A stretch of DNA of 64,000 nt from Rufibacter sp. XAAS-G3-1 (GTDB taxonomy: Bacteria > Bacteroidota > Bacteroidia > Cytophagales > Hymenobacteraceae): positions 62,001 through 126,000 of the forward strand of contig NZ_JABFAM010000014.1 in the NCBI RefSeq assembly GCF_013623775.1. The letters are read 5' to 3'. Positions 1-64,000 of the stretch are shown here, piece after piece (within the stretch, counting starts at the first letter, position 1; every line of letters begins with the position of its first letter). The position numbers and the translations under genes were made by a program. The notes beneath the pieces are model-generated. The model ran no database searches and had not been told where the DNA came from. It worked only from the letters and a program-made list of their open reading frames with translations.

Positions 1-449
1 AGATTGCAGTTGATCCACTCGGCATCCAGGTGGGCGCCAATGCTGCGGTAGAAGTTAATGGCGGGCTCGTTCCAGTCCAGCACCTGCCACTTCATGCGCT
101 TGTAATTCTCTTCTTTGGCGGCCTTCGCTACGGCGTGGAACAGCAAACGGCCAATGCCTTGCCTACGGAGGCGCTCGGTGACCACAATATCCTCCAGAAA
201 CAGCATCTTTCCTTTCCAGGTAGAATAGGCGGTATAGTACAGCGCGATGCCCACAATTCCCTCCTCCGCAGAATCGGCGACGAAGAACTCAAAGATGGGC
301 TGTCCCCCGAACCCATCGTGGCGCATGTCTTCCAGGGTGTTGGTGACTTCATCGGGGGCTTTCTCGTACACGGCCAGTTCCACAATCAAGGCATGTACGC
401 CCGGTAAATCGGCCTCGGTTCCTTTTCTAATTTTTATGGTTTGGCTCAT
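1..449 (-). CDS. GNAT family N-acetyltransferase (partial, runs off the left edge)
   Basis: The reading frame begins at the ATG complementary to 447-449 and stays open to the edge of the window, giving about 149 residues; the C-terminus is missing. It begins MSQTIKIRKGTEADLPG and has the acetyl-CoA binding signature of the GNAT fold (VTERLRRQGIGRLLF, the R/Q-x-x-G-x-G/A motif), followed by a motif B-like segment (NEPAINFYRSIGAH). The overall pattern resembles the diamine/thialysine acetyltransferase branch (SSAT-like), which acetylates small amines in the cytoplasm. The substrate is inferred from family resemblance only. It is a single gene with no convincing partner in the window. Confidence 0.85.
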   Translation of the reverse strand, partial: MSQTIKIRKGTEADLPGVHALIVELAVYEKAPDEVTNTLEDMRHDGFGGQPIFEFFVADSAEEGIVGIALYYTAYSTWKGKMLFLEDIVVTERLRRQGIGRLLFHAVAKAAKEENYKRMKWQVLDWNEPAINFYRSIGAHLDAEWINCN

Positions 450-551
450 AGTAGGGGTTTAGCTTGGAGAGGAGAAGACAGATTGCCTTTGTTTGCTCGC
501 GCTATTTCCTGCAAGTTATCCAACCGGAGCCGTGAATGAAAATCTTACTCT

Positions 552-645
552 TTACTTCTCTGCACGGGCTATTTTCAGGGCTTTCTCCAGCAGTTCATTG
601 CGCTGCCCTTTCTGCACGATATCTTCAAGCGTCGGGCATATTGCG
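552..645 (-). pseudogene. Possible C-terminal gene remnant
   Basis: On the minus strand a short open stretch of about 30 codons ends in TAA at 552-554 and reads EDIVQKGQRNELLEKALKIA, an amphipathic helical C-terminus. It has no start codon of its own because a stop lies just upstream in frame. It may be the tail of a decayed gene between the GNAT gene and the next envelope gene. This is weak evidence and chance is possible. Confidence 0.2.
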
Positions 646-683
646 ATTCAGTTTAACGCCTCAGGTAGGCAGCAGGCACTGCG

Positions 684-1235
684 TTAGAAGCGTTTCCCTA
701 TGCCAATGCCCACAGAGAACGTGTCATAGGCATGGAGGCGGTTGTCATAAAATACCGCAGGGGCAACATCCCAGTGGTCTTTCAACTCTACCTCGTATTC
801 CAGGCCGCCTCGCAGCACAAATAGCCTTTCCCGTTCCTCTATCTCCGTGCCCAGGCCTGCCAACAGCACCAGCCCCTTCCAAGGCTTACAAAGGCCATCT
901 ACGGTCAACAACACGGGCCGCTCCCGCTCCACAGAATGGTGTTCGCCTTGCTTCACCTCAAAATTTATAAGTTCCAGGTCATTATGCGAGCCAATGCCCC
1001 AGGTGGGGTTAAACCAATATTCCACATCAAATCCTATGGAGGGTATGCTGATGAACTCTTTCCCATTCTGGGTATGGGTGCCTATATGGGTGTGGTACAG
1101 AACAACGCTTACCCGGGCATGTTTGAATTGGTGCTCCTCAACTTTTCCCTCAGAGGCAGTGGTATGGGAAACCGTCTGGCTGTAAACCGGGCAGGCGAAG
1201 GCAAATAACAGAATAAAAACCTTTATCAATTTCAT
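684..1235 (-). CDS. Small secreted or outer-membrane beta-barrel-like protein
   Basis: 183 residues. The N-terminus MKLIKVFILLFAFACPVYSQ is a clear Sec signal peptide with probable cleavage after YSQ. The mature protein has alternating hydrophobic/polar strands, repeated aromatic residues, and a C-terminus ending in GIGIGKRF with a terminal Phe, as is usual for outer-membrane barrels inserted by BAM. It is short for a full barrel (about eight strands would fit). No family could be named. It lies just downstream of the efflux operon on the same strand, but a 66-nt gap separates it and no functional link is evident. Confidence 0.7.
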   Translation of the reverse strand: MKLIKVFILLFAFACPVYSQTVSHTTASEGKVEEHQFKHARVSVVLYHTHIGTHTQNGKEFISIPSIGFDVEYWFNPTWGIGSHNDLELINFEVKQGEHHSVERERPVLLTVDGLCKPWKGLVLLAGLGTEIEERERLFVLRGGLEYEVELKDHWDVAPAVFYDNRLHAYDTFSVGIGIGKRF

Positions 1236-1301
1236 AATAAAAACAAGTATATCTTAAATGGAAACAGGAACTGGTGCAACGATTGATTTAAGCGGCACGC
1301 T

Positions 1302-2876
1302 TTAACTGGTGATGGCCTGGAACGCGACCGCGCTTCTCCATTTCTTCCGGATGTTCACCATGGCCCGCCGGTTTACCATGCCAAAGCGGAACAGCAGCAC
1401 GAACAGCACGATACCGCCACCGGCCAGTACCACCCAGCCCAGCATCTCCTGCGCCGTGAGCAGAATGGCCTGGGCCGTGGCCGACCCGTAGAGGCCTAAC
1501 ACCCCGGAGCCTAGAAACCTGGCCACCACGTTCGGGTTCAGGGCATCCATGTTCTGGGCCAATTGTTGCAGGTTGTCTATCTGGCCGTGGTACATGCCAC
1601 AGGACATCACCGCTGAGAAAAAAGCCGGGCCTATGAACGAGCGGACGATAATTAGGAACGTGGAGGCCGCAAACATCTCCAGCATCTGCAGTTTATCTGA
1701 GGCATAGAGGCCCAGGGAGGCAAAGAGGATCACCATGCCCACCCCCTTCAGCGCCGAGGCCAGGTAGAAGTCCTGCACGCCCGCGCCCGGGTGTACGTTC
1801 ATATACATAACCATGTGCGCCAGAATGTAGGCGAAGAAACCCACCAGCACCATCTGCTTAAAGCTCCACTCGTATTTGTTAGCAAAAAACATAAAAACGC
1901 CTCCTACGATTATCCCCGGAATCATCCATAGGTTTATCTGCGCGTTGGTCATGGGGTTGAATTTAAGGATGCCTACCGTGAGGGCGCTCTGGATGGAACC
2001 TGTCCCCATGAATAATCCCATTAAAAACACCAGCAGCAGGGATCCCCATACATTCCGGCGCTTGAGGATAGTAAGGTCAATGAAAGGCTTGGGCAAGGAA
2101 AACTGGCGCTTTGCAAACCAAAGCACCCCCACCACAAACCCGATGCACGCACCCTGTATGTTTACCGAATTGAAATAATCCTCTACCCTGGCAAAACACA
2201 GAATATAGTTCAGGAGCATGAGCGTAGCGCCCAGCAATCCAAGGCTAAGCCAGTCCATGCCTGCCCACGGGGCTTTGGGCATGGTGCGCCCGTTGTGGTA
2301 AAAGATGACTACCAATGCCAGACCCAACAATAACCCAGGTAGCATGAAATAATACACGAGCTGCCAGTTGTAGTCATACGCCAATTGGGCGGTGAAATAG
2401 GCCGATACCTGACCCGAGACAATACTAATGGGGTAGAAAATGGCGTAGAACCTGCCCCGGTTCCCGTCCGGGCTAATGATCATCATGACCGGGATGATGA
2501 CTTCTATCATGGCAAACATCTTGAGGGCTCCCAATAGAAAATTGGCCGCAATCATTACCTCGGGGTGGGTGGTCATGGCACAGAGCAGGGTCAAGGCCGC
2601 GGTGCCGCTCAGGCTGATGAGTAAAATGTGGCGCCCTTTCAACAGGCTCTTTACCTGAAACAGAATAGGGAAAACCACCACCATGCCAATGGAGGAGGCA
2701 AAATTGGCCATGGTCAGGTACTCTGCCATGGTACCCAGCCCGCCCACCATATCGGTGATATTGGCGGTGTACAGACCGTTGGTGGTCAGAACGACCAAGG
2801 TGAGGAAAACAATAACCAGCAGCCCTACGGGTTTGGGAACCCAGTCATGGAACAGCCCTTTTCTAACTTCAGACAT
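1302..2876 (-). CDS. MFS multidrug efflux permease, DHA2/EmrB-like
   Basis: 524 residues, almost entirely hydrophobic with about 14 predicted membrane helices, the size and topology of the 14-TMS DHA2 (EmrB/QacA) drug:proton antiporters. It would span the inner membrane and export hydrophobic compounds. It is the last gene of a four-gene unit (MarR regulator, TolC-like channel, HlyD/EmrA-like adaptor, this permease) in which the adaptor and channel carry the substrate across periplasm and outer membrane. The 172-nt gap to the adaptor gene is unusual for the operon and holds two strong hairpins. Canonical DHA2 motifs are degenerate, so the substrate cannot be predicted. Confidence 0.9.
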   Translation of the reverse strand: MSEVRKGLFHDWVPKPVGLLVIVFLTLVVLTTNGLYTANITDMVGGLGTMAEYLTMANFASSIGMVVVFPILFQVKSLLKGRHILLISLSGTAALTLLCAMTTHPEVMIAANFLLGALKMFAMIEVIIPVMMIISPDGNRGRFYAIFYPISIVSGQVSAYFTAQLAYDYNWQLVYYFMLPGLLLGLALVVIFYHNGRTMPKAPWAGMDWLSLGLLGATLMLLNYILCFARVEDYFNSVNIQGACIGFVVGVLWFAKRQFSLPKPFIDLTILKRRNVWGSLLLVFLMGLFMGTGSIQSALTVGILKFNPMTNAQINLWMIPGIIVGGVFMFFANKYEWSFKQMVLVGFFAYILAHMVMYMNVHPGAGVQDFYLASALKGVGMVILFASLGLYASDKLQMLEMFAASTFLIIVRSFIGPAFFSAVMSCGMYHGQIDNLQQLAQNMDALNPNVVARFLGSGVLGLYGSATAQAILLTAQEMLGWVVLAGGGIVLFVLLFRFGMVNRRAMVNIRKKWRSAVAFQAITS

Positions 2877-2936
2877 TCTCTTGTTTCTTTCCAGTTCCGG
2901 CTTTGCGGCCGATGTGTGTTTGGGTTGTGTTTTCTT

Positions 2937-2978
2937 CCTGTTTTCAGGCTGTTTTTAGAAAAACAGCCTGAAAACAGG
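2937..2978. repeat. Perfect 42-nt palindrome of the dispersed GTTTT family
   Basis: Two 20-nt arms, complementary without a mismatch, surround a 2-nt centre. The left arm reads CCTGTTTTCAGGCTGTTTTT. It lies between the adaptor and permease genes of the efflux operon, so as RNA it would be an intercistronic hairpin. Confidence 0.9.
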
Positions 2979-2992
2979 GATAATTTTCTTAT

Positions 2993-3050
2993 AATCATTT
3001 CCTGTTTTAGGCCTGATTTTCTGAAATCAAGCCTAAAACAGGAAATGATT
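2993..3050. repeat. 58-nt palindrome of the dispersed GTTTT family, overlapping the adaptor stop codon
   Basis: A second hairpin sits 14 nt from the first. The outer arms (AATCATTTCCTGTTTTAGGC and complement) pair perfectly; the inner part has minor mismatches. The right end overlaps the stop codon of the adaptor gene (complement of 3049-3051). Possible roles are attenuation or mRNA processing between cistrons. Confidence 0.9.
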
Positions 3051-4236
3051 AAAGGAGGGCTTTCACCTCCACGTTCATCCCGGCACGGAGTTTCTCCAGG
3101 TCAGCGGGCTGGTTCTCCGGCGTGAACTCAATGCGTACCGGAATGCGCTGCTGTATTTTCACGAAGTTACCCGCAGAATTATCCGTTGGCACAGCGGAGT
3201 ATTTAGCGCCGGTGGCCTCGGAGATGGCGGTTACCTTGCCCTTGAAGACTTTGCCTTTCACGGCGTCCACCTCAATCTCCACCGGTTGCCCGATGGCCAG
3301 TTTCCCTGTCTGTGTTTCCTTGTAGTTGGCCACCACCCAAATCTGGTCGGCGCGCACGATGGGCACCAAGGCCTGCCCGGGTTGGATTAACTGCCCTTCC
3401 TGGATGTTCCTCCGGCCCACCACCCCATCATACGGCGCGGTGATGACGGTATAACTCAGGTTCAGTTTGGCCATGTCCAGCGCGGCGGCGGCACGTTTGA
3501 TGTTGGCGTCGTTCACGGCCAGCCTGGATTTCACCTCTGTGGTAGAAAGCTGGGTAGACTGTTTCTGTTTCTGAAGACCTCGGTAGCGGGCCCGGGCGGC
3601 ATCATACTCGGTTTTCACCTGCTCGTATTGCTGGCGCGTCACGGCTTCGTCTTTCAAAAGGCTTTCGTAGCGCCGGTAGTTCGCCTCCAGGTTTTCCAGG
3701 CGGGCCTGGGCCTCGGCGATGTTCGCCTCTGAAACCCCCACGTTGTTGCTCACGGTATTCACGCTGGAGCTGGTCACGTTCCTGCTGGCGACGGCATCCA
3801 GGTAGGCAGCCTCGGCCTGGGCCAGTTGGATTCTTATTTCGTTGTCATTAATGACCACCAAGGTGTCCCCTTGTTTCACCGGCTGGTGCTCGGTAAAGTA
3901 TATTTTATCAATGTAGCCACCCACGCGGGCGTTGATGGGGGTAATGAACTGCTCTACCTGGGCATCATTGGTGATTTCGTTCTTCCCGAAATCAAAGAAG
4001 AGAGTAGCCACCCAAAACAGGCCTCCGGCAATGGCCAGCAACAGCAAGGTGTTCATGATGATAGGCCCGGCCTTGCGTTTCTTGGGATGCGCGTGCGCTT
4101 CGTGGTGTTTCCCGTGCCCCTCCTGTTTGTGGGAATCCTGGGGAGCGTGGTTTTCGGGGGAAGGATGGCTTTGTTCCTTGTTCTCCGCAGGAGCCGCACT
4201 TCCTTCTATTGGGGTATTTTCTTTCTGTTGTGACAT
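3049..4236 (-). CDS. HlyD/EmrA-family periplasmic adaptor protein
   Basis: 395 residues. The cytoplasmic N-terminal tail (about 1-55) is rich in His, Glu and Lys; one membrane anchor follows (about 57-80, MNTLLLLAIAGGLFWVATLF). Next come the biotinyl-lipoyl half-motif (VKQGDTLVVINDNEIRIQLA), a long alpha-helical hairpin (about 130-260), the second lipoyl half (ITAPYDGVVGRRNIQEGQLI) and beta-barrel/membrane-proximal domains. This is the membrane-fusion protein that couples the inner-membrane permease to the TolC-like channel. The His-rich tail is unusual and could bind metal, but it is probably just a flexible cytosolic extension. It starts 18 nt downstream of the channel gene stop. Confidence 0.93.
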   Translation of the reverse strand: MSQQKENTPIEGSAAPAENKEQSHPSPENHAPQDSHKQEGHGKHHEAHAHPKKRKAGPIIMNTLLLLAIAGGLFWVATLFFDFGKNEITNDAQVEQFITPINARVGGYIDKIYFTEHQPVKQGDTLVVINDNEIRIQLAQAEAAYLDAVASRNVTSSSVNTVSNNVGVSEANIAEAQARLENLEANYRRYESLLKDEAVTRQQYEQVKTEYDAARARYRGLQKQKQSTQLSTTEVKSRLAVNDANIKRAAAALDMAKLNLSYTVITAPYDGVVGRRNIQEGQLIQPGQALVPIVRADQIWVVANYKETQTGKLAIGQPVEIEVDAVKGKVFKGKVTAISEATGAKYSAVPTDNSAGNFVKIQQRIPVRIEFTPENQPADLEKLRAGMNVEVKALL

Positions 4237-4254
4237 TTCTTTAATGGATTTCTG

Positions 4255-5574
4255 TTAAAGGTTACCGGCTAGGCGCTGTAATTGGTAATAGGTGTAGAAG
4301 ATGTTGGCGTCTGCGTTGGCTTTCTGCAGCTCGGCCTCCAGTTTTGCGTTGGTGGCATCCAGAACGTCCACTATCAGGGCCAGGCTACCGTAGTATTTTT
4401 TCTCTACGATGCGGTAATTCTCATCGGCAAGCCGAATGCTCTGGGTAAAACTCACGCTCCGCTGCCGGGCTTCGTTGTGCTTGATAAAGGCGCTGTTGAC
4501 CTCGTTTTCAATGTTCTGGCGCTGCAGCGTGGCTACCTGCTGCTGTTGCGCCACGGCGGTATTGGCCAAGGCGATGCTGTGGCGGACGTTGTAGAGCGAG
4601 GACATGTTATAGTTGATGCCCACGCCCGCGTTCCAGCCTCTGGAGTACATGTCCAGCGCCGGGCTAGCAGTAGTGATGGGCCGGGCCAGGGAGTTCCCGG
4701 CCTGTAGGGTGATAGCCGGTATCCTGTCGGTTTTGGCAATCTCCAGGTTCTTGCGGGCAATGTCCACATTCACCTGGGCGGTCTTTATGTCAGGGAAGTT
4801 ACCCAGGGCCAAGTCCAGGTAGGTCGTGTAATCCCGGCTTTCCATCTGGGAGGCCAGAAAAGAGGAGTCCGGCACAATCTGCGTGTTGGCGGGCAGGCCT
4901 ACCAGCTGGCGGAGCTGCTGATTGGCGATAGACAGGTTGTTGCTTGCCTCCAGCACCGCCATGTCCAGGTTGGTAATCTGCAGTTCGCTTCTGATAAGGT
5001 CATTGCGGGTAACCATGCCCTGCTTATACAGGTTATGGATGTTTTTCAGGCGCAGTTGAGCCAGCTCAATGTTACGCTGGTACACCAGACGTTGGCGCTC
5101 CAGGCGGTACAAATCCACGTAGCGGGCCACCAACAGCAGTTTAATATCGGCGCGGTTTCTGGCGAAGCTCAGGCTGGCCACCTCCTGATTCAGCTCTGCG
5201 CGCTGAATGCTGTTGTTGATGGCGCCTCCCTTGAACACCACCTGGCTGGCCTGCACCGAGAAGGAGTTCCCGAAATGGGGCATCTTTACGTTCTGCGCCT
5301 CAGAGAAGTCGGTATCCAGGATTCTGACATCCCCGATGTAACTGGCCGTGGCCGCTACGTTCAGGGTGGGGCGTTTCTGGGTTTCGGCTACCTCCCGCTG
5401 CTGCTGGGCAATCTCAATACCGGTGCGCGACACCTGTAGCTGCTGGCTGTTCTGCTCGGCGAGCGTGAACAGTTCCTCTACCGTCAGCACCCGCGGCACC
5501 AATTCCTGGGCATTTACCTCCACCGAGGCGAACAGAACCACAAGTAAACCTAAAATGGTTTGTCTCTTAATCAT
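4255..5574 (-). CDS. TolC-family outer-membrane efflux channel
   Basis: 439 residues with a signal peptide (MIKRQTILGLLVVLFASVEVNAQ) and the two long repeated coiled-coil halves typical of TolC/OEP proteins: helices around 30-220 and 250-430 with strands between. The trimer would form the outer-membrane and periplasmic exit duct for the EmrAB-like pump encoded next to it. It is the first structural gene after the marR gene. A near-perfect palindrome, ATTTAACTGTTAAAT, lies immediately upstream of its ATG and is a plausible repressor site. Confidence 0.93.
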   Translation of the reverse strand: MIKRQTILGLLVVLFASVEVNAQELVPRVLTVEELFTLAEQNSQQLQVSRTGIEIAQQQREVAETQKRPTLNVAATASYIGDVRILDTDFSEAQNVKMPHFGNSFSVQASQVVFKGGAINNSIQRAELNQEVASLSFARNRADIKLLLVARYVDLYRLERQRLVYQRNIELAQLRLKNIHNLYKQGMVTRNDLIRSELQITNLDMAVLEASNNLSIANQQLRQLVGLPANTQIVPDSSFLASQMESRDYTTYLDLALGNFPDIKTAQVNVDIARKNLEIAKTDRIPAITLQAGNSLARPITTASPALDMYSRGWNAGVGINYNMSSLYNVRHSIALANTAVAQQQQVATLQRQNIENEVNSAFIKHNEARQRSVSFTQSIRLADENYRIVEKKYYGSLALIVDVLDATNAKLEAELQKANADANIFYTYYQLQRLAGNL

Positions 5575-5579
5575 ACTAT

Positions 5580-5602
5580 ATTTAACTGTTAAATATTTAA
5601 CT
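5580..5602 (-). promoter_or_regulatory. Candidate MarR operator upstream of the TolC gene
   Basis: ATTTAACTGTTAAAT at 5580-5594 is an inverted repeat, followed directly by another half-site, ATTTAACT (5595-5602). The same half-site sequence recurs at the marR promoter (6101-6112). Position, symmetry and duplication fit an autoregulated MarR operator; binding is inferred. Confidence 0.55.
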
Positions 5603-5616
5603 AATAAAGCAAAAAA

Positions 5617-6069
5617 CTATTCTGCCTTGTTTTGGATATTTTTGTAAATCGTTTCGAAGGTGTGCAGACTGGTGGCTAAATCTCCGGCCGAAACGTTTTC
5701 CGCTACCAGTCCATACATTTCCTCCAACCAAGGGGTGATAAGGCTTTCCAGCTCTCTGCCTTCCTGAGTCAAGGTGATGATTTTGTTCCGGCGGTCTTGG
5801 CTATCTTCGGTGCGCAGTACCAGGTTGCGGCGCCCTAGGTTATCGAGGAGGTACGTCAGACTGGCTTTGTCCTTGTTGATGGCCGTCGCGATTTCCTGTT
5901 GGTTGCAGCTCTCTTTCTCCCACAGAAAACGCAGCACCTGCAGCATCTCAAAGGTGATGTCCACATTATGGGCCTTGAATTTCTGGCGCATATATCCTTT
6001 CAATGCCAGAGTCACCTTTGTCATTTGCTGCAGGAAAAGGATGGCATTCTCACGGGTTGACTTAGACAT
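5617..6069 (-). CDS. MarR-family transcriptional regulator of the efflux operon
   Basis: 150 residues, the usual size. A dimerisation helix is followed by a winged helix-turn-helix core: CNQQEIATAINKDKASLTYL as recognition region (about 75-95), then the wing LVLRTEDSQDRRNKIITLTQ with the Asp-Arg-Arg characteristic of MarR. It is encoded first in the unit, 42 nt ahead of the channel gene. Most MarR proteins repress their own efflux operon and are released by a small aromatic ligand, and the shared palindromic half-sites at 5580-5602 and 6101-6112 fit this. The ligand is unknown. Confidence 0.92.
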   Translation of the reverse strand: MSKSTRENAILFLQQMTKVTLALKGYMRQKFKAHNVDITFEMLQVLRFLWEKESCNQQEIATAINKDKASLTYLLDNLGRRNLVLRTEDSQDRRNKIITLTQEGRELESLITPWLEEMYGLVAENVSAGDLATSLHTFETIYKNIQNKAE

Positions 6070-6086
6070 ATCTAAATTTTATGATG

Positions 6087-6112
6087 CAAAGATAAAGGCT
6101 CAACAGTTAAAT
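6087..6112 (-). promoter_or_regulatory. marR promoter with overlapping operator half-site
   Basis: On the minus strand a perfect Bacteroidota -7 box, TATCTTTG, occupies 6087-6094. ATTTAACTGTTG (6101-6112) lies just upstream of it, between the -7 and -33 positions, where a bound repressor would block RNA polymerase. The half-site matches the one upstream of the TolC gene. Confidence 0.6.
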
Positions 6113-6554
6113 AACAAACTAATTTTATAACTTTATTTTAGACTTGGGAAATTACCTGGACGGAGTTGGCCGGAGGAAGAATAGCATCGTTTATTCACCT
6201 GCTTTACGCCCTTTTCTGAGAACCTACAGAGAAATGCGGCTGCCCACTGTGAATATATCGACTTAGAAGCTGTTTGAAATTTCAGGAAAACAGCCCAAAA
6301 ACAGCCATTATAAGCGTGTTCCTGCCGTTCTGGAACTCCCGTTTTTGGCCTTGTTTTCAGAAACGAGCCCCAAAACGAAAGCAGAATCTATAAACACCTT
6401 CTATGGCGCGGATTTACTTCTGTGCCTGACGGATACTGCTTAGAAAGTCACGGAAGTAAATCCGCGCCATAGAGAGAAGTCATGGTAAAGTCTGTTTTGG
6501 CTTGTTTTCCTAAAAACAGGCTTAAAACACAAACTCTATCCGGTAATAAGGCAA
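6113..6554. other. Intergenic gap made of repeats
   Basis: No gene is visible. The stretch holds a solo half of the 43.4-kb palindrome (about 6267-6290, related to GTTTRAAATTTCAGG), two degenerate GTTTT-family palindromes (about 6340-6385 and 6494-6535), and the 72-nt inverted repeat at 6401-6472 listed separately. Confidence 0.6.
6401..6472. repeat. 72-nt inverted repeat, copy 1 of an intergenic element
   Basis: Arms CTATGGCGCGGATTTACTTC (6401-6420) and its exact complement (6453-6472) flank a conserved centre containing GGATACTGCTT. A second copy, inverted and truncated on one arm, is at 10829-10887. Sharing of both arms and centre marks a mobile or dispersed element. Confidence 0.85.
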
Positions 6555-6592
6555 AACAGAAGCCGATGCTTTCTTTCGCATCGGCTTCTGTT
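6555..6592. terminator. Bidirectional terminator downstream of the prolyl oligopeptidase
   Basis: A hairpin with a perfect 14-bp stem (ACAGAAGCCGATGC and complement) and an 8-nt loop is followed by T-rich sequence on the minus strand, about 15 nt beyond the stop codon of the peptidase gene. Confidence 0.75.
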
Positions 6593-6606
6593 CAAAATTA
6601 CTTCTT

Positions 6607-8799
6607 TTATTTGTGGTACGGATTCACGCCCATGTTGTAGAAGGTGAACGCCCAGGTGTCGGCCGCCTCGGCAATTTGGGCAGTGGTAGATTTACCGGCC
6701 CCGTGTCCGGCTTTCACGTCTACTCTTATCAGGTACGGATTTCCCGGTGCGCCTTTCTCCTGCAGCGTGGCGATGTACTTGAACGAGTGCGCGGGTACTA
6801 CGCGGTCGTCATGGTCAGCGGTGGTCACTAAGGTGGCCGGGTAGGTCATGCCTTCTTTAATGTTGTGTATGGGCGAGAACTTGAGCAGGTTCTGGAACTG
6901 CGCGGCATCATCTGAGGAACCATACTCGGGTACCCAGGCCCACCCGATGGTGAACTTATGGAAGCGCAGCATGTCCATCACGCCCACGGCGGGCAAGGCC
7001 ACCTTGAACAAATCTGGCCGTTGGTTGGCTACGGCCCCAATGAGCAACCCCCCGTTAGAGCCTCCGGCGATGGCTAATTTCTGCGAGGAGGTGTATTTCT
7101 GGTTTATGAGGTATTCGGCGGCTGAGATGAAATCGTCAAAGACGTTCTGTTTGTTAGGTGTTACCCCGGCTTTGTGCCAGGCCTCGCCGTACTCGCCACC
7201 GCCCCGTATGTTGGCTACGGCATACACACCGCCGTTCTCCAGCCACACCATGCGGGCGATGCTGAAGCCGGGGGTCATGGAAGCGTTGAATCCGCCGTAG
7301 GCGTACAGGTAGGTGGGATTGTCGCCGGTCAGTGGCAGCCCTTTCTTGTGGGTGATGAACATGGGAACCTTGGTGCCGTCTTTGCTGGTGTAAAAGACTT
7401 GCCTGGTTTCATAGGCTTCCATGTCTACATCTACCTCAGACTTCCGGAAGAGCGTGGATGTATTGGTGGCTACGTCATACTGGTAGATGGCGCTGGGGTA
7501 CGTGAACGAGGTGAAGGTGTAGAAAACGGTCTTGTCTTCCTTCTTCCCGCCAAACCCGCTGGCGGTACCAATGGTAGGCAAGGTAACATCATGCAGCCAT
7601 TTGCCGCTGGTGTCATGCACGCGCACCAACGTAGCAGCGTCTTTCATGTAATTCAGCAGCAAGCGGTTGTTTACCAGCGATGCGTTATTGAGCACGTTGT
7701 CGGTTTCAGGCACCAGCGTTTTCCAGTGGGCCTGCTGCGGTTTCTTCAGGTCAATCTCTATGAGCTTGTACTTGGGCGCGTTCTGGTTGGTGAGCACAAT
7801 GAGCTTGTCACCTATGTTTTCCACCACACCATACTCTTTGTCAAAGCTCTCCACCAGCGGCACCAGCGGGCTGTTGTTCCTGGTGAGGTCTTTCACATAC
7901 AAAGAGTTGTTGCTGGTGCCCTCTGAGGCGGTGAGGATAAGGTATTTTTCATCTTGGGTGGTACCGGCAAACAATAAGCGGAGTGGGTGTGCTTTGTCTT
8001 CCCAGATAAGTTGGTCCTGGCTTTGCGGGGTGCCTACTTTGTGGTAGTAGACTTGGTGGAACTCGTTCTTGTTGGCCAGTCTGGAGCCCTGGGTAGGCTC
8101 GGCGTAGCGGCTGTAGAAGAAGCCGTCTTTAAACCAACTGGTGCCCGAGAATTTAATCCAGTGCAGTTCATCAGACAGCTTTTTACCCGTGGCCACGTCC
8201 AGCACATAGGCATCGCGCCAGTCAGAACCGCCGGTAGAGGTGGTGTACACGGCATATTTAGCGTCTTTGCTGAAATCCAGGCTACCCAGGGAAGTGGTGC
8301 CGTCTTCTGACAGTTTGTTGGGATCCAGGAACAGTTCTGGGGTGCCGTTCAGGCCTTTCTGGCGGTACAACACGCTCTGGTTCTGGAGACCGTCGTTTTT
8401 GTAGAAGTAATAATAATCGCCTTCCTGAAAGGGCGCGCCGTATTTGGGGTAGTTCCAGAGTTGCGTGAGGCGCTGCTTCATCTGCTCCCTGAACGGGATT
8501 TTAGCCAGGTAATCAAAGGTCACTTCGTTCTGTTGCTTCACCCACGCGGCTACGTTTTCAGCGGTATCGGCTTCCAGCCAGCGGTACGGGTCTGGCACCT
8601 GCGTGCCGTGGTAGGTATCTACGTGGTTTATCTTTTCGGTTTTCGGGTACATAGTGGTTAAAGAATTAGCGGCCCCTGCGGGCGCATTGGCAGCAGCGTT
8701 GGTAACGGCTGCCGTAGGTGAAGCGGATGGCGTACTGGTTTTGCAGCCAGTGATTGCCGCCAAGGCAGCAACCCAGATAAACGTAAAGGATTTGTTCAT
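6607..8799 (-). CDS. Prolyl oligopeptidase family serine peptidase (S9A), lipoprotein
   Basis: About 730 residues from the ATG at 8799; an in-frame GTG seven codons upstream is less likely because MNKSFTFIWVAALAAITGC is then a clean lipoprotein signal with Cys at the lipobox. The N-terminal part opens with the typical YHGTQVPDPYRWLEA segment, a seven-bladed propeller follows, and the C-terminal alpha/beta-hydrolase carries the nucleophile in GGSNGGLLIGA (Ser about 581), Asp in DHDDRVVPAHS and His in GHGAGKS. It cleaves short peptides after proline, probably in the periplasm or at the outer membrane. It is transcribed alone and ends in a strong terminator. Confidence 0.95.
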   Translation of the reverse strand: MNKSFTFIWVAALAAITGCKTSTPSASPTAAVTNAAANAPAGAANSLTTMYPKTEKINHVDTYHGTQVPDPYRWLEADTAENVAAWVKQQNEVTFDYLAKIPFREQMKQRLTQLWNYPKYGAPFQEGDYYYFYKNDGLQNQSVLYRQKGLNGTPELFLDPNKLSEDGTTSLGSLDFSKDAKYAVYTTSTGGSDWRDAYVLDVATGKKLSDELHWIKFSGTSWFKDGFFYSRYAEPTQGSRLANKNEFHQVYYHKVGTPQSQDQLIWEDKAHPLRLLFAGTTQDEKYLILTASEGTSNNSLYVKDLTRNNSPLVPLVESFDKEYGVVENIGDKLIVLTNQNAPKYKLIEIDLKKPQQAHWKTLVPETDNVLNNASLVNNRLLLNYMKDAATLVRVHDTSGKWLHDVTLPTIGTASGFGGKKEDKTVFYTFTSFTYPSAIYQYDVATNTSTLFRKSEVDVDMEAYETRQVFYTSKDGTKVPMFITHKKGLPLTGDNPTYLYAYGGFNASMTPGFSIARMVWLENGGVYAVANIRGGGEYGEAWHKAGVTPNKQNVFDDFISAAEYLINQKYTSSQKLAIAGGSNGGLLIGAVANQRPDLFKVALPAVGVMDMLRFHKFTIGWAWVPEYGSSDDAAQFQNLLKFSPIHNIKEGMTYPATLVTTADHDDRVVPAHSFKYIATLQEKGAPGNPYLIRVDVKAGHGAGKSTTAQIAEAADTWAFTFYNMGVNPYHK

Positions 8800-8852
8800 G
8801 TTTATAGGCGTTAGTTTCACCAGGTAAAGCGTGGGTTTCTCTCCATTCCAAT

Positions 8853-10001
8853 TTACAAAACAAAAGCATTTGTTGAAGCATTCCTACCCGCCCCTCTCCA
8901 GCAAAGCTCCGTTACCAACTTCACCCCCGGGAAGCACAGCAAACCGCTCAGGTAATAGTGTTTATCCTGTAATCTCTGCCGATAGGCTTCAAACCCATGA
9001 TAGGCATCTTCCTGCCCGTCTTCATAGGTTCTGATGTAAGTGGCAGTTCGTTTTTTGCCTGTAAAACGAAAATCAATGGGAAAACGGCATAGCTCCCGGT
9101 ACTGTCTACACACCAGGCTATAGGGGAAGAACAGGCACAGAATGGTAAGGCAGGCGACCACAAAGAAGATAAGGAACGCGAACTGATTGATAAGGTGAAA
9201 GCCCATGAGCAACGCCCCCACCCACGGCCGGAGCGGAGGATGCCCCGCTGCGGCTACCGCCGAGGTCAGGATATAAACCACCGCCACAAACCCGATTTGC
9301 CACACCCACGGGTACTCCAGAAACAGGTGCGCAAACGTGAGTGGCTGGTCATACTCCCGAAAACTGACCAGCGCATTGTACAACGCCGCCGGGGGCCTGA
9401 GCCAATGCACGTCTGCTGAGGCAGAGAGAAGTTTCTTCGCCAGAGCCGCTATTTTCCATAGTCCGGAGAGCGTGTAGACAAACAGCAGCCCGAAGTAAAA
9501 CCAGTTGATGCTCGTGTATTGAATCTTGTCTGGCTTGTTCACGCCTGGTTTTTCCACCACTACAAAAATCAGGAAGAGATGGGCCAGCAGAAACAGATGG
9601 TTCACGTGCGGCAGGTACCCGTAGCTCCACAGCACCAGGTTTATCCACAACAGCGCCGCTGCTAAAACTACTTGCGGGATTATAGCTCGTTTTACGAAAA
9701 ACTTGCCCAAATTAGCCAATGCGGCCACTGCCAACACACCCCAGAAAACTTCTTTACGGGGGAGAACAGGAGTTACAAGGCTGCCTACCCAAGTAAGCGG
9801 TTCATATAATTCGGCAGGCCGGTCAAGATACTGGTCAAACTTTGTCAGCGCCCAGCAGAGCCAGACAAAGGTGAAAAGCCGAAGAAACAGCTCGGCATAG
9901 AAGAAGTCTGTGCTGGCGCGCAGATAGCGGTTGAAGAAACCGGAATCGCTGGTCTTTGGCCGTGACGAAGCGTTTGGGGCCATGTTATCAGAAACAGACA
10001 A
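8853..10001 (-). CDS. Polytopic membrane protein, HTTM/SdpB-like
   Basis: 382 residues with about seven to nine hydrophobic segments and a soluble C-terminal tail of about 80 residues containing many Tyr and Arg. Spacing of helices and motifs (YLDRPAELYEPLTWVG near 60; FVYTLSGLWKIAALAKKLLS in the middle) resembles HTTM-domain proteins, the group that includes vitamin K-dependent carboxylase-like proteins and SdpB. The start overlaps the end of the 160-residue gene upstream by 14 nt, so the two are translationally coupled. A large membrane HTTM protein paired with a short single-anchor protein recalls SdpA/SdpB of bacilli. Function is unknown and the assignment is by pattern only. Confidence 0.6.
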   Translation of the reverse strand: MSVSDNMAPNASSRPKTSDSGFFNRYLRASTDFFYAELFLRLFTFVWLCWALTKFDQYLDRPAELYEPLTWVGSLVTPVLPRKEVFWGVLAVAALANLGKFFVKRAIIPQVVLAAALLWINLVLWSYGYLPHVNHLFLLAHLFLIFVVVEKPGVNKPDKIQYTSINWFYFGLLFVYTLSGLWKIAALAKKLLSASADVHWLRPPAALYNALVSFREYDQPLTFAHLFLEYPWVWQIGFVAVVYILTSAVAAAGHPPLRPWVGALLMGFHLINQFAFLIFFVVACLTILCLFFPYSLVCRQYRELCRFPIDFRFTGKKRTATYIRTYEDGQEDAYHGFEAYRQRLQDKHYYLSGLLCFPGVKLVTELCWRGAGRNASTNAFVL

Positions 10002-10470
10002 CGGTATCGGCTTTATATTCCCCCGGCTGGCGCAGCAATTCCTCTACCGTGGTAGTCTCCCGCACAATGCGGTATTCCCGGGCTTGGGGGTGCAGGTAGT
10101 TGACGAGCGTACGCAATCTTTCCCGGCTGTTGGTGGTGTTGGCGGTATCAGCTAAGGTGCGGTTTACCCAATAGTCCAGGGTGTACACGTAGTCATCCTG
10201 GTCAAAGGAACGCGTGGGGCGCACGGCCTGCCGTTGGAAAGTAGCTTCTCCGCTGCTACGCGTGTACACCCGGTACGTGCTGTAGTGGTTGTCGCTGCCG
10301 CGGGGTTGGGTGAACAGCTTCCAGTTGGCGAAAGGGTACAGTTCTCCCCAACCGTGTATCAGGGTAAAAGAAGAACCCAAAGACCCCAGAATACTCACCG
10401 TTACCAAAACTTGCAGGCAGACCAGGCGCCAAGAAGAGGAAAGCATACGCGCGAACAAAGGTTTACCCAT
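9988..10470 (-). CDS. Small single-anchor protein paired with the HTTM-like gene (SdpA-like?)
   Basis: 160 residues. One N-terminal membrane segment (about 14-36) is followed by an extracytoplasmic domain beginning YPFANWKLFTQPRGSD. A Trp-x-hydrophobic-Phe-x-x-Pro motif directly after the anchor is typical of short partners of HTTM proteins, including SdpA (about 158 residues) and DUF5819-type proteins. Gene order (small gene first) and overlap with the membrane gene match the SdpA-SdpB arrangement. No toxin-precursor gene follows; the next gene is a peptidase. It is therefore an unclassified membrane pair with a suggestive architecture. Confidence 0.55.
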   Translation of the reverse strand: MGKPLFARMLSSSWRLVCLQVLVTVSILGSLGSSFTLIHGWGELYPFANWKLFTQPRGSDNHYSTYRVYTRSSGEATFQRQAVRPTRSFDQDDYVYTLDYWVNRTLADTANTTNSRERLRTLVNYLHPQAREYRIVRETTTVEELLRQPGEYKADTVVCF

Positions 10471-10589
10471 CTATATTAGAGAAAACCTTTTTATATTCCC
10501 AATAAAGGGCATTGTCTCCTCAGCCTTGGCAGCAGTGACAGCAGGCAAAATCGGCTCCTAAGCACGGAGACAGCATTACGTTATCCTAT

Positions 10590-10680
10590 TTGTCTTCCTG
10601 GAAGGATCTTGTGGGCGAACTAGAATAGCTTTGATGGAGCACAATTGCCGTTCGCCACCAAGATCCTTCCAGGAAGACAA
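10590..10680. repeat. 91-nt inverted repeat (GATCTTGTGGGCGAACT family)
   Basis: Perfect 22-bp terminal arms: 10590-10611 begins TTGTCTTCCTGGAAGGATCT and is complementary to 10659-10680; a further GCGAAC/GTTCGC pairing lies inside. Related cores lie at 15471-15556 and 63441-63533. The size and structure are MITE-like. Confidence 0.85.
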
Positions 10681-10828
10681 CAAGAAAAGTAAGTAAAACT
10701 AATTCTGCCCGCGTACTTATATTTGGTAGCCCTAGAAAAGCAGTGATTTCCCACACTCGCGGGACGCGAGCGAGGGTTCTACTTTCGTTTATCTTCCCTT
10801 CTCCAGAACGCCCCACTAGGGTTTAGAG

Positions 10829-10887
10829 TTACTTCCGTGACTTTCCAAGCAGTATCCGTAAGTCACGGAAGTAAATCCGGGCCATAG
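10829..10887. repeat. Second copy of the 6401 inverted-repeat element, truncated
   Basis: Inner arms TTACTTCCGTGACTT and AAGTCACGGAAGTAA are perfect. The right arm continues into ATCCGGGCCATAG as in copy 1, but the left arm stops short. Its centre, read on the minus strand, matches copy 1 (GGATACTGCTT). Confidence 0.8.
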
Positions 10888-11300
10888 AATGCTGTTTTCA
10901 GGCTGTTTTAGAGAAAACACGCCCAAAACCGAAAATAAATTTTCAAGAGCACACAATATGCCGCAATCTTCCTCCGTTTTAGAGGGGAAATAGTTGTTGT
11001 GTGACGTAGCAAAAGGATCTGGCAGAAATAGCTGGATCTTTTTGTGTTTTTACCCGTTCCCGTTTCTTCCTCCTTTTCGGGAAATTACGCCTAAAAGGGG
11101 CAGATCACGCAGTAACCCGCTGCCCAAAGCACTTTCTTGTCTATAACTCACCGTTGTTAATCAAACAGGCAGCATTCCCCTTTTTCTGTTTCTGGCCTTG
11201 TTTTCTAAAAAGAGGCTAAAACCAGGAACCTTCCTGTGTTGGCGCACAATAACGGCCGCCAATGCTCCGTTTTATACCCGAAGTAGTTTCTGTTTAGCTT

Positions 11301-11341
11301 ATTGAGGCATTTACCTGTAATGGGTAAGTGCCTCAATTTTT
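11301..11341 (+). terminator. Terminator-like hairpin upstream of the T9SS metalloprotease
   Basis: TTGAGGCA (11302-11309) pairs with TGCCTCAA (11329-11336) and TTACC with GGTAA, followed by TTTTT. It is a classical intrinsic terminator on the plus strand, yet no plus-strand gene precedes it. It may end a short untranslated RNA or attenuate the downstream gene. Confidence 0.55.
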
Positions 11342-11482
11342 ATGGGCAAGTACTTCAGCTATCATCCACAGGGGCAATTTATTCCGTAGGTATGTTGCGC
11401 CGGTACCGTTTGGCCAGTATCTTTCATAGCCCGAAAACCCAGGCGTTTACTCCTATTCCGCAGTTTCTATTCAGCGTCTTAT

Positions 11483-13636
11483 ATGAAGCATAGCTTTACC
11501 CGTCTCTTCCCTTCGGCTTTCAAATTCTTTGCTTTTCTTTGGGTCTTAGGGTTCTTAGGTGCCGCTGCTGCCCAAGCCCAGGATGCCTGTCTACTTATTC
11601 CGTTGTCCCTGGAGGAGCGCATCCAGACGGCCGAGGTGGTGGTGGAAGGAAAGGTAGTGAGCCAACGGTCTTTCTGGGACGAGAAGCACCAGAATATTTA
11701 CACCGCCAACCAGGTAGAGATCTACAAAGTGTTCAAAGGCACCCCTACCTCCACCACAGTGGAAATCATAACCGAGGGCGGACGGGTAGGCCTGGACATA
11801 CACGTGTACTCGGCTACGCTTCAGCTCAAAAAGCAGCAACAGGGTATCTTTTTTCTGCAGCCGTCTAAAGCCAAGGCCCCGCTGGCGCGGTATACCGTTT
11901 TCGGCAGTCTGCAGGGCTTCATCAGATATCAGTTGTCTGAGGGTACCGCCAAAGATCCGTTTGCAAAGTACAGCTCCATCCCGTTGCAGCTCTATGGCTC
12001 GCTGGAGCGGTTGTCAGGTGCCTCCCTCCGCCGGGTGAAAGCCAACCCAGAGCTGGAAGTAGCCCTCAAACCTGAAATCCCTACCCCCAACCAACGCAGA
12101 TTAATCCCGCTGATTTCTAGCTTCAGCCCAGCCAGTCTAAGGGCGGGCACCGGCGACGTGTTAACTATCAATGGCAGCAACTTCGGGAACACCCGCGGCG
12201 AAGGTTATGTAGAATTCCGGAACGCCGATGATGGCGGCAAAACCTTTATCCAGCCGCTCCCCACTGATTACTTGAGCTGGTCAGACACACAGATACGAGT
12301 AAAAGTACCTTCTTATGGAATAGATGGTGGTACCGCCGGCACCGGAGATTTCAGGGTAGTGAACAATGATCCCAACACCGCCACTGCGCCCTCTCCCTTG
12401 AATATTATCTATGCGCACTCAAACGTAGGCTATGAAAGCGCAGAACGGGGCATTAAAGAGCAAAGCTATCAACCCAGACTTATCTCGCAGAACGGCAAGG
12501 GCGGGTACACCTTCCGGTTCGGGGCCAGTTTTGAAGCCAATGCGCCCGCCCTTTACGCCTTTAAGCGCTCCATGAACGATTGGTCTTGCAGCACATTCGT
12601 CAATTGGGTAGCCGCTTCCAATGACCCCGTGGCCACCACGGCCGAAGATGACGTGAACTCCGTGCGGTTTGCCAATGCGGGCGAGTTGCCCAACAACGTT
12701 TTAGGCCGAACCATTAGCCGGTATAGTGGCTGTATCTCGGGCGGCGTGTTGAATTTCTGGGTGAGTGAGATAGACATGGAGTTTGCCCCGCGCGCAGACT
12801 GGCAGTACGGGCCCGCCGTGTCCACCAACCGCCAGTTCGATTTCCAAGCCGTGGTAGTACACGAGTTGGGGCACGGGCATCAGTTAAGCCACCTTATATT
12901 GCCTCGGGCCATTATGCATTACGCCGTAGCCCAGGGCCCGGCATCCAGAACCCTGAATGCTGAGAATGATATTGCCGGAGGGAATTACGTGATTGCCCGC
13001 AGCAGTACTACTGTCCCCTGCAACGTAGACCCCATGGTGCCTAAACCGGCCAATGCCTGCGCCATTCCGGTGGAGTTGATTGCGTTGGAGGGCCACCTGA
13101 CCGCCAGCAACCAGGTTTTGCTTCAGTGGACTACCCAGCAGGAAACCGGCTTAACCGAGTTTATTGTAGAACGAAGCCCAGACGGAGAGAACTACACCCC
13201 AATTGGACAGGTAACCGCCAGGGGCAACTCTACCGTGCCCAGAGATTACGAGTTCACAGACCCCGCCCCTTTTTCTCAGCTTAACTTCTATAGGCTGCGC
13301 CTGGTTAGAACCAACAACACCCAGGAATACTCTGAGGTAGCGCAGGTGGCCGGCCCCGGCTTTGTGCGGCAGGTAGCACCTAACCCCGGCGGAAACCAGA
13401 CCTTGCTGTACTTCAATGCATCACAGGAAGAAAGGGTGCAACTGGCCATCTATGATATCTCTGCCCGCCTCTACCGCACGTTTGAGATTACCGTAACCCC
13501 AGAATCTAACAGGTACAATCTTACGCTATTCCCTGAAAACGAGTACGAAATGACACCTATCGTCAGAGGATTGTTACTTATTAAATGGACTACCTCGCGC
13601 GAGAGCGGCACTATCAAATACCTGAAATTGGAATAG
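11483..13636 (+). CDS. Secreted zinc metalloprotease with IPT/TIG domain and T9SS sorting domain
   Basis: 717 residues. Signal peptide 1-33 (ending AAAAQAQ), an N-terminal domain, then an IPT/TIG beta-sandwich from about 210 (LISSFSPASLRAGTGDVLTI). The catalytic region has HELGHGHQLSH with zinc ligands His460, His464 and His470 and catalytic Glu461, the HExxHxxxxxH consensus of metzincins, and a Met-containing turn (IMHY) 10-15 residues later. A fibronectin-like segment (about 530-620) and a C-terminal type A T9SS sorting domain (from about VAPNPGGNQTLLYFN) follow. It is probably exported by T9SS and anchored or released at the cell surface to degrade proteins. It is monocistronic. Confidence 0.9.
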   Translation: MKHSFTRLFPSAFKFFAFLWVLGFLGAAAAQAQDACLLIPLSLEERIQTAEVVVEGKVVSQRSFWDEKHQNIYTANQVEIYKVFKGTPTSTTVEIITEGGRVGLDIHVYSATLQLKKQQQGIFFLQPSKAKAPLARYTVFGSLQGFIRYQLSEGTAKDPFAKYSSIPLQLYGSLERLSGASLRRVKANPELEVALKPEIPTPNQRRLIPLISSFSPASLRAGTGDVLTINGSNFGNTRGEGYVEFRNADDGGKTFIQPLPTDYLSWSDTQIRVKVPSYGIDGGTAGTGDFRVVNNDPNTATAPSPLNIIYAHSNVGYESAERGIKEQSYQPRLISQNGKGGYTFRFGASFEANAPALYAFKRSMNDWSCSTFVNWVAASNDPVATTAEDDVNSVRFANAGELPNNVLGRTISRYSGCISGGVLNFWVSEIDMEFAPRADWQYGPAVSTNRQFDFQAVVVHELGHGHQLSHLILPRAIMHYAVAQGPASRTLNAENDIAGGNYVIARSSTTVPCNVDPMVPKPANACAIPVELIALEGHLTASNQVLLQWTTQQETGLTEFIVERSPDGENYTPIGQVTARGNSTVPRDYEFTDPAPFSQLNFYRLRLVRTNNTQEYSEVAQVAGPGFVRQVAPNPGGNQTLLYFNASQEERVQLAIYDISARLYRTFEITVTPESNRYNLTLFPENEYEMTPIVRGLLLIKWTTSRESGTIKYLKLE

Positions 13637-13746
13637 CTTCTCCTGTTTCCTTTAGTTGGTAATTCTACCATTGCAGACGAATCACCAACTTCTGAAGCCA
13701 TATAAAAGCGGGGCTACAAAGAGCAATGTCTTTTTACAGACCCGCT

Positions 13747-13788
13747 TCTGTTTTAGGGCTATTTTCCTCAAAACACCAGTAAAACATA
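13747..13788. repeat. Degenerate GTTTT-family palindrome
   Basis: TCTGTTTTAGGGCTATTTTC is followed by an imperfect complement with loop-side AAAA. It lies between the metalloprotease and dgt. Confidence 0.6.
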
Positions 13789-13861
13789 GTGCTCACATTG
13801 CTGCCGTTTCGGTTTGCTTTGCAGCGTGGGTAGCCGTAGTTTCGAGGTTTAGAGTTTTGCC

Positions 13862-15229
13862 ATGCCACAGATGAACTGGGAGCGCCTGATCTCCAAGAAA
13901 CGCTTTGATGCCCAAACCATAGAACACGCCACCGATGAGTCAGTGCGCGGGGAATTCCAGCGCGATTATGACCGTCTGGTGTTTTCCACCCCTTTTAGGC
14001 GGTTACAGAACAAAACGCAGGTAATGCCCATGCCTGAGAGCGATTTCGTGCACAACCGCCTTACCCATAGTTTGGAAACTTCCTGCGTGGGCCGTTCTTT
14101 AGGAAGAATGGTCGGCAAAACCCTTCTGGAGCGGCATCCGGCTATTCTGGAAGCGCACCCCGGCATGCTGGAATCTGATTTCGGGGACATGGTGGCCGCC
14201 GCCTGTCTTACCCATGACATTGGCAATCCGCCGTTTGGCCATTCCGGCGAAGATGCCATTTCCTCTTTCTTTAGAAGCCCCGAGGCCGCTGCATATTTAA
14301 CCGGGTTAACCCCGGCCCAGATTGCTGACCTCCAGCATTTTGAAGGCAACGCCGCCGGGTTCCGGATTATCACCCACACGTATCCGGGCCAAAGCACCGG
14401 TTCCTGCGGCATGCGCCTTACCTACAGCACGCTGGCTACGTTTACCAAATACCCCCGCCCCTCAGACGCAGTGGTGAAAGGAACCAAGCGGGCGAGCGAG
14501 AAAAAGTACGGCTTCTTTCAGGCCGAACAGGCGCATTTCAGCAAGATTGCGCAGGAACTGGGTATGTTACCGGCCGGAGAAAGTGCGTTCCACCGGCACC
14601 CCATGGCTTTTCTGGTAGAAGCCGCCGATGACATTTGTTACCGCATCATTGACTTTGAAGACGGTTGCCGGTTGGGTCTAATCCCGTTTGATCAGGCGAA
14701 AGAATTGCTGCACCCTCTCTTGAACGAGCGACCGGGCAAAGTACACAGCACCACCTTCCATGACTGGCGGGAACAGCTTGGCGTTTGGCGCGCGGTCATC
14801 ATCAACCACCTGATCTATGAATGCGCCGGTCTCTTCCTACACCACGAAGAGGAAATCCTGAACGGCACCTTTGACCAATCTCTGATTAACCTGGTACAGC
14901 ACAAAGCCGCTTTGGACGAAATCAAGAAAGTCTCCATAGACCGCATTTACCGGCACCGTCCTGTGCTGGAGATTGAGGCGGCCGGGTTTGAAGTGCTGGG
15001 TGGTTTGCTGGAAGCGTTCCTGAAAGCGGTGTTTGATCCATCGGCGGGCCGCCACCGTAAGTACCTGGACCTAGTACCCGACCAATTCTTGGGCCCGCAG
15101 CGCCAACTCTCCCCAGACGCCTACGAGAAAATCCTCAACATCACAGACTTCATCTCGGGCCTTACGGACAGCAGCGCCATCAGCCTGTTCCGCAAGATCA
15201 AAGGGATTGAGTTGCCTAAAATGTACTAA
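13862..15229 (+). CDS. dgt: Deoxyguanosinetriphosphate triphosphohydrolase (dNTPase)
   Basis: 455 residues. HD-superfamily phosphohydrolase: LTHSLETSCVGRSLG, then the metal-binding HD pair in CLTHDIGNPPFGHSGE (about 113-128), and the downstream Asp in VEAADDICYRIIDFED. Together these define dGTPase-type enzymes that hydrolyse dNTPs to nucleoside and triphosphate, controlling nucleotide pools or phage replication. The length matches the longer Dgt subgroup. Near-match -7 box GAGTTTTG ends 2 nt before the ATG, so the transcript may be almost leaderless; an alternative ATG lies three codons in. Confidence 0.93.
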   Translation: MPQMNWERLISKKRFDAQTIEHATDESVRGEFQRDYDRLVFSTPFRRLQNKTQVMPMPESDFVHNRLTHSLETSCVGRSLGRMVGKTLLERHPAILEAHPGMLESDFGDMVAAACLTHDIGNPPFGHSGEDAISSFFRSPEAAAYLTGLTPAQIADLQHFEGNAAGFRIITHTYPGQSTGSCGMRLTYSTLATFTKYPRPSDAVVKGTKRASEKKYGFFQAEQAHFSKIAQELGMLPAGESAFHRHPMAFLVEAADDICYRIIDFEDGCRLGLIPFDQAKELLHPLLNERPGKVHSTTFHDWREQLGVWRAVIINHLIYECAGLFLHHEEEILNGTFDQSLINLVQHKAALDEIKKVSIDRIYRHRPVLEIEAAGFEVLGGLLEAFLKAVFDPSAGRHRKYLDLVPDQFLGPQRQLSPDAYEKILNITDFISGLTDSSAISLFRKIKGIELPKMY

Positions 15230-15270
15230 ATTGTTGGTTGTTTATTGTTGGTTGTAAATAGCCGAGAAAT

Positions 15271-15314
15271 GCCTGTTTCTGGGCTGTTTTTGCGAAAACA
15301 GCCCAGAAACAGGC
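15271..15314. repeat. Perfect 44-nt palindrome of the GTTTT family
   Basis: Arms of 20 nt (GCCTGTTTCTGGGCTGTTTT and complement) are separated by TGCG. It has no adjacent T-tract, unlike a simple terminator. Confidence 0.9.
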
Positions 15315-15352
15315 AGAAATTTGGATACATTCTGTAAATAAGCCCTCATTAC

Positions 15353-15444
15353 TAAGTAATTGGACAGAAATAACGATATCTTCTTCTCTCTTTGTCATCC
15401 TGAAGGGATGACAAAATAGATAGTTTAATTTGTCCTGCTACTTA
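15353..15444. repeat. Short MITE-like element, copy 1 (TAAGTA ends)
   Basis: It starts TAAGTAATTGGACAGAAATA and ends GTCCTGCTACTTA, forming imperfect terminal inverted repeats around a central hairpin TTTGTCATCC...GGATGACAAA. The longer copy at 63410-63563 has the same two ends but a different interior. Confidence 0.75.
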
Positions 15445-15470
15445 AAACAGTTCTTGCCCACTTTGCCATC

Positions 15471-15556
15471 TTGAAAAGATCTTGTGGGCGAACTGGAAAG
15501 CCTCTGCATTGCTGCCATTACCGCTTGCTCACAAGATCCTTGCAGGATGACAAAAA
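15471..15556. repeat. GATCTTGTGGGCGAACT-family inverted repeat
   Basis: It opens with CATCTTGAAAAGATCTTGTG and closes with CACAAGATCCTTGCAGGATG, imperfect complementary arms. The core is shared with 10590-10680 and 63441-63533. Confidence 0.7.
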
Positions 15557-15717
15557 AGAGGATAGGAAGTTTCGTAATGCTAGCAAAGAAGCGGCGAGAC
15601 GCCGCAGGTAACCCACACTCGCCAGAGGCGAGCGAGTGCTCAATTTTAGATTATCATTGCATTTTTAGAACTACTGAAGACGGCCTGAGGCTTTAAAGCG
15701 GAGTCTGCCAAGAACCA

Positions 15718-16548
15718 CTAAAAGATGATGGTTTTGTTATTGCTCACGAACACCTTTTCCGCGAAGACCAGCTTCAACGCCTGAGCCAGCACAATCTTCT
15801 CCACATCCCTACCCGACTGGGCCATGTCGCGGGCACCTTGGGCATGATTCACCTGAATCACGTTCTGGGCTATGATAGGCCCCTCATCTAAATCACTGTT
15901 CACAAAGTGGGCGGTGGCACCAATGATTTTCACGCCGCGCTCATACGCCTGCCGGTACGGATTGGCCCCTATGAAGGCGGGCAGGAAAGAGTGGTGAATG
16001 TTGATGATCCGGTTAGGGAACTGCGCGACAAACCCGGGGCTCAGCACCCGCATGTACTTGGCCAGCACCACGTATTCTGGGGCATAGGCGGCAATGATCT
16101 GGCTTATCTCCTGGTCATGCTCCTCACGGGTTTTCTGCTCATGCGACACATGGTGAAACGGAATCCCGAAGCGGCTCACCAGTGACTCCAACGCGGCATA
16201 GTTGCCAATCACGGCTAGAATGTTGGCGTTCAAGTCACCGTACTCGTGGCGAAGCAGCAGATCGCCCAGGCAGTGGTGCTCTTTGGTGACCAGCAGCACA
16301 ATGTTTTTCTTGCGTTCGGGCACTAGCCGGATGTTGGCCTCTGACGGCAATTCTGCTCTGAGTTCCTGCACCAAGGCCTGCGCGTGCACCTCACCCGCCA
16401 ACTCAGCCCGCAGGAAGAAGTGGTTCTGTTGCCGGTCTACAAATTCATCATTGCTGGTGATGTTGAGGTTGTTCCGGAAGACAATCTGCGTAATGGTGAA
16501 GATGAGGCCTTTGCGGTCTGGGCAATCAATGAGCAGGAAATTAACCAT
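15718..16548 (-). CDS. purU: Formyltetrahydrofolate deformylase
   Basis: 276 residues from the ATG at 16548; an upstream in-frame ATG at 16572 is less likely because the family begins exactly here (MVNFLLIDCPDRKGLIFTIT). An N-terminal ACT domain (about 1-80) is followed by a formyltransferase-like catalytic domain with IINIHHSFLPAFIGANPYRQ and the Asp in VNSDLDEGPIIAQNV. It hydrolyses 10-formyl-THF to formate and THF, balancing one-carbon pools. It is monocistronic, and its 5' leader carries a GTTTT-type palindrome at 16568-16609. Confidence 0.95.
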   Translation of the reverse strand: MVNFLLIDCPDRKGLIFTITQIVFRNNLNITSNDEFVDRQQNHFFLRAELAGEVHAQALVQELRAELPSEANIRLVPERKKNIVLLVTKEHHCLGDLLLRHEYGDLNANILAVIGNYAALESLVSRFGIPFHHVSHEQKTREEHDQEISQIIAAYAPEYVVLAKYMRVLSPGFVAQFPNRIINIHHSFLPAFIGANPYRQAYERGVKIIGATAHFVNSDLDEGPIIAQNVIQVNHAQGARDMAQSGRDVEKIVLAQALKLVFAEKVFVSNNKTIIF

Positions 16549-16567
16549 GGTTGAGAGGGGTGTACCT

Positions 16568-16609
16568 TCCATTTTCGGGCTAGTTTAGGTAAAATAGCCT
16601 AAAAATGGA
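16568..16609. repeat. GTTTT-family palindrome in the purU leader
   Basis: TCCATTTTCGGGCTAGTTT pairs with AAATAGCCTAAAAATGGA with few mismatches. It ends about 20 nt upstream of the purU start, so it would fold in the 5' untranslated region if transcribed. Confidence 0.65.
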
Positions 16610-16646
16610 GTAGCATGTGCGGTTGGGAGAAAGTGAGTTTGAGCGC

Positions 16647-17321
16647 TCACAGGCGCAGTTTTAATTGGGGTAGGTTTCTGAGTTCTTTGAAGGTTTCCAA
16701 CAGGCCCAACTGCTTCATGACCGCTCCCGCGTTAGGCAAACCTACTACCTGCCAATAACCGTCGCGGTCGCGCATCTGCACTTCCACAACTACTGGGTTT
16801 GGTTGCGAAGGCACACGCAGGTCTAAACCCACCACGGCCAGCGTATCGGTGCGGTTCACGTAGGAAATCCCTTCCAGGCGGCTGTTGGTCAGTGGGTTTT
16901 CCTGGAGCAGTTTCTGAATGGGTAGCACGGCCTGCAACTGCTCCCATTCCTCCTCACTCACGGCGGCGGGTCGGCCATTGATGGATCTCCGGTGCTCCAC
17001 GTACTCTTCAATGCCTCCGCGTAAGGCCTGTAAGACCTCCTGCTTTTTAGACGCCATGGCCATGCCCAGTGCCATGGCAGCCAGGGCCTGTTCTTTCTGG
17101 GGCAGTTCGGCCATACCCGCCTTTACCGCCTGATCCAGGAAACTGGCGGTGGTGCGGTCTACGTCTACGTACTTTTCCAGCGCCGCCAGGTCACGGTTGT
17201 CTACCGCTTTTTTGATTTGGTATAAGGAGAATTCGGGGCCCTGGGCGTAGCGCTTGTAGAGCCCGTAACCAACGGCTCCCACCAATACCAGCACCAAGAG
17301 CCAAACCATGGCTTTTTTCAT
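16647..17321 (-). CDS. DUF2939-like membrane-anchored protein
   Basis: 224 residues from the ATG at 17321; this start puts a signal anchor first (MKKAMVWLLVLVLVGAVGYG), whereas the longer frame adds 27 polar residues. The rest matches the DUF2939 pattern: SLYQIKKAVDNRDLAALEKY near the start, a helical middle, and a C-terminal beta region (VVVEVQMRDRDGYWQVVGLP). DUF2939 proteins are periplasmic-facing and of unknown function. It is a single gene. Confidence 0.75.
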   Translation of the reverse strand: MKKAMVWLLVLVLVGAVGYGLYKRYAQGPEFSLYQIKKAVDNRDLAALEKYVDVDRTTASFLDQAVKAGMAELPQKEQALAAMALGMAMASKKQEVLQALRGGIEEYVEHRRSINGRPAAVSEEEWEQLQAVLPIQKLLQENPLTNSRLEGISYVNRTDTLAVVGLDLRVPSQPNPVVVEVQMRDRDGYWQVVGLPNAGAVMKQLGLLETFKELRNLPQLKLRL

Positions 17322-17467
17322 AGGAATGTCATCTATCTGAGTAGAACTTTTTTTACTACGTAAAACCCACGCATCCGCCTGCTCCCAACCTGTTGCATCC
17401 ACAATTTTTTCTCCCGCTACACCCTGGGCATCGTGAAGTTAGTGCTTCTATTGAGAGTACCAAGCAG

Positions 17468-17527
17468 AACCGCCCCTCCGCTTTGGGCCTGTTTTTATAA
17501 AAACAGGCCCAAAGCGGAGGGGCGGTT
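17468..17527. repeat. 60-bp perfect palindrome (GTTTT family with long GC-rich outer stem)
   Basis: Thirty nucleotides are followed immediately by their exact reverse complement. The core GGGCCTGTTTTTATAAAAAC is typical of the family; the outer CCGCCCCTCCGC stem is unique to this copy. It lies 21 bp downstream of the ZIP transporter gene and probably ends its transcript. Confidence 0.95.
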
Positions 17528-17548
17528 TATTTCGAACTGTCTTAGTCT

Positions 17549-18337
17549 TTACAACATACCCGCTCCAATGGCAATCAGCGCACCGGCCAGGGTGGCTAGG
17601 AGTTTTCCGCGGTTGAACCGGTGCTCTGGGCTGGTTTCAAATAAAATGGTGGTGGAAATGTGCAGGAAGTTACCCACCACTAACCCAGACAAAACGGTGT
17701 AGGCTTCGCCGGAAAGAAGCTTTTCCAGGGCCACGTAGTTACTGAACAACAACCCCAGCGGCGAGGCAATGGCAAACAGCAGCAGATACCCGAAGGCTTT
17801 CTTAAAGCTATGCAGCTGCGTCACCAGCACCGACATAAGCGCAATGGCCGCCGGAATATGGTGCAACGCAATACCAGCCAGAATATGGTAGAAATTATCG
17901 CCTATGTGCGCGTGGTGGTGCAGGTGTTCATGCGCTTGCTGCGCGGCCATGCGGCTCTGCACCATCACGCTGCCTTCCAGAAAGGAGTGAATGATCAGCG
18001 AAGTCAACAACAGAACCGGTACCGAGCCGCCGTGGTGGTGATGGTGGCCATTGCCCTGCGGATGCGCGTGAATATGGCCGTGCTCTACCCCTTGCGAGAA
18101 TACTTCCAGCACCAATTGCAGGAAGAAACCCGCCAGAATGTAAAAGCCTACCCTATGCGGGTCTTGGGTGCTGAGCAAAACATCTGGCAGAATGTGCAGA
18201 ATGGTGAGCGCAAACAAATACGCCCCGCTAAACGCCAACAGCAGTTTAAGCCACCGCTGGTTGTTCTGCGGCAGAAAACGCACGAGCCAGCCCGAGAGCA
18301 AAACAGTAAAGAATAGAACGGAAACCGCTACTATCAT
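17549..18337 (-). CDS. ZIP-family divalent metal transporter
   Basis: 262 residues with about eight membrane segments and a His-rich cytoplasmic loop (HGHIHAHPQGNGHHHHHGG, about 103-121). The conserved metal-binding helices are present: LIIHSFLEGSVM and ALHHIPAAIALMSVL. ZIP proteins import Zn, Fe or Mn into the cytoplasm. Its start overlaps the stop of the upstream methyltransferase by 4 nt (ATGA), so they form a coupled pair, though no functional link is obvious. Two downstream-lying minus-strand units are separated by the 60-bp palindrome. Confidence 0.92.
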   Translation of the reverse strand: MIVAVSVLFFTVLLSGWLVRFLPQNNQRWLKLLLAFSGAYLFALTILHILPDVLLSTQDPHRVGFYILAGFFLQLVLEVFSQGVEHGHIHAHPQGNGHHHHHGGSVPVLLLTSLIIHSFLEGSVMVQSRMAAQQAHEHLHHHAHIGDNFYHILAGIALHHIPAAIALMSVLVTQLHSFKKAFGYLLLFAIASPLGLLFSNYVALEKLLSGEAYTVLSGLVVGNFLHISTTILFETSPEHRFNRGKLLATLAGALIAIGAGML

Positions 18338-19077
18338 GGGTGATATTTCTTCAGGATGAAAATCATACGTTCGCTCTTCTCCGGATCATACGCGCCCAGG
18401 TGATAATCCCCGAACACGCTGGCCATCCGCAGCTGGGCCATCTGGAAGTACTCCAGAAACTCATGATACTGGAGCGCCCGTACTCTTTCTATAAATTCAT
18501 ACGGTTGGCCCTTATCCTCAAACCTGATGGTCTTCAGAATGAAACCAGCCTCTACCTTACGGGTAATGTGAAAGGCGATGCCGCCTACTTCCTTGGTCTC
18601 TTTGGCTACCAACCGGTTGATCACCCTGGGCGTGTTCATGAAATCAATGATGAACTTGCCTCCGGGCTTAAGAGAAACCGTGCTGGCCCGCAACGCTACC
18701 ACGTTCTCGTAATCGGCTTGGAAATACCCGAAGCTGGTAAACAGGTTGAAGACAAAGTCAAACGCCTGGGGCCGGAACACGTCCCGCATGTCATGCACAA
18801 AGAAGCGCAGCTTCTCGTTCTCAAACTGTTTGGCGTAGGCAATGCTCTGCTCAGACAGATCCAGCCCGGTTACGTCATAGCCTTTCTGGTTCAGGTAGAC
18901 AGAATGCCTCCCTTTTCCGCAGGCCAGATCCATGAGTCTGCCGTCAGGGTTAGGCCTAAGATGATGCAGGAGGTTGTCCAGGAACCGTTGAGCCTCCTGG
19001 GCGTCCCGGTTCTTGTACAGAAGGTGGTAATACGGAGAATCAAACCAGGTGTTAAACCAATCTGCCGGATGTGTCAT
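18334..19077 (-). CDS. Class I SAM-dependent methyltransferase
   Basis: 247 residues from the ATG at 19077 (MTHPADWFNTWFDSPYYHLL); the longer frame adds 20 unlikely residues. SAM-binding motif I is LMDLACGKGRHSVYLNQKGY and motif II is VTGLDLSEQSIAYAKQF, both in normal Rossmann spacing. The N-terminal WFDSPYYHLLYKNRD signature is typical of a Bacteroidota group of small-molecule methyltransferases. The substrate is unknown. Translationally coupled to the downstream ZIP gene. Confidence 0.88.
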   Translation of the reverse strand: MTHPADWFNTWFDSPYYHLLYKNRDAQEAQRFLDNLLHHLRPNPDGRLMDLACGKGRHSVYLNQKGYDVTGLDLSEQSIAYAKQFENEKLRFFVHDMRDVFRPQAFDFVFNLFTSFGYFQADYENVVALRASTVSLKPGGKFIIDFMNTPRVINRLVAKETKEVGGIAFHITRKVEAGFILKTIRFEDKGQPYEFIERVRALQYHEFLEYFQMAQLRMASVFGDYHLGAYDPEKSERMIFILKKYHP

Positions 19078-19142
19078 GCGGGTGCAGGAAAAGGAAGCAG
19101 CAACGCGTTTACCCCAGGCGCTTACACCGCGGGACAAAGGCC

Positions 19143-19427
19143 TTACCTGGTGGCAGTACTGTCAGCTGATGCCTGAGGGGCAGGATTCTTCACTAAGTCC
19201 ATGCCGCACACCGGGCATTGGCCGGGCTGCATGCTGGCACTGCCTTCACACTCCATGGGGCAGATGTACGCCATTTGTCCGGCCTGGGCCGAGGTTGTGT
19301 CTGCCGTAGCGGTGGTTTCCGGCGTAGCGGCAGTGGCAGGCTGCTCTGTCGTAGCGGAGTTGTTGCAGGAAGTTACCGTGGCAACGGTAGCCAGTGCCAT
19401 GGCCCAAGTAAAAAAGATCTTCTTCAT
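19143..19427 (-). CDS. Small lipoprotein with heavy-metal-binding domain
   Basis: 94 residues. The lipoprotein signal MKKIFFTWAMALATVATVTSC has Cys21 as probable acylation site. A Thr/Ala-rich linker follows, then the heavy-metal-binding motif YICPMECEGSASMQPGQCPV with C-P-V-C-G-M, the CPxC-type domain found at ends of CusA/CopA-like metal proteins and in free-standing lipoproteins of this phylum. It probably binds copper or another soft metal at the periplasmic face. It lies upstream of the ZIP gene pair on the same strand, so a metal-homeostasis cluster is possible. Confidence 0.85.
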   Translation of the reverse strand: MKKIFFTWAMALATVATVTSCNNSATTEQPATAATPETTATADTTSAQAGQMAYICPMECEGSASMQPGQCPVCGMDLVKNPAPQASADSTATR

Positions 19428-19448
19428 AATAGAAAAATAGAAGGTACG

Positions 19449-19502
19449 CCGAAGCCCGTTTTTGGGCTATTATAAGAAAAACAGACCAAAAACGGGCTTC
19501 GG
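19449..19502. repeat. 54-nt GTTTT-family palindrome
   Basis: Outer arms CCGAAGCCCGTTTTTGG and complement pair perfectly; the inner part has mismatches. It lies between two small lipoprotein genes. Confidence 0.8.
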
Positions 19503-19512
19503 GTAAGATGTA

Positions 19513-19806
19513 TTAATTGTGGTTTTCTATGGCTTCTTTGTTGTTGCTCTTCTGGGTAGGAAGCGTGCCTTTCTCCGCGCCCGGCTTGGTTTGGTTCTCG
19601 TGCTCATCGTGGTTAATCAGCACATCTTCACGGGTTTCCTCTGCCTGGCTCACATTGTCAATGTTAGAGGTGTTGTTGCGCATTCCTGGGGGCACGTAAT
19701 CAGTAGTAACCTTTGTCTCAGGACGCAGATCAGAGGGCTGGCTGCTGCAGGAGGCCAGCAGAAGCGCACCTGCCAAGGCGAAAACGGAAAGGGTGTTTTT
19801 TATCAT
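19513..19806 (-). CDS. Small lipoprotein of unknown function
   Basis: 97 residues. The signal MIKNTLSVFALAGALLLASC has a lipobox LLASC. The mature part is short, hydrophilic and low in complexity, with many Asn, Asp, Glu and Thr, and looks disordered. No family was recognised. It lies between a YcxB-like membrane protein and the metal-binding lipoprotein, all on the minus strand with hairpins between, so it may be transcribed separately. Confidence 0.65.
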   Translation of the reverse strand: MIKNTLSVFALAGALLLASCSSQPSDLRPETKVTTDYVPPGMRNNTSNIDNVSQAEETREDVLINHDEHENQTKPGAEKGTLPTQKSNNKEAIENHN

Positions 19807-19851
19807 TTTAGAGAAATTTAAGTCAAAAACGGGTTCTGTAGTTTTAGACGC

Positions 19852-20451
19852 TTACGCGGGAATAAAGTTTTTACGGCGCAACAAAGACTCCATCAATTTG
19901 AGGTCATTGGGGCTGTTGAAAATTCTGAACGGCAGGTGCAAAAATACCGGCACGTTGAAATTCTTCGCAAGCCAGCCTTTCCAGCCTTTGGGCAGTTGGT
20001 CGGCGGCGGGGCCTTTCAGGTACATCTGGTAGGCGTCTTTGGTTTGGGTCACGCGCTCAATCATGTCCCACTGCAGGGCCATGCCTTCGCGGTCATTGCG
20101 TTTCATGAGAATCTGGCGCTGGTCAATCTCAAACATCACGCGCTCAAACAGCACGTTGCTTTGCTCCATCTGGGTCACGCCCATCACCTGCGCAGAGCGT
20201 ACCAGAATATACAGAACGGTTACAATTACGGCACCGGCTACCCACCACCAGGAGAAGGCGAAAGCGGCTGGCAGAGAGAACAGCACCAGCGGAATCAAGG
20301 CGCGCCACCATTCCTTTTTCCAAACCTGTACCAGCGCCATCTTGGCGTAATTGTTCTTATCTAACTGATTCTTCTTCGTGCGGATGGCCAATGGGTTGAA
20401 AGGCTGTTGCTGCTGTACCCGCTGGTTGCCGCGTTGATTTGGTTGTTGCAT
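19852..20451 (-). CDS. YcxB-like membrane protein
   Basis: 199 residues. A Gln/Asn-rich N-terminus is followed by two closely spaced membrane helices (WWRALIPLVLFSLPAAFAFS and a second after about 70) and a C-terminal beta-rich cytoplasmic domain with FEIDQRQILMKRNDREGMAL, WDMIERVTQTKDAYQMYL and a final hydrophobic strand. This two-helix-plus-domain architecture is that of YcxB/PH-like membrane proteins of unknown function. It lies next to nadC but the repeat at 20463-20590 intervenes. Confidence 0.65.
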   Translation of the reverse strand: MQQPNQRGNQRVQQQQPFNPLAIRTKKNQLDKNNYAKMALVQVWKKEWWRALIPLVLFSLPAAFAFSWWWVAGAVIVTVLYILVRSAQVMGVTQMEQSNVLFERVMFEIDQRQILMKRNDREGMALQWDMIERVTQTKDAYQMYLKGPAADQLPKGWKGWLAKNFNVPVFLHLPFRIFNSPNDLKLMESLLRRKNFIPA

Positions 20452-20462
20452 AACTCTGTGGT

Positions 20463-20590
20463 AGTATCAAGTAGCAGGTATCAAGTAGCAAGATTTTCTT
20501 CCCTACGTTCTGCTTCTCTTTTACTTCTTTGATTTAGTGTATTCTTAAACTTATTCTTGTCGTGCTACTTGCTACACGATACTTGCTACT
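20463..20590. repeat. MITE-like inverted repeat with AGTATCAAGTAGCA ends
   Basis: The left end has two tandem copies of (AG)TATCAAGTAGCA (20463-20490); the right end (20563-20590) has TGCTACTTGCTACACGATAC and more, its complement. The interior is unremarkable AT-rich DNA. The right end touches the nadC stop codon (20589-20591). A fragment of the same motif is at about 21548-21560. Confidence 0.75.
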
Positions 20591-21449
20591 ATTTAAACGC
20601 CTTCAAACTCAGGTCTAAACTGCGGTTGGAGTGGGTCAAGGCACCTACGGAAATGTAGTTCACCCCGGTTTCAGCCACGGCTCTGATGGTTTCCTCCGTA
20701 ATTCCGCCGGAGGCCTCGGTTGCATAGCGGCCGTCAATCAGTTCTACCGCTTCGCGCAGCAAAGATACGGCAAAGTTGTCTAGCATGATGCGGTCAATGC
20801 CGCCAGTTTCCAAGGCTTGGCGCACTTCGTCCAGATTGCGGGTTTCCACTTCAATTTTCAACGGTTTACCCAGTTTCTCCAGGTAGCGGTGCGTGGCTTC
20901 AATGGCTTGCTTGATGCCACCGGCGTAGTCTACGTGGTTGTCTTTGAGCATGACCATGTCATACAGCCCGAACCGGTGGTTGGTGCCGCCCCCAATGAGA
21001 ACCGCCCATTTTTCCATCATCCTGAAGTTAGGCGTGGTCTTGCGGGTATCCAGCAATTTGGCCCCGGTGCCTTCAATCAGTTTCACCAGGCTCTGCGTGT
21101 AGGTGGCAATGCCACTCATGCGCTGCATGCAGTTCAAGACCAGACGTTCGGCGGTTAAGATGGACTGGGCTTTGCCGTGCACGGTGAACGCAATGTCGCC
21201 GGGGTTGATTTGGGCCCCGTCTTGTAAAAACACCTCCAAACGGAGTGTTGGGTCTACTTCATGGAAGATTTTCCAGGCCAGCTCTACCCCGGCCAGCACA
21301 CCGCGGTCTTTCACCAGGAGCTTGGCCTGGTTCTGGGCACTCTCGGGAATGGAAGCCAGGGACGAATGGTCGCCGTCGGCTACGTCTTCCTGCAGGGCCT
21401 GCCGGATAAATGCCCTAATGCCTTCTTGGGTAAGGTAGGATGCTTTCAC
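20589..21449 (-). CDS. nadC: Nicotinate-nucleotide pyrophosphorylase (quinolinate phosphoribosyltransferase)
   Basis: 286 residues, the normal length. The start is a GTG at 21449. Key segments are present: ERLVLNCMQRMSGIATYTQ, LLDTRKTTPNFRMMEKWAVL (quinolinate/PRPP binding), GGTNHRFGLYDMVMLKDNHV, and the C-terminal barrel end EASGGITEETIRAVAETGVN. It converts quinolinate and PRPP to NaMN in de novo NAD synthesis. A perfect -7 box TATTTTTG ends 4 nt before the start, with no ribosome-binding site, so the mRNA is likely leaderless. Other de novo NAD genes (nadA, nadB) are not in the window. Confidence 0.96.
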   Translation of the reverse strand: MKASYLTQEGIRAFIRQALQEDVADGDHSSLASIPESAQNQAKLLVKDRGVLAGVELAWKIFHEVDPTLRLEVFLQDGAQINPGDIAFTVHGKAQSILTAERLVLNCMQRMSGIATYTQSLVKLIEGTGAKLLDTRKTTPNFRMMEKWAVLIGGGTNHRFGLYDMVMLKDNHVDYAGGIKQAIEATHRYLEKLGKPLKIEVETRNLDEVRQALETGGIDRIMLDNFAVSLLREAVELIDGRYATEASGGITEETIRAVAETGVNYISVGALTHSNRSLDLSLKAFK

Positions 21450-21453
21450 AGCG

Positions 21454-21461
21454 CAAAAATA
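21454..21461 (-). promoter_or_regulatory. nadC: nadC -7 promoter box
   Basis: TATTTTTG on the minus strand matches TAnnTTTG exactly. Only 4 nt separate it from the GTG start, which implies transcription begins at or next to the start codon. Confidence 0.6.
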
Positions 21462-21470
21462 AAAAAAGGC

Positions 21471-21493
21471 ACCGAACTATCGGTGCCTTTTCT
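21471..21493. terminator. Terminator between the DUF4783 gene and nadC
   Basis: AAAAGGCACCG and CGGTGCCTTTT surround a 6-nt loop and are followed by a T-tract on the minus strand. It terminates the DUF4783 transcript and abuts the nadC promoter. Confidence 0.75.
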
Positions 21494-21572
21494 AACTATC
21501 GGCGCAAAGCGGCCAATTATATTTCCTTTTGGAGCAGAAGGCTTGTGTCTTGCTACGTGCTACTTGGGTCTT

Positions 21573-21974
21573 TTATTTAAACTCAATGGTGTCAATCTTA
21601 TAAGCATCGCCGTATTTCTTCACTTTCACCACCACGTTGTAGCGGCCGCCTTTGTGGGTGTATTTGCCAATGGCGTAGCGCTGGCCGTCTTCAGAACCGC
21701 CCTGGTGGTCAAAGCTGAAACTTACCGGCGCATTTTTGCTGAAGAAGTTCCGCACCACCATCTCGGCCTGGCTCTGGCTGAAGCTGCCGTTGTCGCCGTC
21801 AATGTTCACGTCTACCTTTGAATTGAAGTAGCGGGCCAGGTCACGGGAAGAGCCCGCTTTAATGGCCGACTGGATGCCGCCCATCACGTCAGATTGGGCA
21901 GCAACCTGTCCGGCACCTATCAGCATTCCCAACAGCACCACGGTCATCGCCATCAATCTCTTTAGATTTTTCAT
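21573..21974 (-). CDS. DUF4783 domain-containing secreted protein
   Basis: 133 residues from the ATG at 21974, which gives a signal peptide MKNLKRLMAMTVVLLGMLIG ending near VAAQS. The mature part, with IQSAIKAGSSRDLARYFNSK and FSFDHQGGSEDGQRYAIGKY, fits the DUF4783 family: periplasmic single-domain NTF2-like alpha/beta proteins found only in Bacteroidota. Function unknown. It is divergent from gpmI and shares a short promoter region with it. Confidence 0.8.
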   Translation of the reverse strand: MKNLKRLMAMTVVLLGMLIGAGQVAAQSDVMGGIQSAIKAGSSRDLARYFNSKVDVNIDGDNGSFSQSQAEMVVRNFFSKNAPVSFSFDHQGGSEDGQRYAIGKYTHKGGRYNVVVKVKKYGDAYKIDTIEFK

Positions 21975-22103
21975 GTCTCTTTTTAAGCAAGTTTTACTTA
22001 ACACATGCCAAAACTATGCCAAAGGCAGATACCTTCACACGCCTAAAGATACAGGAAATCTGCAGAATCAAAGGGCAAACACAACTTTTTACAGCCGGGC
22101 TTG

Positions 22104-22111
22104 TATCTTTA
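22104..22111 (+). promoter_or_regulatory. gpmI: gpmI -7 promoter box
   Basis: TATCTTTA is one mismatch from TAnnTTTG and ends 5 nt before the ATG, implying an almost leaderless transcript. It also argues against the longer upstream start, which would lie before the promoter. Confidence 0.5.
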
Positions 22112-22116
22112 CGCCC

Positions 22117-23652
22117 ATGAGCAAGAAGGTACTTTTAATGATTCTAGACGGCTGGGGCCTGGGCACAGACCCTTCCGTATCGGCGATAGCCCAAGCCAAT
22201 ACTCCATTCATAGATTCTTTGTTCCAACGGTTCCCGCACGCGCGGCTGGAAGCCTCTGGTGAGGCCGTAGGCCTGCCCGAGGGCCAGATGGGCAACTCTG
22301 AGGTAGGGCACATGAACCTGGGCGCAGGCCGCGTAGTGTATCAAGACCTGGTGAAAGTGAACGTCGCTATTAGAGAGAAAACGCTGGACCAAAACCCGGT
22401 GCTACAGGATGCCTTCCAGTTCGCCCGCGAAAACGGCAAACCGGTGCATTTCATCGGGCTGGTGTCAGACGGCGGCGTACACTCGCACATTGAACATTTG
22501 AAAGCGCTTTGCACGCTGGCGCAGGAAAGAGGGCTGGAAAACGTGTTTGTGCACGCCTTCACCGACGGCCGCGACACCGACCCCAAAGGCGGCCTAGCCT
22601 ACCTCACCGATTTACAGAACCACCTGGATACCACCGGCGGCAAGATAGCCTCCATTATTGGCCGCTACTACGCCATGGACCGCGACAACCGTTGGGAGCG
22701 CGTGAAACTGGCCTATGACTTACTGGTGAAGGGCCAAGGCAAAGCCTCTAAAAACTGGAAAGAAGCCTTACAGGAGTCTTACAGCGAAGGCGTAACCGAT
22801 GAATTCATCCAGCCTATTGTGTGCCAGGATGAGCACGGCCAACCGCTGGCGCACATCAAAGACGGTGACGTGGTCATCTGTTTCAACTTCAGGACTGACC
22901 GCGGCCGCGAAATTACCCAAGCCTTAACGCAGCGCGAGTTCCCCGAGCAGGACATGCACCCGCTCAGCCTCCGCTACTACACGCTCACCAACTACGATGA
23001 CACGTTTGTAGGCGTACAGCCCATCTTCGACAAAGACAACCTGGCCAATACGCTGGGTGAAGTGCTGGAGAAAGCCGGGAAAACCCAGATCAGGATTGCC
23101 GAGACCGAGAAATACCCGCACGTGACGTTCTTCTTCTCCGGCGGCCGCGAGCAGCCGTTTGAAGGCGAAAAACGTCTGTTGTGCCCTTCGCCGAAGGTGG
23201 CCACCTATGACCTGCAACCTGAGATGAGCGCCTTTGACATCAGGGACGCCATTGTCCCCGAAATAGAAGCAGAAACCGCTGATTTTATCTGCCTCAACTT
23301 CGCCAACCCAGACATGGTGGGCCACACCGGCGTGTTTGAAGCGGCCGTAAAGGCGGTGGAAACCGTTGACCAATGTGCCGAAGCCGTAGTCACCGCTGCC
23401 TTAGCCCACGGCTACGCGTCCATCATCATCGCCGACCACGGCAACGCCGACATGATGCGCAACCCAGACGGCACGCCGAACACTGCCCACACCACCAACC
23501 TGGTGCCCATCATCCTTGCCGATGAAGATTACCAAGGCGAACTGCTGGACGGCAAATTAGGCGACATCGCGCCCACCGTGCTGGCCTTGTTAGGCGTGCA
23601 GCCTCCGGCCGAGATGACCGGTACGTCTTTGCTCACGCCCAAGATTGTATAG
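22117..23652 (+). CDS. gpmI: 2,3-bisphosphoglycerate-independent phosphoglycerate mutase
   Basis: 511 residues from the ATG at 22117; the open frame extends 85 codons upstream but crosses the promoter and the divergent gene, and the family starts at MSKKVLLMILDGWGLG. Alkaline-phosphatase-superfamily enzyme binding two Mn ions: Asp11, the phosphoserine nucleophile Ser61 in GQMGNSEVGHMNLGAG, and the C-terminal metal ligands in ADHGNADMM and NTAHTTNLVP. It interconverts 3- and 2-phosphoglycerate in glycolysis. It ends in a strong bidirectional terminator. Confidence 0.97.
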   Translation: MSKKVLLMILDGWGLGTDPSVSAIAQANTPFIDSLFQRFPHARLEASGEAVGLPEGQMGNSEVGHMNLGAGRVVYQDLVKVNVAIREKTLDQNPVLQDAFQFARENGKPVHFIGLVSDGGVHSHIEHLKALCTLAQERGLENVFVHAFTDGRDTDPKGGLAYLTDLQNHLDTTGGKIASIIGRYYAMDRDNRWERVKLAYDLLVKGQGKASKNWKEALQESYSEGVTDEFIQPIVCQDEHGQPLAHIKDGDVVICFNFRTDRGREITQALTQREFPEQDMHPLSLRYYTLTNYDDTFVGVQPIFDKDNLANTLGEVLEKAGKTQIRIAETEKYPHVTFFFSGGREQPFEGEKRLLCPSPKVATYDLQPEMSAFDIRDAIVPEIEAETADFICLNFANPDMVGHTGVFEAAVKAVETVDQCAEAVVTAALAHGYASIIIADHGNADMMRNPDGTPNTAHTTNLVPIILADEDYQGELLDGKLGDIAPTVLALLGVQPPAEMTGTSLLTPKIV

Positions 23653-23663
23653 CTACCATTACC

Positions 23664-23716
23664 CTAAAAAACGGAGACGGAGAAGCTCCTTTGCTTTCTC
23701 TGTCTCCGTTTTTTAG
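23664..23716. terminator. Bidirectional terminator after gpmI
   Basis: CTAAAAAACGGAGAC and its complement GTCTCCGTTTTTTAG form a stem with a loop of about 20 nt and run straight into a GTTTT-family palindrome (to about 23745), which reuses the T-rich arm. Confidence 0.75.
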
Positions 23717-23775
23717 CTGTTTTCCGTAAAACAAGCCAAAAACAACTTCTTCCTATTCCTGTCTTTGCCCAACTC

Positions 23776-24393
23776 ATGCCCATCTCCATGCCTGTTCGTC
23801 TTTGGTTTCAGAAATCCCTATTTGCACTGCTTCTAGCTTTCACGTTGGGCACCACTGCCTGCCAGGACGAGACAGCCGCTCCCGTGATGCAGAGTACCCA
23901 TCAGGCGTATGATTTGGTAGGGTTCCTGGATCAGGAAGCCGATGCGCTCTCCGCCCAGAAAGCATTGGTCACCAAAACGGTTTCTACAGCCGATAACCCT
24001 ACGGAGACCAAGACCATCTCTACCATTAACTGGGCAGAAGAACTGGCCCCTTTTGCGGATGCTGACATCAATAAACCCGCCTTGGCCGGGCTCTTTACGG
24101 AGGAAGTGAAGACCAACCCTCTCGGTCAGCAGGTGCGCCGTTACACTGCCAAAGAAGACGCCGACACCAATGTACAGCAAGTCACGTACCTCTTTGATGC
24201 GCAGGGCCGGTTAGTTCAGGTAGATGCCACCATTGTGCAGGAGAACATGCTGTTTAATACCCAGAAGATCCTGCATCTGGAGGCACAGCCCAGTGCAGCC
24301 CCAACAATCCGCCTTTACCGCCTGGATGAGACCCAGAAGCTTATGTTCATGGATGCCCAACGCTATGGTGTGCTGGGGGAGATTGCCCGGTAA
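23776..24393 (+). CDS. Probable lipoprotein of unknown function
   Basis: 205 residues. The N-terminal signal MPISMPVRLWFQKSLFALLL continues to a Cys in GTTACQDE, a relaxed Bacteroidota lipobox. The mature protein has an N-terminal acidic helical part and a C-terminal beta-rich region (YLFDAQGRLVQVDATIVQEN). No domain was recognised. The ATG chosen is the first; an in-frame ATG four codons later would also give a signal. Single gene. Confidence 0.65.
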   Translation: MPISMPVRLWFQKSLFALLLAFTLGTTACQDETAAPVMQSTHQAYDLVGFLDQEADALSAQKALVTKTVSTADNPTETKTISTINWAEELAPFADADINKPALAGLFTEEVKTNPLGQQVRRYTAKEDADTNVQQVTYLFDAQGRLVQVDATIVQENMLFNTQKILHLEAQPSAAPTIRLYRLDETQKLMFMDAQRYGVLGEIAR

Positions 24394-24405
24394 CCTGCCC
24401 CTGGT

Positions 24406-24705
24406 TTATTCGCTTACTTTGGTAAAATACCTGATTTTCACACTGCCCGGCACCAGTTTGGTATCCTTCGGGATGCCTTTGTGTGAGTCTTGGTACTGGT
24501 GGCTTTTGTACCAGGTCTTGAAACTCTCTTCATCGTCCCAGTAAGTCATGAGCCAGAGCTCATTGGGGCTGTCCTGCGGCGAAAGCACTTCCAGCTTCTG
24601 GAAACCGGGTGCGTTGTCCACCAAGTGGGGCCTGTTTTTGAACGCCTCTTTTACACTGGCTTCGGTGTCATTGGCAATGGTGAAGGAACTGAGGGAAACA
24701 AACAT
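24406..24705 (-). CDS. ABM-family (IsdG/HmoA-like) small monooxygenase
   Basis: 99 residues, the size of one ferredoxin-like ABM domain. LWLMTYWDDEESFKTWYKSH and QYQDSHKG match the haem-degrading IsdG subgroup: Trp65 and His75 are spaced exactly as the catalytic Trp and haem-ligand His (10 residues apart). The Asn usual near residue 7 is replaced by Ser6/Ser7. It may bind and oxidise haem, or be a quinol or other small-molecule monooxygenase; the function is inferred. It is transcribed divergently from the bacteriophytochrome gene 160 bp away, and its -7 box TACTTTTG ends 4 nt before the ATG. Confidence 0.75.
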   Translation of the reverse strand: MFVSLSSFTIANDTEASVKEAFKNRPHLVDNAPGFQKLEVLSPQDSPNELWLMTYWDDEESFKTWYKSHQYQDSHKGIPKDTKLVPGSVKIRYFTKVSE

Positions 24706-24709
24706 AGGG

Positions 24710-24717
24710 CAAAAGTA
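24710..24717 (-). promoter_or_regulatory. ABM gene -7 promoter box
   Basis: TACTTTTG on the minus strand matches TAnnTTTG; 4 nt precede the ATG (24705). The message is probably leaderless. Confidence 0.55.
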
Positions 24718-24825
24718 AGCGTTAAGACGGTATCCTTACAGAGATTTCCCAGAAAGATGTGGTACTTGGAGGTAAATCAGAAAATATATAACGTACATAT
24801 TCCTTCGTGCGTTAGCCAAAGCTCT

Positions 24826-24833
24826 TATCTTTG
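24826..24833 (+). promoter_or_regulatory. Bacteriophytochrome -7 promoter box
   Basis: TATCTTTG is an exact consensus box and would leave a leader of about 25 nt before the ATG at 24866. It faces away from the ABM promoter at 24710-24717, with about 108 bp between the two boxes for shared regulation. Confidence 0.6.
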
Positions 24834-24865
24834 CCCAATACCCCCTTCCGGAAGGTAGAAACAGC

Positions 24866-27100
24866 ATGCAAAACTATCAGAATCACCGCGTTGATCTTTC
24901 CAATTGTGACACGGAGCCCATCCACCTGATTGGTCGCATTCAACCCCACGGTTTTCTGCTGGTTTTAAACCAGGAGACCTTGCAGATTGAACAGGCCAGC
25001 AGAAATGTGGGCGATTACCTGCCGCTTTCTCTGGAGGAAATCTTAGGAAAACCGCTGGAAAACCTTCTTTCTGAGGAAGAAAATACGTTTGACCCGCAGC
25101 TGCCTGGCACCCATTTTCTTACGTTAAGCGGCGTTCCGTTTATAGGCTATCTTCATAAAACCGAGGCGAAACTAGTGCTGGAATGTGAGCCCAGCGCCCC
25201 TTACCCCAATGCGGAGAAGATGCACCACAACATCCTTCTCGGGCAACTCCACAACCGCCTCAACCATTTATACACGCTGGAAGAGGTAGCCCAAACCGTG
25301 GCCGACACGCTGCGCACCATCCTGCACTATGACCGCGTAGACATCACCCAATTTGACCAGGAGTGGAACACCGATGTGATTGCCGAGAGCCGCGCCCCGC
25401 ACCTGCATTCCTTCATTGGTCACCATTTTCCGGCCTCCGACATTCCGGTTCCGGCGCGGGAGCTGCTGCTGCACAAGCACGTGCGCCAAATCCCAGACGT
25501 GAACGCCCAGGCCGTACAGATTTTCCCGTACTTCAACCCAAGCACCGGCGCACCTACCAACATTCTGCGGTCAGAACTGCGCAACCCTTCTGAGATACAC
25601 CTGGAGTACGTCCGGAACACGGGGGTGGCGGCTACCATCTCGTTCTCCATCATCGTGAAAAACAAGCTGTGGGGCGTGATTGCGTGCCACAATCTGGCGC
25701 CAACGTATATTGACGTCTGGCGGCGGCAACTCTGTGACCTGGTGACCAAGACCTTCGGGAATGTGATTGCCTCTATTCAGGAGAAACGCGATCAGGAGCA
25801 GTTTGAGCAGTACAAACTGGCAAAGCAGGCACTGGTGCAGCATTTGAACAGTGGCTTGCCCATGCCCGAAGGCCTGTTCCACCAGGAGCCCACCTTGCTG
25901 GATCTCACCGAAGGCCATGGCGCAGCGCTTCTGCAGGATGGCACCTTGACTACGTTCGGCATTACTCCCACGCAAGAGCAAATCAGGCACCTGGTGCAAT
26001 GGCTTTCTGAGCATGTCGCTGACGGTGTGTTCTGTACCCGCCAACTGTCTGCGGAATGGCCTGCGGCGAAAGACTTCACCAGCACGGCTAGTGGCCTGCT
26101 GGCCTTGGAGATCTCCCGTTACAACCAAGAGTACCTGCTGTTCTTTAAACCGGAGATAAACGAAACCAGAACCTGGGCAGGCAACCCAGAAAAGCCTGTG
26201 TCTAAAGACAACCTGGGCATTCACCCCAGAAAGTCGTTTGAGAAATGGCTGGAGGTGATCAAAGGCAAATCAAAACCCTGGAGCCTGAACGAGGTAGAAA
26301 TTACCCGAATCCTGTTGAAGGATTTGGTGGCTATCCGGCTCCGGAACCAGACCGCAGAATTGCAGAACCTGAACCAGGAACTCCAGCTCAACACAGACCA
26401 GTTACGCACCAGAAATGCGCAGCTGGAAGATTTCGCGTACATCATCTCCCACAACCTGCGTTCCCCTTTGGCTACCATTCAAGGCCTGCACCGGTTCTAC
26501 GAAGACGAGCCTGGCGAGGACAGTGCCACGTACGTCATGAATAGCGTAAAGAAGGTAAGCGACAACATGGCCGAAACCATAGATGATTTAAATGTTATTC
26601 TAAAGACGCATCTGTTGCGGCAACTTCCAGAGAAAGAAGTTAATTTACAGGAACTGATTCAGAAGGAAACCCAAAACCTGGGCGACATTTTGGAGCAAAC
26701 TGGGGCGCAGATTTGGTCTGAGTTGGAGGTGCCTTCCATCTTTATGCCTAAACTCTATTTGGAGAGCATTTTACACAACTTCATCTCAAACGCACTCAAG
26801 TACCGTTCGCCAGAGCGCCCGCCGGTAGTCATAGTCAAAAGCTGGCGCACCGGCAAAACGCTGCATCTTTCCGTTTCTGACAACGGCGTGGGCATGAACC
26901 TTGACCGGATAGGAGACAAGCTGTTTGGTCTGTACAAGGTGTTCCACCAAACCGAACAATCCAAAGGCTTGGGGCTTTACCTCACCAAGATGCAGGTAAA
27001 TGCCTTGGGCGGCACCATAGACGTGGACAGCGCATTGGGCAAAGGCACCACCTTTACGGTGAATTTCACCAACATAGCCTATTCACCCAAAACGCGGTAA
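24866..27100 (+). CDS. bphP: Bacteriophytochrome histidine kinase
   Basis: 744 residues. The N-terminal bilin-attachment Cys14 sits in LSNCDTEPIHLIGRIQPHGF. A PAS domain (about 15-110), a GAF domain with the chromophore-contact PASDIP motif and ACHNLAPTYI (about 130-300), and a PHY domain with the tongue signatures WAGNP and PRKSF (about 330-480) follow. A coiled linker leads to a HisKA domain with His529 in FAYIISHNLRSPLATIQGL and a HATPase_c domain (N-box NFISNALKY, G-boxes SDNGVGMN and KGLGLYLTKM). It senses red/far-red light through a biliverdin-type chromophore and signals by phosphotransfer. No response regulator or classical haem oxygenase is adjacent; a divergent ABM protein is. Confidence 0.94.
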   Translation: MQNYQNHRVDLSNCDTEPIHLIGRIQPHGFLLVLNQETLQIEQASRNVGDYLPLSLEEILGKPLENLLSEEENTFDPQLPGTHFLTLSGVPFIGYLHKTEAKLVLECEPSAPYPNAEKMHHNILLGQLHNRLNHLYTLEEVAQTVADTLRTILHYDRVDITQFDQEWNTDVIAESRAPHLHSFIGHHFPASDIPVPARELLLHKHVRQIPDVNAQAVQIFPYFNPSTGAPTNILRSELRNPSEIHLEYVRNTGVAATISFSIIVKNKLWGVIACHNLAPTYIDVWRRQLCDLVTKTFGNVIASIQEKRDQEQFEQYKLAKQALVQHLNSGLPMPEGLFHQEPTLLDLTEGHGAALLQDGTLTTFGITPTQEQIRHLVQWLSEHVADGVFCTRQLSAEWPAAKDFTSTASGLLALEISRYNQEYLLFFKPEINETRTWAGNPEKPVSKDNLGIHPRKSFEKWLEVIKGKSKPWSLNEVEITRILLKDLVAIRLRNQTAELQNLNQELQLNTDQLRTRNAQLEDFAYIISHNLRSPLATIQGLHRFYEDEPGEDSATYVMNSVKKVSDNMAETIDDLNVILKTHLLRQLPEKEVNLQELIQKETQNLGDILEQTGAQIWSELEVPSIFMPKLYLESILHNFISNALKYRSPERPPVVIVKSWRTGKTLHLSVSDNGVGMNLDRIGDKLFGLYKVFHQTEQSKGLGLYLTKMQVNALGGTIDVDSALGKGTTFTVNFTNIAYSPKTR

Positions 27101-27412
27101 GCAGTTGCTCATCCTCTTGGGCTGGCACATCCCTCCAAAATCCTTTTTGCAAAGCAAGGAGCTTCGTTATAAGCACATGCCGTTTAAGGCCTGTTTTCCA
27201 AAAAGCAGGCCTTAAACAACCATCTTTTTCTAGTACAATTCTTAGATATCACTCCCAGTTCTTAGGACAAGTAGCAGAAATGTACCTTTATCAGGTCGAA
27301 ACCAGAAATAAATTGCCCCTTCTCTACCTACCCTGTAGTAGAATATGTAGAAAACCAATATCTTAGATGCGTCCTTTTTACAACCCTTTCACTACCACTC
27401 TGTTCACCTATC
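27101..27412. other. Intergenic region after the phytochrome gene
   Basis: It holds the palindrome at 27182-27217, then AT-rich DNA leading to the next gene. No gene or RNA is evident. Confidence 0.5.
27182..27217. repeat. 36-nt GTTTT-family palindrome
   Basis: GTTTAAGGCCTGTTTTCC with complement GGCCTTAAAC; a compact copy that shows the family core clearly. It lies 80 bp beyond the phytochrome stop codon. Confidence 0.85.
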
Positions 27413-28144
27413 ATGAGAAACGTAAGCATTTTGCTGCTATTCATCTGTTTAGCCGCGTGCGCCCCAAAGATTTCCACCAGCCTTCTTACCACCAACTATG
27501 CCGCCCTGGACTACCGCGAAGAGGTGCGCGTGTTTGACCTGCAAGCCCCTGTTCCCCAGAATGCCGAGGAAATTGGAACCGTTAAAGTGGGAGACACCGG
27601 CTTTACCACCAACTGCGGCTGGGAGGTCATGCTGGAGAAAGCCAAACTGGAAGCCCGTAAAGCCGGTGGCAACGCCTTGAAGATTGTGGAGCATCAGGCT
27701 CCCAACCTCATGACCAGTTCCTGCCACAGAATTACCGCCACCATTCTAAAGGTGTCCAACTTTGAGGATGTGCTGGTCTCTACCCTTCCACAAGACACGC
27801 TTCTGGCCGGCGTAGATTACGCCCTGCTGCACGTGTACCGGCCCAGTGGCATAGGCCCACTAATTAACTATGACCTTTACTTAGGAGATTCACTTCTGTG
27901 CCGGGTGAAGAATAACTGGAAACAGACCATCAAAGTGAAGAAAGATGGCCTGAACACGCTCTGGGCCAAAACTGAGAAGAAAGTGGAAGCCCCCATCAAC
28001 ATTGAGATTGGCCGCGAATACTACGTGAGATGCGCCGTTTCCATGGGTGCTTTTGTGGGCCGTCCGCAGGTAGAGGTAGTGAGCAAAGCCGCCGGGAAAA
28101 TGGAATACCAATCTATCAAAGAGAAGGAGAGCAAGAAGAAATGA
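27413..28144 (+). CDS. Lipoprotein with DUF2846-like C-terminal domain
   Basis: 243 residues. Signal MRNVSILLLFICLAACAPKI with lipobox LAAC. The first half contains a conserved Cys pair (FTTNCGW and SSCHRI) that could form a disulfide. The second half (YALLHVYRPSGIGPLINYDL ... YYVRCAVSMGAFVGRPQVEV) resembles DUF2846, a small beta-sandwich of unknown function. Its stop overlaps the start of the next gene (ATGA), so the two are co-translated as an envelope pair. Confidence 0.7.
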   Translation: MRNVSILLLFICLAACAPKISTSLLTTNYAALDYREEVRVFDLQAPVPQNAEEIGTVKVGDTGFTTNCGWEVMLEKAKLEARKAGGNALKIVEHQAPNLMTSSCHRITATILKVSNFEDVLVSTLPQDTLLAGVDYALLHVYRPSGIGPLINYDLYLGDSLLCRVKNNWKQTIKVKKDGLNTLWAKTEKKVEAPINIEIGREYYVRCAVSMGAFVGRPQVEVVSKAAGKMEYQSIKEKESKKK

Positions 28145-29016
28145 AAAAACTGCTACTCCTTCTATTTCTAACCATTGCCGGTTACCAACTGCAGGCCCAG
28201 GACTTGATTGTGACCCAGGAAGGCGATTCCCTGAACTGCAAAATAAGCAAAATAGCCAAAGACCGGATCTACTTCACCTTCGTGCATAAAGACGAAGTGA
28301 GAAAGACGTTGCTTTTGAAGTCGTTGGTGAAGCAGTACCAGTACAACTACTACGCCACCAGCGCTATCCCCGAGGATCATAAAGCCCTCTACACCCAGGC
28401 GTATCCCCGCTTCAGGGGGGGAGTGAGCGGGGGCTGGAGTTACCGCACCGCCAGCGTAGCAGAAGGCTTAGACGCCGCCGTCAAAGACTACATCCAGGAT
28501 TTGAAGAAAGGCTACAACCTAAGCGCCGATGCCGCTTATTACTTCTCAGAGCAAATGGGCGCGGGGCTTAGATACAGTTCTTACCGGGCCAGCAATGAAA
28601 TAGAGAATGTTTCGGCCACCCGGCCAGACGGCACCCAGGTGTATGGCAAAATGAGTGATGACATCACCATCCATTTCATAGGCCCTTATTTCAGCTCCAG
28701 AATGTTGAACGCGAACAAACTCAATGCCTTGCTCTTTAATGTAGGGTTGGGCTATCTGGGCTACCAAGACAATGCCGTACTCATAGACAAGTTCACCATC
28801 AAAGGAAGCACGTTCGGGTTCTCGGCAGATATTGGCTATGACATGAAAATCTCCAAGAATCTGGGGCTGGGCCTACAATTGTCCCTGGTGTCTGGGGTGC
28901 TGAAAGAATATGAGGTAAGTGACGGGCGAAGCACCCAAACCGTTACCCTGGACGAAGACAGCTATGAAAACCTGGCCAGAATTGACCTTTCCATTGGTTT
29001 GCGGTTCAACCATTAA
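28141..29016 (+). CDS. Outer-membrane beta-barrel-like protein
   Basis: 291 residues from the ATG at 28141; the frame is open 37 codons further upstream, but the signal peptide MKKLLLLLFLTIAGYQLQAQ marks the true start and overlaps the previous stop by 4 nt. A short N-terminal domain on DLIVTQEGDSLNCKISKIAK is common in Bacteroidota surface proteins; then about eight amphipathic strands (AGLRYSSYRA, LGLGLQLSLVSG, IDLSIGLRF) resemble an OmpA/OmpW-like barrel. Substrate and role unknown. It ends with a T-tracted palindrome. Confidence 0.75.
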   Translation: MKKLLLLLFLTIAGYQLQAQDLIVTQEGDSLNCKISKIAKDRIYFTFVHKDEVRKTLLLKSLVKQYQYNYYATSAIPEDHKALYTQAYPRFRGGVSGGWSYRTASVAEGLDAAVKDYIQDLKKGYNLSADAAYYFSEQMGAGLRYSSYRASNEIENVSATRPDGTQVYGKMSDDITIHFIGPYFSSRMLNANKLNALLFNVGLGYLGYQDNAVLIDKFTIKGSTFGFSADIGYDMKISKNLGLGLQLSLVSGVLKEYEVSDGRSTQTVTLDEDSYENLARIDLSIGLRFNH

Positions 29017-29036
29017 TCTTCTGTAGAATTCCAATT

Positions 29037-29080
29037 AGCTGTTTTAGGCCTGTTTTCCGGAAAGCAGGTCTAAAACAGCT
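29037..29080 (+). terminator. GTTTT-family palindrome acting as terminator
   Basis: AGCTGTTTTAGGCCTG pairs with its near complement and is followed by eight Ts on the plus strand, directly after the outer-membrane gene. It shows that at least one member of the family can terminate transcription. Confidence 0.75.
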
Positions 29081-29102
29081 TTTTTTTGTCTGGCCAAAAA
29101 AT

Positions 29103-29525
29103 CTATTTCCCCTGCAAAGTAACCACCACCGTGCGTTTGCCGCCTTGGTCGCGGTGTTCGCAGAGGTAGACGCCTTGCCAGGTGCCCAGATTGAATTGGC
29201 CGTGGGTAATGGGCACGGTGACGGAATTTCCCAGCAAGGCCGCTTTGATGTGCGCCGGCATGTCATCGGGCCCTTCCAGGGTGTGGCGGTAATAGGGGGC
29301 GTTCTCGGGCACCATGAGGTTGAAGTGCTGCTCAAAATCATGCCGCACGGTGGGGTCAGCGTTCTCGTTGATGGAAAGGCTGGCCGAGGTATGCTGGATG
29401 AAAATATGTGCCAGCCCCACTTCTATCTCCTCCAGTTCGGGCAGTTGCGCTTCCAGCAGATCGGTGATGAGGTGAAAGCCCCGTTTAACGGCGGGTAACC
29501 GGAGCGTTTTCTGAAACCACTTCAT
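29103..29525 (-). CDS. YjbQ/UPF0047 family protein
   Basis: 140 residues, the full length of the family. Key residues are visible: FIQHTSASLSINENADPTVR and HGQFNLGTWQGVYLCEHRDQ with the conserved His and Glu of the putative metal site. YjbQ has been linked to thiamin phosphate synthase-like activity and repair of damaged metabolites, but its physiological role is uncertain. The start is 15 nt from the stop of the upstream beta-helix lipoprotein gene, so they are probably co-transcribed. Confidence 0.93.
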   Translation of the reverse strand: MKWFQKTLRLPAVKRGFHLITDLLEAQLPELEEIEVGLAHIFIQHTSASLSINENADPTVRHDFEQHFNLMVPENAPYYRHTLEGPDDMPAHIKAALLGNSVTVPITHGQFNLGTWQGVYLCEHRDQGGKRTVVVTLQGK

Positions 29526-29540
29526 AAGCGAAAGAGTGAA

Positions 29541-30938
29541 TTAATAATCTACTTCCAGCGCCCCGGCATCGGGCTTCTGCGCATCACGGGGTTTGTTCTC
29601 GTAATCTACGGTAATGCCCGGCACCGGTACGCCCGCGGCGTTGGCCGGAGACAGCTTTATAAGCTGGAAGTCAAACATAGGCCCATCGCGGAACAAAGGG
29701 TCTACGTTGATCTTATTCTGCAAGGCCGCCTCTCCCAATTGTGCGGCATACTTCTTCGTTCTCACAAAAGAATTCCTTATTTCAGCCGTAGAGCCCAAGG
29801 CTAAGGGTTCCAACTGTAGTTCCTCTTCCTGCCGCCCCCACAAAATGCTGTTGATAATCTTGGCTTGGTAAGCCTGGGCACCTTCCTCAAAAAGAATAGA
29901 CGGGCTATTCCTCACAAAGTCATTGCTGTAATTGGCCAGTGTACTGAAGTAGATGGCATAGACACCCCCGCCTATGCCGGCAAAGGAATACTGCCCGCAA
30001 TTGGCGATAATGCTGTTCTCCAGGCGCACGTTTCCGCCATGGCTCAACACGCCGTTTTGCAGCATGTTTTTCAGAAAAGCGTTTCTTAGCGTTACCTGTG
30101 GAACATTGGTGCCTTCGGCCCTTAAATAAATACCCGTGACGGCATTCTTTAGCTCGGTGTAGTTTAGTTCATTGTTCTGGCTGCCGGGCAGAAACTCCAA
30201 CCCTTGCCATTGCCCCGGCGCGTTGCGGTATTGTTCTTCCCTGCGCACCTGCTGGAACACTACCCGCTTCTCGTGCTCGCCCTCCACTTTCAAAGTGCCC
30301 AGCACCTTTATCTTGGCGTTGCGGTGCAGATGTATCTGGCTGCCTTTCTGGATGGTGAGCGTCTGCCCCGCCGGCACTGTCACGGAGTCATAGATGACGT
30401 GCGCCTTGGCGGCCGTCCAGACCTCGGCGGGAGCAGTTGTGTAGTTGTGGCGGTAGTAGGTCGCGTTCTGCCCGTAGGCCAGCAGCTTTACTTTCTGCCG
30501 GTTTCCGTTGGTCAGGAACAGGATGGAGTCATTGACCAGAAACGGCTGCTCCTGGGCGTTGGGATGGATGGAGGCTTTAACCAGAATGAGCAGGCTGTCT
30601 TTCCCTCTAAGTTCCACGTTCTCCAACATCGGCCCCGGCACCCCGTTCACAAACACCTGAAACGGTGATGCCCCCAAGCCGCCCACTTTGATCTCTGAGA
30701 TTCTGACCGCGTTCTTATGAGGGTTGTAGACTTTCAGGCGTTTGGTCACGCTGCCTACTTCGGTGAAAACCGTGTCAAACCACACCGTATCGGCCTCCAG
30801 CCGAAGCAGGGCACTGGCATCTGGGGTGATTTCCTCCTCGCGCGGCGTACAGGCACTCATCCACCACCCCGTGGCGCACAGCAGCAGCAGGCTTTTAAGC
30901 CAGAAGCGCCAGGAAGCAGGAGGGAAGAAGTGGCTCAT
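29541..30938 (-). CDS. Right-handed parallel beta-helix lipoprotein
   Basis: 465 residues. A lipoprotein signal ends ATGWWMSAC. After an N-terminal beta-sandwich (about 40-150), the middle is a repeated pattern of short turns with small and hydrophobic residues (AEIRNSF, NVRLENSIIANCG, YSFAGIGGGVYAIYFSTLAN) characteristic of a pectate-lyase-type parallel beta-helix. It would lie at the periplasmic or cell surface. It is conserved in this phylum without a known function. It is the first gene of a two-gene unit with YjbQ. Confidence 0.75.
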   Translation of the reverse strand: MSHFFPPASWRFWLKSLLLLCATGWWMSACTPREEEITPDASALLRLEADTVWFDTVFTEVGSVTKRLKVYNPHKNAVRISEIKVGGLGASPFQVFVNGVPGPMLENVELRGKDSLLILVKASIHPNAQEQPFLVNDSILFLTNGNRQKVKLLAYGQNATYYRHNYTTAPAEVWTAAKAHVIYDSVTVPAGQTLTIQKGSQIHLHRNAKIKVLGTLKVEGEHEKRVVFQQVRREEQYRNAPGQWQGLEFLPGSQNNELNYTELKNAVTGIYLRAEGTNVPQVTLRNAFLKNMLQNGVLSHGGNVRLENSIIANCGQYSFAGIGGGVYAIYFSTLANYSNDFVRNSPSILFEEGAQAYQAKIINSILWGRQEEELQLEPLALGSTAEIRNSFVRTKKYAAQLGEAALQNKINVDPLFRDGPMFDFQLIKLSPANAAGVPVPGITVDYENKPRDAQKPDAGALEVDY

Positions 30939-31090
30939 GGCTGAAGTAACGTATTGACCAGGGTGGTGTAGTATGAGTATTGCTAACGGATTTATCTCTA
31001 TTGCAAAGCTTTCTGTGCCTAAACGTGCTTTCTGGTTACTTTACGTTTTAGGCCTTCTTTCTGCAAAACAGGCCAAAAAGGCGAAGAAAC

Positions 31091-31122
31091 AAAAAAGCGC
31101 AGCCCTCTGGAGCTGCGCTTTC
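31091..31122 (-). terminator. prfA terminator
   Basis: AAAGCGCAGC and GCTGCGCTTTTTT form a 10-bp stem with an 8-nt loop followed by a T-run on the minus strand, 15 nt beyond the prfA stop. Confidence 0.8.
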
Positions 31123-31136
31123 TGTCATTATTAAGA

Positions 31137-32210
31137 TTAGGCCTGGGCTCCTTCTTTCAAACGCTCAGCGTTCTCGGCAATCCGGAGTTGCTCCACAAAC
31201 TCATCAATGTTACCGTCTACTACGCTAGGCAGGTTGTATACCGTTAAGCCGATGCGGTGATCGGTGACGCGGCCCTGCGGGTAGTTGTAGGTTCTGATTT
31301 TATCGGAACGGTCGCCGCCGCCTACCATGCTCTTGCGCTGGGCACCTTCCGCTTCGTTTTTCTTGGCTAACTCTATCTCGTAAATACGGGAACGCAACAC
31401 GGCCAGGGCCTTGTCAAAGTTCTTGAGCTGCGATTTCTGGTCTTGGCACTGGGCTACAATTCCGGTAGGAATGTGCGTTAACCGAACGGCGGAATACGTG
31501 GTGTTCACACTCTGCCCGCCGGGCCCCGAGGACATGAAAAGGTCTTTGCGGATGTCGTTCATGTTCAGTTCCACGTCCAGCTCTTCCACCTCTGGCAACA
31601 CCACCACTGATGCCACCGATGTGTGGATACGGCCGGCGGTCTCAGTAGCGGGTACGCGCTGTACGCGGTGCACGCCAGACTCAAACTTCAGCTTGCCGTA
31701 CACGTCTTCGCCTTTGATGCCCACAATCACCTCTTTGTAGCCACCGGCGGTGCCTTCCATCACGTCAATCACTTCCATTTTCCAGCCTTTCTTTTCTGCG
31801 TAGCGGCTGTACATACGGTACAAATCGCCCGCGAAAAGAGAGGCTTCATCGCCCCCGGCACCCGCCCTGATCTCCATGATAATGTCTTTGCTGTCATCTG
31901 GGTCGGTGGGGATCAGCATTTCTTTGATGCGCTCCTCCATCTCGGCCCGCTGCGGCAGAAGCTCATCTAATTCTTCTTTGGCCATCTCGCGGAAGTCTTC
32001 GTCTTTCTCAGTGGCAATGACTGCTTTGGTGTGCTCAATGTTGCTGAGCAACAGCTTATAACGCTCGTACTCGGCTACAATCTTCTCCAGGTCTTTGAAC
32101 TCTTTGTTCAGAGACTTATATCTTTTAAGGTCACTGGCTACATCTGGCTGGATGAGTTGCTCATTTACCTCTTCAAACCGCTGCTTTATGGCTTCCAGTT
32201 TATCTAACAT
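31137..32210 (-). CDS. prfA: Peptide chain release factor 1
   Basis: 357 residues, standard RF1 length. Decoding tripeptide PAT (in [14 protein letters not shown]) recognises UAA and UAG. The catalytic GGQ is in [20 protein letters not shown]; the Gln is the site of methylation by PrmC. Domain 1 is a helical coiled coil (about 1-100). It hydrolyses peptidyl-tRNA on the ribosome. It is transcribed alone from an exact TATCTTTG promoter box and has a strong terminator. Confidence 0.97.
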
Positions 32211-32235
32211 CTTCTGCTTTACTTAATTCAGGCCG

Positions 32236-32243
32236 CAAAGATA
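32236..32243 (-). promoter_or_regulatory. prfA: prfA -7 promoter box
   Basis: TATCTTTG on the minus strand, 25 nt before the ATG. Exact consensus for the major Bacteroidota sigma factor. Confidence 0.65.
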
Positions 32244-32508
32244 CGAAATTTCCGGCGCATTTCTTCGTGTGCGTTTAAGGCTTGTTTCTGGAAAAAGGGG
32301 CTAAAAACAGAGCTGCTTTTCTTTCACCTGCCTCTCGGCACGGCCCTCCCCCACTGCGATTGGGTAGAGCTAATGCTGGTAGGGGAGCCAACTTCTCCCA
32401 TGAGTTCCCGAAGAACCAGCCAGCCATTTTCCGCAAAGCCGGATTTTTTACTCATTTTTGCAAAAACAACCTTAAAACGCACGTCATTTCTTTCCCGTAC
32501 CCTTCGCT

Positions 32509-33696
32509 ATGGCACAACTTCCTTCTATACTCTTACACGCGGGCAAAGAACACTCGCTCAAACGTTTCCACCCGTGGGTTTTCTCGGGGGCCATCAAGAA
32601 AGTGGAGGCCGACGTGCAGGAAGGCGACATAGTGGCCGTGTACACCAACCGCCGCGAGTTCCTGGGCATCGGGCACTTCCAGCCGGGCTCCATTGCCGTA
32701 CGCATCTTCTCCTTTGAAGAAATTGAGCCAGACTACGCCTTCTGGAAAAGCCGCGTTCAGCGGGCCATAGATTACCGCCGCGAGCAAGGCTTCCTGGACA
32801 CCCCAGATACGGATGTTTACCGCTTGGTCTTCGCCGAAGGCGATAACTTGCCCGGCCTCATCATAGACGTGTACGGCAATACCGCCGTGCTGCAGGCGCA
32901 CAACGTAGGAATGTTCCACGTGCGACAACACATCGCGCAAGCGCTGATAGAGGTTTATGACGGAATACTGACGGCGGTCTACGATAAAAGCGCCGAGACC
33001 TTGCCCGGCAAGGGCACTGAGCAAGGCCAGAACGGCTACCTCATTGGCGATACGCCCGTGCCCCACGTGGTCACCGAGAACGGCAACAAATTTCTGGTAG
33101 ACTGGGTAACGGGCCAGAAAACCGGCTTTTTCATTGACCAGCGCGAGAACCGCCAGTTGCTGGCGCACTACTCCAAAGGCAAAGCGGTGCTCAACACCTT
33201 CTGCTACACCGGCGGCTTCTCCATCTACGCGCTTAACGCCGGGGCTACCTTGGTGCACTCCGTGGATGTCTCCAAAAAAGCCATTGACCTCACCGACCAG
33301 AACGCCGCCCTCAACCACGGCCAAGAACGCCACGAAGCCTTTGCGGCTGATACCTTTGATTTCATGAAGGGCCGCGAAAACCAGTATGATTTGATTGTGC
33401 TAGACCCACCCGCCTTCGCGAAAAGTCAGAAAGTGCGCCACAACGCGCTCATGGGCTACAAACGCCTGAATGCCGAGGCCATCCAGAAAATAAAGCCCGG
33501 CGGCATTATCTTCACGTTCTCCTGCTCCGGCGTGGTAGACAAATACCTTTTCCAGAGCACCGTGATGGCGGCCGCCATTGAAGCGGGCCGCAACGTGAAA
33601 GTCATGCACCACCTCTCGCAACCCGCCGACCACCCCATCAGCATCTTCCACCCAGAAGGCGAGTATTTGAAAGGCTTGGTGCTGTACGTGGAATAG
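32509..33696 (+). CDS. RlmI/RlmK-like 23S rRNA cytosine-5 methyltransferase
   Basis: 395 residues. The N-terminal PUA domain (about 1-75) begins MAQLPSILLHAGKEHSLKRF. A small insert domain is followed by a Rossmann methyltransferase: motif I VLNTFCYTGGFSIYALNAGA, acidic end of strand 2 in HSVDVSKKAIDL, and catalytic motif IV LIVLDPPAFAKSQ. These are features of COG1092 enzymes that methylate C5 of 23S rRNA cytosines such as C1962. The target is inferred. It is divergent from prfA. Confidence 0.92.
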   Translation: MAQLPSILLHAGKEHSLKRFHPWVFSGAIKKVEADVQEGDIVAVYTNRREFLGIGHFQPGSIAVRIFSFEEIEPDYAFWKSRVQRAIDYRREQGFLDTPDTDVYRLVFAEGDNLPGLIIDVYGNTAVLQAHNVGMFHVRQHIAQALIEVYDGILTAVYDKSAETLPGKGTEQGQNGYLIGDTPVPHVVTENGNKFLVDWVTGQKTGFFIDQRENRQLLAHYSKGKAVLNTFCYTGGFSIYALNAGATLVHSVDVSKKAIDLTDQNAALNHGQERHEAFAADTFDFMKGRENQYDLIVLDPPAFAKSQKVRHNALMGYKRLNAEAIQKIKPGGIIFTFSCSGVVDKYLFQSTVMAAAIEAGRNVKVMHHLSQPADHPISIFHPEGEYLKGLVLYVE

Positions 33697-33737
33697 ACGC
33701 TTGGTTCAGGATCAAGACCACAGCCTTCTTCTAAAAT

Positions 33738-33787
33738 AAAAACGGAAAGCCCCGGCTGTTTATAAACTGCCGGGGCTTTCCGTTTTT
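33738..33787. terminator. Bidirectional terminator after the RlmI-like gene
   Basis: AAAAACGGAAAGCCCCGGC and its complement around TGTTTATAAACT, T-tracted on both strands. It lies between convergent genes and is followed by a degenerate GTTTT palindrome. Confidence 0.85.
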
Positions 33788-33862
33788 GGCTTATCTTGGT
33801 AAAAACAGATTAAAAAGAGGAATTTGCTTCCTGCTATGCACTTCCAAGTTTTAAATTCGCCC

Positions 33863-33904
33863 CTAGTTTCTGGTCTGTTTTGGTAAAATCGGGTTAAAAA
33901 CAGA
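33863..33904. repeat. Degenerate GTTTT-family palindrome
   Basis: TTTCTGGTCTGTTTTGGT followed by AAAATCGGGTTAAAAACAGA; the outer stem is good and the core imperfect. Confidence 0.55.
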
Positions 33905-33929
33905 ATAGAAATCTAACTCCGGATACGCA

Positions 33930-35345
33930 CTACTGGTTGCCCAGCGTAAACAGCCCGTCCACCTTCTCCGGTTTCAAGGCTTCATCCAGGCTCATGCGTA
34001 TGCGCCATTCTTTGGGGTAGTGGTTGTTCACCCGGTTCTGGAGTTTCTTGCCCCAACCCAGCGCTACGCCGTTGAACTGCACCAGCACCCAACCGTTGGC
34101 CGAGTTATCCAAGGTGATGTCTTCACGGTGCAGGTAACGTAGGGCGGTGGCCAAATCTACTTCGGCGTGGGGGAAAGCAGTTGGGGATAAGTGCTGCGAC
34201 AAAGCGAGAGCGGGCTGGGGTTTGGCGTTGTTCTTCATGACCTCGGCCAGTTCAATGCCGCCGTAGACCACCCGCAGGTTCTCATAGAGTTGTTCCAGTT
34301 CCAGCATCCAGGCGGAGGGCAGGGCACGCAGGACTTCTTTGTGCTTCACCAGTTCCCAGTTTTCGGGCTCATTTAGCCAATCCTGCACCAGTGCTTTCTC
34401 CTGTTTGGAGGCGGAGACCAAGTAGGGGCGCTTGCTTTTCTTGAACGTGCGGGCTTCTTCGCCCCCGGTTTTCCGGACGGAGGCCAGGAAGAAGCCTTCG
34501 CCCTGGGTTTGGTGCGGGTAGAAGCGGTAGCCGCGCATGCCTTCCAGTTGGGTTTCGGTAACGCCCCAATCAGGTTGCAGTTGTAATGGGATGGCTTCCG
34601 CGTCTTGCTGGCGGGCCAGCCAGGCCAGGTTCTCTTCGTTTTCTTCCAGGTTGTAGGTACAGGTGCTGTAAATGAGCACACCGCCGGGTTTGAGGGCGTC
34701 CCACACGTCCATCAAGATACGCCGTTGCCGCTCAGAGCACAGTTTCACGTTGGCTTCCGACCACTCGTTCATGGCATCGGGGTCTTTGCGGAACATGCCT
34801 TCACCCGAGCAGGGCGCGTCTACCACCAGCACGTCAAAGAAACCGGTGAGTTGCCCTAGGTGGCTGGGGTCATTGTTGGTAACTACTACGTTGCCGCTGC
34901 CCCATTTCTGGATGTTCTCGGCCAGAATGTTGGCTCTGGGTTTGATGACCTCGTTGGCCACCAGCAGGCTTTCTGGGGAGAGAAGCGAGGCAATGTGGGT
35001 CGATTTTCCGCCGGGGGCGCCGCACAAGTCCAGCACCGCCAACGGCTGGCTCAAATCTACGCTTTGCCGCAGGGCTTGCTCCAGAAACATGGAACTGGCC
35101 TCCTGCACGTAATACGCGCCGCCGTGGAACATGGGGTCTAAGGTAAAACTCGGCCTAGCCGATAGATAAAATCCGGTTTCCGTCCAGGGCACTTTGGGCA
35201 AACTGATGGGCAGCGCCATTTTGGCTTGGTTCACCCGCACGCTGGTGGGCGAGGGCTGGGCCAAGGCATGGGCGAACGCGGCGTAGGCATCGCCTAACTG
35301 CGTCTGCATGCGGGTCTGGAAAGAAACGGGAAGCTCTGGGCTCAT
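33930..35345 (-). CDS. RsmF-like 16S rRNA m5C methyltransferase (NOL1/NOP2/Sun family)
   Basis: 471 residues from the ATG at 35345 (MSPELPVSFQTRMQTQLGDA); an upstream in-frame start adds 12 residues and is less likely. The RsmB/NSUN core has motif I DLCGAPGGKSTHIASLL, catalytic Cys in VDAPCSGEGMFRKDP and the second Cys in YSTCTYNLEENEE, which is the two-cysteine mechanism of RNA m5C methylases. The C-terminal extension (about 290-471) corresponds to the RsmF-type RNA-binding region. It is transcribed from the exact TATCTTTG box at 35379-35386. Confidence 0.92.
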   Translation of the reverse strand: MSPELPVSFQTRMQTQLGDAYAAFAHALAQPSPTSVRVNQAKMALPISLPKVPWTETGFYLSARPSFTLDPMFHGGAYYVQEASSMFLEQALRQSVDLSQPLAVLDLCGAPGGKSTHIASLLSPESLLVANEVIKPRANILAENIQKWGSGNVVVTNNDPSHLGQLTGFFDVLVVDAPCSGEGMFRKDPDAMNEWSEANVKLCSERQRRILMDVWDALKPGGVLIYSTCTYNLEENEENLAWLARQQDAEAIPLQLQPDWGVTETQLEGMRGYRFYPHQTQGEGFFLASVRKTGGEEARTFKKSKRPYLVSASKQEKALVQDWLNEPENWELVKHKEVLRALPSAWMLELEQLYENLRVVYGGIELAEVMKNNAKPQPALALSQHLSPTAFPHAEVDLATALRYLHREDITLDNSANGWVLVQFNGVALGWGKKLQNRVNNHYPKEWRIRMSLDEALKPEKVDGLFTLGNQ

Positions 35346-35378
35346 ACAACGAGTGCCCGGCAAAGGCCGAAGCGTCGG

Positions 35379-35386
35379 CAAAGATA
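35379..35386 (-). promoter_or_regulatory. Promoter box of the RsmF-like gene
   Basis: TATCTTTG on the minus strand, with a 33-nt gap to the ATG. This supports the shorter start at 35345, since the longer start (35381) would overlap the box. Confidence 0.6.
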
Positions 35387-35391
35387 CGACT

Positions 35392-35433
35392 TCTGTTTGA
35401 GGGCTGTTTTCAGAAAAACACGCCTTAAACAGA
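35392..35433. repeat. GTTTT-family palindrome
   Basis: TCTGTTTGAGGGCTGTTTTC pairs with GAAAAACACGCCTTAAACAGA with few mismatches. Located just upstream of the RsmF promoter and touching the C-terminus of the next gene. Confidence 0.7.
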
Positions 35434-35434
35434 T

Positions 35435-36508
35435 TTACTCGGCTGCCAGAATGGGTTCGCGACGGGTGGTGATTTTGGCGGGTTTGCGCACGGTGCGGGT
35501 CTGGTACACGGGGTTGTCTACAAACGCTACCACCTTCAGGGTCAAATCCAGGCCGGTAATGGTGCTGGGGTTCTCAAAACCCAGGTACAGGTACCCATCA
35601 TCGGTTTTGGGGGTTTGGCTGGCCAGCACTTTGCCGTAATCAGAAAGCACGTCCTGGCCTTTGGCTACCCCATAGGGTTTCCAGCCGTCTTCGTCCTCGG
35701 TGAACAGGTAGGCACTGTTTTTATTCAACAGGTAATAGCTGATGTACCCGCTGGACTTCACCTGCGGCAATTGCGGCAGCAAACCCAGCCCGAACGCCAC
35801 CAGCGGGTTGCTCCCGGTCAGCAACGCGGTGGCACCTTTGGCCAGCGTCTTGCCCGTTTCCTGCAGCGCCTGCACCGATTCCTGCCCCACGCCTACCCAA
35901 TACACCCAATGTTTGGTATTGGCGGGCAACTTAAAGCGTTCAGTGCTGCGGTTGTGGCTGGTAAGGCTGGTGAGGGAAGCCAAATGGAAACTCTTGTCCA
36001 CCACCGTCTCGGCTTTCAGGTCGTTTTTCACCAGCACTTTTTCGGTGGCGGTAGCCCAGGTGGTATCTTGCACGGTGCGCCAAGCCACGTGCGTGCTGAA
36101 ATGCTGCGTGGCCGCGCTGCCCGGAATGCGGGTGAGCGTGAAATGGCTGCGGGTGCTCACCTCAGACAAACTCTGCAAAATAATGGTGTACACCGATTTC
36201 TGCGGAATGGTGAGTTTGAGGTTGTTCAGTTTCTTGGTTTCGGCTGTGCTGTACAGCGGCGAATTGGAGAAATACTCCTGCACCGTCACTTTATAGTTGG
36301 TTTTAGACTTGTTTTCCAAATCCAGCACCAAAACGTCACCGGCCTGAAACGCATATTGCAGGTGGGTAGCCGGTTCTTTGGCGCCCGCCACCTGCACGTC
36401 CAGATCAGCTATTTTAATGGCTTTCCCCGGCTGGGCCGAACCTATGAAAGTGAAACTTAGAAGCAGCCCGCAAAGAGCCAGCGCAAACGTAGAAAGAGAG
36501 CTACCCAT
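35435..36508 (-). CDS. Secreted protein of unknown function
   Basis: 357 residues. Signal peptide MGSSLSTFALALCGLLLSFT, cleavage near GSAQP. The mature part starts with a beta-sandwich that resembles pre-peptidase C-terminal or adhesin-like modules (AFQAGDVLVLDLENKSKTNY), then a hydrophobic stretch (about 225-245, LTGSNPLVAFGLGLLPQL) and a beta-rich C-terminal half. No enzyme motif was recognised. It is common for such proteins to be envelope-associated in this phylum. It is followed on the same strand by the methyltransferase gene. Confidence 0.65.
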   Translation of the reverse strand: MGSSLSTFALALCGLLLSFTFIGSAQPGKAIKIADLDVQVAGAKEPATHLQYAFQAGDVLVLDLENKSKTNYKVTVQEYFSNSPLYSTAETKKLNNLKLTIPQKSVYTIILQSLSEVSTRSHFTLTRIPGSAATQHFSTHVAWRTVQDTTWATATEKVLVKNDLKAETVVDKSFHLASLTSLTSHNRSTERFKLPANTKHWVYWVGVGQESVQALQETGKTLAKGATALLTGSNPLVAFGLGLLPQLPQVKSSGYISYYLLNKNSAYLFTEDEDGWKPYGVAKGQDVLSDYGKVLASQTPKTDDGYLYLGFENPSTITGLDLTLKVVAFVDNPVYQTRTVRKPAKITTRREPILAAE

Positions 36509-36564
36509 ACCGCACGCAAAAAATAATCCTGATTTGGGTGCAATTTACGGAAATCGGCTCATAA

Positions 36565-37020
36565 TCAATACCCTCCCAGCGGCTCTATCCACATTTTACG
36601 GGCGGTGGCTTGCGCCGAGAAACCTCCTATGGACTCGCGGAAACGGCCCCGGAACTGAATAGCCACCTGCTGGCCGTTCTGCAGTTCGCTCAAGCTGATG
36701 CTTCTTCCGTTCAACCCTACAATCTGCGTAATGGGCGTCACTAACACCACGGCCCGGCTGAACCTGGAGTTCTGGTCTGTCACGCCTTCCACCAGAATAA
36801 GCATCTGCCCCTGGCTGTATTCCCGCTGGGAAATGACCCCACGCACGTCTACCCGCTGCGGCGAGTACCTAATGACGGTATCCATCTCGGCGGTGGCATC
36901 GGTTCCGGTGGCGTTGGCCGTAGCATCCGTTCCAACCGGAGCCATGGTCTGGCACGCGGTCAGGTAGAATGCAAGGAAGGTAAAAAGCGTACCGGCCATT
37001 ATGATTCTTATCTTCTTCAT
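36565..37020 (-). CDS. Small lipoprotein of unknown function
   Basis: 151 residues. Signal MKKIRIIMAGTLFTFLAFYL ends with lipobox LTAC. A Thr/Ala linker follows and then a compact beta-rich domain (VDVRGVISQREYSQGQMLIL, RSISLSELQNGQQVAIQFRG) that looks like an OB- or beta-barrel fold. No named family. It lies 56 nt upstream of the secreted-protein gene and may share its transcript. Confidence 0.6.
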   Translation of the reverse strand: MKKIRIIMAGTLFTFLAFYLTACQTMAPVGTDATANATGTDATAEMDTVIRYSPQRVDVRGVISQREYSQGQMLILVEGVTDQNSRFSRAVVLVTPITQIVGLNGRSISLSELQNGQQVAIQFRGRFRESIGGFSAQATARKMWIEPLGGY

Positions 37021-37225
37021 GTTCTTTGGGTTAAGGTAGAATCTATGAACGGAAAAGGAACCCTTATGGATGAACCCACGAAAGCATCGGCTTTCTTTTT
37101 GGGCTATTTCCAGAAAACCAGGCGGTAAACGGACTATTTCTATGCTAAATTTGTTATCTCTGTAACCGCATTATCTGCCGCCCAAGCATTACATATAGCT
37201 TTTTCGCGGCGCGGAAATCATTCTT

Positions 37226-38605
37226 ATGGCTAAAATCAGAACTTCATATTTCTGCCAGAGCTGCGGGGCGCAGTCGGCTAAGTGGATTGGCCGGTGCCCG
37301 GCCTGCGGCGAATGGAACACCTACGTAGAGGAAGTGGTGTCGCGCGAAGACGTGACGCCTACCACCGCCTGGAAAGTGGGCACCAGCAGCCAGCAGGTGG
37401 CCAGCAAACCCAAAGCCATCGCAGAAATCACCTACTCAGAACAGGCGCGCATCACCACCCAGGACGCCGAACTGAACCGGGTACTGGGCGGCGGCATTGT
37501 GCCCGGTTCCATGGTCTTGATTGGCGGCGAACCCGGCATCGGGAAATCTACGCTCATGCTCCAGATTGCCCTGAGTTTGGGCAGCCAGCGCGTACTCTAT
37601 ATCTCTGGCGAGGAAAGCGAACAACAAATTAAGATGCGGGCCGAACGGCTGGGCACCAAACACCCCAACTGTTTTATCCTCACCGAGACCGGCACCCAAA
37701 ACATCTTCAAGCAGATAGAACAACTCCAGCCCGATGTCCTGATTATTGACTCCATCCAGACGCTGCACTCCTCCTTTATTGAGAGCGGCGCGGGCAGCGT
37801 GGCCCAGGTACGCGAGTGTACGGCGGAGCTGCTTAAATTCGCGAAGGAAAGCGGCACGCCGGTGTTTTTGATTGGGCACATCACCAAAGAAGGCAACCTG
37901 GCCGGGCCGAAGATTCTGGAACACATGGTAGACACGGTCTTGCAATTTGAGGGCGACCGCCACATGACCTACCGTATTCTGCGCACCACCAAAAACCGGT
38001 TCGGGTCTACGTCTGAACTGGGCATTTACGAGATGCTGGGCACGGGCCTGCGCGAAGTGAGCAACCCGTCTGAGATTCTGATTTCACAGCGCGAGGAGGC
38101 ATTCAGCGGTATCACCATTGGCGGCACCATGGAAGGGAACCGTCCGCTTTTGATTGAGGTGCAGAGCCTGGTCACGCCCGCCACGTACGGCACCCCGCAA
38201 CGCAGCACCACCGGCTTTGACGCCAAACGCCTGAACATGCTGCTGGCGGTGCTAGAGAAGCGCGGCGGTTTCAAGCTGGGTACGCAGGACGTATTCCTGA
38301 ACATCGCCGGAGGCCTGAAAGTGGAAGACCCGGCCTTGGACTTAGCCATCTGCGCCGCCTTGCTCTCTTCCTTTGAAGACGTAGCCATTCCGCATACCAC
38401 CTGTTTTGCCGCCGAGGTAGGCTTAGGGGGTGAGGTACGCGCCGTTCACCGCATTGAACAACGCATCTCCGAAGCCGAGAAATTGGGTTTTCAGGATATT
38501 TATATCTCTAAGTATAATAAGAAAGGAGTGGACTTAAGCCGCTTCAGCATCAGGATTCATGCCGCCAGCCGACTGGAGGAAGTCTTCAGTGGTTTATTTG
38601 GATAA
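37226..38605 (+). CDS. radA: DNA repair protein RadA
   Basis: 459 residues. The N-terminal C4 zinc finger (CQSCGAQSAKWIGRCPACGE), RecA-type ATPase with Walker A GEPGIGKST and Walker B VLIIDSIQTL, the RadA-specific KNRFGS motif (TTKNRFGSTSELG), and a C-terminal LonC-like domain (EVGLGGEVRAVHRIEQRISE) are in canonical order. RadA/Sms promotes branch migration at recombination intermediates and during repair. Monocistronic. Confidence 0.97.
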   Translation: MAKIRTSYFCQSCGAQSAKWIGRCPACGEWNTYVEEVVSREDVTPTTAWKVGTSSQQVASKPKAIAEITYSEQARITTQDAELNRVLGGGIVPGSMVLIGGEPGIGKSTLMLQIALSLGSQRVLYISGEESEQQIKMRAERLGTKHPNCFILTETGTQNIFKQIEQLQPDVLIIDSIQTLHSSFIESGAGSVAQVRECTAELLKFAKESGTPVFLIGHITKEGNLAGPKILEHMVDTVLQFEGDRHMTYRILRTTKNRFGSTSELGIYEMLGTGLREVSNPSEILISQREEAFSGITIGGTMEGNRPLLIEVQSLVTPATYGTPQRSTTGFDAKRLNMLLAVLEKRGGFKLGTQDVFLNIAGGLKVEDPALDLAICAALLSSFEDVAIPHTTCFAAEVGLGGEVRAVHRIEQRISEAEKLGFQDIYISKYNKKGVDLSRFSIRIHAASRLEEVFSGLFG

Positions 38606-38679
38606 AGTTTTTCTTTGAACTATTTTTATAGAATCTGTCGTTACGCAGCAATAATAGACCACAGATTTTATCTTATTCT

Positions 38680-40134
38680 ATGTTCTTCCAGAAATACTCC
38701 CCCTCCAAAGGCTTCCTGGCTTCGGTCGCGCTCTGCCTGGCGCTTTGCTTTAGCACTATTTCTACGGGCTGGGCGCAGACCAAAGTCACGCTTACCGGTA
38801 AAATAGAGAATGCCGTCAGTGACAGCGTGCTGTTGGAACTGTATACGGTTCCGGCGGCGTACTCCGGCGTTTCGTACACGGTGGCCCTGGGCAAAAACGG
38901 CGAATTCACGCTTACCGCGCCGGTAGCAGAGCCCATGCTGGGCGAATTGGTACACGGCCCCGAGTCCATCATGCTGTTCCTGCAACCCGGCGACCAACTG
39001 GATGTTCGCGCCGATGCCGAAGACATGGTGAGCAGCGTGAAACTGAAAGGCAAAGGGTTTGATGAGAACAACTTCCTGATTCAGTTTGAGCGCAAGTTTG
39101 AAGAAGAGGAAGATTACCAAGTGCTGCCAGACAACATCCACAAGCGCGAAAAGGAGTTTCTGCTGTTTCTAGAAGAACGGAAGCAAGACCAACTTAAGTT
39201 TCTGGACAAGTTCCTGAAAAGCGCCCAAGTGTCAGAAGCGTTTAAAGGCTACGTGCAGGCGCAGATTAACTTCGGCTACGCCAATGACCGGCTCACGTAC
39301 GCAGACGTACGCAAACGCGTGGGTGATTTGCCTCCCCAGCTTTCGGCCAACTACTATGATTTCCTGAAGCAAGTAAACCTGAACGCGCCGGGAGCCCTCA
39401 GAAACCAGGCGTACCTAGATTTCCTGAACAACTATTTCCAGTACAGAGTCCTGCAGGAAAAACCCGCCAGCCTGGAGCGCGACTATTACCCTAACCTGTA
39501 CAGCTTAGCCAAGAAAGAACTGCAGGGGCCCGCGCGGGACATGCTGCTGTCGCGCATTCTTTCGCAGACCCTGCGGTTTGGGTACGTACCAGACGCAGAC
39601 GCCATGTACCTGGATTTTCAGAAAGAAGTCAAAGACGCGAATTACGTGTCTTTTATCCAAACCCAGTACAAACAGTTCAGAAGGGTAGGCTTGGGCAGCC
39701 CGGCCCCGGCGTTCACCCTTTTATCCGCCACCGGCGAGAATGTTTCCTTGAGCAGCTTCAAAGATAAGATGGTGTACCTGGGTTTCTGGCGCACGCACTG
39801 CGGCATCTGTACCGTTGACCAACAAGCCTACAAGTATTTCGCCGAGCAGCTAGCAGATAAGGGCATTGTGCTGGTGCAGGTATCGGTGGGAGAGGACTTA
39901 CAGGCGTGGAAGCAGAGCATGGCCCAGAAGAAACTGCCCGGCGTGCAGTTGTACGCCCCAGATTTATCGGCCCAGATTCTGAAAGACTATGACGTGACTT
40001 CGTTCCCGGCCTATTTCCTCATTGCCCCAGACGGCACGCTCATCAGTACCAACGCGCGCCGGCCCGGCCACGCCGAAGGTGCCCGTGAGGTAGCCGCCGC
40101 CGTAGACCTGTACCGCAAATCTGCCCGCAAGTAG
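38680..40134 (+). CDS. TlpA-like thiol:disulfide oxidoreductase with N-terminal DUF4369-like domain
   Basis: 484 residues. Signal segment about 1-30 ending TGWAQT. The N-terminal beta domain (about 33-140) matches the DUF4369 pattern (VTLTGKIENAVSDSVLLELY). A helical middle is followed by a redoxin domain (about 350-480) with the active site GFWRTHCGICTVDQQ, a C-G-I-C motif, plus the cis-Pro region TSFPAYFLIAPDG. Such proteins reduce or isomerise periplasmic disulfides, or serve thiol peroxidase-like roles. It stands alone between radA and the radical SAM gene. Confidence 0.88.
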   Translation: MFFQKYSPSKGFLASVALCLALCFSTISTGWAQTKVTLTGKIENAVSDSVLLELYTVPAAYSGVSYTVALGKNGEFTLTAPVAEPMLGELVHGPESIMLFLQPGDQLDVRADAEDMVSSVKLKGKGFDENNFLIQFERKFEEEEDYQVLPDNIHKREKEFLLFLEERKQDQLKFLDKFLKSAQVSEAFKGYVQAQINFGYANDRLTYADVRKRVGDLPPQLSANYYDFLKQVNLNAPGALRNQAYLDFLNNYFQYRVLQEKPASLERDYYPNLYSLAKKELQGPARDMLLSRILSQTLRFGYVPDADAMYLDFQKEVKDANYVSFIQTQYKQFRRVGLGSPAPAFTLLSATGENVSLSSFKDKMVYLGFWRTHCGICTVDQQAYKYFAEQLADKGIVLVQVSVGEDLQAWKQSMAQKKLPGVQLYAPDLSAQILKDYDVTSFPAYFLIAPDGTLISTNARRPGHAEGAREVAAAVDLYRKSARK

Positions 40135-40224
40135 CGTTTTTTGCGTACTTTTGGGAAAACAGGTTTAAATCAGAAATAGGGGCGGTTTACGTAAGCAACC
40201 CATATTTTACTTTCGCGCAGCACC

Positions 40225-41250
40225 TTGACCCGAGGCACCTTTCAAGACGGATTGAATTTGGCATCTAAGCTCACGCCGCGGCGCGCCTGGAACGCACTAC
40301 AGGTGGTGAGCAGCTATGCGTTGGCCCGTCTTACCAAGAAACCCCGGCACTGGGGCAGCCCGGTCAGTATTTCGTTTGAGCCTACCACTTCCTGCAACCT
40401 GCGCTGCCCCGAATGCCCCAGCGGTCTTCGGTCGTTCACGCGGCCTACGGGCATGTTGTCAGACAGTCTTTTCAAGCAGACCATTGACCAGTTGCACAAC
40501 CGCTTGCTGTACCTGCTGTTTTACTTTCAGGGCGAACCGTACCTGCACCCCTCGTTTCTGGATTTGGTCAGCTATGCTTCTAAAAAAGGTCTGTACACCG
40601 CTACTTCTACCAACGCCCACTACCTGACCGAAGAAAATGCCCGCCGCACCGTGGAATCTGGCCTGGATCGGCTCATCATCTCTCTGGACGGCACCACCCA
40701 GGACGTGTACAAACAATACCGCGTAGGCGGAAAGCTGGACAAGGTACTGGAGGGCACCAAGCGGCTGGTGAAGTACAAACGCGAACTCAAGTCTAAAACC
40801 CCGTACCTTATTTTCCAGTTTCTGGTGGTGCGCCCCAATGAGCACCAGATAGACGAAGCCAAACAATTAGCCAAGGAACTAGGCGTGGATGATGTCTGGT
40901 TCAAGACCGCCCAGATTTACGACTACGAGCACGGCTCGCCGCTTATTCCTACCATAGACTACTACTCACGGTACCAGGCGCAGCCCAACGGCACCTATTC
41001 GCTGAAGAACAAACTGATAGACGGCTGCTGGAAGATGTGGCATTCCTGCGTCATCACCTGGGACGGGCTGGTGGTGCCCTGCTGCTTTGACAAAGACGCG
41101 CATTACCGTCTGGGCAACCTGCAACAGCAGAGTTTCAAGGAACTCTGGAAAAGCGATTCGTACCAAAAGTTCAGGGGTTCGCTGCTAAAAGGCCGCGCCC
41201 AGATAGAGATGTGCCGCAATTGCTCAGAAGGCACCAAAGTCTGGGGCTGA
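40225..41250 (+). CDS. Radical SAM/SPASM domain protein
   Basis: 341 residues. The radical SAM Fe-S motif CxxxCxxC is in TTSCNLRCPECPSGL (about 52-60). A TIM-barrel core with LLYLLFYFQGEPYLHP and LIISLDGTTQDVYKQYRVGG follows. The C-terminal SPASM domain binds auxiliary clusters through cysteines in CWKMWHSC, VVPCCFDKDA and MCRNCSEG. SPASM enzymes modify peptides or other substrates. No precursor peptide gene is visible, so the substrate is open. The start is TTG at 40225, since no ATG lies before residue 70; the -7-like box TACTTTCG lies just ahead. Confidence 0.88.
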   Translation: MTRGTFQDGLNLASKLTPRRAWNALQVVSSYALARLTKKPRHWGSPVSISFEPTTSCNLRCPECPSGLRSFTRPTGMLSDSLFKQTIDQLHNRLLYLLFYFQGEPYLHPSFLDLVSYASKKGLYTATSTNAHYLTEENARRTVESGLDRLIISLDGTTQDVYKQYRVGGKLDKVLEGTKRLVKYKRELKSKTPYLIFQFLVVRPNEHQIDEAKQLAKELGVDDVWFKTAQIYDYEHGSPLIPTIDYYSRYQAQPNGTYSLKNKLIDGCWKMWHSCVITWDGLVVPCCFDKDAHYRLGNLQQQSFKELWKSDSYQKFRGSLLKGRAQIEMCRNCSEGTKVWG

Positions 41251-41358
41251 ACAGTTTCCGTTCGTTTCTGTAGCTAGTTTAGCTGATCTTCCGTATGAGG
41301 AATTTAGCGCCTTAGGCCTTGTTCCAGGGCTGGTTCCCAGTAATTCTATCCCATACCC

Positions 41359-42333
41359 GTGACTGATATAAACGAAGCGTTTCAACTCTTATGGCGCAAA
41401 CTTGAGATCTGGCTGAAACAGATTGTGCTCATGCTGCCCAACCTGTTCTTGGCCATGCTGGTGCTGGTGCTTACGTTCATAGCGGCCCGGCTCTTGCGCC
41501 GCACCTCAGACAAACTACTCATCAGGTTTACCCACAGCAGCGCGCTTAACAACCTGGTGGGCACCACCGTGTATGTGAGTGCCCTTACCCTGGGCATTTT
41601 CTTCACCCTGAGCATCCTCAAGCTGGATAAAACGGTAACCACCTTGTTGGCGGGTGCCGGTATCATTGGTTTGGCCCTGGGTTTCGCCTTTCAGGACATA
41701 GCCGCCAACTTCATCTCCGGGGTAATCATTGCGTTCAGGAAACCGTTTATTGTGGGCGATGTGATAGAGACCAACGAGCACTTCGGGACTATTGAGCGCA
41801 TCAACCTCCGCACCGTGGATATTAGAAGACAGACCGGCGAATTGGTGAAGATGCCTAACCGCAAGGTCTTTGAAGCCGCCCTCACCAACTACTCCCACTA
41901 CGGCATCCGCCGGATTGACTTAAAGGTGGGGGTTTCCTACGCCGAAGATCTGGAGCGGGTGCAGCAGGTGGTCAAAGGCGCCATGGTAGACATCCGGAAC
42001 ATGATCTCGGGCAAAGAAGTAGAGGTGGTGTATGAAGAGTTCGGCGACAGCAGCATCAACTTTCTGGTACGGTACTGGATTACTTACAAGCGCCAGACAG
42101 ATTTTGTGTACGCCAAGAGCGATGCCATCATCAAGATCAAGAAAGCCTTTGATGAGCATAACATTGAGATTCCATACCCAATCACTACGCTCAATTTTGG
42201 GGTGAAAGGCGGCAAAGACTTATCTATAGAACTGAAAGAAGACTTGCCGCACCATGCCAGCACCATGAAGTTGAAAGCTTCCCCAGACGAGGAAGCTCCC
42301 AAAGAAGAGCAGACAAAAACGGCCGAAGAATAG
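41359..42333 (+). CDS. Small-conductance mechanosensitive channel (MscS family)
   Basis: 324 residues, starting with GTG. Three membrane helices (about 22-45, 68-92, 95-125); TM3 is glycine/alanine-rich and is followed by the MscS beta-domain signature FQDIAANFISGVIIAFRKPF. The C-terminal alpha/beta domain ends in a charged tail. It opens on membrane tension to relieve osmotic downshock. The stop codon lies in the loop of a perfect palindrome (42305-42358). Confidence 0.94.
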   Translation: MTDINEAFQLLWRKLEIWLKQIVLMLPNLFLAMLVLVLTFIAARLLRRTSDKLLIRFTHSSALNNLVGTTVYVSALTLGIFFTLSILKLDKTVTTLLAGAGIIGLALGFAFQDIAANFISGVIIAFRKPFIVGDVIETNEHFGTIERINLRTVDIRRQTGELVKMPNRKVFEAALTNYSHYGIRRIDLKVGVSYAEDLERVQQVVKGAMVDIRNMISGKEVEVVYEEFGDSSINFLVRYWITYKRQTDFVYAKSDAIIKIKKAFDEHNIEIPYPITTLNFGVKGGKDLSIELKEDLPHHASTMKLKASPDEEAPKEEQTKTAEE

Positions 42334-42358
42334 TCTTCGGCCGTTTTTGTCTGCTCTT
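42305..42358. terminator. Perfect 25-bp-stem terminator carrying the mscS stop codon in its loop
   Basis: The left arm (42305-42329) is coding sequence for the last eight residues; the 4-nt loop ATAG holds the stop; the right arm repeats the left in reverse complement and includes CCGTTTTTG. Both strands read a T-run, so it may terminate in both directions. Confidence 0.9.
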
Positions 42359-42379
42359 AACAGCAGGATATCACCGCTA

Positions 42380-42709
42380 TTAGTTATCTATCTTTTTGCC
42401 CCGGTCTTCTACCAGCCTCAGGAACGCGTCAATGCTCTGGTCGGCGTAAGGGCCGTAGGAGTTAGAGATAGTGCCTTTGGTGCCGTCATTGCATTCAATG
42501 GCGTAGAGGATGGCCATATCATCGGGGTTGGTTTCGCCTTCAAAGCGGTAGAAATCCACAATTTTGACTTCTTCTACGCTGTAGGCCTTGTCTCCCTTAA
42601 GGGGTAAAAGCACGTTGTCTTCACTTACCCTGAAATCTTCTGTATACCCTTCTTTTCTTAGTTTCGCCTCCACTTTGACTTGGCTGGTGAGTTCTTCTTT
42701 GTCTTGCAT
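42380..42709 (-). CDS. Small conserved protein of unknown function
   Basis: 109 residues, soluble, no signal. LRKEGYTEDFRVSEDN and IVDFYRFEGETNPDDMAILYAIE and GISNSYGPYADQSID-like endings are the hallmarks of a small Bacteroidota family often labelled phosphoribosylpyrophosphate synthetase in databases. It lacks any PRPP-binding motif, so that name is very likely an error. A role is unknown. It converges with mscS across the palindrome. Confidence 0.7.
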   Translation of the reverse strand: MQDKEELTSQVKVEAKLRKEGYTEDFRVSEDNVLLPLKGDKAYSVEEVKIVDFYRFEGETNPDDMAILYAIECNDGTKGTISNSYGPYADQSIDAFLRLVEDRGKKIDN

Positions 42710-42970
42710 AACCCAGTATTTTTAGATGGTTTTAGTATCCATTGATGGTATCTGAACTATACGTAAAAACCACGCCTGGTTGCCAGTTATATTCAAAGAA
42801 AATGATATTTCTGCTTTCTGATGCGGGCACATCAACCAAAAGCATTTGCCGGGGAAGGGCGCTTTTTGGCTGTTTTCTTAAAAAGAGCCGGGAAGCAGGC
42901 AAGCTTACAAACAGAGGGAGCCGCTCCTGCTAGAAACGGCTCCCCCTGTTTTTAAGTGAATGGGTACGTA

Positions 42971-43153
42971 TTATTTATAGGCCTTTTTTGCCTCTATCTC
43001 CCGCTGGATTTTAGCCAGGTCAATGGTGGAGCAGGCCCCGCCGCAACCTTTGTTGCAACCGGCCTCTTTGGTGAAAAAGCTCTTATAGCCCATACGCAGC
43101 AGGTAAGCCGCCGCTAAAAGAAAGACGAAGAAAATGATGATTTCCTGTACCAT
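42971..43153 (-). CDS. FeoB-associated Cys-rich membrane-type small protein
   Basis: 60 residues from the ATG at 43153 (MVQEIIIFFVFLLAAAYLLR); the longer frame adds 19 residues ahead of the membrane segment and is unlikely. One membrane helix is followed by GCNKGCGGACSTID, a cluster of three cysteines. This layout is that of small FeoB-associated Cys-rich proteins that may aid ferrous iron transport, but no feoA/feoB gene is in the window. Confidence 0.7.
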   Translation of the reverse strand: MVQEIIIFFVFLLAAAYLLRMGYKSFFTKEAGCNKGCGGACSTIDLAKIQREIEAKKAYK

Positions 43154-43230
43154 AACATGTGCATAACGTTGCCAAAGGTACAAATAGTTTATCTTAACCA
43201 TGGAAATCAAGTTCCAGCCATCAGAAGCTC

Positions 43231-43280
43231 AATTGCTGTTTTGGGGCTATTTCCCTAAAAGCAGCCCTAAAACGGCAATG
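43231..43280. repeat. 50-nt GTTTT-family palindrome
   Basis: AATTGCTGTTTTGGGGCTA and TAGCCC..AAAACGGCAAT-type complement with two mismatches. A second, degenerate copy is at about 43299-43340. Confidence 0.75.
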
Positions 43281-43440
43281 CCCTACAGAAAAGCCCTTTG
43301 CTGTTTTGGGCCATTTTTAAAAAACCACCCCTAAAACGCCTTCCCTAAACGGGATGGTATCAGTCCTTCAATCAAAACTTGTCCTTAAACCTTAAGAGGC
43401 ACTACGCAAAGCAGAGCGTCTCTCTTGGCTCTTCGGCTTA

Positions 43441-43602
43441 AGAGCTTGTTTAAATTTCAGGTTTGCCGGCGAAAATGGCCAGAGAAAGGTTCTGCGGAAG
43501 CGTTTTTTGAGCCGCGTAGCAGCGCTACGGGGCGAGAAAAAGGCGAACGCAGGTTCTTTTTATGGCCGTTTGTAGCGCAAAGATGAAATTTAAACATGCT
43601 CT
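43441..43602. repeat. 162-bp long imperfect palindrome
   Basis: Terminal arms AGAGCTTGTTTAAATTTCA (43441-43459) and TGAAATTTAAACATGCTCT (43584-43602) match 18 of 19. Complementarity continues inward through AAAATGGCC/GGCCGTTT, CTGCG/CGCAG and CCGCGTAGC/GCGCTACGG to the centre. It folds into one long hairpin. A solo half-copy is near 6267-6290. MITE or structured RNA. Confidence 0.85.
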
Positions 43603-43703
43603 AAGGCATATACTAACCCGGCTTTGGGTACGTTTTAACTAAGCAGGCTCTTTCATTAGAGCAGCTAACATCTGATTACTTAATAACCCTAAATCAAAAA
43701 ACT

Positions 43704-43967
43704 ATGAAATGTCCCTCCTGCCATGAAACGCTGTTAATGAGCGATAAGAACGGAATTGAGATTGACTATTGCCCCAACTGCCGTGGCATCTGGCTTGACC
43801 GGGGCGAACTGGAAAAAATCATTGAACGCTCTGCTGACCATTACTCCAAGAAGGAGAACTATGACTCTGACTACAAGCGCTACGGCTATGGCGACTATGG
43901 CAACGATTACCATAAAAAGCATCCGAACCAAAAGAAAAGATCCTTCTTGAGCGATTTATTCGATTAG
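43704..43967 (+). CDS. zf-TFIIB domain protein
   Basis: 87 residues. MKCPSCHETLLMSDKNGIEI and YCPNCRGIWLDRGELEKIIE form the C-x2-C...C-x2-C zinc ribbon typical of zf-TFIIB proteins; the C-terminus is rich in Tyr, Asp and Lys and likely disordered. Such small proteins are common in bacteria and their function is unknown. Confidence 0.88.
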   Translation: MKCPSCHETLLMSDKNGIEIDYCPNCRGIWLDRGELEKIIERSADHYSKKENYDSDYKRYGYGDYGNDYHKKHPNQKKRSFLSDLFD

Positions 43968-44250
43968 TCCTCCTGAGCTGGTACCTAACCGCCCCTCTTC
44001 CTTTCAAGAAAATAGCCCAATCCCGCATCCTCCTACCGGAAGATATGGGATTGGGCTATTTGATTAGAGTATCTTGACAATGAGAAGGGCAGAACTCATC
44101 TCCCAGAGGGGAATAGCCTTTGAAAGAGGAAGGAATGCATATCTGCTGGTGTAAACATCCCTTTTGCCCCCTTCAAAGGGGAAGTATCTGCTTTAGAGGG
44201 CAAAAGTACTGAACTGATAGATATAGCTTCTGCTCCTTTCCCCAGTTCCA
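43968..44250. other. Intergenic region with terminator and simple repeats
   Basis: Contains the hairpin at 44011-44060 (AATAGCCCAATCCC and complement) and a run of CCCCTTCAAAGGGG-type repeats (about 44155-44182). No gene seen. Confidence 0.55.
44011..44060. terminator. Hairpin downstream of the zf-TFIIB gene
   Basis: Perfect 14-bp stem, 22-nt loop, weak T-tail. It probably ends the zf-TFIIB transcript. Confidence 0.7.
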
Positions 44251-44384
44251 GTCTTCCCTGAGCGCGCCTCGCTTTTGGCCCTGAATAGACAAAGCTAAGA
44301 GCAAAGGACTTCTTAGGCCGAAAGGGCAGTGCGAGAGGGGAAGACGGGGCCCCGCGGCCGTGAGCGCATGGTGGGAAACCATGC
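44251..44384. ncRNA. Candidate structured RNA
   Basis: The plus strand folds into nested helices: GTCTTCCC (44251-44258) with GGGAAGAC (44338-44345), CTCGC (44268-44272) with GCGAG (44331-44335), TTTTGGCC (44273-44280) with GGCCGAAA (44316-44323), and an inner TAAGA/TCTTA hairpin. A second stem, GCATGGT (44366-44372) with ACCATGC (44378-44384), has a GGGAA loop. No coding explanation was found. Neither strand nor expression is known. Confidence 0.4.
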
Positions 44385-44563
44385 AACAACCCAGCATAAG
44401 GGCACCGCATCAACCAGCCGCCACGCCAGCAATAAACAAACTGCATGGCACTTGCACCCACGCAAAAAGCAGCCAAGCCGAGGGAACAGCAAAAGGCGTG
44501 CACCCACCAACCTCCCTACAAAAGCTAACTTCAGGCAAAGCCCAAAACAAACCAATTAATTCC
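44385..44563. other. Intergenic region before the inositol monophosphatase gene
   Basis: Low-complexity, C/A-rich DNA with no gene. A second GCATGG (about 44444) could pair alternatively with the 44366 stem. Confidence 0.4.
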
Positions 44564-45364
44564 CTATTCTTTCCAGAACGGCTCAATGAGCTTCAGCATT
44601 TCCTGCTGCACCGTGGGGTTGTTGCTCACGCAGATCTGCCGCCCGAACACGTAGTCCTGGCCTCCTCTGAAATCTGTTACCTGACCGCCCGCTTCCTGCA
44701 CCAAGAGTGCTCCGCCGGCCACGTCATAGGAGTGGATGTTGAACTCAAAGTACCCCTCAGACTTACCAGCGGCTACGTAGGCTAAGTCCAAGGCGGCCGA
44801 ACCCAAGCGGCGCACGCCGTGGCAACTCTGCATGAAGGAACCCATCACTTGCAGGTATTTCTGCAGGAGGTCAAAGCTGTAGTAGGGGAAACCGGTAGAA
44901 ATAAGGGAATCAGCTAGGGTTGGGGCTTGGGAAACGGAAATCTTTTTCTCATTGCAGTAAGCGCCGCCGCCTTTGATGGCGTGGTAGCACTCATCGCGGG
45001 TAATATCATAGACCACGCCAATCACTAACTCGTCGTTCTGCATCAAGGCAATGCTCACCGAATACACCGGCAGGCCGTGAATGAAGTTGGTGGTACCGTC
45101 CAGCGGGTCAATGATCCAGTTGAACTCCTCGGCCAGGTCAGATTTGGTTTCTTCTTCGGTGATGAAGCCTGCCTCTGGCAAGAACTTCTCCAGCCCGGCC
45201 ACCAAACGCAGCTCGGCCTCTTTGTCTACGTAAGAAACCAGGTTGTTCAGGCCTTTGTGCTCCAGCTTGGAAACATCGAAGTTGGCCGCTTCCTGCAAGA
45301 TGAACTTGCCTACTTCTTTGGTGAGCTGTACCACCTGGTCGCGGAGCGCGGATATGTCTGTCAT
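44564..45364 (-). CDS. Inositol-1-monophosphatase family protein
   Basis: 266 residues from the ATG at 45364 (MTDISALRDQVVQLTKEVGK); an upstream start adding 12 residues is less likely. The Mg-binding motifs are intact: FITEEETKSD and WIIDPLDGTTNFIHGLPV, and the C-terminal SYDVAGGALLVQEAGG. These phosphatases hydrolyse inositol phosphates or related sugar and nucleotide phosphates such as PAP; the substrate is not determined. It lies downstream of lnt and rsmI on the same strand, 41 nt from lnt. Confidence 0.93.
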   Translation of the reverse strand: MTDISALRDQVVQLTKEVGKFILQEAANFDVSKLEHKGLNNLVSYVDKEAELRLVAGLEKFLPEAGFITEEETKSDLAEEFNWIIDPLDGTTNFIHGLPVYSVSIALMQNDELVIGVVYDITRDECYHAIKGGGAYCNEKKISVSQAPTLADSLISTGFPYYSFDLLQKYLQVMGSFMQSCHGVRRLGSAALDLAYVAAGKSEGYFEFNIHSYDVAGGALLVQEAGGQVTDFRGGQDYVFGRQICVSNNPTVQQEMLKLIEPFWKE

Positions 45365-45405
45365 AGTTGTAAAGTAAGCATCCGCCGGGGCGGAATACAT
45401 ATAGA

Positions 45406-47034
45406 TTATCTTTTACCGGTTTTGCGGGTAAATCCCAGAAATAAGGCCAAAAACGCCAAGCCTAGCGCGAGCCACTGGGTTCCGTGCCCAATGAATTCGC
45501 CGTGGCGGGTGTAAAACGTTTGGGTCTGGTTGAACCTGATTTGTCCGCGCAGGGCCGCCGGTACCCACCAACCTGATTTCTGGAGCAGTTCGCCTTTCTG
45601 GTTGATGAACCCCGAGATGCCCGTATTGGCTGAACGCGCCACATCCCGTCTGGTTTCAATGGCCCGCAAAGAAGCGTAGGCCAAGTGCTGCTTGTAGCCT
45701 GGGCTGTCGCTCCACCAGGCGTCATTGGTGATGATGAAGATGGCGTTGGCCCCGTTCCGGATGTACTCACTCACGTACTCGCCGTAAATAGACTCATAGC
45801 ACACCACCGGCGCGCCAGACAGCTGTGGATTCTGGCTATGCCTGAAAACAGCCCGGGTGTCTTGCGAGCCCATGTTGCCGGCAATGCCGCCCAGGTCAAT
45901 GGAGAACATTTTCAAGGCTTTGAACATACCGGGGTACGGCGTCTTCTCCACGCCCGGCACCAGCTTTGACTTATGGTAGAACGCGTGCTGGCCGGTTGGT
46001 TTGAAGTGCAAAGCCGCATTGTACACGTCATAATAGCCCACCTGCTCATGGAAACGGGCCGTGCTGCTTCGCTGGGTAGAATCTGGGTACAACCGGGCCG
46101 AGGTAATTCCCGCGACCAACTCCACGCCGGGGTGCCGCGCCAGAAAATCGCGCAGGGCGTAACTCACCGGACTCATCCCGAAGTTTTCTTCCCAGTTGAT
46201 GCCGTTGCTGATGGAGGTTTCGGGCCAGAGCACAAACTTGGTGTTAGGCGTAATCTGCTGCTCAGACAGCTTGATGAGACGCTCAAATTGCTGTTCAAAC
46301 GGAATGTAGCCTTCGCCGCCCTCAAACTTCTCTTTGTACGGGTCTACGTTGGGCTGCACCACCACTACTTCGGCGGTTTCGCCTTGTTCCTGGTACTGGC
46401 TGCCAATGTAGAAGGACAGCAGCAGCGGCAACAGGAACGTCAACACCGGGGCAACCCATTTGCTCCAGTTCTTGGCCGGAGAAGTCAGCGCGAAGAACAC
46501 CAACAGGTTCCCCCCCCACACCCACAGCGAACCACCCAGAAAGCCCGTGTATTCATACCATTGCACCCAGCTTGGCAGCGAGGCAAAGCCGTTTCCTAAC
46601 GTGAGCCAAGGCCAGCTCAAATCCCAGTTCAGGTGAAACTGCTCAAACGCAATCCAGTACACGGGCAAACTGAGATACCCAATGGTTTTCCCTGCTGCCC
46701 GTTTAGTCCAGAAGAACGCCATCATAGGCATCATCATGAACAGCGCGTTGAACACCACGGCCGCAATACCGCCGCCCAGCGTGGAGTAACTTACCCAATA
46801 GGTGGTGAAGATGTTCCAGAGCAGCAGCAGCAGATAGGCGTGTTTGAAAAACGTGCGGCCTCGTTTTGGGGCTACTTTTTCAGAAATGGCCTTTTCCATG
46901 AACAGGAACGGCACCCAGCCTATAAACAAGAAAATAGCCAGTGGTTTCACCGGCCAACCCAACCACAGCAGGAAGGCGCTCATGAGTGCCAGCCCCGGGA
47001 GGTAAAAACGATTATTTGTTTCCTTGAACAACAA
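45406..47034 (-). CDS. lnt: Apolipoprotein N-acyltransferase
   Basis: About 542 residues. The N-terminal half has roughly seven membrane helices; the C-terminal nitrilase-fold domain has the catalytic triad Glu (VLWPETSIS), Lys (YHKSKLVPGVE) and Cys (PVVCYESIYGEY). It N-acylates the lipid-modified Cys of lipoproteins in the inner membrane. The start is uncertain: an in-frame ATG at 47097 lies 86 nt inside rsmI, and one at 46983 would remove part of helix 1. TTG at 47034 has AAAGGAG 9 nt upstream and overlaps the rsmI end by 23 nt, so it is preferred. Confidence 0.9.
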   Translation of the reverse strand: MLFKETNNRFYLPGLALMSAFLLWLGWPVKPLAIFLFIGWVPFLFMEKAISEKVAPKRGRTFFKHAYLLLLLWNIFTTYWVSYSTLGGGIAAVVFNALFMMMPMMAFFWTKRAAGKTIGYLSLPVYWIAFEQFHLNWDLSWPWLTLGNGFASLPSWVQWYEYTGFLGGSLWVWGGNLLVFFALTSPAKNWSKWVAPVLTFLLPLLLSFYIGSQYQEQGETAEVVVVQPNVDPYKEKFEGGEGYIPFEQQFERLIKLSEQQITPNTKFVLWPETSISNGINWEENFGMSPVSYALRDFLARHPGVELVAGITSARLYPDSTQRSSTARFHEQVGYYDVYNAALHFKPTGQHAFYHKSKLVPGVEKTPYPGMFKALKMFSIDLGGIAGNMGSQDTRAVFRHSQNPQLSGAPVVCYESIYGEYVSEYIRNGANAIFIITNDAWWSDSPGYKQHLAYASLRAIETRRDVARSANTGISGFINQKGELLQKSGWWVPAALRGQIRFNQTQTFYTRHGEFIGHGTQWLALGLAFLALFLGFTRKTGKR

Positions 47035-47701
47035 TGACAAATTCTCCTTTGATTGCTTTGGTTGTAAACGTCTGCACCATCTCTTCCAGGGTGCCATTCA
47101 ACGTTTCCTCAAATAATTTACTTATCTCGCGGCTCACCGAGACCAGGCGCCCCGCCCCGAACACTTCTTTGAACTGCTCCAGCGTTTTAAGTACCCGGTG
47201 CGGCGACTCGTAGAAGATCATGGTGCGTTCTTCCTGCGCCAGACTCTGTATGCGTGTCTGCCTTCCTTTCTTGATGGGCAGAAAACCCTCAAACGTGAAC
47301 CTATCTGTACTGAAGCCCGATTTCACCAGCGCCGGCACAAAGGCGGTAGGGCCGGGCAGGCACTCAATCTTGATTCCTTCCTGCACGCAGGCGCGCACCA
47401 ACAAAAAACCGGGGTCAGAGATACCCGGCGTACCGGCGTCTGAGACCATGGCCATCCTCTCGCCTTTCTTCAGGCGTTCCACCAGGTGCGCCACGGCTTT
47501 GTGCTCATTGTGCAGGTGGTGGCTGTGCATGCGCTTGTCAATGCCCAGGTGGTGCAGGAGTTTGCCGCTGGTGCGGGTATCTTCGGCGAGCACCACGTCC
47601 ACCTCTTTCAAGATACGAATCGCCCGCAGGGTAATGTCCTCCAGGTTGCCTATGGGCGTGGGCACTAAATACAGTCTGGTCTCTTCTACGGGTTGGGCCA
47701 T
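47012..47701 (-). CDS. rsmI: 16S rRNA (cytidine-1402-2'-O)-methyltransferase
   Basis: 229 residues. The tetrapyrrole-methylase-like fold has LYLVPTPIGNLEDITLRAIR at the start, LAEDTRTSGKLLHHLGI and the SAM-binding MVSDAGTPGISDPGFLLV. Together these define RsmI, which 2'-O-methylates C1402 in the decoding centre. An exact TATCTTTG box at 47706-47713 ends 4 nt before the ATG, so the transcript is probably leaderless. It is the first gene of an rsmI-lnt unit. Confidence 0.95.
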   Translation of the reverse strand: MAQPVEETRLYLVPTPIGNLEDITLRAIRILKEVDVVLAEDTRTSGKLLHHLGIDKRMHSHHLHNEHKAVAHLVERLKKGERMAMVSDAGTPGISDPGFLLVRACVQEGIKIECLPGPTAFVPALVKSGFSTDRFTFEGFLPIKKGRQTRIQSLAQEERTMIFYESPHRVLKTLEQFKEVFGAGRLVSVSREISKLFEETLNGTLEEMVQTFTTKAIKGEFVIVVQGNK

Positions 47702-47705
47702 AGGT

Positions 47706-47713
47706 CAAAGATA
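47706..47713 (-). promoter_or_regulatory. rsmI: rsmI -7 promoter box
   Basis: TATCTTTG on the minus strand, exact consensus, 4 nt from the start codon. Confidence 0.6.
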
Positions 47714-47725
47714 CTGATTATTTTA

Positions 47726-47757
47726 GTCCTGAGTTCTGAGTCTTGAGTTCTGAGTTG
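47726..47757. repeat. GAGTTCTGAGTCTTGAG tandem repeat
   Basis: Tandem GAGTTCTGAGT units just upstream of the rsmI promoter, the same motif that forms both ends of the element at 60290-60580. Confidence 0.7.
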
Positions 47758-47763
47758 GGAACG

Positions 47764-47801
47764 CGTTTATGGGCTGGTTTCTGGAAAACAGGCCCAAAAC
47801 G
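47764..47801. repeat. GTTTT-family palindrome
   Basis: CGTTTATGGGCTGGTTTC pairs with GAAAACAGGCCCAAAACG with a few mismatches. Confidence 0.65.
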
Positions 47802-47891
47802 TTCTCCATAAAACGTACTCGCAGCTTCTAACAGGAGATGTAGACACGGCGTTTTTGCACTGATTCCCAAGAAACAGCCTGGAAACGGACT

Positions 47892-48137
47892 TCAGGCATT
47901 GCACCGTTCTGCCAGGGCACTGATGCGCTGCGCCAGTAGGTGGTCTTTTTCTGTGACGGTGTTACCAGCGTCATGGGTGGTGAGTCTGATTTCCACGCGG
48001 TTGCAGCTGTTGCTCCACCACGGGTGATGGTTCAGTTCCTCGGCCACTACGGCCACCTCGGTCATGAAGGCGAAGGCTTGTTTGAAATCCCGGAACTTGA
48101 AGCGTTGGGTAAGTTGGTTGTCTTGCTCTGTCCACAT
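47892..48137 (-). CDS. 4a-hydroxytetrahydrobiopterin dehydratase
   Basis: 81 residues. The pterin-4a-carbinolamine dehydratase signature is present: MTEVAVVAEELNHHPWWSN (conserved His-His-Pro) and TTHDAGNTVTEKDHLLA. The enzyme recycles the tetrahydropterin cofactor used by aromatic hydroxylases; homologues also dimerise as transcription coactivators. It is a short single-domain gene, slightly under the family length of about 95 residues at the N-terminus. Confidence 0.9.
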   Translation of the reverse strand: MWTEQDNQLTQRFKFRDFKQAFAFMTEVAVVAEELNHHPWWSNSCNRVEIRLTTHDAGNTVTEKDHLLAQRISALAERCNA

Positions 48138-48345
48138 ACTAAAATCTGTAAAGAAATAGGCGGCCTGCCTAAATGATTTAGGGCTACCTGCGCCTCAGTG
48201 TTTGTACTCTGTTTTTCTTAAAACGATGCCGAAACGTAGCCCTTTCCAACTGCTCCCGTACTTCTAAGTCTATCTCTTGGCTTTGTATCTGATGAATAGC
48301 TGAGAATCAAAGTAGAACCTGAGACAAACATAAACTACCAAGACT

Positions 48346-49206
48346 ATGGCAGAAGAACAGAAACCACAGGAAGTTCCAGACCAGCACCAAGACCACCAAC
48401 CCGGCCTGGAGCATGAAATGGGCCCGGAGCCCATCGTCATTCGGAAGAACTACAAAGGCAGCGAAAAGCTGCAAGGCAAGAAAGCCTTGATTACCGGCGG
48501 AGACAGCGGCATTGGCCGGGCCGTGGCGGTGCATTTCGCCCGCGAGGGCGCCGATGTGGCCATCGTGTACCTGGACGAGGAGCAGGATGCCCAGGACACC
48601 CAAAAGATGGTAGAGGCCGAAGGTCGCAAATGCGTCCTCATTCCCGGTGACCTGCGCGACGAAGCTTTCTGCAAAGCGTGCGTAGAACAGGCGGTTAAAG
48701 AATTAGGCGGCCTGAACATTCTGGTCAACAACGCCGCCGAACAGCACGAGAAAAACGATTTACGCGAGATTACCTCTGAGCAACTGGAGCAAACCTTCCG
48801 GACGAACATCTTCGCCTACTTCTTTGTGGCGCAGGCGGCCTTAAACCATTTAAAGTCCGGCGACTGCATTATTAATACCACTTCCATTACCTCTTACCGG
48901 GGCTCTAGTCACCTGATGGATTACGCCTCTACCAAGGGAGCTATCACTTCCTTTACCCGTTCGCTCTCCCAGAACCTGGCCGAAGGAGGCATTAGGGTGA
49001 ATGCGGTAGCGCCGGGCCCTATCTGGACTCCACTCATCCCGGCCACGCTGGAAGAAGTAGGGGATTTCGGGAAAAGCCAGCCCATGGGCCGCTTAGGCCA
49101 GCCTTCTGAGGTAGCCCCGGCCTACGTGTTTTTGGCTGGTGAAGACGCTTCTTACATTACGGGGCAGACCATTCACGTGAACGGCGGCGAACAGATAGGC
49201 GGGTAA
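48346..49206 (+). CDS. SDR family oxidoreductase, YghA-like
   Basis: 286 residues. A hydrophilic N-terminal extension (about 1-45) precedes the Rossmann fold: LITGGDSGIGRAVAVHF for NAD(P) binding, NNAAEQ, Ser in TTSITS and the catalytic YASTKGA (Tyr-x3-Lys). The extension and order match the glucose/ribitol dehydrogenase-like, stress-inducible YghA/YhxC group. Substrate unknown. It is followed by two short hydrophilic proteins, a typical general-stress set. Confidence 0.93.
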   Translation: MAEEQKPQEVPDQHQDHQPGLEHEMGPEPIVIRKNYKGSEKLQGKKALITGGDSGIGRAVAVHFAREGADVAIVYLDEEQDAQDTQKMVEAEGRKCVLIPGDLRDEAFCKACVEQAVKELGGLNILVNNAAEQHEKNDLREITSEQLEQTFRTNIFAYFFVAQAALNHLKSGDCIINTTSITSYRGSSHLMDYASTKGAITSFTRSLSQNLAEGGIRVNAVAPGPIWTPLIPATLEEVGDFGKSQPMGRLGQPSEVAPAYVFLAGEDASYITGQTIHVNGGEQIGG

Positions 49207-49268
49207 GGCTCAACCTTTCCACGTGGAAAACAGTAAACAGGGAGAGACACAACCTAAAGCAACCGCCT

Positions 49269-49556
49269 ATGGCAACTGACAATAAAGACCACCCAAACGG
49301 GCACGACCGTCCCATACGGGTAATAGATGATACGGCCACTAACATGGAAGACATGATGGCCGGGCATATTATACCAGGTGCTGATCCGCCCAAGAACGAA
49401 GCCCAGCGCGGCGGCTTCGGCAACCGCGATGGCAAAGAAGGCTACGGCTCTGACTCTTCTGACGGCCCAACCGGGGTAAGCGTGAACGAAGAGGCAGACA
49501 GCACTGAGCCACCCAAAGACAATATGCGCACAGACGGCGAAGGTCGCGGCACCTGA
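49269..49556 (+). CDS. Small hydrophilic protein, possibly stress-related
   Basis: 95 residues, no signal and no hydrophobic segment; very rich in Asp, Gly, Glu, Asn and Pro, and predicted disordered (MATDNKDHPNGHDRPIRVID, KEGYGSDSSDGPTGVSVNEE). Low complexity resembles hydrophilins linked to desiccation or osmotic stress. It follows the stress-type SDR by 62 nt. The function is inferred from composition and context. Confidence 0.6.
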   Translation: MATDNKDHPNGHDRPIRVIDDTATNMEDMMAGHIIPGADPPKNEAQRGGFGNRDGKEGYGSDSSDGPTGVSVNEEADSTEPPKDNMRTDGEGRGT

Positions 49557-49601
49557 TACCGTTTCCCGCGTGTTTTTTGAATAATTAGTTTAAACCAGAA
49601 A

Positions 49602-49607
49602 AGGAGG
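49602..49607 (+). promoter_or_regulatory. Strong Shine-Dalgarno sequence
   Basis: AAGGAGGAAGT immediately upstream of the ATG at 49612. A near-perfect anti-SD match is unusual here, where most genes lack one. Confidence 0.65.
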
Positions 49608-49611
49608 AAGT

Positions 49612-49854
49612 ATGCCCTATAAAAGCAAGAACACCAGCCATGACTCCAAATCGCAGAAAGGCCAACCTACGGACGAAGGCATCAGCAAGGCTGGCGCTAA
49701 ATCAACCGGTGGGCCAGATGAAATCCAGCGCAGTGAAGAGATAGCAGAAAGGTTTCTGGATGACAACGGCGATCCGGCACCGGAGGCTATTACCCATCCC
49801 AACCGAAACCTCCACAAACCCGATATCAACAAACCTAGCTACGGCGGTACTTGA
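49612..49854 (+). CDS. Small hydrophilic protein, possibly stress-related
   Basis: 80 residues, hydrophilic and disordered in pattern (MPYKSKNTSHDSKSQKGQPT ... HPNRNLHKPDINKPSYGG), rich in Lys, Ser, Asn and Pro, no signal. It follows the 95-residue protein with a strong Shine-Dalgarno sequence, suggesting high translation. It ends in a good intrinsic terminator. Role unknown; stress-related hydrophilin is the best guess. Confidence 0.6.
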   Translation: MPYKSKNTSHDSKSQKGQPTDEGISKAGAKSTGGPDEIQRSEEIAERFLDDNGDPAPEAITHPNRNLHKPDINKPSYGGT

Positions 49855-49875
49855 TTTGGTTCTTCAGCAGAAGAG

Positions 49876-49909
49876 AAAAAGCACCTTCTTCACAGAAGGT
49901 GCTTTTTTA
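49876..49909 (+). terminator. Intrinsic terminator after the hydrophilic protein genes
   Basis: AAAAAGCACCTTCT and AGAAGGTGCTTTTTT around TCAC; perfect stem with T-tail. Confidence 0.85.
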
Positions 49910-50056
49910 TATGGTTTTTATTCTATTTTCCTAAAACAGGAGACAAACTGATGAACACCTTTGATTATCTAGCCTTGTAATATAACATTTCAAATAACCT
50001 TCAAGGCATAGTAGTCCGTGACAGCACCCGGCATCTACCACTAATCACCTCCCCCC

Positions 50057-50752
50057 ATGGCCCGATACGCAATCTCTGATATTCATGGCTGCCTTGTCAC
50101 TTTCCGGAAAATGGTGGAAGAAGTCATTCAGCTACAGCCGCAAGACCATTTATATTTATTAGGGGATTACATCAACAAAGGGCCTCATAGCAAGGAAGTT
50201 ATAGACTACATCTTTTCCCTGCAGCGCTGGGGCTTTCGCGTTACCTGCCTTCGTGGCAACCATGACCAGTTGCTGCTAGACGCCGTTGACAAAGGAGAGC
50301 ACACCGTTTGGCTCACGGAAGAAGACAAGCAGAAAACCTTGACTAATTTTGGGGTAGCACAATTTGCTGACATTGCCCCTGAATACATCTCATTTATCAG
50401 GTCTTTGCCCCTTCTGGTCATCTTAGAAGACTACATCCTGGTACACGCCGGGCTAGACTTCACGCTCTCCAATCCTCTCCTTACCAGCAACCACAACCTC
50501 CTGAATACGAAGCGCATGCAACCATCTCTTGCCAAACTTGGTGAGCGAAGATTGCTGCACGGCCATTTACCTCTCCCCAGACCTTCCATTGAAAAAGCAG
50601 TAGCCCAGAAAAGGCCCGCCATTAACCTAGATGCCGGCTGCGTATATTACCAAAATCAGGAATTCGGCCACCTCTGCGCCTTAAACTTAGACAAAGTAGA
50701 ACTATTCTTCTTACCTAATTCAGAAGCTCCTTACCCTATAAAGGTTAAATAG
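50057..50752 (+). CDS. Metallophosphatase (serine/threonine phosphatase-like)
   Basis: 231 residues. The phosphoesterase metal site is intact: AISDIHGC (Asp-x-His), LGDYINKG (Gly-Asp), RGNHDQ (Gly-Asn-His-Asp) and VHAGLD, with a final HGHLP in place of the usual GH. This is the PPP/ApaH-like fold, which hydrolyses phosphoproteins or dinucleoside polyphosphates. The substrate is not predictable. It is a single gene before an AT-rich island. Confidence 0.9.
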   Translation: MARYAISDIHGCLVTFRKMVEEVIQLQPQDHLYLLGDYINKGPHSKEVIDYIFSLQRWGFRVTCLRGNHDQLLLDAVDKGEHTVWLTEEDKQKTLTNFGVAQFADIAPEYISFIRSLPLLVILEDYILVHAGLDFTLSNPLLTSNHNLLNTKRMQPSLAKLGERRLLHGHLPLPRPSIEKAVAQKRPAINLDAGCVYYQNQEFGHLCALNLDKVELFFLPNSEAPYPIKVK

Positions 50753-51143
50753 CCTATAACTATTCTTATCTTATCTTAAACTAAATAAACATTCTCATTA
50801 AATAATTACTATTACCTTAATTGCCATACAGTAAAATACTACCCTTAAAATCACCTTTTAAGACCCGTTAAAGGCATATTTAGGTAGAATTTTATATTAA
50901 AAATAATAAATATATAAAAACATATTTACTAATTAAACTACACTTTCCTTTCATAGATTAAAAAACTTTATTGTAATTTTACACGTAGATAGCCGCTCCC
51001 AAAAAAGCGACTTTCGCTAATTACCTATTGCACTTATTGCAATTTTCAAACAGTCCAGAACAGAGCAAATACGCATAATCAAGTATACGCCAACCAATCA
51101 CAATCTTCAACCAGAATAAGTTTATCAATTTTAAAGTAGCGTT
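50753..51143. other. AT-rich promoter region
   Basis: 391 bp, strongly AT-rich and without a gene. A -7-like box, TAATTTTA (50974-50981), would start a leader of about 155 nt before the ATG at 51144. No stable hairpin was seen. Confidence 0.45.
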
Positions 51144-53954
51144 ATGGAGAAAATTTTACTCAGAAGAAATGCTTCCGGGGAAAGTAGGGCAAGAAGAATC
51201 TGGCTATTTTTAGTTTTGATTCTTTGCGGAATAGTGTCAGTAGCACAGGCACAGGTGACAAGCTTGCCTACAACCTATGGAGGACGTTGGAATACTTTGA
51301 ACAACTCCCCTGCACCTAAGCAAGGGTGGTCACACGTTGGCTTACCTACGGATACTAACATAAACCTAGGCACAACTGACGCCACCACCCATGCAACCAA
51401 CACAAGATCTGCAAGTTTCGATGGAGACGGCGATCAATTGATTATTAATTTCTCTGGAATCACCAATCAGTCTCCCGGAGAATTTAGCTATCACATTGCA
51501 TATGTTGGCAGTGCTTCTTCCTTCACCGGAGAGATGCTGTTGGAGCAATCGGTGAATGGCACTATTTGGTCTACATTACAAACCATTAACAGCAGTTCAA
51601 ACATAGCAAAAATAACCCAGAGTGATGCAGCCATCTTACCTATTACTGCAACTCCTAACTCAGCTTCAAGATATCTGCGATTCAGAGCTACTTCAATTCC
51701 AGCAGGTGTCACCAACATACTTATTGACAAAGTAACACTAAGCCCAAGGCCTGCTGCCCCTGAAATCAATATTGTGGTAGGAAATACCACACAGGCGAAC
51801 GGTACTACTTATACGTTTACGGAACAACAAAATATCAACACCAGCAGCCCTCCGGTTACCTTTACCATACAAAACAATGGAGACTCACCCTTGTCTATTG
51901 CAACCCCATTGGTATTAAGCGGCACAAACACTGATCAATACGAGATTCTAGGAGCCCCATCTTCTTCTCTTGCAGCAGGGGCAACCACTTCGTTTCAGGT
52001 TGTTTTTAAGCCAACCACAGCAACAATCAAAAGTGCAGCAGTTACTATCGGCAACAATGACTCTGATGAAAATCCCTATACCATTAATCTCAGCGGAAGA
52101 GGCGCAATTCTAGCACCTATTATTACGAGTTTTGAACCAGACGCCGGTACCGTTGGAAGCACCATCATTATCCGTGGTTCTCATTTCACGAACGCGCAAA
52201 CTGTTATATTCAACAACGGCACCCCAGAGGGGAAAACGGCTACCCTCACAAGAATTGACGATAACACAATATCAGCCACCGTTCCGGCAGGTGCAGAAAC
52301 TGGCAAGATTAAGCTCTCTTACAACAATTCCTTAACAGCAGAAAGCAACGGGGTTTTCACAGTTATCTCTACCCCAATCATCACGGACTTTACTCCTAAG
52401 ACAGGCCCGGTCGGCACGATGGTGACGGTGACGGGGGCGAACTTCACTGCTGGCGGCGGCCTGCTGTTCAAGAACGCAGCCGGCGAGTACCTCTACTCAG
52501 AGGGCTACGAACTGGTGAGCAGCACCCAGATCAGGGGCAAGGTGCCGCAAGGCGCGGTGACGGGCGTCATCTCGGTGGAGGACGACAACGGCGCGATCAC
52601 GCAGAGCGACCAGAACTTCACCGTGACCATACCGGCTCCCGTTATTACAGAATTATCTCCTACAGCAGCACCTGTTGGAACACTTATAACTGTTACTGGC
52701 TCTAACTTGAAAGGCATCATCAACATCACCTTTGGAGGTGTGCTTGCCACAGAATATGATGACACAGAAGAAAACACTTTATATGTTTATGTTCCGGAAG
52801 GTGCTCAATCAGGCTCAATGGTAGTAACCACAGCGGGAGGCTCAGCACAATCAAACTTTACCGTAACCATTCCTGAACCAATCATCACGGACTTTACTCC
52901 TAAGACAGGCCCAGTCGGCACGATGGTGACGGTGACGGGGGCGAACTTCACTGCTGGCGGCGGCCTGCTGTTCAAGAACGCAGCCGGCGAGTACCTCTAC
53001 TCAGAGGGCTACGAACTGGTGAGCAGCACCCAGATCAGGGGCAAGGTGCCGCAAGGCGCGGTGACGGGCGTCATCTCGGTGGAGGACGACAACGGCGCCA
53101 TCACGCAGAGCGACCAGAACTTCACCGTGACCATACCGGCTCCCGTTATCACTTCCGTTAGCCCCAACACCGGCCCAGTTGGAACCGTAGTAGCTGTTGC
53201 AGGAACAGATTTGAAGAACATTATTTCAGTTTCTTTCAATGGCATTCCAGCCTCTTTCTATGGAACGGAAGAAGGTCTCACTACAGTTGTGCCCGAAGAC
53301 GCCACTAGCGGGCCTATCATGGTAAAAACCGCAGGCGGAACAACGGAGTTTGAATTCCTGGTACTTACCAGCACATTGCCAGTAGAGTTGATTGATTTCA
53401 CGGCAAAGAGCGTTTCAACCGGTGTGATTCTAAACTGGAAAACCGCTTCAGAGAAGAACAACGCTTACTTTGAAGTGCAGGCAAGCGCCGATCCTTTAAA
53501 AGAGGGATTCAAGACCATCCAACGCGTAGACAGCAAAGCAACCAACAGCTCAACCCCTACTTCCTATGAAGCAGAAGACCACACGGCCAAAGGCGCAGTT
53601 GCCTACTACCGCCTGAAGCAAGTAGATTTAGACGGGAAGGCAGAGTTCAGCAAAACAATTGCAGTAGAGAAACCCGCTTCCAACAAAACGGCTATTGCCG
53701 TTAAGGCATACCCCAATCCATTTGATGACAGCCATAACCTGAACCTTGAAGTTGCAACCGAGAAGGCCGGCGCCCTAACTGCAACCCTCTATTATGTGAC
53801 TGGGAAAAAAGCACTTGAGCAGGTGTACAAGGTAGAAGCGGGCACCTCAATCTTAGAACTGCCCGTAAACAACGCATCAGTAAGCGCCGGCATGTACATC
53901 TTAGTGACTGAACTAAACGGTGAGGTTACCACCACCCGTGTCATTAAAAAGTAA
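51144..53954 (+). CDS. Large T9SS-secreted multi-IPT/TIG surface protein
   Basis: 936 residues. Signal 1-38 (ending VSVAQAQ), a lectin-like beta-sandwich (about 40-205), a choice-of-anchor D/ASPM-like module (about 210-325), then five IPT/TIG Ig-like domains: about 326-410, 411-501, 502-578, 579-669 and 670-745, a fibronectin-like domain and a C-terminal type A T9SS sorting domain (from AYPNPFDDSHNLNLEV). It is probably an adhesin or surface glycan-binding protein exported by T9SS. IPT domains 2 and 4 are almost identical in DNA (52374-52645 and 52878-53149), while domains 3 and 5 have diverged. Confidence 0.88.
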   Translation: MEKILLRRNASGESRARRIWLFLVLILCGIVSVAQAQVTSLPTTYGGRWNTLNNSPAPKQGWSHVGLPTDTNINLGTTDATTHATNTRSASFDGDGDQLIINFSGITNQSPGEFSYHIAYVGSASSFTGEMLLEQSVNGTIWSTLQTINSSSNIAKITQSDAAILPITATPNSASRYLRFRATSIPAGVTNILIDKVTLSPRPAAPEINIVVGNTTQANGTTYTFTEQQNINTSSPPVTFTIQNNGDSPLSIATPLVLSGTNTDQYEILGAPSSSLAAGATTSFQVVFKPTTATIKSAAVTIGNNDSDENPYTINLSGRGAILAPIITSFEPDAGTVGSTIIIRGSHFTNAQTVIFNNGTPEGKTATLTRIDDNTISATVPAGAETGKIKLSYNNSLTAESNGVFTVISTPIITDFTPKTGPVGTMVTVTGANFTAGGGLLFKNAAGEYLYSEGYELVSSTQIRGKVPQGAVTGVISVEDDNGAITQSDQNFTVTIPAPVITELSPTAAPVGTLITVTGSNLKGIINITFGGVLATEYDDTEENTLYVYVPEGAQSGSMVVTTAGGSAQSNFTVTIPEPIITDFTPKTGPVGTMVTVTGANFTAGGGLLFKNAAGEYLYSEGYELVSSTQIRGKVPQGAVTGVISVEDDNGAITQSDQNFTVTIPAPVITSVSPNTGPVGTVVAVAGTDLKNIISVSFNGIPASFYGTEEGLTTVVPEDATSGPIMVKTAGGTTEFEFLVLTSTLPVELIDFTAKSVSTGVILNWKTASEKNNAYFEVQASADPLKEGFKTIQRVDSKATNSSTPTSYEAEDHTAKGAVAYYRLKQVDLDGKAEFSKTIAVEKPASNKTAIAVKAYPNPFDDSHNLNLEVATEKAGALTATLYYVTGKKALEQVYKVEAGTSILELPVNNASVSAGMYILVTELNGEVTTTRVIKK
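52374..52645 (+). repeat. 272-bp near-identical IPT module, copy 1
   Basis: It differs from copy 2 at only two positions (a G/A and a G/C change) and is visibly more GC-rich than the surrounding AT-rich gene. Offset to copy 2 is 504 bp, a whole number of codons. Confidence 0.9.
52878..53149 (+). repeat. 272-bp near-identical IPT module, copy 2
   Basis: The partner of 52374-52645. Recombination between the two would delete or duplicate exactly 168 codons in frame. Confidence 0.9.
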
Positions 53955-53970
53955 CCACAAACGTTTTGTA

Positions 53971-54000
53971 AAAAGGGGAGGCAAATGCCTCCCCTTTTTT
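53971..54000. terminator. Terminator after the IPT-repeat gene
   Basis: AAAAGGGGAGGC and GCCTCCCCTTTTTT form a perfect stem with an AAAT loop and a T-tail on the plus strand. Confidence 0.85.
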
Positions 54001-54117
54001 ATGCCCTAAAAATGACGTGCGCTCCAATGCAGATAAAAGAAAACCCCTGCGAGCACCTCATTCCAACCGGCTGAGCAGCGCATACATTCTGTCCCATTAC
54101 TTAAAACTGGCCTTACA

Positions 54118-54180
54118 CCCAAAACGCATCGCTCCAGCCCCCTCTCCCACGGAAAAGGGCTGGGGCGATGCGTTTTGGGG
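54118..54180. repeat. 63-nt palindrome joined to a GTTTT copy
   Basis: CCCAAAACGCATCGC and its exact complement, then CCAGCCC/GGGCTGG within; the 15-nt loop is irregular. The right arm passes directly into a second, GTTTT-family hairpin. Confidence 0.8.
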
Positions 54181-54432
54181 CTATTTTACGGAAAACGGAC
54201 TGTAAACGGCAGGCCGCTGTTATTATTTTCCGGTAGAGAACAGGCACTGCCTTGTCTCTGGCACGCATTGCCTTCTACGGTTGGTTTTCCTGAGGGGCAG
54301 ACATCCTCCCTTCGTTCCAGCGTTTTAGGCTTGTTTTGCAGAAAGTAGGCCATAAACGGCATTGGCGTAGACACTCTGCGCACACTCCGAGGTCTTTGGC
54401 GCCGTTTTGCGGAAAACAGGCCAAAAACGCAG

Positions 54433-54465
54433 AAACCTGTGAGGCCTTGAAGACCTCACAGGTTT
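54433..54465. repeat. AAACCTGTGAGG inverted repeat
   Basis: AAACCTGTGAGG...CCTCACAGGTTT, 12-bp arms, centre CCTTGAAGA. This motif is a common Bacteroidota intergenic repeat. Confidence 0.75.
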
Positions 54466-54780
54466 GGAATCAACTGGCGCAAGACTCCAATCTCGTGACA
54501 CCTGATAAACCGAGTCTCCAGACTTGCCGGGAACCACCGGCAGGAGGGCGTAACAGCCGCTTATAGCCAAGGAAACTACAGGGACGGAAATAGAGAAGCT
54601 ACCGAGGCAAAGTTTTCTGACTGCCACGAATACGCAATGTGCCCTTCTATGCTTCTGCCATATACCGCAGCGCTCGGTGCATAAAGACAGCAAATGATTA
54701 CGCTTTTTTTAAGCTGGAAGCAGTGTTGTTGCTTCGCCTTATTCTCTGGGTGTTCACCAATACAAAGAAACCGAACATCC

Positions 54781-55095
54781 ATGTCACCCCAATCGCCTTA
54801 TATAGTACAATTCTAACTTTATGGTATATTATTAAAAGTTATTATTGTATTTGTATAATTATACAATATATTTCAACACGTTTTATGATATATTGTATTA
54901 TACATGCATTATTTAGAACATGGCAGCTTTCAGCTATAATTAAAATAACAAACCAAGCAAAGTCACATTAAGCCAAAACCATTTAATCAAAACTTTTAAC
55001 AGACAGAAGTTCAAGCCTAAAATTTAGCACTATACACAAACCATTAGGAATAAACAGCTCAGTCAAATGAAATTCAACCATTAATTCAAATAACT
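54781..55095. promoter_or_regulatory. AT-rich upstream region of the second T9SS gene
   Basis: Strongly AT-rich. TTGTATAATTATACAA (54851-54866) is a perfect 16-bp palindrome of the size of a dimeric regulator operator. No clear -7 box next to it. Regulation inferred. Confidence 0.4.
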
Positions 55096-57525
55096 ATGAA
55101 GCAAAGTTTTACCCAGTTAAAACAGGTACTGTACCTCACCCTATGCTTATTCTGCATTAGTGATTTAGCCACCGCTGAAACCAGTTCCTCTTATTATTTG
55201 AGCAATCACCCCTCAATGGAGTATTCCAGAGGGCAACAAGCTGCTTTCTCTCTCTCCAATCTTGCCCCATTGGCGCAAGTACTGTCTACATTAGAGACAG
55301 ATGACTCTACGGCAATTGGCAAGACCTATTACTGGGTTCCTTTCGGATTAAACAACAGAGGAAGCGGGGCTTGGAGTGAAATTGGGCATTGGGCTACCAC
55401 CAGTGGGGGAAAGGAAAAGCATCAGACGCTGCCCACAGCGGCAGATGATGTGGTTTTTGACGCCAACTCATTTCTATTCGCGGGCCAAAAGGTAACGGTA
55501 GACGTAGAGGCTAATGTTAAAAATCTTTCATGGGTCAACATTCGGTCTACCACCTTTGAAGGCAGCACCGCCAACCTCAATGTATATGGATCATTTCAGG
55601 CACACAGTAACCTTCTTTTAGCAGCCCCCGCCGGGTTTACCATCACTTTCAAGTCTGGCAACCCAGACACACCTATCAACTTTTTAAACAAGTCCTTCCC
55701 GGGTTCTTCCAGAATCACGTTTGAAGGAACAGGCGGCTGGATACTCCAGAGTCAATTAAGTGCCGGACAAGGCAGCACCCTCATGTTAACCGAAGGCACC
55801 CTCAAAACCAACAACTATAATATCTCGGTCAACACATTCAGATCTACCGGTGAGAAAACAAGGGAATTGCAGTTAGGCACCTCTACCGTAACCAACCTTG
55901 TGACTTGGGATGTTTCCTCTTCTCTGGCGCTCAGGGCGGCAGAATCCAGAGTAGTTTTGAATGGGCCAGGCACCCATACTTTCAATGGCGGTGATCAGGC
56001 ATACAGAGTGGTTGCCTTACACGGGCCAGAATCCTTTGTAAACAACAGCAACACCTTCAAAGAACTTTCTCTGCCTATTAACGCAGATGCTACCGGCACT
56101 AACACATTGAACGTAGAAAGCGGCCAGGTACAGACCATAGAGACCTTGTCAACGCCAGGCAGCGCCCCTTTTACCACCATCCAAGCCTCCACCAAGGGAA
56201 GCAACGCCACCATCAATTTTACGTCCATTGGTTTCTGCACAGATTACCTCATTCTGGAAGATGTTCATTCCCAGGGGCCAGGCAGCTACTACGCGGGCTT
56301 AAACAGTGAGAACAAAGGAAATAACAATGGCTGGCACTTTATTACCTGCTCCACCGCCATTTATGCCCCAAAGACCGAAGCCGATTATGACACTACCTTC
56401 ACCAGTGCCACCCTTATTTCTGACGGTTCAAACAAATGGCAGGAGATCAAGTACAACGGAGAATTACTTGGTGCCATCCGCGATGGCGGCAATGCCTTGG
56501 GAGACGTGACCATAGACTTTCTGGTAAGCGCTGACAGCAGCCGCACCGTAAAGAACACCACCGGGGCAGAGGCTGGCCTAATGCCCAGAAACTGGAGAAT
56601 CAAAGCCACCAATGAGCCAAGCCCCGCCCAACCAGTCAGCATCCGGCTTTTTGGGTTGCAGGCAGAGTTTGGGAAGTACAAGGCCGCTACCACCAGCGTA
56701 ACAACGCTACGTGATCTATCCTTTACCGCATACAGCAGCGCAGACAGCACAGAGAACTGCGCCTATACAGACAACACCGCCCAAAGCTCCACCACCGCCC
56801 ACCTGGGCAACGCAACCATCACCGCCACCGGCAACTACTTTATTGCCGAACTAACCGGAATCACTGACTTTACCGAGCTCTACCTCCACAACGGCGGAGC
56901 CGCTATTGATTTTGTGGCTTCTAAACCCGCGCCACCAGCAGTGGAAGCACCGGCCGAAGAAGACCCCGAAGAAGAAATAGAGACAGAACTGGATCCAACC
57001 AACTGCGGCAGCATCAAACTCAAATGGAGAGCCCACGCAAAGAGCAAGAAAGTCTACTACGAAGTAGAAGTAGCCACCGACCTCTACAAAAACGACTTCC
57101 GGGTGATTGGGAAATTCCAGAAGCGCAACTCCAGGAACCGCGAAGATTCCTATGAACTGAAAGACAGCAAAACCGGTGAGGAGGCCGCAAGGTACTACCG
57201 CCTGAAGATGTATGACGCCAAAGGCAGAAAGTACTACAGCAAGGTGCTCGTGGTGAAGTTCAACTGCGGGGTTCAGGTAATACAGGCGTCTCCCAATCCT
57301 TTCACAGATCACATCAGCCTCAGCGTGAATACGCCCAAGGCAGGCGACCTGAACATTAAACTGCTTTCCAGCAACGGCAAAGAAAGCCTCTCTAAAAGAG
57401 TGCTGGTGCCGCAAGGAAAGTCCGAGACCCAGATTAGGGTTGATTCCAAAATGAAGCCCGGCTTATATTACCTGTTCACCGAACTGAACGGGAAAATCAC
57501 TTCCCAACGGATTTTGAGAAAATAG
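55096..57525 (+). CDS. Large T9SS-secreted cell-surface protein
   Basis: 809 residues. Signal about 1-28 (MKQSFTQLKQVLYLTLCLFC...TAE). The body is beta-rich, with a G8-like or parallel beta-helix-like region (VFDANSFLFAGQKVTVDVEA; SSTFEGSTANLNVYGSFQAH-type strands, about 120-420). A Pro/Glu-rich linker (about 615-640), a fibronectin-like domain (KLKWRAHAKSKKVYYEVEVA) and a type A T9SS sorting domain (from QASPNPFTDHISLSVN) follow. Likely surface-anchored adhesin-like protein. It shares the AT-rich surroundings of the IPT-repeat gene. Confidence 0.82.
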   Translation: MKQSFTQLKQVLYLTLCLFCISDLATAETSSSYYLSNHPSMEYSRGQQAAFSLSNLAPLAQVLSTLETDDSTAIGKTYYWVPFGLNNRGSGAWSEIGHWATTSGGKEKHQTLPTAADDVVFDANSFLFAGQKVTVDVEANVKNLSWVNIRSTTFEGSTANLNVYGSFQAHSNLLLAAPAGFTITFKSGNPDTPINFLNKSFPGSSRITFEGTGGWILQSQLSAGQGSTLMLTEGTLKTNNYNISVNTFRSTGEKTRELQLGTSTVTNLVTWDVSSSLALRAAESRVVLNGPGTHTFNGGDQAYRVVALHGPESFVNNSNTFKELSLPINADATGTNTLNVESGQVQTIETLSTPGSAPFTTIQASTKGSNATINFTSIGFCTDYLILEDVHSQGPGSYYAGLNSENKGNNNGWHFITCSTAIYAPKTEADYDTTFTSATLISDGSNKWQEIKYNGELLGAIRDGGNALGDVTIDFLVSADSSRTVKNTTGAEAGLMPRNWRIKATNEPSPAQPVSIRLFGLQAEFGKYKAATTSVTTLRDLSFTAYSSADSTENCAYTDNTAQSSTTAHLGNATITATGNYFIAELTGITDFTELYLHNGGAAIDFVASKPAPPAVEAPAEEDPEEEIETELDPTNCGSIKLKWRAHAKSKKVYYEVEVATDLYKNDFRVIGKFQKRNSRNREDSYELKDSKTGEEAARYYRLKMYDAKGRKYYSKVLVVKFNCGVQVIQASPNPFTDHISLSVNTPKAGDLNIKLLSSNGKESLSKRVLVPQGKSETQIRVDSKMKPGLYYLFTELNGKITSQRILRK

Positions 57526-57542
57526 CCCCTAAACAGCCCCGC

Positions 57543-57576
57543 AAAAAACCCTCAGACATTCTCTGAGGGTTTTTTG
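57543..57576. terminator. Terminator after the second T9SS gene
   Basis: AAAAAACCCTCAGA and TCTGAGGGTTTTTT around CATTC, perfect 14-bp stem with T-tail; a degenerate GTTTT copy follows at about 57579-57607. Confidence 0.85.
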
Positions 57577-57643
57577 TTTGTTTTCCTGAAAACAGCCCCT
57601 AAACGCTCCCCTCGCTTTCTGGTGCCCTTGCGCGTCTAAATCA

Positions 57644-57674
57644 TTGGTTATTTGCCGCAAGGGCCGTACTTTTG
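57644..57674 (+). promoter_or_regulatory. glyA: glyA promoter
   Basis: -33 element TTG (57644-57646), a 20-bp spacer and -7 box TACTTTTG (57667-57674): the full Bacteroidota arrangement. It lies between the longer possible start (57652) and the ATG at 57697, ruling out the longer start. Confidence 0.7.
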
Positions 57675-57696
57675 GGTTGCCACTAACAGAATTCCT

Positions 57697-58971
57697 ATGC
57701 AACGCGATTCCCACATCTTTGATCTTATACAGAAAGAGCATCAGCGCCAGCTACACGGCATAGAACTTATTGCCTCTGAGAACTTCGTTTCTGACCAGGT
57801 AATGGAAGCCATGGGCAGCGTACTCACAAATAAATATGCCGAAGGCCTGCCTGCCAAGCGCTACTACGGTGGCTGCGAGATTGTAGACCAGTCTGAGCAG
57901 TTGGCCATTGACCGCGCGAAGCAACTGTTTGGGGCCGCGTGGGTGAACGTACAACCGCACTCCGGCGCGCAGGCCAATGCCGCCGTGATGCTGGCTATCC
58001 TAAACCCCGGCGATAAGATCCTGGGGTTTGATCTGTCGCACGGTGGGCACTTGACGCATGGTTCTTTGGTGAACTTCTCGGGAAAACTGTACCAGCCCTC
58101 GTTCTACGGCGTAGAGCCCGAGACCGGCGAGATTGACTGGACTAAGGTACGGGAAGTGGCCGAACGCGAGAAACCGAAACTGATTATCTGCGGTGCCTCG
58201 GCTTATTCTCGTGATTGGAACTACCAGGCCCTGCGCGAAGCCGCCGATGCCGTGGGCGCGCTGTTGTTAGCCGATATTTCCCATCCGGCCGGCCTGATTG
58301 CCACCGGTCTGCTGAACGACCCGTTTGAGTTCTGCCACATTGTGACCACCACCACCCACAAAACCCTGCGCGGGCCCCGGGGCGGGATGATCATGATGCG
58401 GAAAGACTTCGAAAACCCGTTTGGCTTGAAAACCCCGAAGGGCGAATTGCGCATGATGTCTTCTTTGCTGGACAGCGGCGTTTTCCCGGGTACGCAAGGC
58501 GGGCCGTTGGAGCACGTGATTGCGGCCAAAGCGGTGGCGTTTTTTGAGGCCCTTTCTCCTTCTTTCAAAGAATACACGCTTCAAGTGCAGAAAAACGCGC
58601 AGGTGCTGGCCCAGTCGTTTGTGGAGCGCGGGTACAAAATCATCTCTTCGGGCACCGACAACCACTTGATGCTGATAGACCTTCGTTCCAAAGACCTTAC
58701 CGGAAAACTGGCCGAAAACACCTTGATCAAGGCAGACATCACCATCAACAAAAACATGGTGCCGTTTGACGATAAATCTCCTTTTGTGACCTCCGGAATC
58801 CGAATCGGCTCGGCGGCCGTAACTACCCGTGGTCTGAGGGAGCAGGACATGGATCGCATTGTGGGCTACATTGACCGCGTGCTCATGAACCATGACAATG
58901 ACACCATCCTTTCTGACACCAGAAAAGAAATAAACAATTGGATGCAACAGTTCCCGTTGTTCAGTTACTAA
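57697..58971 (+). CDS. glyA: Serine hydroxymethyltransferase
   Basis: 424 residues from the ATG at 57697; the frame extends 15 codons upstream into the promoter. The fold-type I PLP enzyme has the N-terminal [20 protein letters not shown], the glycine-rich GAQANAAVM and the PLP lysine K222 in [13 protein letters not shown]. It interconverts serine and glycine with THF and supplies one-carbon units; the window also encodes purU of the same pathway. It is followed by tatC and rpiB in tight spacing. Confidence 0.97.
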
Positions 58972-58986
58972 GCACTAGAAAAGTAC

Positions 58987-59841
58987 ATGGCACAACGTTC
59001 CGGAGAGGTGGCAGCGCACAGCGGAGAAGAGCATGAAATGACCTTTTTGGATCACCTGGAGATTCTCAGGTGGCACTTGATCCGCTCGGCCGTGGCCATT
59101 GTGGTATTCACGGGTATAGCTATGGCCAACAAGGAGATTGTCTTCCATGACATTATCCTGGGGCCTTCCCGTACTGATTTCTTCACTTACCGGAAGCTCT
59201 GTGAAGTGGGAGCGGCCCTCAACTCGCCGGGCCTGTGCATCAACAAGCTGGACTTCACGCTACAGAGCCGTGAACTGTCGTCGCAGTTCACCATGCACCT
59301 GACCAGCTCGTTTGTGATAGGCTTGCTGATCGGGTTTCCGTACCTGTTCTGGGAAATCTGGCGCTTCATAAGACCCGGGCTGTACCCCAATGAACGGGAA
59401 AACTCGCGCGGCGCGGTGTTCTTTGTGTCGCTCCTGTTTTTGTTGGGCTCGCTGTTCGGGTACTTTATTGTATCGCCGCTTTCCATCAACTTTTTGGCCT
59501 CTTACCAGGTAGACCCTAGCATCACCAATGAGTTTGACTTGTCGTCCTACATTTCTACGCTGGTCACGCTGGTGCTGTCCTGCGGCATCATGTTTGAGTT
59601 GCCCATGATTGTGTACTTCCTGTCACGGGCGGGCATTCTGTCTCCCGAGCTCATGCGCATTTACCGCAAGCACGCCATTGTGGTCATTGCGTTTGTGGCC
59701 GCCGTGCTGTCTCCGCCAGACGTATTAAGTATGACCCTCATGGGCATTCCGCTGCTGCTGCTCTACGAGGTGAGTATCAACATCTCGTGGTGGGTACGCC
59801 GCCGCGATTTGGCCAAGTTAAACCAACAAGCTACTTCTTAA
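58987..59841 (+). CDS. tatC: Twin-arginine translocase subunit TatC
   Basis: 284 residues, six membrane helices. The family N-terminus is present (MTFLDHLEILRWHLIRSAVA), with the conserved Glu and a FYLFWEIWRFIRPGLYP-like segment that binds the signal peptide. TatC recognises twin-arginine signals and forms the translocation site with TatA. It is unusual that no tatA gene is adjacent, but in this phylum it is often elsewhere. It lies 15 nt after glyA and 10 nt before rpiB, probably co-transcribed. Confidence 0.95.
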   Translation: MAQRSGEVAAHSGEEHEMTFLDHLEILRWHLIRSAVAIVVFTGIAMANKEIVFHDIILGPSRTDFFTYRKLCEVGAALNSPGLCINKLDFTLQSRELSSQFTMHLTSSFVIGLLIGFPYLFWEIWRFIRPGLYPNERENSRGAVFFVSLLFLLGSLFGYFIVSPLSINFLASYQVDPSITNEFDLSSYISTLVTLVLSCGIMFELPMIVYFLSRAGILSPELMRIYRKHAIVVIAFVAAVLSPPDVLSMTLMGIPLLLLYEVSINISWWVRRRDLAKLNQQATS

Positions 59842-59851
59842 CGCTACTAAG

Positions 59852-60283
59852 ATGAAAATAGCCCTGGGCGGCGACCACGCCGGATACCAATACAAAGGAA
59901 TGGTGAAAGAACAACTGGAGGCCCTGGGCCACGAGGTAAAAGACTTCGGGCCGTTTTCAGACGCCTCGGTAGACTACCCCGACTACGTGCACCCGTTGTC
60001 CTCAGCGGTGGAGTCTAAGGAATACGAACTTGGCATCCTGCTCTGCGGCAGCGGCAACGGCGTAGCCATTACCGCCAACAAACACGCCGGCATCAGAGCC
60101 GCGCTGTGCTGGCAAAGAGAACTGGCCGAACTGGCCCGTTCCCACAACAACGCCAACGTGCTGTGCATTCCGGCCCGGTTTGTGAGCGAAGAAGTAGCCG
60201 GTGAGATGGTAGAGGCGTTTCTGGCCACTCCGTTTGAAGGCGGCCGCCACCAGACCAGGGTAGATAAGATTGCCTGCGCCTAA
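59852..60283 (+). CDS. rpiB: Ribose-5-phosphate isomerase B
   Basis: 143 residues. LacAB/RpiB fold: GGDHAGYQYK with Asp8 and His9, and the catalytic Cys65 in LCGSGNGVAITANKHAGIRA. It isomerises ribose-5-P and ribulose-5-P in the pentose phosphate pathway. The third gene of the glyA-tatC-rpiB unit; its stop lies 7 nt before a repeat element (60290). Confidence 0.95.
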   Translation: MKIALGGDHAGYQYKGMVKEQLEALGHEVKDFGPFSDASVDYPDYVHPLSSAVESKEYELGILLCGSGNGVAITANKHAGIRAALCWQRELAELARSHNNANVLCIPARFVSEEVAGEMVEAFLATPFEGGRHQTRVDKIACA

Positions 60284-60289
60284 CGGCGC

Positions 60290-60580
60290 GAGTTCTGAGT
60301 CTTGAGTTCTGAGTCCAGAGTCAAAATAAAACGTAGGGGTGCCTCTTGTGGGTGCCCTTGCTGTTTTGGGGCTGTTTTCTGTAAAATAGGCTATAAACGG
60401 AAGAAGCTCCGCCTATGATTTGATTGTTATTGCCCCGGCAGAAAAACAGAAACCATAACCACTGCTTGCGGTTGTTGGTATTGTCACCAACAACCGAGGC
60501 CCCGTTTCACCTGCTTAGGGCAACCACAAGGGATTGCCCCTACATCCATATCCTGACTCAGAACTCAGGACTCAAGACTC
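60290..60580. repeat. Composite inverted-repeat element with GAGTTCTGAG ends
   Basis: The left end (60290-60315) has tandem GAGTTCTGAGT units and the right end (60555-60580) their complement (GACTCAGAACTCAGGACTC). Inside lie a second inverted pair (GTAGGGG.../...CCCCTAC), and a GTTTT palindrome at 60361-60400. No gene. It is a nested set of repeats of about 290 bp. Confidence 0.75.
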
Positions 60581-60582
60581 CT

Positions 60583-61992
60583 TTACCGCACCCGCCGGTA
60601 GAACGGGCCATTTCCCACCTTCTCGTAGCGTTGGAAGACCAGGGGCAGCTTGTATTGCAGCTCGGGCATGAGGTTCTGCTGGTCTACAATGTAGGCGGGA
60701 GGGTCTTGCCGGAGGTCTTGCAGAATGGTGAACAGTGCCTCATAGTGGCTCAGCCTGCCAAAGAAAGGCCGAGCCAAGTCCCAGCGCAGATAGGGTGAGC
60801 CCAGGCTGTTGTGTTGGTAATAGTTGAGGTCGGGGCCCAGCACCAGTAACCGTTGCCCCTCTATTTGCCTGTACTTGGGAAGATCCTGCACCTGCACCCG
60901 TTCGGGTTCTATTTTCAGGGCGGTATACACTACTCCCAAAGGGTTATAGCGTACGGCTATCACACCGGCTACCACCACCAAGAAAAGGAGTTCGGCAATC
61001 CAGAAGCGGTTGCCCCCCCAACTGAAGAGAAAGATGCCAAAATAAGAGAGCAAAGGCAGCAGCAAGATCAAACCTTTCACTGAGGCGTCATGGCCGCTAA
61101 TGAGTACCAGCGCCACCACAATAATCCAGATGAGCATGAACTGCAGGAACCGGGCCTGGTAGTTGGCCCCTAGCGTAACCAAAGGCAGACTGAGCAAGGC
61201 CAACCCCAACACGCCCAGCGGAAGGGCCGCCACCGTGAAAACCTGCCCAAGGGGCATGCCAAAGGAGAAAGTAAATTGCCAAGACCAGGTTAGCCCCAGC
61301 TCCAGAAAAGGCCCCAGCGCGTTCTGGTACAGAAAATACGTGAACACCACGGTATACGGGAACACAAAGCCCGTGAGCATTAACAGGGTGCTCCTAAAAG
61401 CGCCCGAGGCGAAATAAATAACCGCGAAGAAGCCCAGCACCAGAAACCACACCAGCGGCAGATAACACAGGGCCGCCAGACCCAGCATAAAACCAGCCTT
61501 GAACAGACGTCCGGCATTGGAAGCCTCTTTGGAGATAGCAGTTAGGCTGGAGACCGCCAAGATCACAAACGTATGGCCCAGCAGCAACTGCGAGAGCACA
61601 TCCAACTCAAAGAAAATGCTCCCGAACAGCAGATACAGCAAGGCCGGTACATAAGACCTGTAAGGGTGTACCTGGTTCCGGTTGAAGATGAAGTTCAGCA
61701 AAAACGCCTGGTAGCCTATCAAGAACGTAGCCAGCAAGCGGTGTGCCAGATAAGACCGGGGGGCCACCATATCCAGGAGCCAGTAGACGGCGGCCGAAAG
61801 GGGCCCGGTGGTGTCATACACGTCCTGGTAGAGCATAAAACCCTGGTGCAGGCGTTCGCCCAGCAGCACGTGGTGCAACTCTGAGAGGGTAGTAGGAAGC
61901 CCAAAAATGAGCAACGGAAGCCGGATGAGGAGAAACAGCAGTACCAACACCACCCACCTGGACGGAAACAAACTGCGGAAGAATCGTATCAA
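60583..61992 (-). CDS. Polytopic membrane protein, possibly GT-C-like
   Basis: 469 residues with about ten membrane helices. The first luminal loop has FMLYQDVYDTTGPLSAAVYW, in the place where GT-C glycosyltransferases keep an acidic motif; the C-terminal part is soluble (about 380-469). The pattern suggests an undecaprenyl-sugar-dependent mannosyltransferase-like protein, but key catalytic motifs are not clear, so it is unassigned. It is convergent with the glyA operon and divergent from rbfA. Confidence 0.5.
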   Translation of the reverse strand: MIRFFRSLFPSRWVVLVLLFLLIRLPLLIFGLPTTLSELHHVLLGERLHQGFMLYQDVYDTTGPLSAAVYWLLDMVAPRSYLAHRLLATFLIGYQAFLLNFIFNRNQVHPYRSYVPALLYLLFGSIFFELDVLSQLLLGHTFVILAVSSLTAISKEASNAGRLFKAGFMLGLAALCYLPLVWFLVLGFFAVIYFASGAFRSTLLMLTGFVFPYTVVFTYFLYQNALGPFLELGLTWSWQFTFSFGMPLGQVFTVAALPLGVLGLALLSLPLVTLGANYQARFLQFMLIWIIVVALVLISGHDASVKGLILLLPLLSYFGIFLFSWGGNRFWIAELLFLVVVAGVIAVRYNPLGVVYTALKIEPERVQVQDLPKYRQIEGQRLLVLGPDLNYYQHNSLGSPYLRWDLARPFFGRLSHYEALFTILQDLRQDPPAYIVDQQNLMPELQYKLPLVFQRYEKVGNGPFYRRVR

Positions 61993-62072
61993 ACAATGCG
62001 CGGCTTAGCCTTCGCTCTGACCTTGCGGCAAAGAGGAGGACGGTTTGTGGGGTAAAAATGTGAAATTAATAC

Positions 62073-62080
62073 GATATTTG
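62073..62080 (+). promoter_or_regulatory. rbfA: rbfA -7-like box
   Basis: GATATTTG, one mismatch from TAnnTTTG, 7 nt from the ATG. Leader would be minimal. Confidence 0.45.
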
Positions 62081-62087
62081 CGGAACC

Positions 62088-62549
62088 ATGGAAAGTAAAC
62101 GCCAACAAAAATTCGCCAGACTGATTCAAAAGGAACTTGCTGAGATCTTTCAGCGCGATGTTTCGCATTTGTTTCAGAGCACCTATATATCCGTGAGCGG
62201 AGTATCTGTCTCCCCAGATCTGGGCGTAGCCAAAGTGCATTTAAGCCTGCTGCTCAACCCCAACGGCCGCGATTTACTCAACGAAATAAAAGTACATACC
62301 AAGACCATTCGGCATGAACTGGCCAAGCGCATCAAAAACCAGGTGCGCGTGATCCCCGAGTTGATCTTCTATCTGGACGATACCGCCGAGTATGCCGCCA
62401 AAATGGACAAGATCATCTCCCAGCTTGACATTCCGTCAGAATCAAAAGAAGACCCCACCAACCCGTTCCGGACGGAGGACGACTATTATCTATCTGACGA
62501 AGACGGCGAGGATGACGAAGAGGAGGAAGACGACGCCGAAGAGCGTTAG
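62088..62549 (+). CDS. rbfA: 30S ribosome-binding factor RbfA
   Basis: 153 residues. The KH-like fold with RQQKFARLIQKELAEIFQRD and the central VSPDLGVAKVHLSLL are clear. RbfA helps mature the 16S rRNA 5' end and cold adaptation. The C-terminus has a long acidic tail (DEDGEDDEEEEDDAEER) beyond the usual domain. Followed 53 nt later by a methyltransferase gene. Confidence 0.95.
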   Translation: MESKRQQKFARLIQKELAEIFQRDVSHLFQSTYISVSGVSVSPDLGVAKVHLSLLLNPNGRDLLNEIKVHTKTIRHELAKRIKNQVRVIPELIFYLDDTAEYAAKMDKIISQLDIPSESKEDPTNPFRTEDDYYLSDEDGEDDEEEEDDAEER

Positions 62550-62602
62550 TCTCCTAGGCACTCTTCCGTTTTCTGTTACGCAAGCCAGCTACCAAACCCA
62601 CC

Positions 62603-63412
62603 ATGCAGTACGATCCCATCAAACGCGTTCTGGGCGAGGCGTTCAACAAAACGCCTTTCCTGCGCAGACTTTTTTACCACCTCTTAGACCTGCTGCTGCT
62701 GCGTACGTGGCACATCCACAAAGAACTGCGCGCCTGGGCCAAAACCAAACGCCAGCAGCCCCTCCAGATTCTGGATGCCGGCTCGGGCTTTGGCCAGTAC
62801 AGCTATTACCTCTCGGGCATGAGCCCCAAATGGCGTATTCTGGCCGTAGACGTGAAAGACGAGCAGATTGCCGACTGCGCCAACTTCTTCCAGAGAATAG
62901 GGCGGCATAACGTCATGTTCCGGAAAGAAGATCTGGTCACGTTCCAAGACCCGGAGGCGTTTGACCTGGTGCTGAGCGTAGACGTGATGGAGCACATTCT
63001 GGAAGACGTGGAAGTGTTCAGAAACTTCCATGCCTCTATGCGCCCGGGCGGCATGCTGCTCATTTCCACGCCCTCAGACCAGGGCGGTTCAGACGTGCAC
63101 GGCTCTGAGGAAAGTTCTTTCATTGAGGAACACGTGCGCGATGGCTACAACATTGAGGAAATACAGCAGAAACTCAGAAGCGCGGGCTTCAGCCGCACCC
63201 AGGCGCATTATTCGTACGGCGCGCCCGGCAAAATCTCCTGGCGCCTGAGCATGAAATACCCCATTCTCCTGTTGGGTACCACCAAGCTGTTCTTCCTTCT
63301 TTTGCCGTTCTACTACCTGTTGGTGTACCCTTTTTGCCTCCTGTTGAACTGGCTGGACACCACCGGCAAGCACCCCACCGGCACCGGCCTTATTGTGAAA
63401 GCCTGGAAATAA
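62603..63412 (+). CDS. Class I SAM-dependent methyltransferase
   Basis: 269 residues. Motif I is ILDAGSGFGQYSYYLSGM, motif II ILAVDVKDEQI, and the motif IV/post-I region LVLSVDVMEHILEDVEVFRN, as in UbiE/polyketide-type small-molecule methyltransferases. The C-terminus has a hydrophobic stretch (LLGTTKLFFLLLPFYYLLVY, about 215-240), so it may be membrane-tethered and act on a lipid or an undecaprenyl substrate. The stop TAA (63410-63412) is the first trinucleotide of a MITE-like element. Confidence 0.88.
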   Translation: MQYDPIKRVLGEAFNKTPFLRRLFYHLLDLLLLRTWHIHKELRAWAKTKRQQPLQILDAGSGFGQYSYYLSGMSPKWRILAVDVKDEQIADCANFFQRIGRHNVMFRKEDLVTFQDPEAFDLVLSVDVMEHILEDVEVFRNFHASMRPGGMLLISTPSDQGGSDVHGSEESSFIEEHVRDGYNIEEIQQKLRSAGFSRTQAHYSYGAPGKISWRLSMKYPILLLGTTKLFFLLLPFYYLLVYPFCLLLNWLDTTGKHPTGTGLIVKAWK

Positions 63413-63563
63413 GTAATTGGGCAGACATAACTATCCCTCTCTTTGTCCTCCTGAAAAGATTTCGGTGGCGAACGGCAACGGCGTTTATCTACCGCTTTTC
63501 TAGTTCGCCCACAAAATCCTTTCAGGGTGACATAAGGGATACTATAATTTATCCTGCTACTTA
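63410..63563. repeat. MITE-like element, long copy (TAAGTA ends)
   Basis: Starts TAAGTAATTGGGCAGACATA and ends ATCCTGCTACTTA; the same ends as 15353-15444 but with an interior related to 10590-10680 (63441-63533). The first three bases are the methyltransferase stop codon. Confidence 0.8.
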
Positions 63564-63602
63564 GAAGCCTATACAAGAGGTTGGCAGTTCTTGTAGCACA
63601 AA

Positions 63603-63666
63603 GAAAAGCAGCCCTTGTTTTTGGCATCTTTTCTGAAAAACACCCTAAAAACAAGGGCTGCTTTTC
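63603..63666. repeat. 64-nt GTTTT-family palindrome
   Basis: GAAAAGCAGCCCTTGTTTTT and its complement, about 20-bp outer stem; the loop side is imperfect. It lies in front of the next GNAT gene. Confidence 0.8.
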
Positions 63667-63742
63667 CTGGACTTTGACAATGCCCCAAGAACCCCTAACT
63701 TCACCCCTGAAGATTTCCGCGCTGCGGATTAACCATACTAAA

Positions 63743-64000
63743 ATGATAGAGTTAGTCAGAACAGACTCCGCCAACCAAGACTTTGCAGAGCTTGTCTCCC
63801 TTTTAGACGCCGATCTGCATGTAAGGGACGGAGATGACCACTCTTTTTTTGCCCAATTCAACAAGATAGACGCCATACGGCAAGTGATAGTGGCGTACTA
63901 CAACACGTTCGCGGTGGGGTGCGGTGCCATCAAACCCTATTCCCCAGAGATTGCCGAAGTAAAAAGAATGTTTGTGTTGCCTGAGTTCCGGGGGCAGGGA
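63743..64000 (+). CDS. GNAT family N-acetyltransferase (partial, runs off the right edge)
   Basis: An open frame from the ATG at 63743 to the window end, 86 residues (MIELVRTDSANQDFAELVSL). An in-frame ATG at 63680 adds 21 residues but is a weaker start. AEVKRMFVLPEFRGQG is the start of the GNAT acetyl-CoA loop (R-x-x-G-x-G/A). The C-terminal half is outside the window. Substrate unknown. Confidence 0.8.
   Translation, partial: MIELVRTDSANQDFAELVSLLDADLHVRDGDDHSFFAQFNKIDAIRQVIVAYYNTFAVGCGAIKPYSPEIAEVKRMFVLPEFRGQG

Follow-up and report, generated by a model that had tools for sequence, protein, structure and literature searches.

The palindromes dispersed between the genes of Rufibacter sp. 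XAAS-G3-1 belong to one family of a 40-nt element that resembles a self-recognition or chromosome-organising signal more closely than a hairpin repeat. Judged from their sequences, most copies behave as recognition sites in duplex DNA, because the element is a rigid dyad, its T-tracts are conserved, it keeps to fixed intergenes, it is spelled according to species and its copies are evenly spaced. Our preferred reading, held tentatively and somewhat short of an even call, is that the palindromes may be a genus-specific, protein-recognised self-signal in duplex DNA, comparable to DNA uptake sequences (DUS).

Identification of a 40-nt dyad and its distribution

The 64,000-nt stretch analysed here (the window) was described in an initial annotation as holding about 28 dispersed palindromes of a single, mainly intergenic family with an unnamed core. 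An iterated 40-nt profile, run over 864 kb of the genome, returned 482 copies, versus none at the same threshold in Markov controls; a whole-genome total of ~2,950 was extrapolated, so that the family numbers in the hundreds to thousands. One realisation of an order-3 Markov version of the same 864 kb gave no match of at least 18 bits and one at 16-18. In the window, the profile matched 37 times at 20 bits or more, and these matches take in all 28 palindromes of the annotation, the lowest scoring 32.8. The intergenic character was also borne out, as the centre fell within a called gene in only 38 of the 482 copies (genes were called with a purpose-made script, not taken from annotation). No name for the core and no description of the Rufibacter motif were found in the non-subscription literature searched, and an Rfam scan of the window at gathering scores gave no match.

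The element consists of two half-sites, CYGTTTTNGGSCTGTTTTC, flanking a 2-nt centre. Each half-site carries two T-tracts 11 bp apart, a spacing that sets both on the same side of the helix. Across the whole genome, the exact core, GTTTTNGGCNTGTTTTC, was counted 67 + 67 times, versus 0 + 0 for the reversed control. The dyad is rigid: among left half-sites of at least 18 bits (n = 332), 276 are matched by a good partner at offset 0, and 26 lack any near register. The rarity of lone half-sites and the few copies in genes speak against a DUS-type reading, and the lone half-site as the unit, as in classical DUS, is not supported in Rufibacter.

Dyad copies (window positions, unstranded; profile scores in brackets) lie at 6339-6378 (41.6), 6491-6530 (40.3), 10892-10931 (44.2), 11186-11225 (38.1), 13748-13787 (36.4), 16569-16608 (35.3), 27180-27219 (46.0), 32271-32310 (39.6), 33864-33903 (32.8), 37093-37132 (34.3), 42859-42898 (33.1), 43236-43275 (46.6), 43300-43339 (33.4), 47763-47802 (45.7), 54320-54359 (43.0), 54391-54430 (34.3) and 60361-60400 (48.2), and the copy at 2938-2977 (51.7) is a near-perfect palindrome. 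Absent from the earlier list are dyad copies at 40134-40173 (34.1), 47849-47888 (33.8) and 54170-54209 (42.7), degenerate copies at 11060-11099 (26.5), 32441-32480 (29.3) and 45417-45456 (26.8), the last at the 3' end of frame 45406-47097, and a weak copy at 49559-49598 (21.5); another weak copy lies within a called gene (25136-25175; 20.1). The remaining copies are described below with the evidence to which they contribute.

A de novo palindrome scan of the window yielded 17 palindromes scoring 12 or more, as against none in seven of eight order-2 Markov controls and 1 in the remaining one; the core was present in 7 of the 17. Some of the core-less palindromes resemble ordinary bidirectional terminators (e.g. 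21464-21491 and 49876-49907). The palindromes at 42305-42358 and 33738-33787 are not element copies themselves, the latter adjoining one.

Pairing of the arms and relation to transcript ends

The initial annotation held that outer stems differ from copy to copy with compensating changes, as expected if hairpin formation is selected. Covariation was measured by direct pair counts against re-paired (shuffled) arms, with d as the distance from the dyad centre. At d = 3-10 the paired fractions were the same as in re-paired arms (|z| at most 1.2), so that the arms are independent there; at d = 9, a G/C-variable position, the 480 copies gave G-G 115, G-C 108, C-G 104 and C-C 91. At d = 11-13 and d = 18-20 the arms covary (z 4.1-7.8), in an estimated 12-29% of copies, and at d = 18-20 the pairing was kept in 29 of 32 between-species double changes (28 site families). 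Of 9 congeners, 8 exceeded re-paired arms in the mean number of paired positions over d2-19, with the largest excess, 1.3 of 18, in genome G009; the exception, G013, was 0.2 below re-paired arms. Long outer stems with compensation were seen at two sites by congener comparison, namely 17478-17517 (45.0), whose outer stem 17468-17527 has compensatory changes in 5 congeners, and 19456-19495 (41.9), whose outer stem is retained in 7. The copy at 29039-29078 (49.6), in a convergent intergene, is paired by different letters in several congeners. The palindrome scan also recovered the copy at 3002-3041 (47.2), with outer arms paired to 2992-3051, and that at 15273-15312 (48.6), within the perfect palindrome 15270-15315.

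Compensating outer stems thus hold for a minority of copies and fail as a general rule, and selection for a hairpin finds backing at the outer positions and none in the core. Of the two observations by which the annotation had proposed to judge a structural family, many copies are indeed found outside the window, while the core arms fail to covary. An RNA or hairpin family is accordingly ruled out for the core by the pair counts and retained for the minority of copies and the outer positions. The sites with paired outer arms may play a double role as hairpins or terminators; alternatively to selection, extended perfect arms could have originated from a template switch in which one arm was copied, given that pairing begins at d = 11 and fades outward.

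These data bear on the proposal that the palindromes are transcript-end hairpins, i.e. bidirectional terminators or stabilisers of mRNA 3' ends, selected as RNA structure. Besides the outer covariation and the two compensated stems, it draws on the occupancy of 60-200 bp intergenes, where a copy is present in 16/25 convergent, 53/126 tandem and 1/32 divergent ones, and on copies that adjoin or lie within terminator-like stems. Thus, the copy at 57567-57606 (40.0) overlaps the T-tract of the terminator-like palindrome 57542-57576, that at 63615-63654 (39.3) sits inside a terminator-like outer stem read from the sequence at 63603-63666, and that at 33780-33819 (28.0; absent from the earlier list) has a left T-tract that comes after the terminator-like hairpin 33738-33787. 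A hairpin ends immediately ahead of the left arm in 4-5% of 504 contexts, versus 1-2% in the background, and some terminator overlap is therefore real. However, copies are also found in divergent intergenes measuring at least 200 bp (40/67), the core arms are independent, and separate A-stem-T terminator-like palindromes occur in the window. Moreover, the sense strand shows no downstream T enrichment (T fraction 0.17-0.38 over 30 nt; 248 tandem copies), which upholds the annotation's remark that most copies lack a T-tract and speaks against the intrinsic terminator as a general identity. We regard transcript-end hairpins as an improbable explanation for the family.

Absence of REP hallmarks

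A decaying REP or MITE family, mobilised by a transposase of the Y1 (RAYT) or another type, would likewise be palindromic, intergenic and present in thousands of copies, and the genome does encode one Y1 transposase. As the annotation had stated, none is in the window; the sole match is on another contig (frame L009:1258-1905), between GCCAATCT..AGATTGGC repeats (1222, 1861). This frame is not flanked by the element, the nearest copies of which lie farther out, at 1016 and 2652, that is ~200 and 750 nt from the Y1-flanking repeats, a distance that matches the general density. A Y1 match is present in 15 of the 16 genomes of the genus, and the one genome with 0 matches (G007) yet has 356 exact cores. 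No GTAG- or CGTC-type tag stands beside the palindrome, no letter reaching 40% at any d = 20-49 in 480 copies. REP/RAYT identity thus fails on tag, on RAYT flanking and on transposase co-occurrence. Conservation of orthologous positions across species and position-specific constraint, presented below, also oppose a transposed family, and we consider such an origin very improbable.

GTAG REPs form a family served by RAYT transposases. CGTC REPs are reported from Bacteroidetes among other phyla and without a dedicated transposase (PMC3733652). The Rufibacter copies resemble REP elements in being short, palindromic, numerous and downstream of genes, but differ by lacking a conserved tag or an element-flanked RAYT and by their fixed positions and independent core arms.

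Fixed positions and species-specific spelling

Copies are inherited at the same places across the genus and are spelled in species dialects. Orthologous intergenes were occupied in the relative in 93/101 cases when the source genome's own intergene was occupied, and in 15/87 when it was empty. In the window, the intergenes with the copies at 23706-23745 (43.7), 31043-31082 (38.5) and 35393-35432 (42.1) are occupied in 13/13, 14/15 and 11/12 of the congeners compared, respectively. Between-species identity at the T-tract positions d3, 4, 14 and 15 reached 95.3% (427/448; 12 own sites, 56 intergene pairs); outside elements it was 75.5% in A/T runs and 67.5% otherwise, and the remaining element positions ranged from 45 to 83%. 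In orthologous intergenes, all 10 arms of G012 read C at d6 and either A or G at d5 (only 5 sites), and T stands at d12 in 24/24 arms of G007 and G013. For the source genome and the other 14 congeners, the commonest letters are G at d6 (tied in G005) and T at d5.

Under the self-signal reading, a putative sequence-specific DNA-binding protein would read the dyad, and sites would be inherited in place while their spelling shifts jointly within a species. The change in spelling would be driven by transformation and homologous recombination acting as a biased replacement, in the manner of the uptake sequences of Neisseriaceae and Pasteurellaceae: DNA with the preferred spelling would be taken up more often and would overwrite the same locus. 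Also counted in favour of this reading are the lower occupancy in low-GC surroundings and the comparable abundance of other motifs in two sister lineages, both given below. Weighing against it are the pairing at outer positions, the copies in long divergent intergenes, the gap and neighbour statistics reported in the next section and the uneven spacing of one of the sister motifs. ComEC is an uninterrupted frame in 16/16 genomes of the genus and was found in 24/25 genomes searched across the order; being so widespread, it has no discriminating value for uptake.

Spacing and the nucleoid alternative

At 5-20 kb the copies are spaced more evenly than expected from gene layout. The Fano factor in 10-kb bins was 0.50, versus 1.06 when occupancy was permuted within intergene type and length class (0/1000 permutations as low). 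Random placement by intergene length was discarded as a null, being too weak because intergene lengths vary. The CV of the gaps was not significant, no drop in occupancy was seen close to another element, and the occupancy of neighbouring intergenes showed a weak positive correlation. With low-GC surroundings as the sole proxy for recently acquired DNA, occupancy was 15/38 there versus 164/267 (Fisher p = 0.013, at a cut picked after viewing the bins).

Even spacing is what a site for a nucleoid or chromosome-organising protein, the main rival, would provide. A dimer or tetramer would clamp the four T-tracts, which are in helical phase, at sites that recur at a mean interval of 1.8 kb; the sites would space loops or domains, and specificity would drift between species. 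Such a protein accounts for most facts, including the rigid dyad, the phased T-tracts, the scarcity of genic copies and the conserved positions, but not for the dialects: for ~3,000 sites to change weakly constrained letters jointly, as in G012, is hard via site-by-site selection. The lower occupancy in low-GC DNA also counts against it, as does the lack of the element in the sister genera searched, among them two with abundant motifs of an unrelated kind. We judge this alternative unlikely; were nucleoid organisation the function, it would mean a sequence-specific, evenly spaced organiser with ~3,000 sites.

Abundant motifs in sister genera and comparison with known signals

The exact core was found in all genomes of the genus searched (16/16) and in none of 9 genomes from other genera of the family; 180 kb from five sister genera held no copy of the element. 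The sister genus g2 has a 29-nt oriented motif, with 126 occurrences in 160 kb (control, 1), whose spacing is not even (Fano 1.0). In three genomes of g5, CCCTAGGT occurs 3106, 2980 and 2808 times (reversed control, 2, 1 and 5), and within g5 genomes with ~3,000 copies stand against others with 8-20. One family of Bacteroidota might possess at least three independently evolved, lineage-specific self-DNA signals at ~3,000 copies per genome each (the Rufibacter 40-nt dyad, the g2 29-nt oriented motif and CCCTAGGT in part of g5), a wider proposition about which we are rather doubtful.

To our knowledge, uptake-type self-signals are on record for just two proteobacterial families, and there is debate over what gives rise to them. 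If the proposal were true, these would be the first beyond Neisseriaceae and Pasteurellaceae of which we are aware, and that of Rufibacter the first read as a dyad. Three unrelated hyper-abundant motifs, the on/off contrast within g5 and dialect shifts in situ would make both drive and receptor searchable by comparison.

The uptake signal sequences (USS) of Pasteurellaceae have A/T tracts in helical phase next to a GC core. The Rufibacter motif shares the phased A/T tracts and has a density similar to that of USS, but is a dyad with a putative uptake role; the g2 motif is the closest to USS. Neisseriaceae DUS number thousands of copies with species dialects that follow phylogeny, are more conserved than their flanks, prefer intergenes and form inverted pairs linked to terminators (PMC3630211, PMC2397512), the unit being short and oriented (10-12 nt), with a single copy sufficing (PMC2397512). 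Like DUS, the Rufibacter element occurs in thousands, has dialects, is conserved above its flanks and prefers intergenes; unlike DUS, it is a 40-nt rigid dyad, rare in genes and from Bacteroidota, and its role in uptake is putative. Cyanobacterial HIP1 is a highly iterated, clade-specific palindrome, also in thousands of copies. The Rufibacter element shares the clade specificity and the copy number but is a longer, gapped and mainly intergenic dyad, and it is the g5 motif that is similar in size to HIP1.

Abundance, range and placement of the dyad

The iterated 40-nt profile picked up all 28 palindromes of the initial annotation, and the dispersed family described there proved to reach well beyond the window: of 482 copies scoring at least 20 bits in 864 kb (the window plus 800 kb from two other contigs), only 37 lie inside it. 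Order-3 Markov versions of the same 864 kb gave a single match at 16-18 bits and nothing from 18 bits upwards. Scaled up to the whole genome (5.3 Mb in 73 contigs, of which the window is one 64-kb part), this amounts to about 2,950 copies. The consensus, CYGTTTTNGGSCTGTTTTC-NN-GAAAACAGSCCNAAAACRG, consists of two arms around a 2-nt centre, from which the distance d is counted, and the register of the half-sites is rigid, 276 of 332 strong left arms having a good partner at offset 0.

For the exact 17-nt core, each of the 16 genomes searched within the genus gave 5 to 503 matches, a range that is misleading as a measure of abundance because the spelling differs between species. The core was absent from nine genomes of other genera of the family, and found once apiece in 2 of 14 genomes from other families of the order; its reversed control gave a single match in each of two genomes. 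Profiles refitted to each species yielded 3.4-6.3 copies per 10 kb in the nine congeners with enough data (G001 had too few), a few copies being counted twice because adjacent pieces share up to 1 kb in five species. The 40-nt profile had no match in 180 kb from five sister genera, and a 30-nt pattern run against 84,980 species genomes, where near-self records were possibly omitted, matched three species and no others, Rufibacter sediminis, R. roseus and R. ruber, from which we take the genus to be Rufibacter. Full-text searches of the open-access literature turned up no description of the motif.

Intergene types were taken from our own gene calls, without annotation. At intergene lengths of 60-200 bp, just 1 of 32 divergent cases had a copy, whereas convergent intergenes had one in 16 of 25 cases and tandem intergenes in 53 of 126; longer divergent intergenes held copies in 40 of 67 cases, at a lower density (1.48 versus 2.6 per kb). 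Over 800 kb, occupancy was permuted 1000 times within classes of intergene type and length; the Fano factors observed for counts per 5, 10 and 20 kb were lower (0.68, 0.50 and 0.47, against about 1.06 permuted), and 0 of 1000 permutations matched them at each bin size. Counting against even spacing, however, occupancy did not drop close to a neighbouring element, the gap CV was not significant, and adjacent occupancy showed a weak positive correlation. Low-GC surroundings were occupied less often, in 15 of 38 cases versus 164 of 267 (P = 0.013, with a cut picked after the bins were inspected). Of the 14 longest gaps free of elements, 13 have a GC content of 0.42-0.51 (contig average, 0.511).

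Pairing of the arms

The paired fraction at each d was compared, in 439 intergenic copies, with that of re-paired arms. At d=3-10 the two were equal (|z| at most 1.2); a small excess was seen at d=2 (z 4.2), and at d=9, a position with G and C in equal shares and no room for detection bias, mismatches turned up about as often as pairs. Farther out, d=11-13 and d=18-20 showed excess pairing (z 4.1-7.8), estimated to involve 12-29% of copies; the excess tailed off by d=22. Where the outer arms extend by at least 4 (35 copies), d5 and d9 were also paired above chance. Of nine congeners, eight had a mean pairing over d2-19 that slightly exceeded the value for re-paired arms (by at most 1.3 of 18 positions), and G013 fell slightly short of it.

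In 111 comparisons between species, drawn from 28 site families, double changes were still paired in 19 of 32 cases at d5-10, 26 of 42 at d11-13 and 29 of 32 at d18-20. In families whose own-genome copy has a long stem, pairing survives 25 double changes at d11-13 and 18-26 and is lost in 3, alongside 10 single changes that break a pair. The outer stems of sites 17478 and 19456 are kept across 5 and 7 congeners, respectively. Pairing thus matters at the outer positions and at some sites, and not in the core. The proposal that hairpin formation is selected may apply to the outer edge (d=11-13 and 18-20) and certain sites, but is not supported for the core, whose arms at d=3-10 do not covary; the dyad family is not mainly a hairpin family.

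At 17468-17527 and its counterparts in congeners, the outer arms have remained complementary in six species through numerous double changes, unlike the core arms; either selection or template-switch copying would fit this complementarity.

Fixed positions, species spelling and probable duplex recognition

Orthologous intergenes of the window gave 188 comparisons with relatives (element defined as at least 18 bits in the relative and 25 in the own genome). Of 101 cases in which the own genome has an element, the relative had one too in 93; of 87 in which the own genome has none, the relative had one in 15. In the shared intergenes of G012, all 10 arms have C at d6 and all 10 have A or G at d5, whereas the commonest letters in the own genome and in the remaining 14 congeners are G at d6 (tied in G005) and T at d5; in those of G007 and G013, all 24 arms have T at d12. 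The same locus thus adopts the species dialect without moving.

When orthologous intergenes were aligned (56 pairs over 12 own sites, a small sample of related species), d3, 4, 14 and 15 were 95.3% identical, compared with 75.5% for A/T runs and 67.5% for other positions outside elements; within the element, d0, 1, 9, 11, 12 and 13 were just 45-58% identical. Such conserved positions beside variable ones are not what an inserted repeat would show under neutral decay. Most copies are probably recognised duplex sites, and neither hairpins nor transposons.

These data call for a reader of the dyad in duplex DNA and for a process that holds thousands of sites to one spelling without transposition. 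Biased uptake with recombination, the accepted account for Neisseriaceae, would keep the sites in one species spelling, and we tentatively read the dyad as a putative uptake signal; that it is a site for a nucleoid protein is the somewhat less likely alternative. ComEC, found in 16 of 16 genus genomes, is only permissive for the uptake-signal reading, since it occurs throughout the order as well (24 of 25 searched).

Dialects of DNA uptake sequences (DUS) are described as congruent with phylogeny (PMC3630211), and DUS sites are 97% identical versus about 85% for average conserved sequence, occupying permissive places in the core genome and being absent from recently acquired genes (PMC2397512). 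So described, DUS and the dyad are alike in combining fixed places with a species spelling. Within Bacteroidota, a preference for self DNA during transformation is reported for Riemerella columbina (PMC7965970). Uptake sequences of both known families may be co-opted as terminators (PMC13020248), which would also fit the hairpin minority among dyad copies. The single-unit feature of DUS, however, fails for the dyad, whose uptake function is putative, and for both reasons we do not class it as a DUS; among known kinds, it would work most like one.

Abundant motifs in sister lineages

An abundance near 3,000 per genome recurs between sister lineages. The 8-mer CCCTAGGT of sister genus g5 has 3106, 2980 and 2808 copies in three of eight genomes tested (G019, G042 and G054; reversed control 2, 1 and 5), split about evenly between strands, and 8-20 copies in the remaining five. 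In 100 kb of G019 its 67 sites gave a Fano factor of 0.69, and one-letter neighbours were few, save GCCTAGGT (32) and TCCTAGGT (12).

In sister genus g2, an oriented 29-nt motif, ACTTTTTnnGnnnAAAAnCATAGCGTTTT, has 126 copies in 160 kb of G016 versus 1 in the control; an exact form is confined to 2 of 120 family genomes, both g2 (307 in G016, 23 in G021). Of 112 copies in 140 kb of one G016 contig, 47 are genic, and the strands share the copies 58/54; there are 8 inverted pairs separated by 9 nt, and the copies are not evenly spaced (Fano 1.0). We take its layout to resemble that of the Haemophilus USS. In the G016 pieces L096-L097 and L105-L110, the motif shows two T/A tracts and a TAGCGTTTT core, at about 8 per 10 kb, both genic and intergenic. 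G017 had only a weak AT-rich motif (144 versus 73 in the control), no abundant motif of this kind was found in G018, and the search in G020 covered 40 kb.

Other repeats and palindromes

A Y1 (RAYT-like) frame at L009:1258-1905, minus strand, in a piece outside the window, lies between its own inverted repeats, GCCAATCT..AGATTGGC (L009:1222-1878), which are unrelated to the dyad. Within the window, another repeat of about 95 nt with inverted ends has three copies (10589-10683, 15462-15556 and 63442-63536), and two 275-nt direct repeats, 99% identical (52374-52648 and 52878-53152), lie within a 936-aa frame (51144-53954). Four A-tract/stem/T-tract palindromes (21464-21491, 49876-49907, 53970-53999 and 57542-57576), separate from the dyad family, look by their sequence like ordinary bidirectional terminators.
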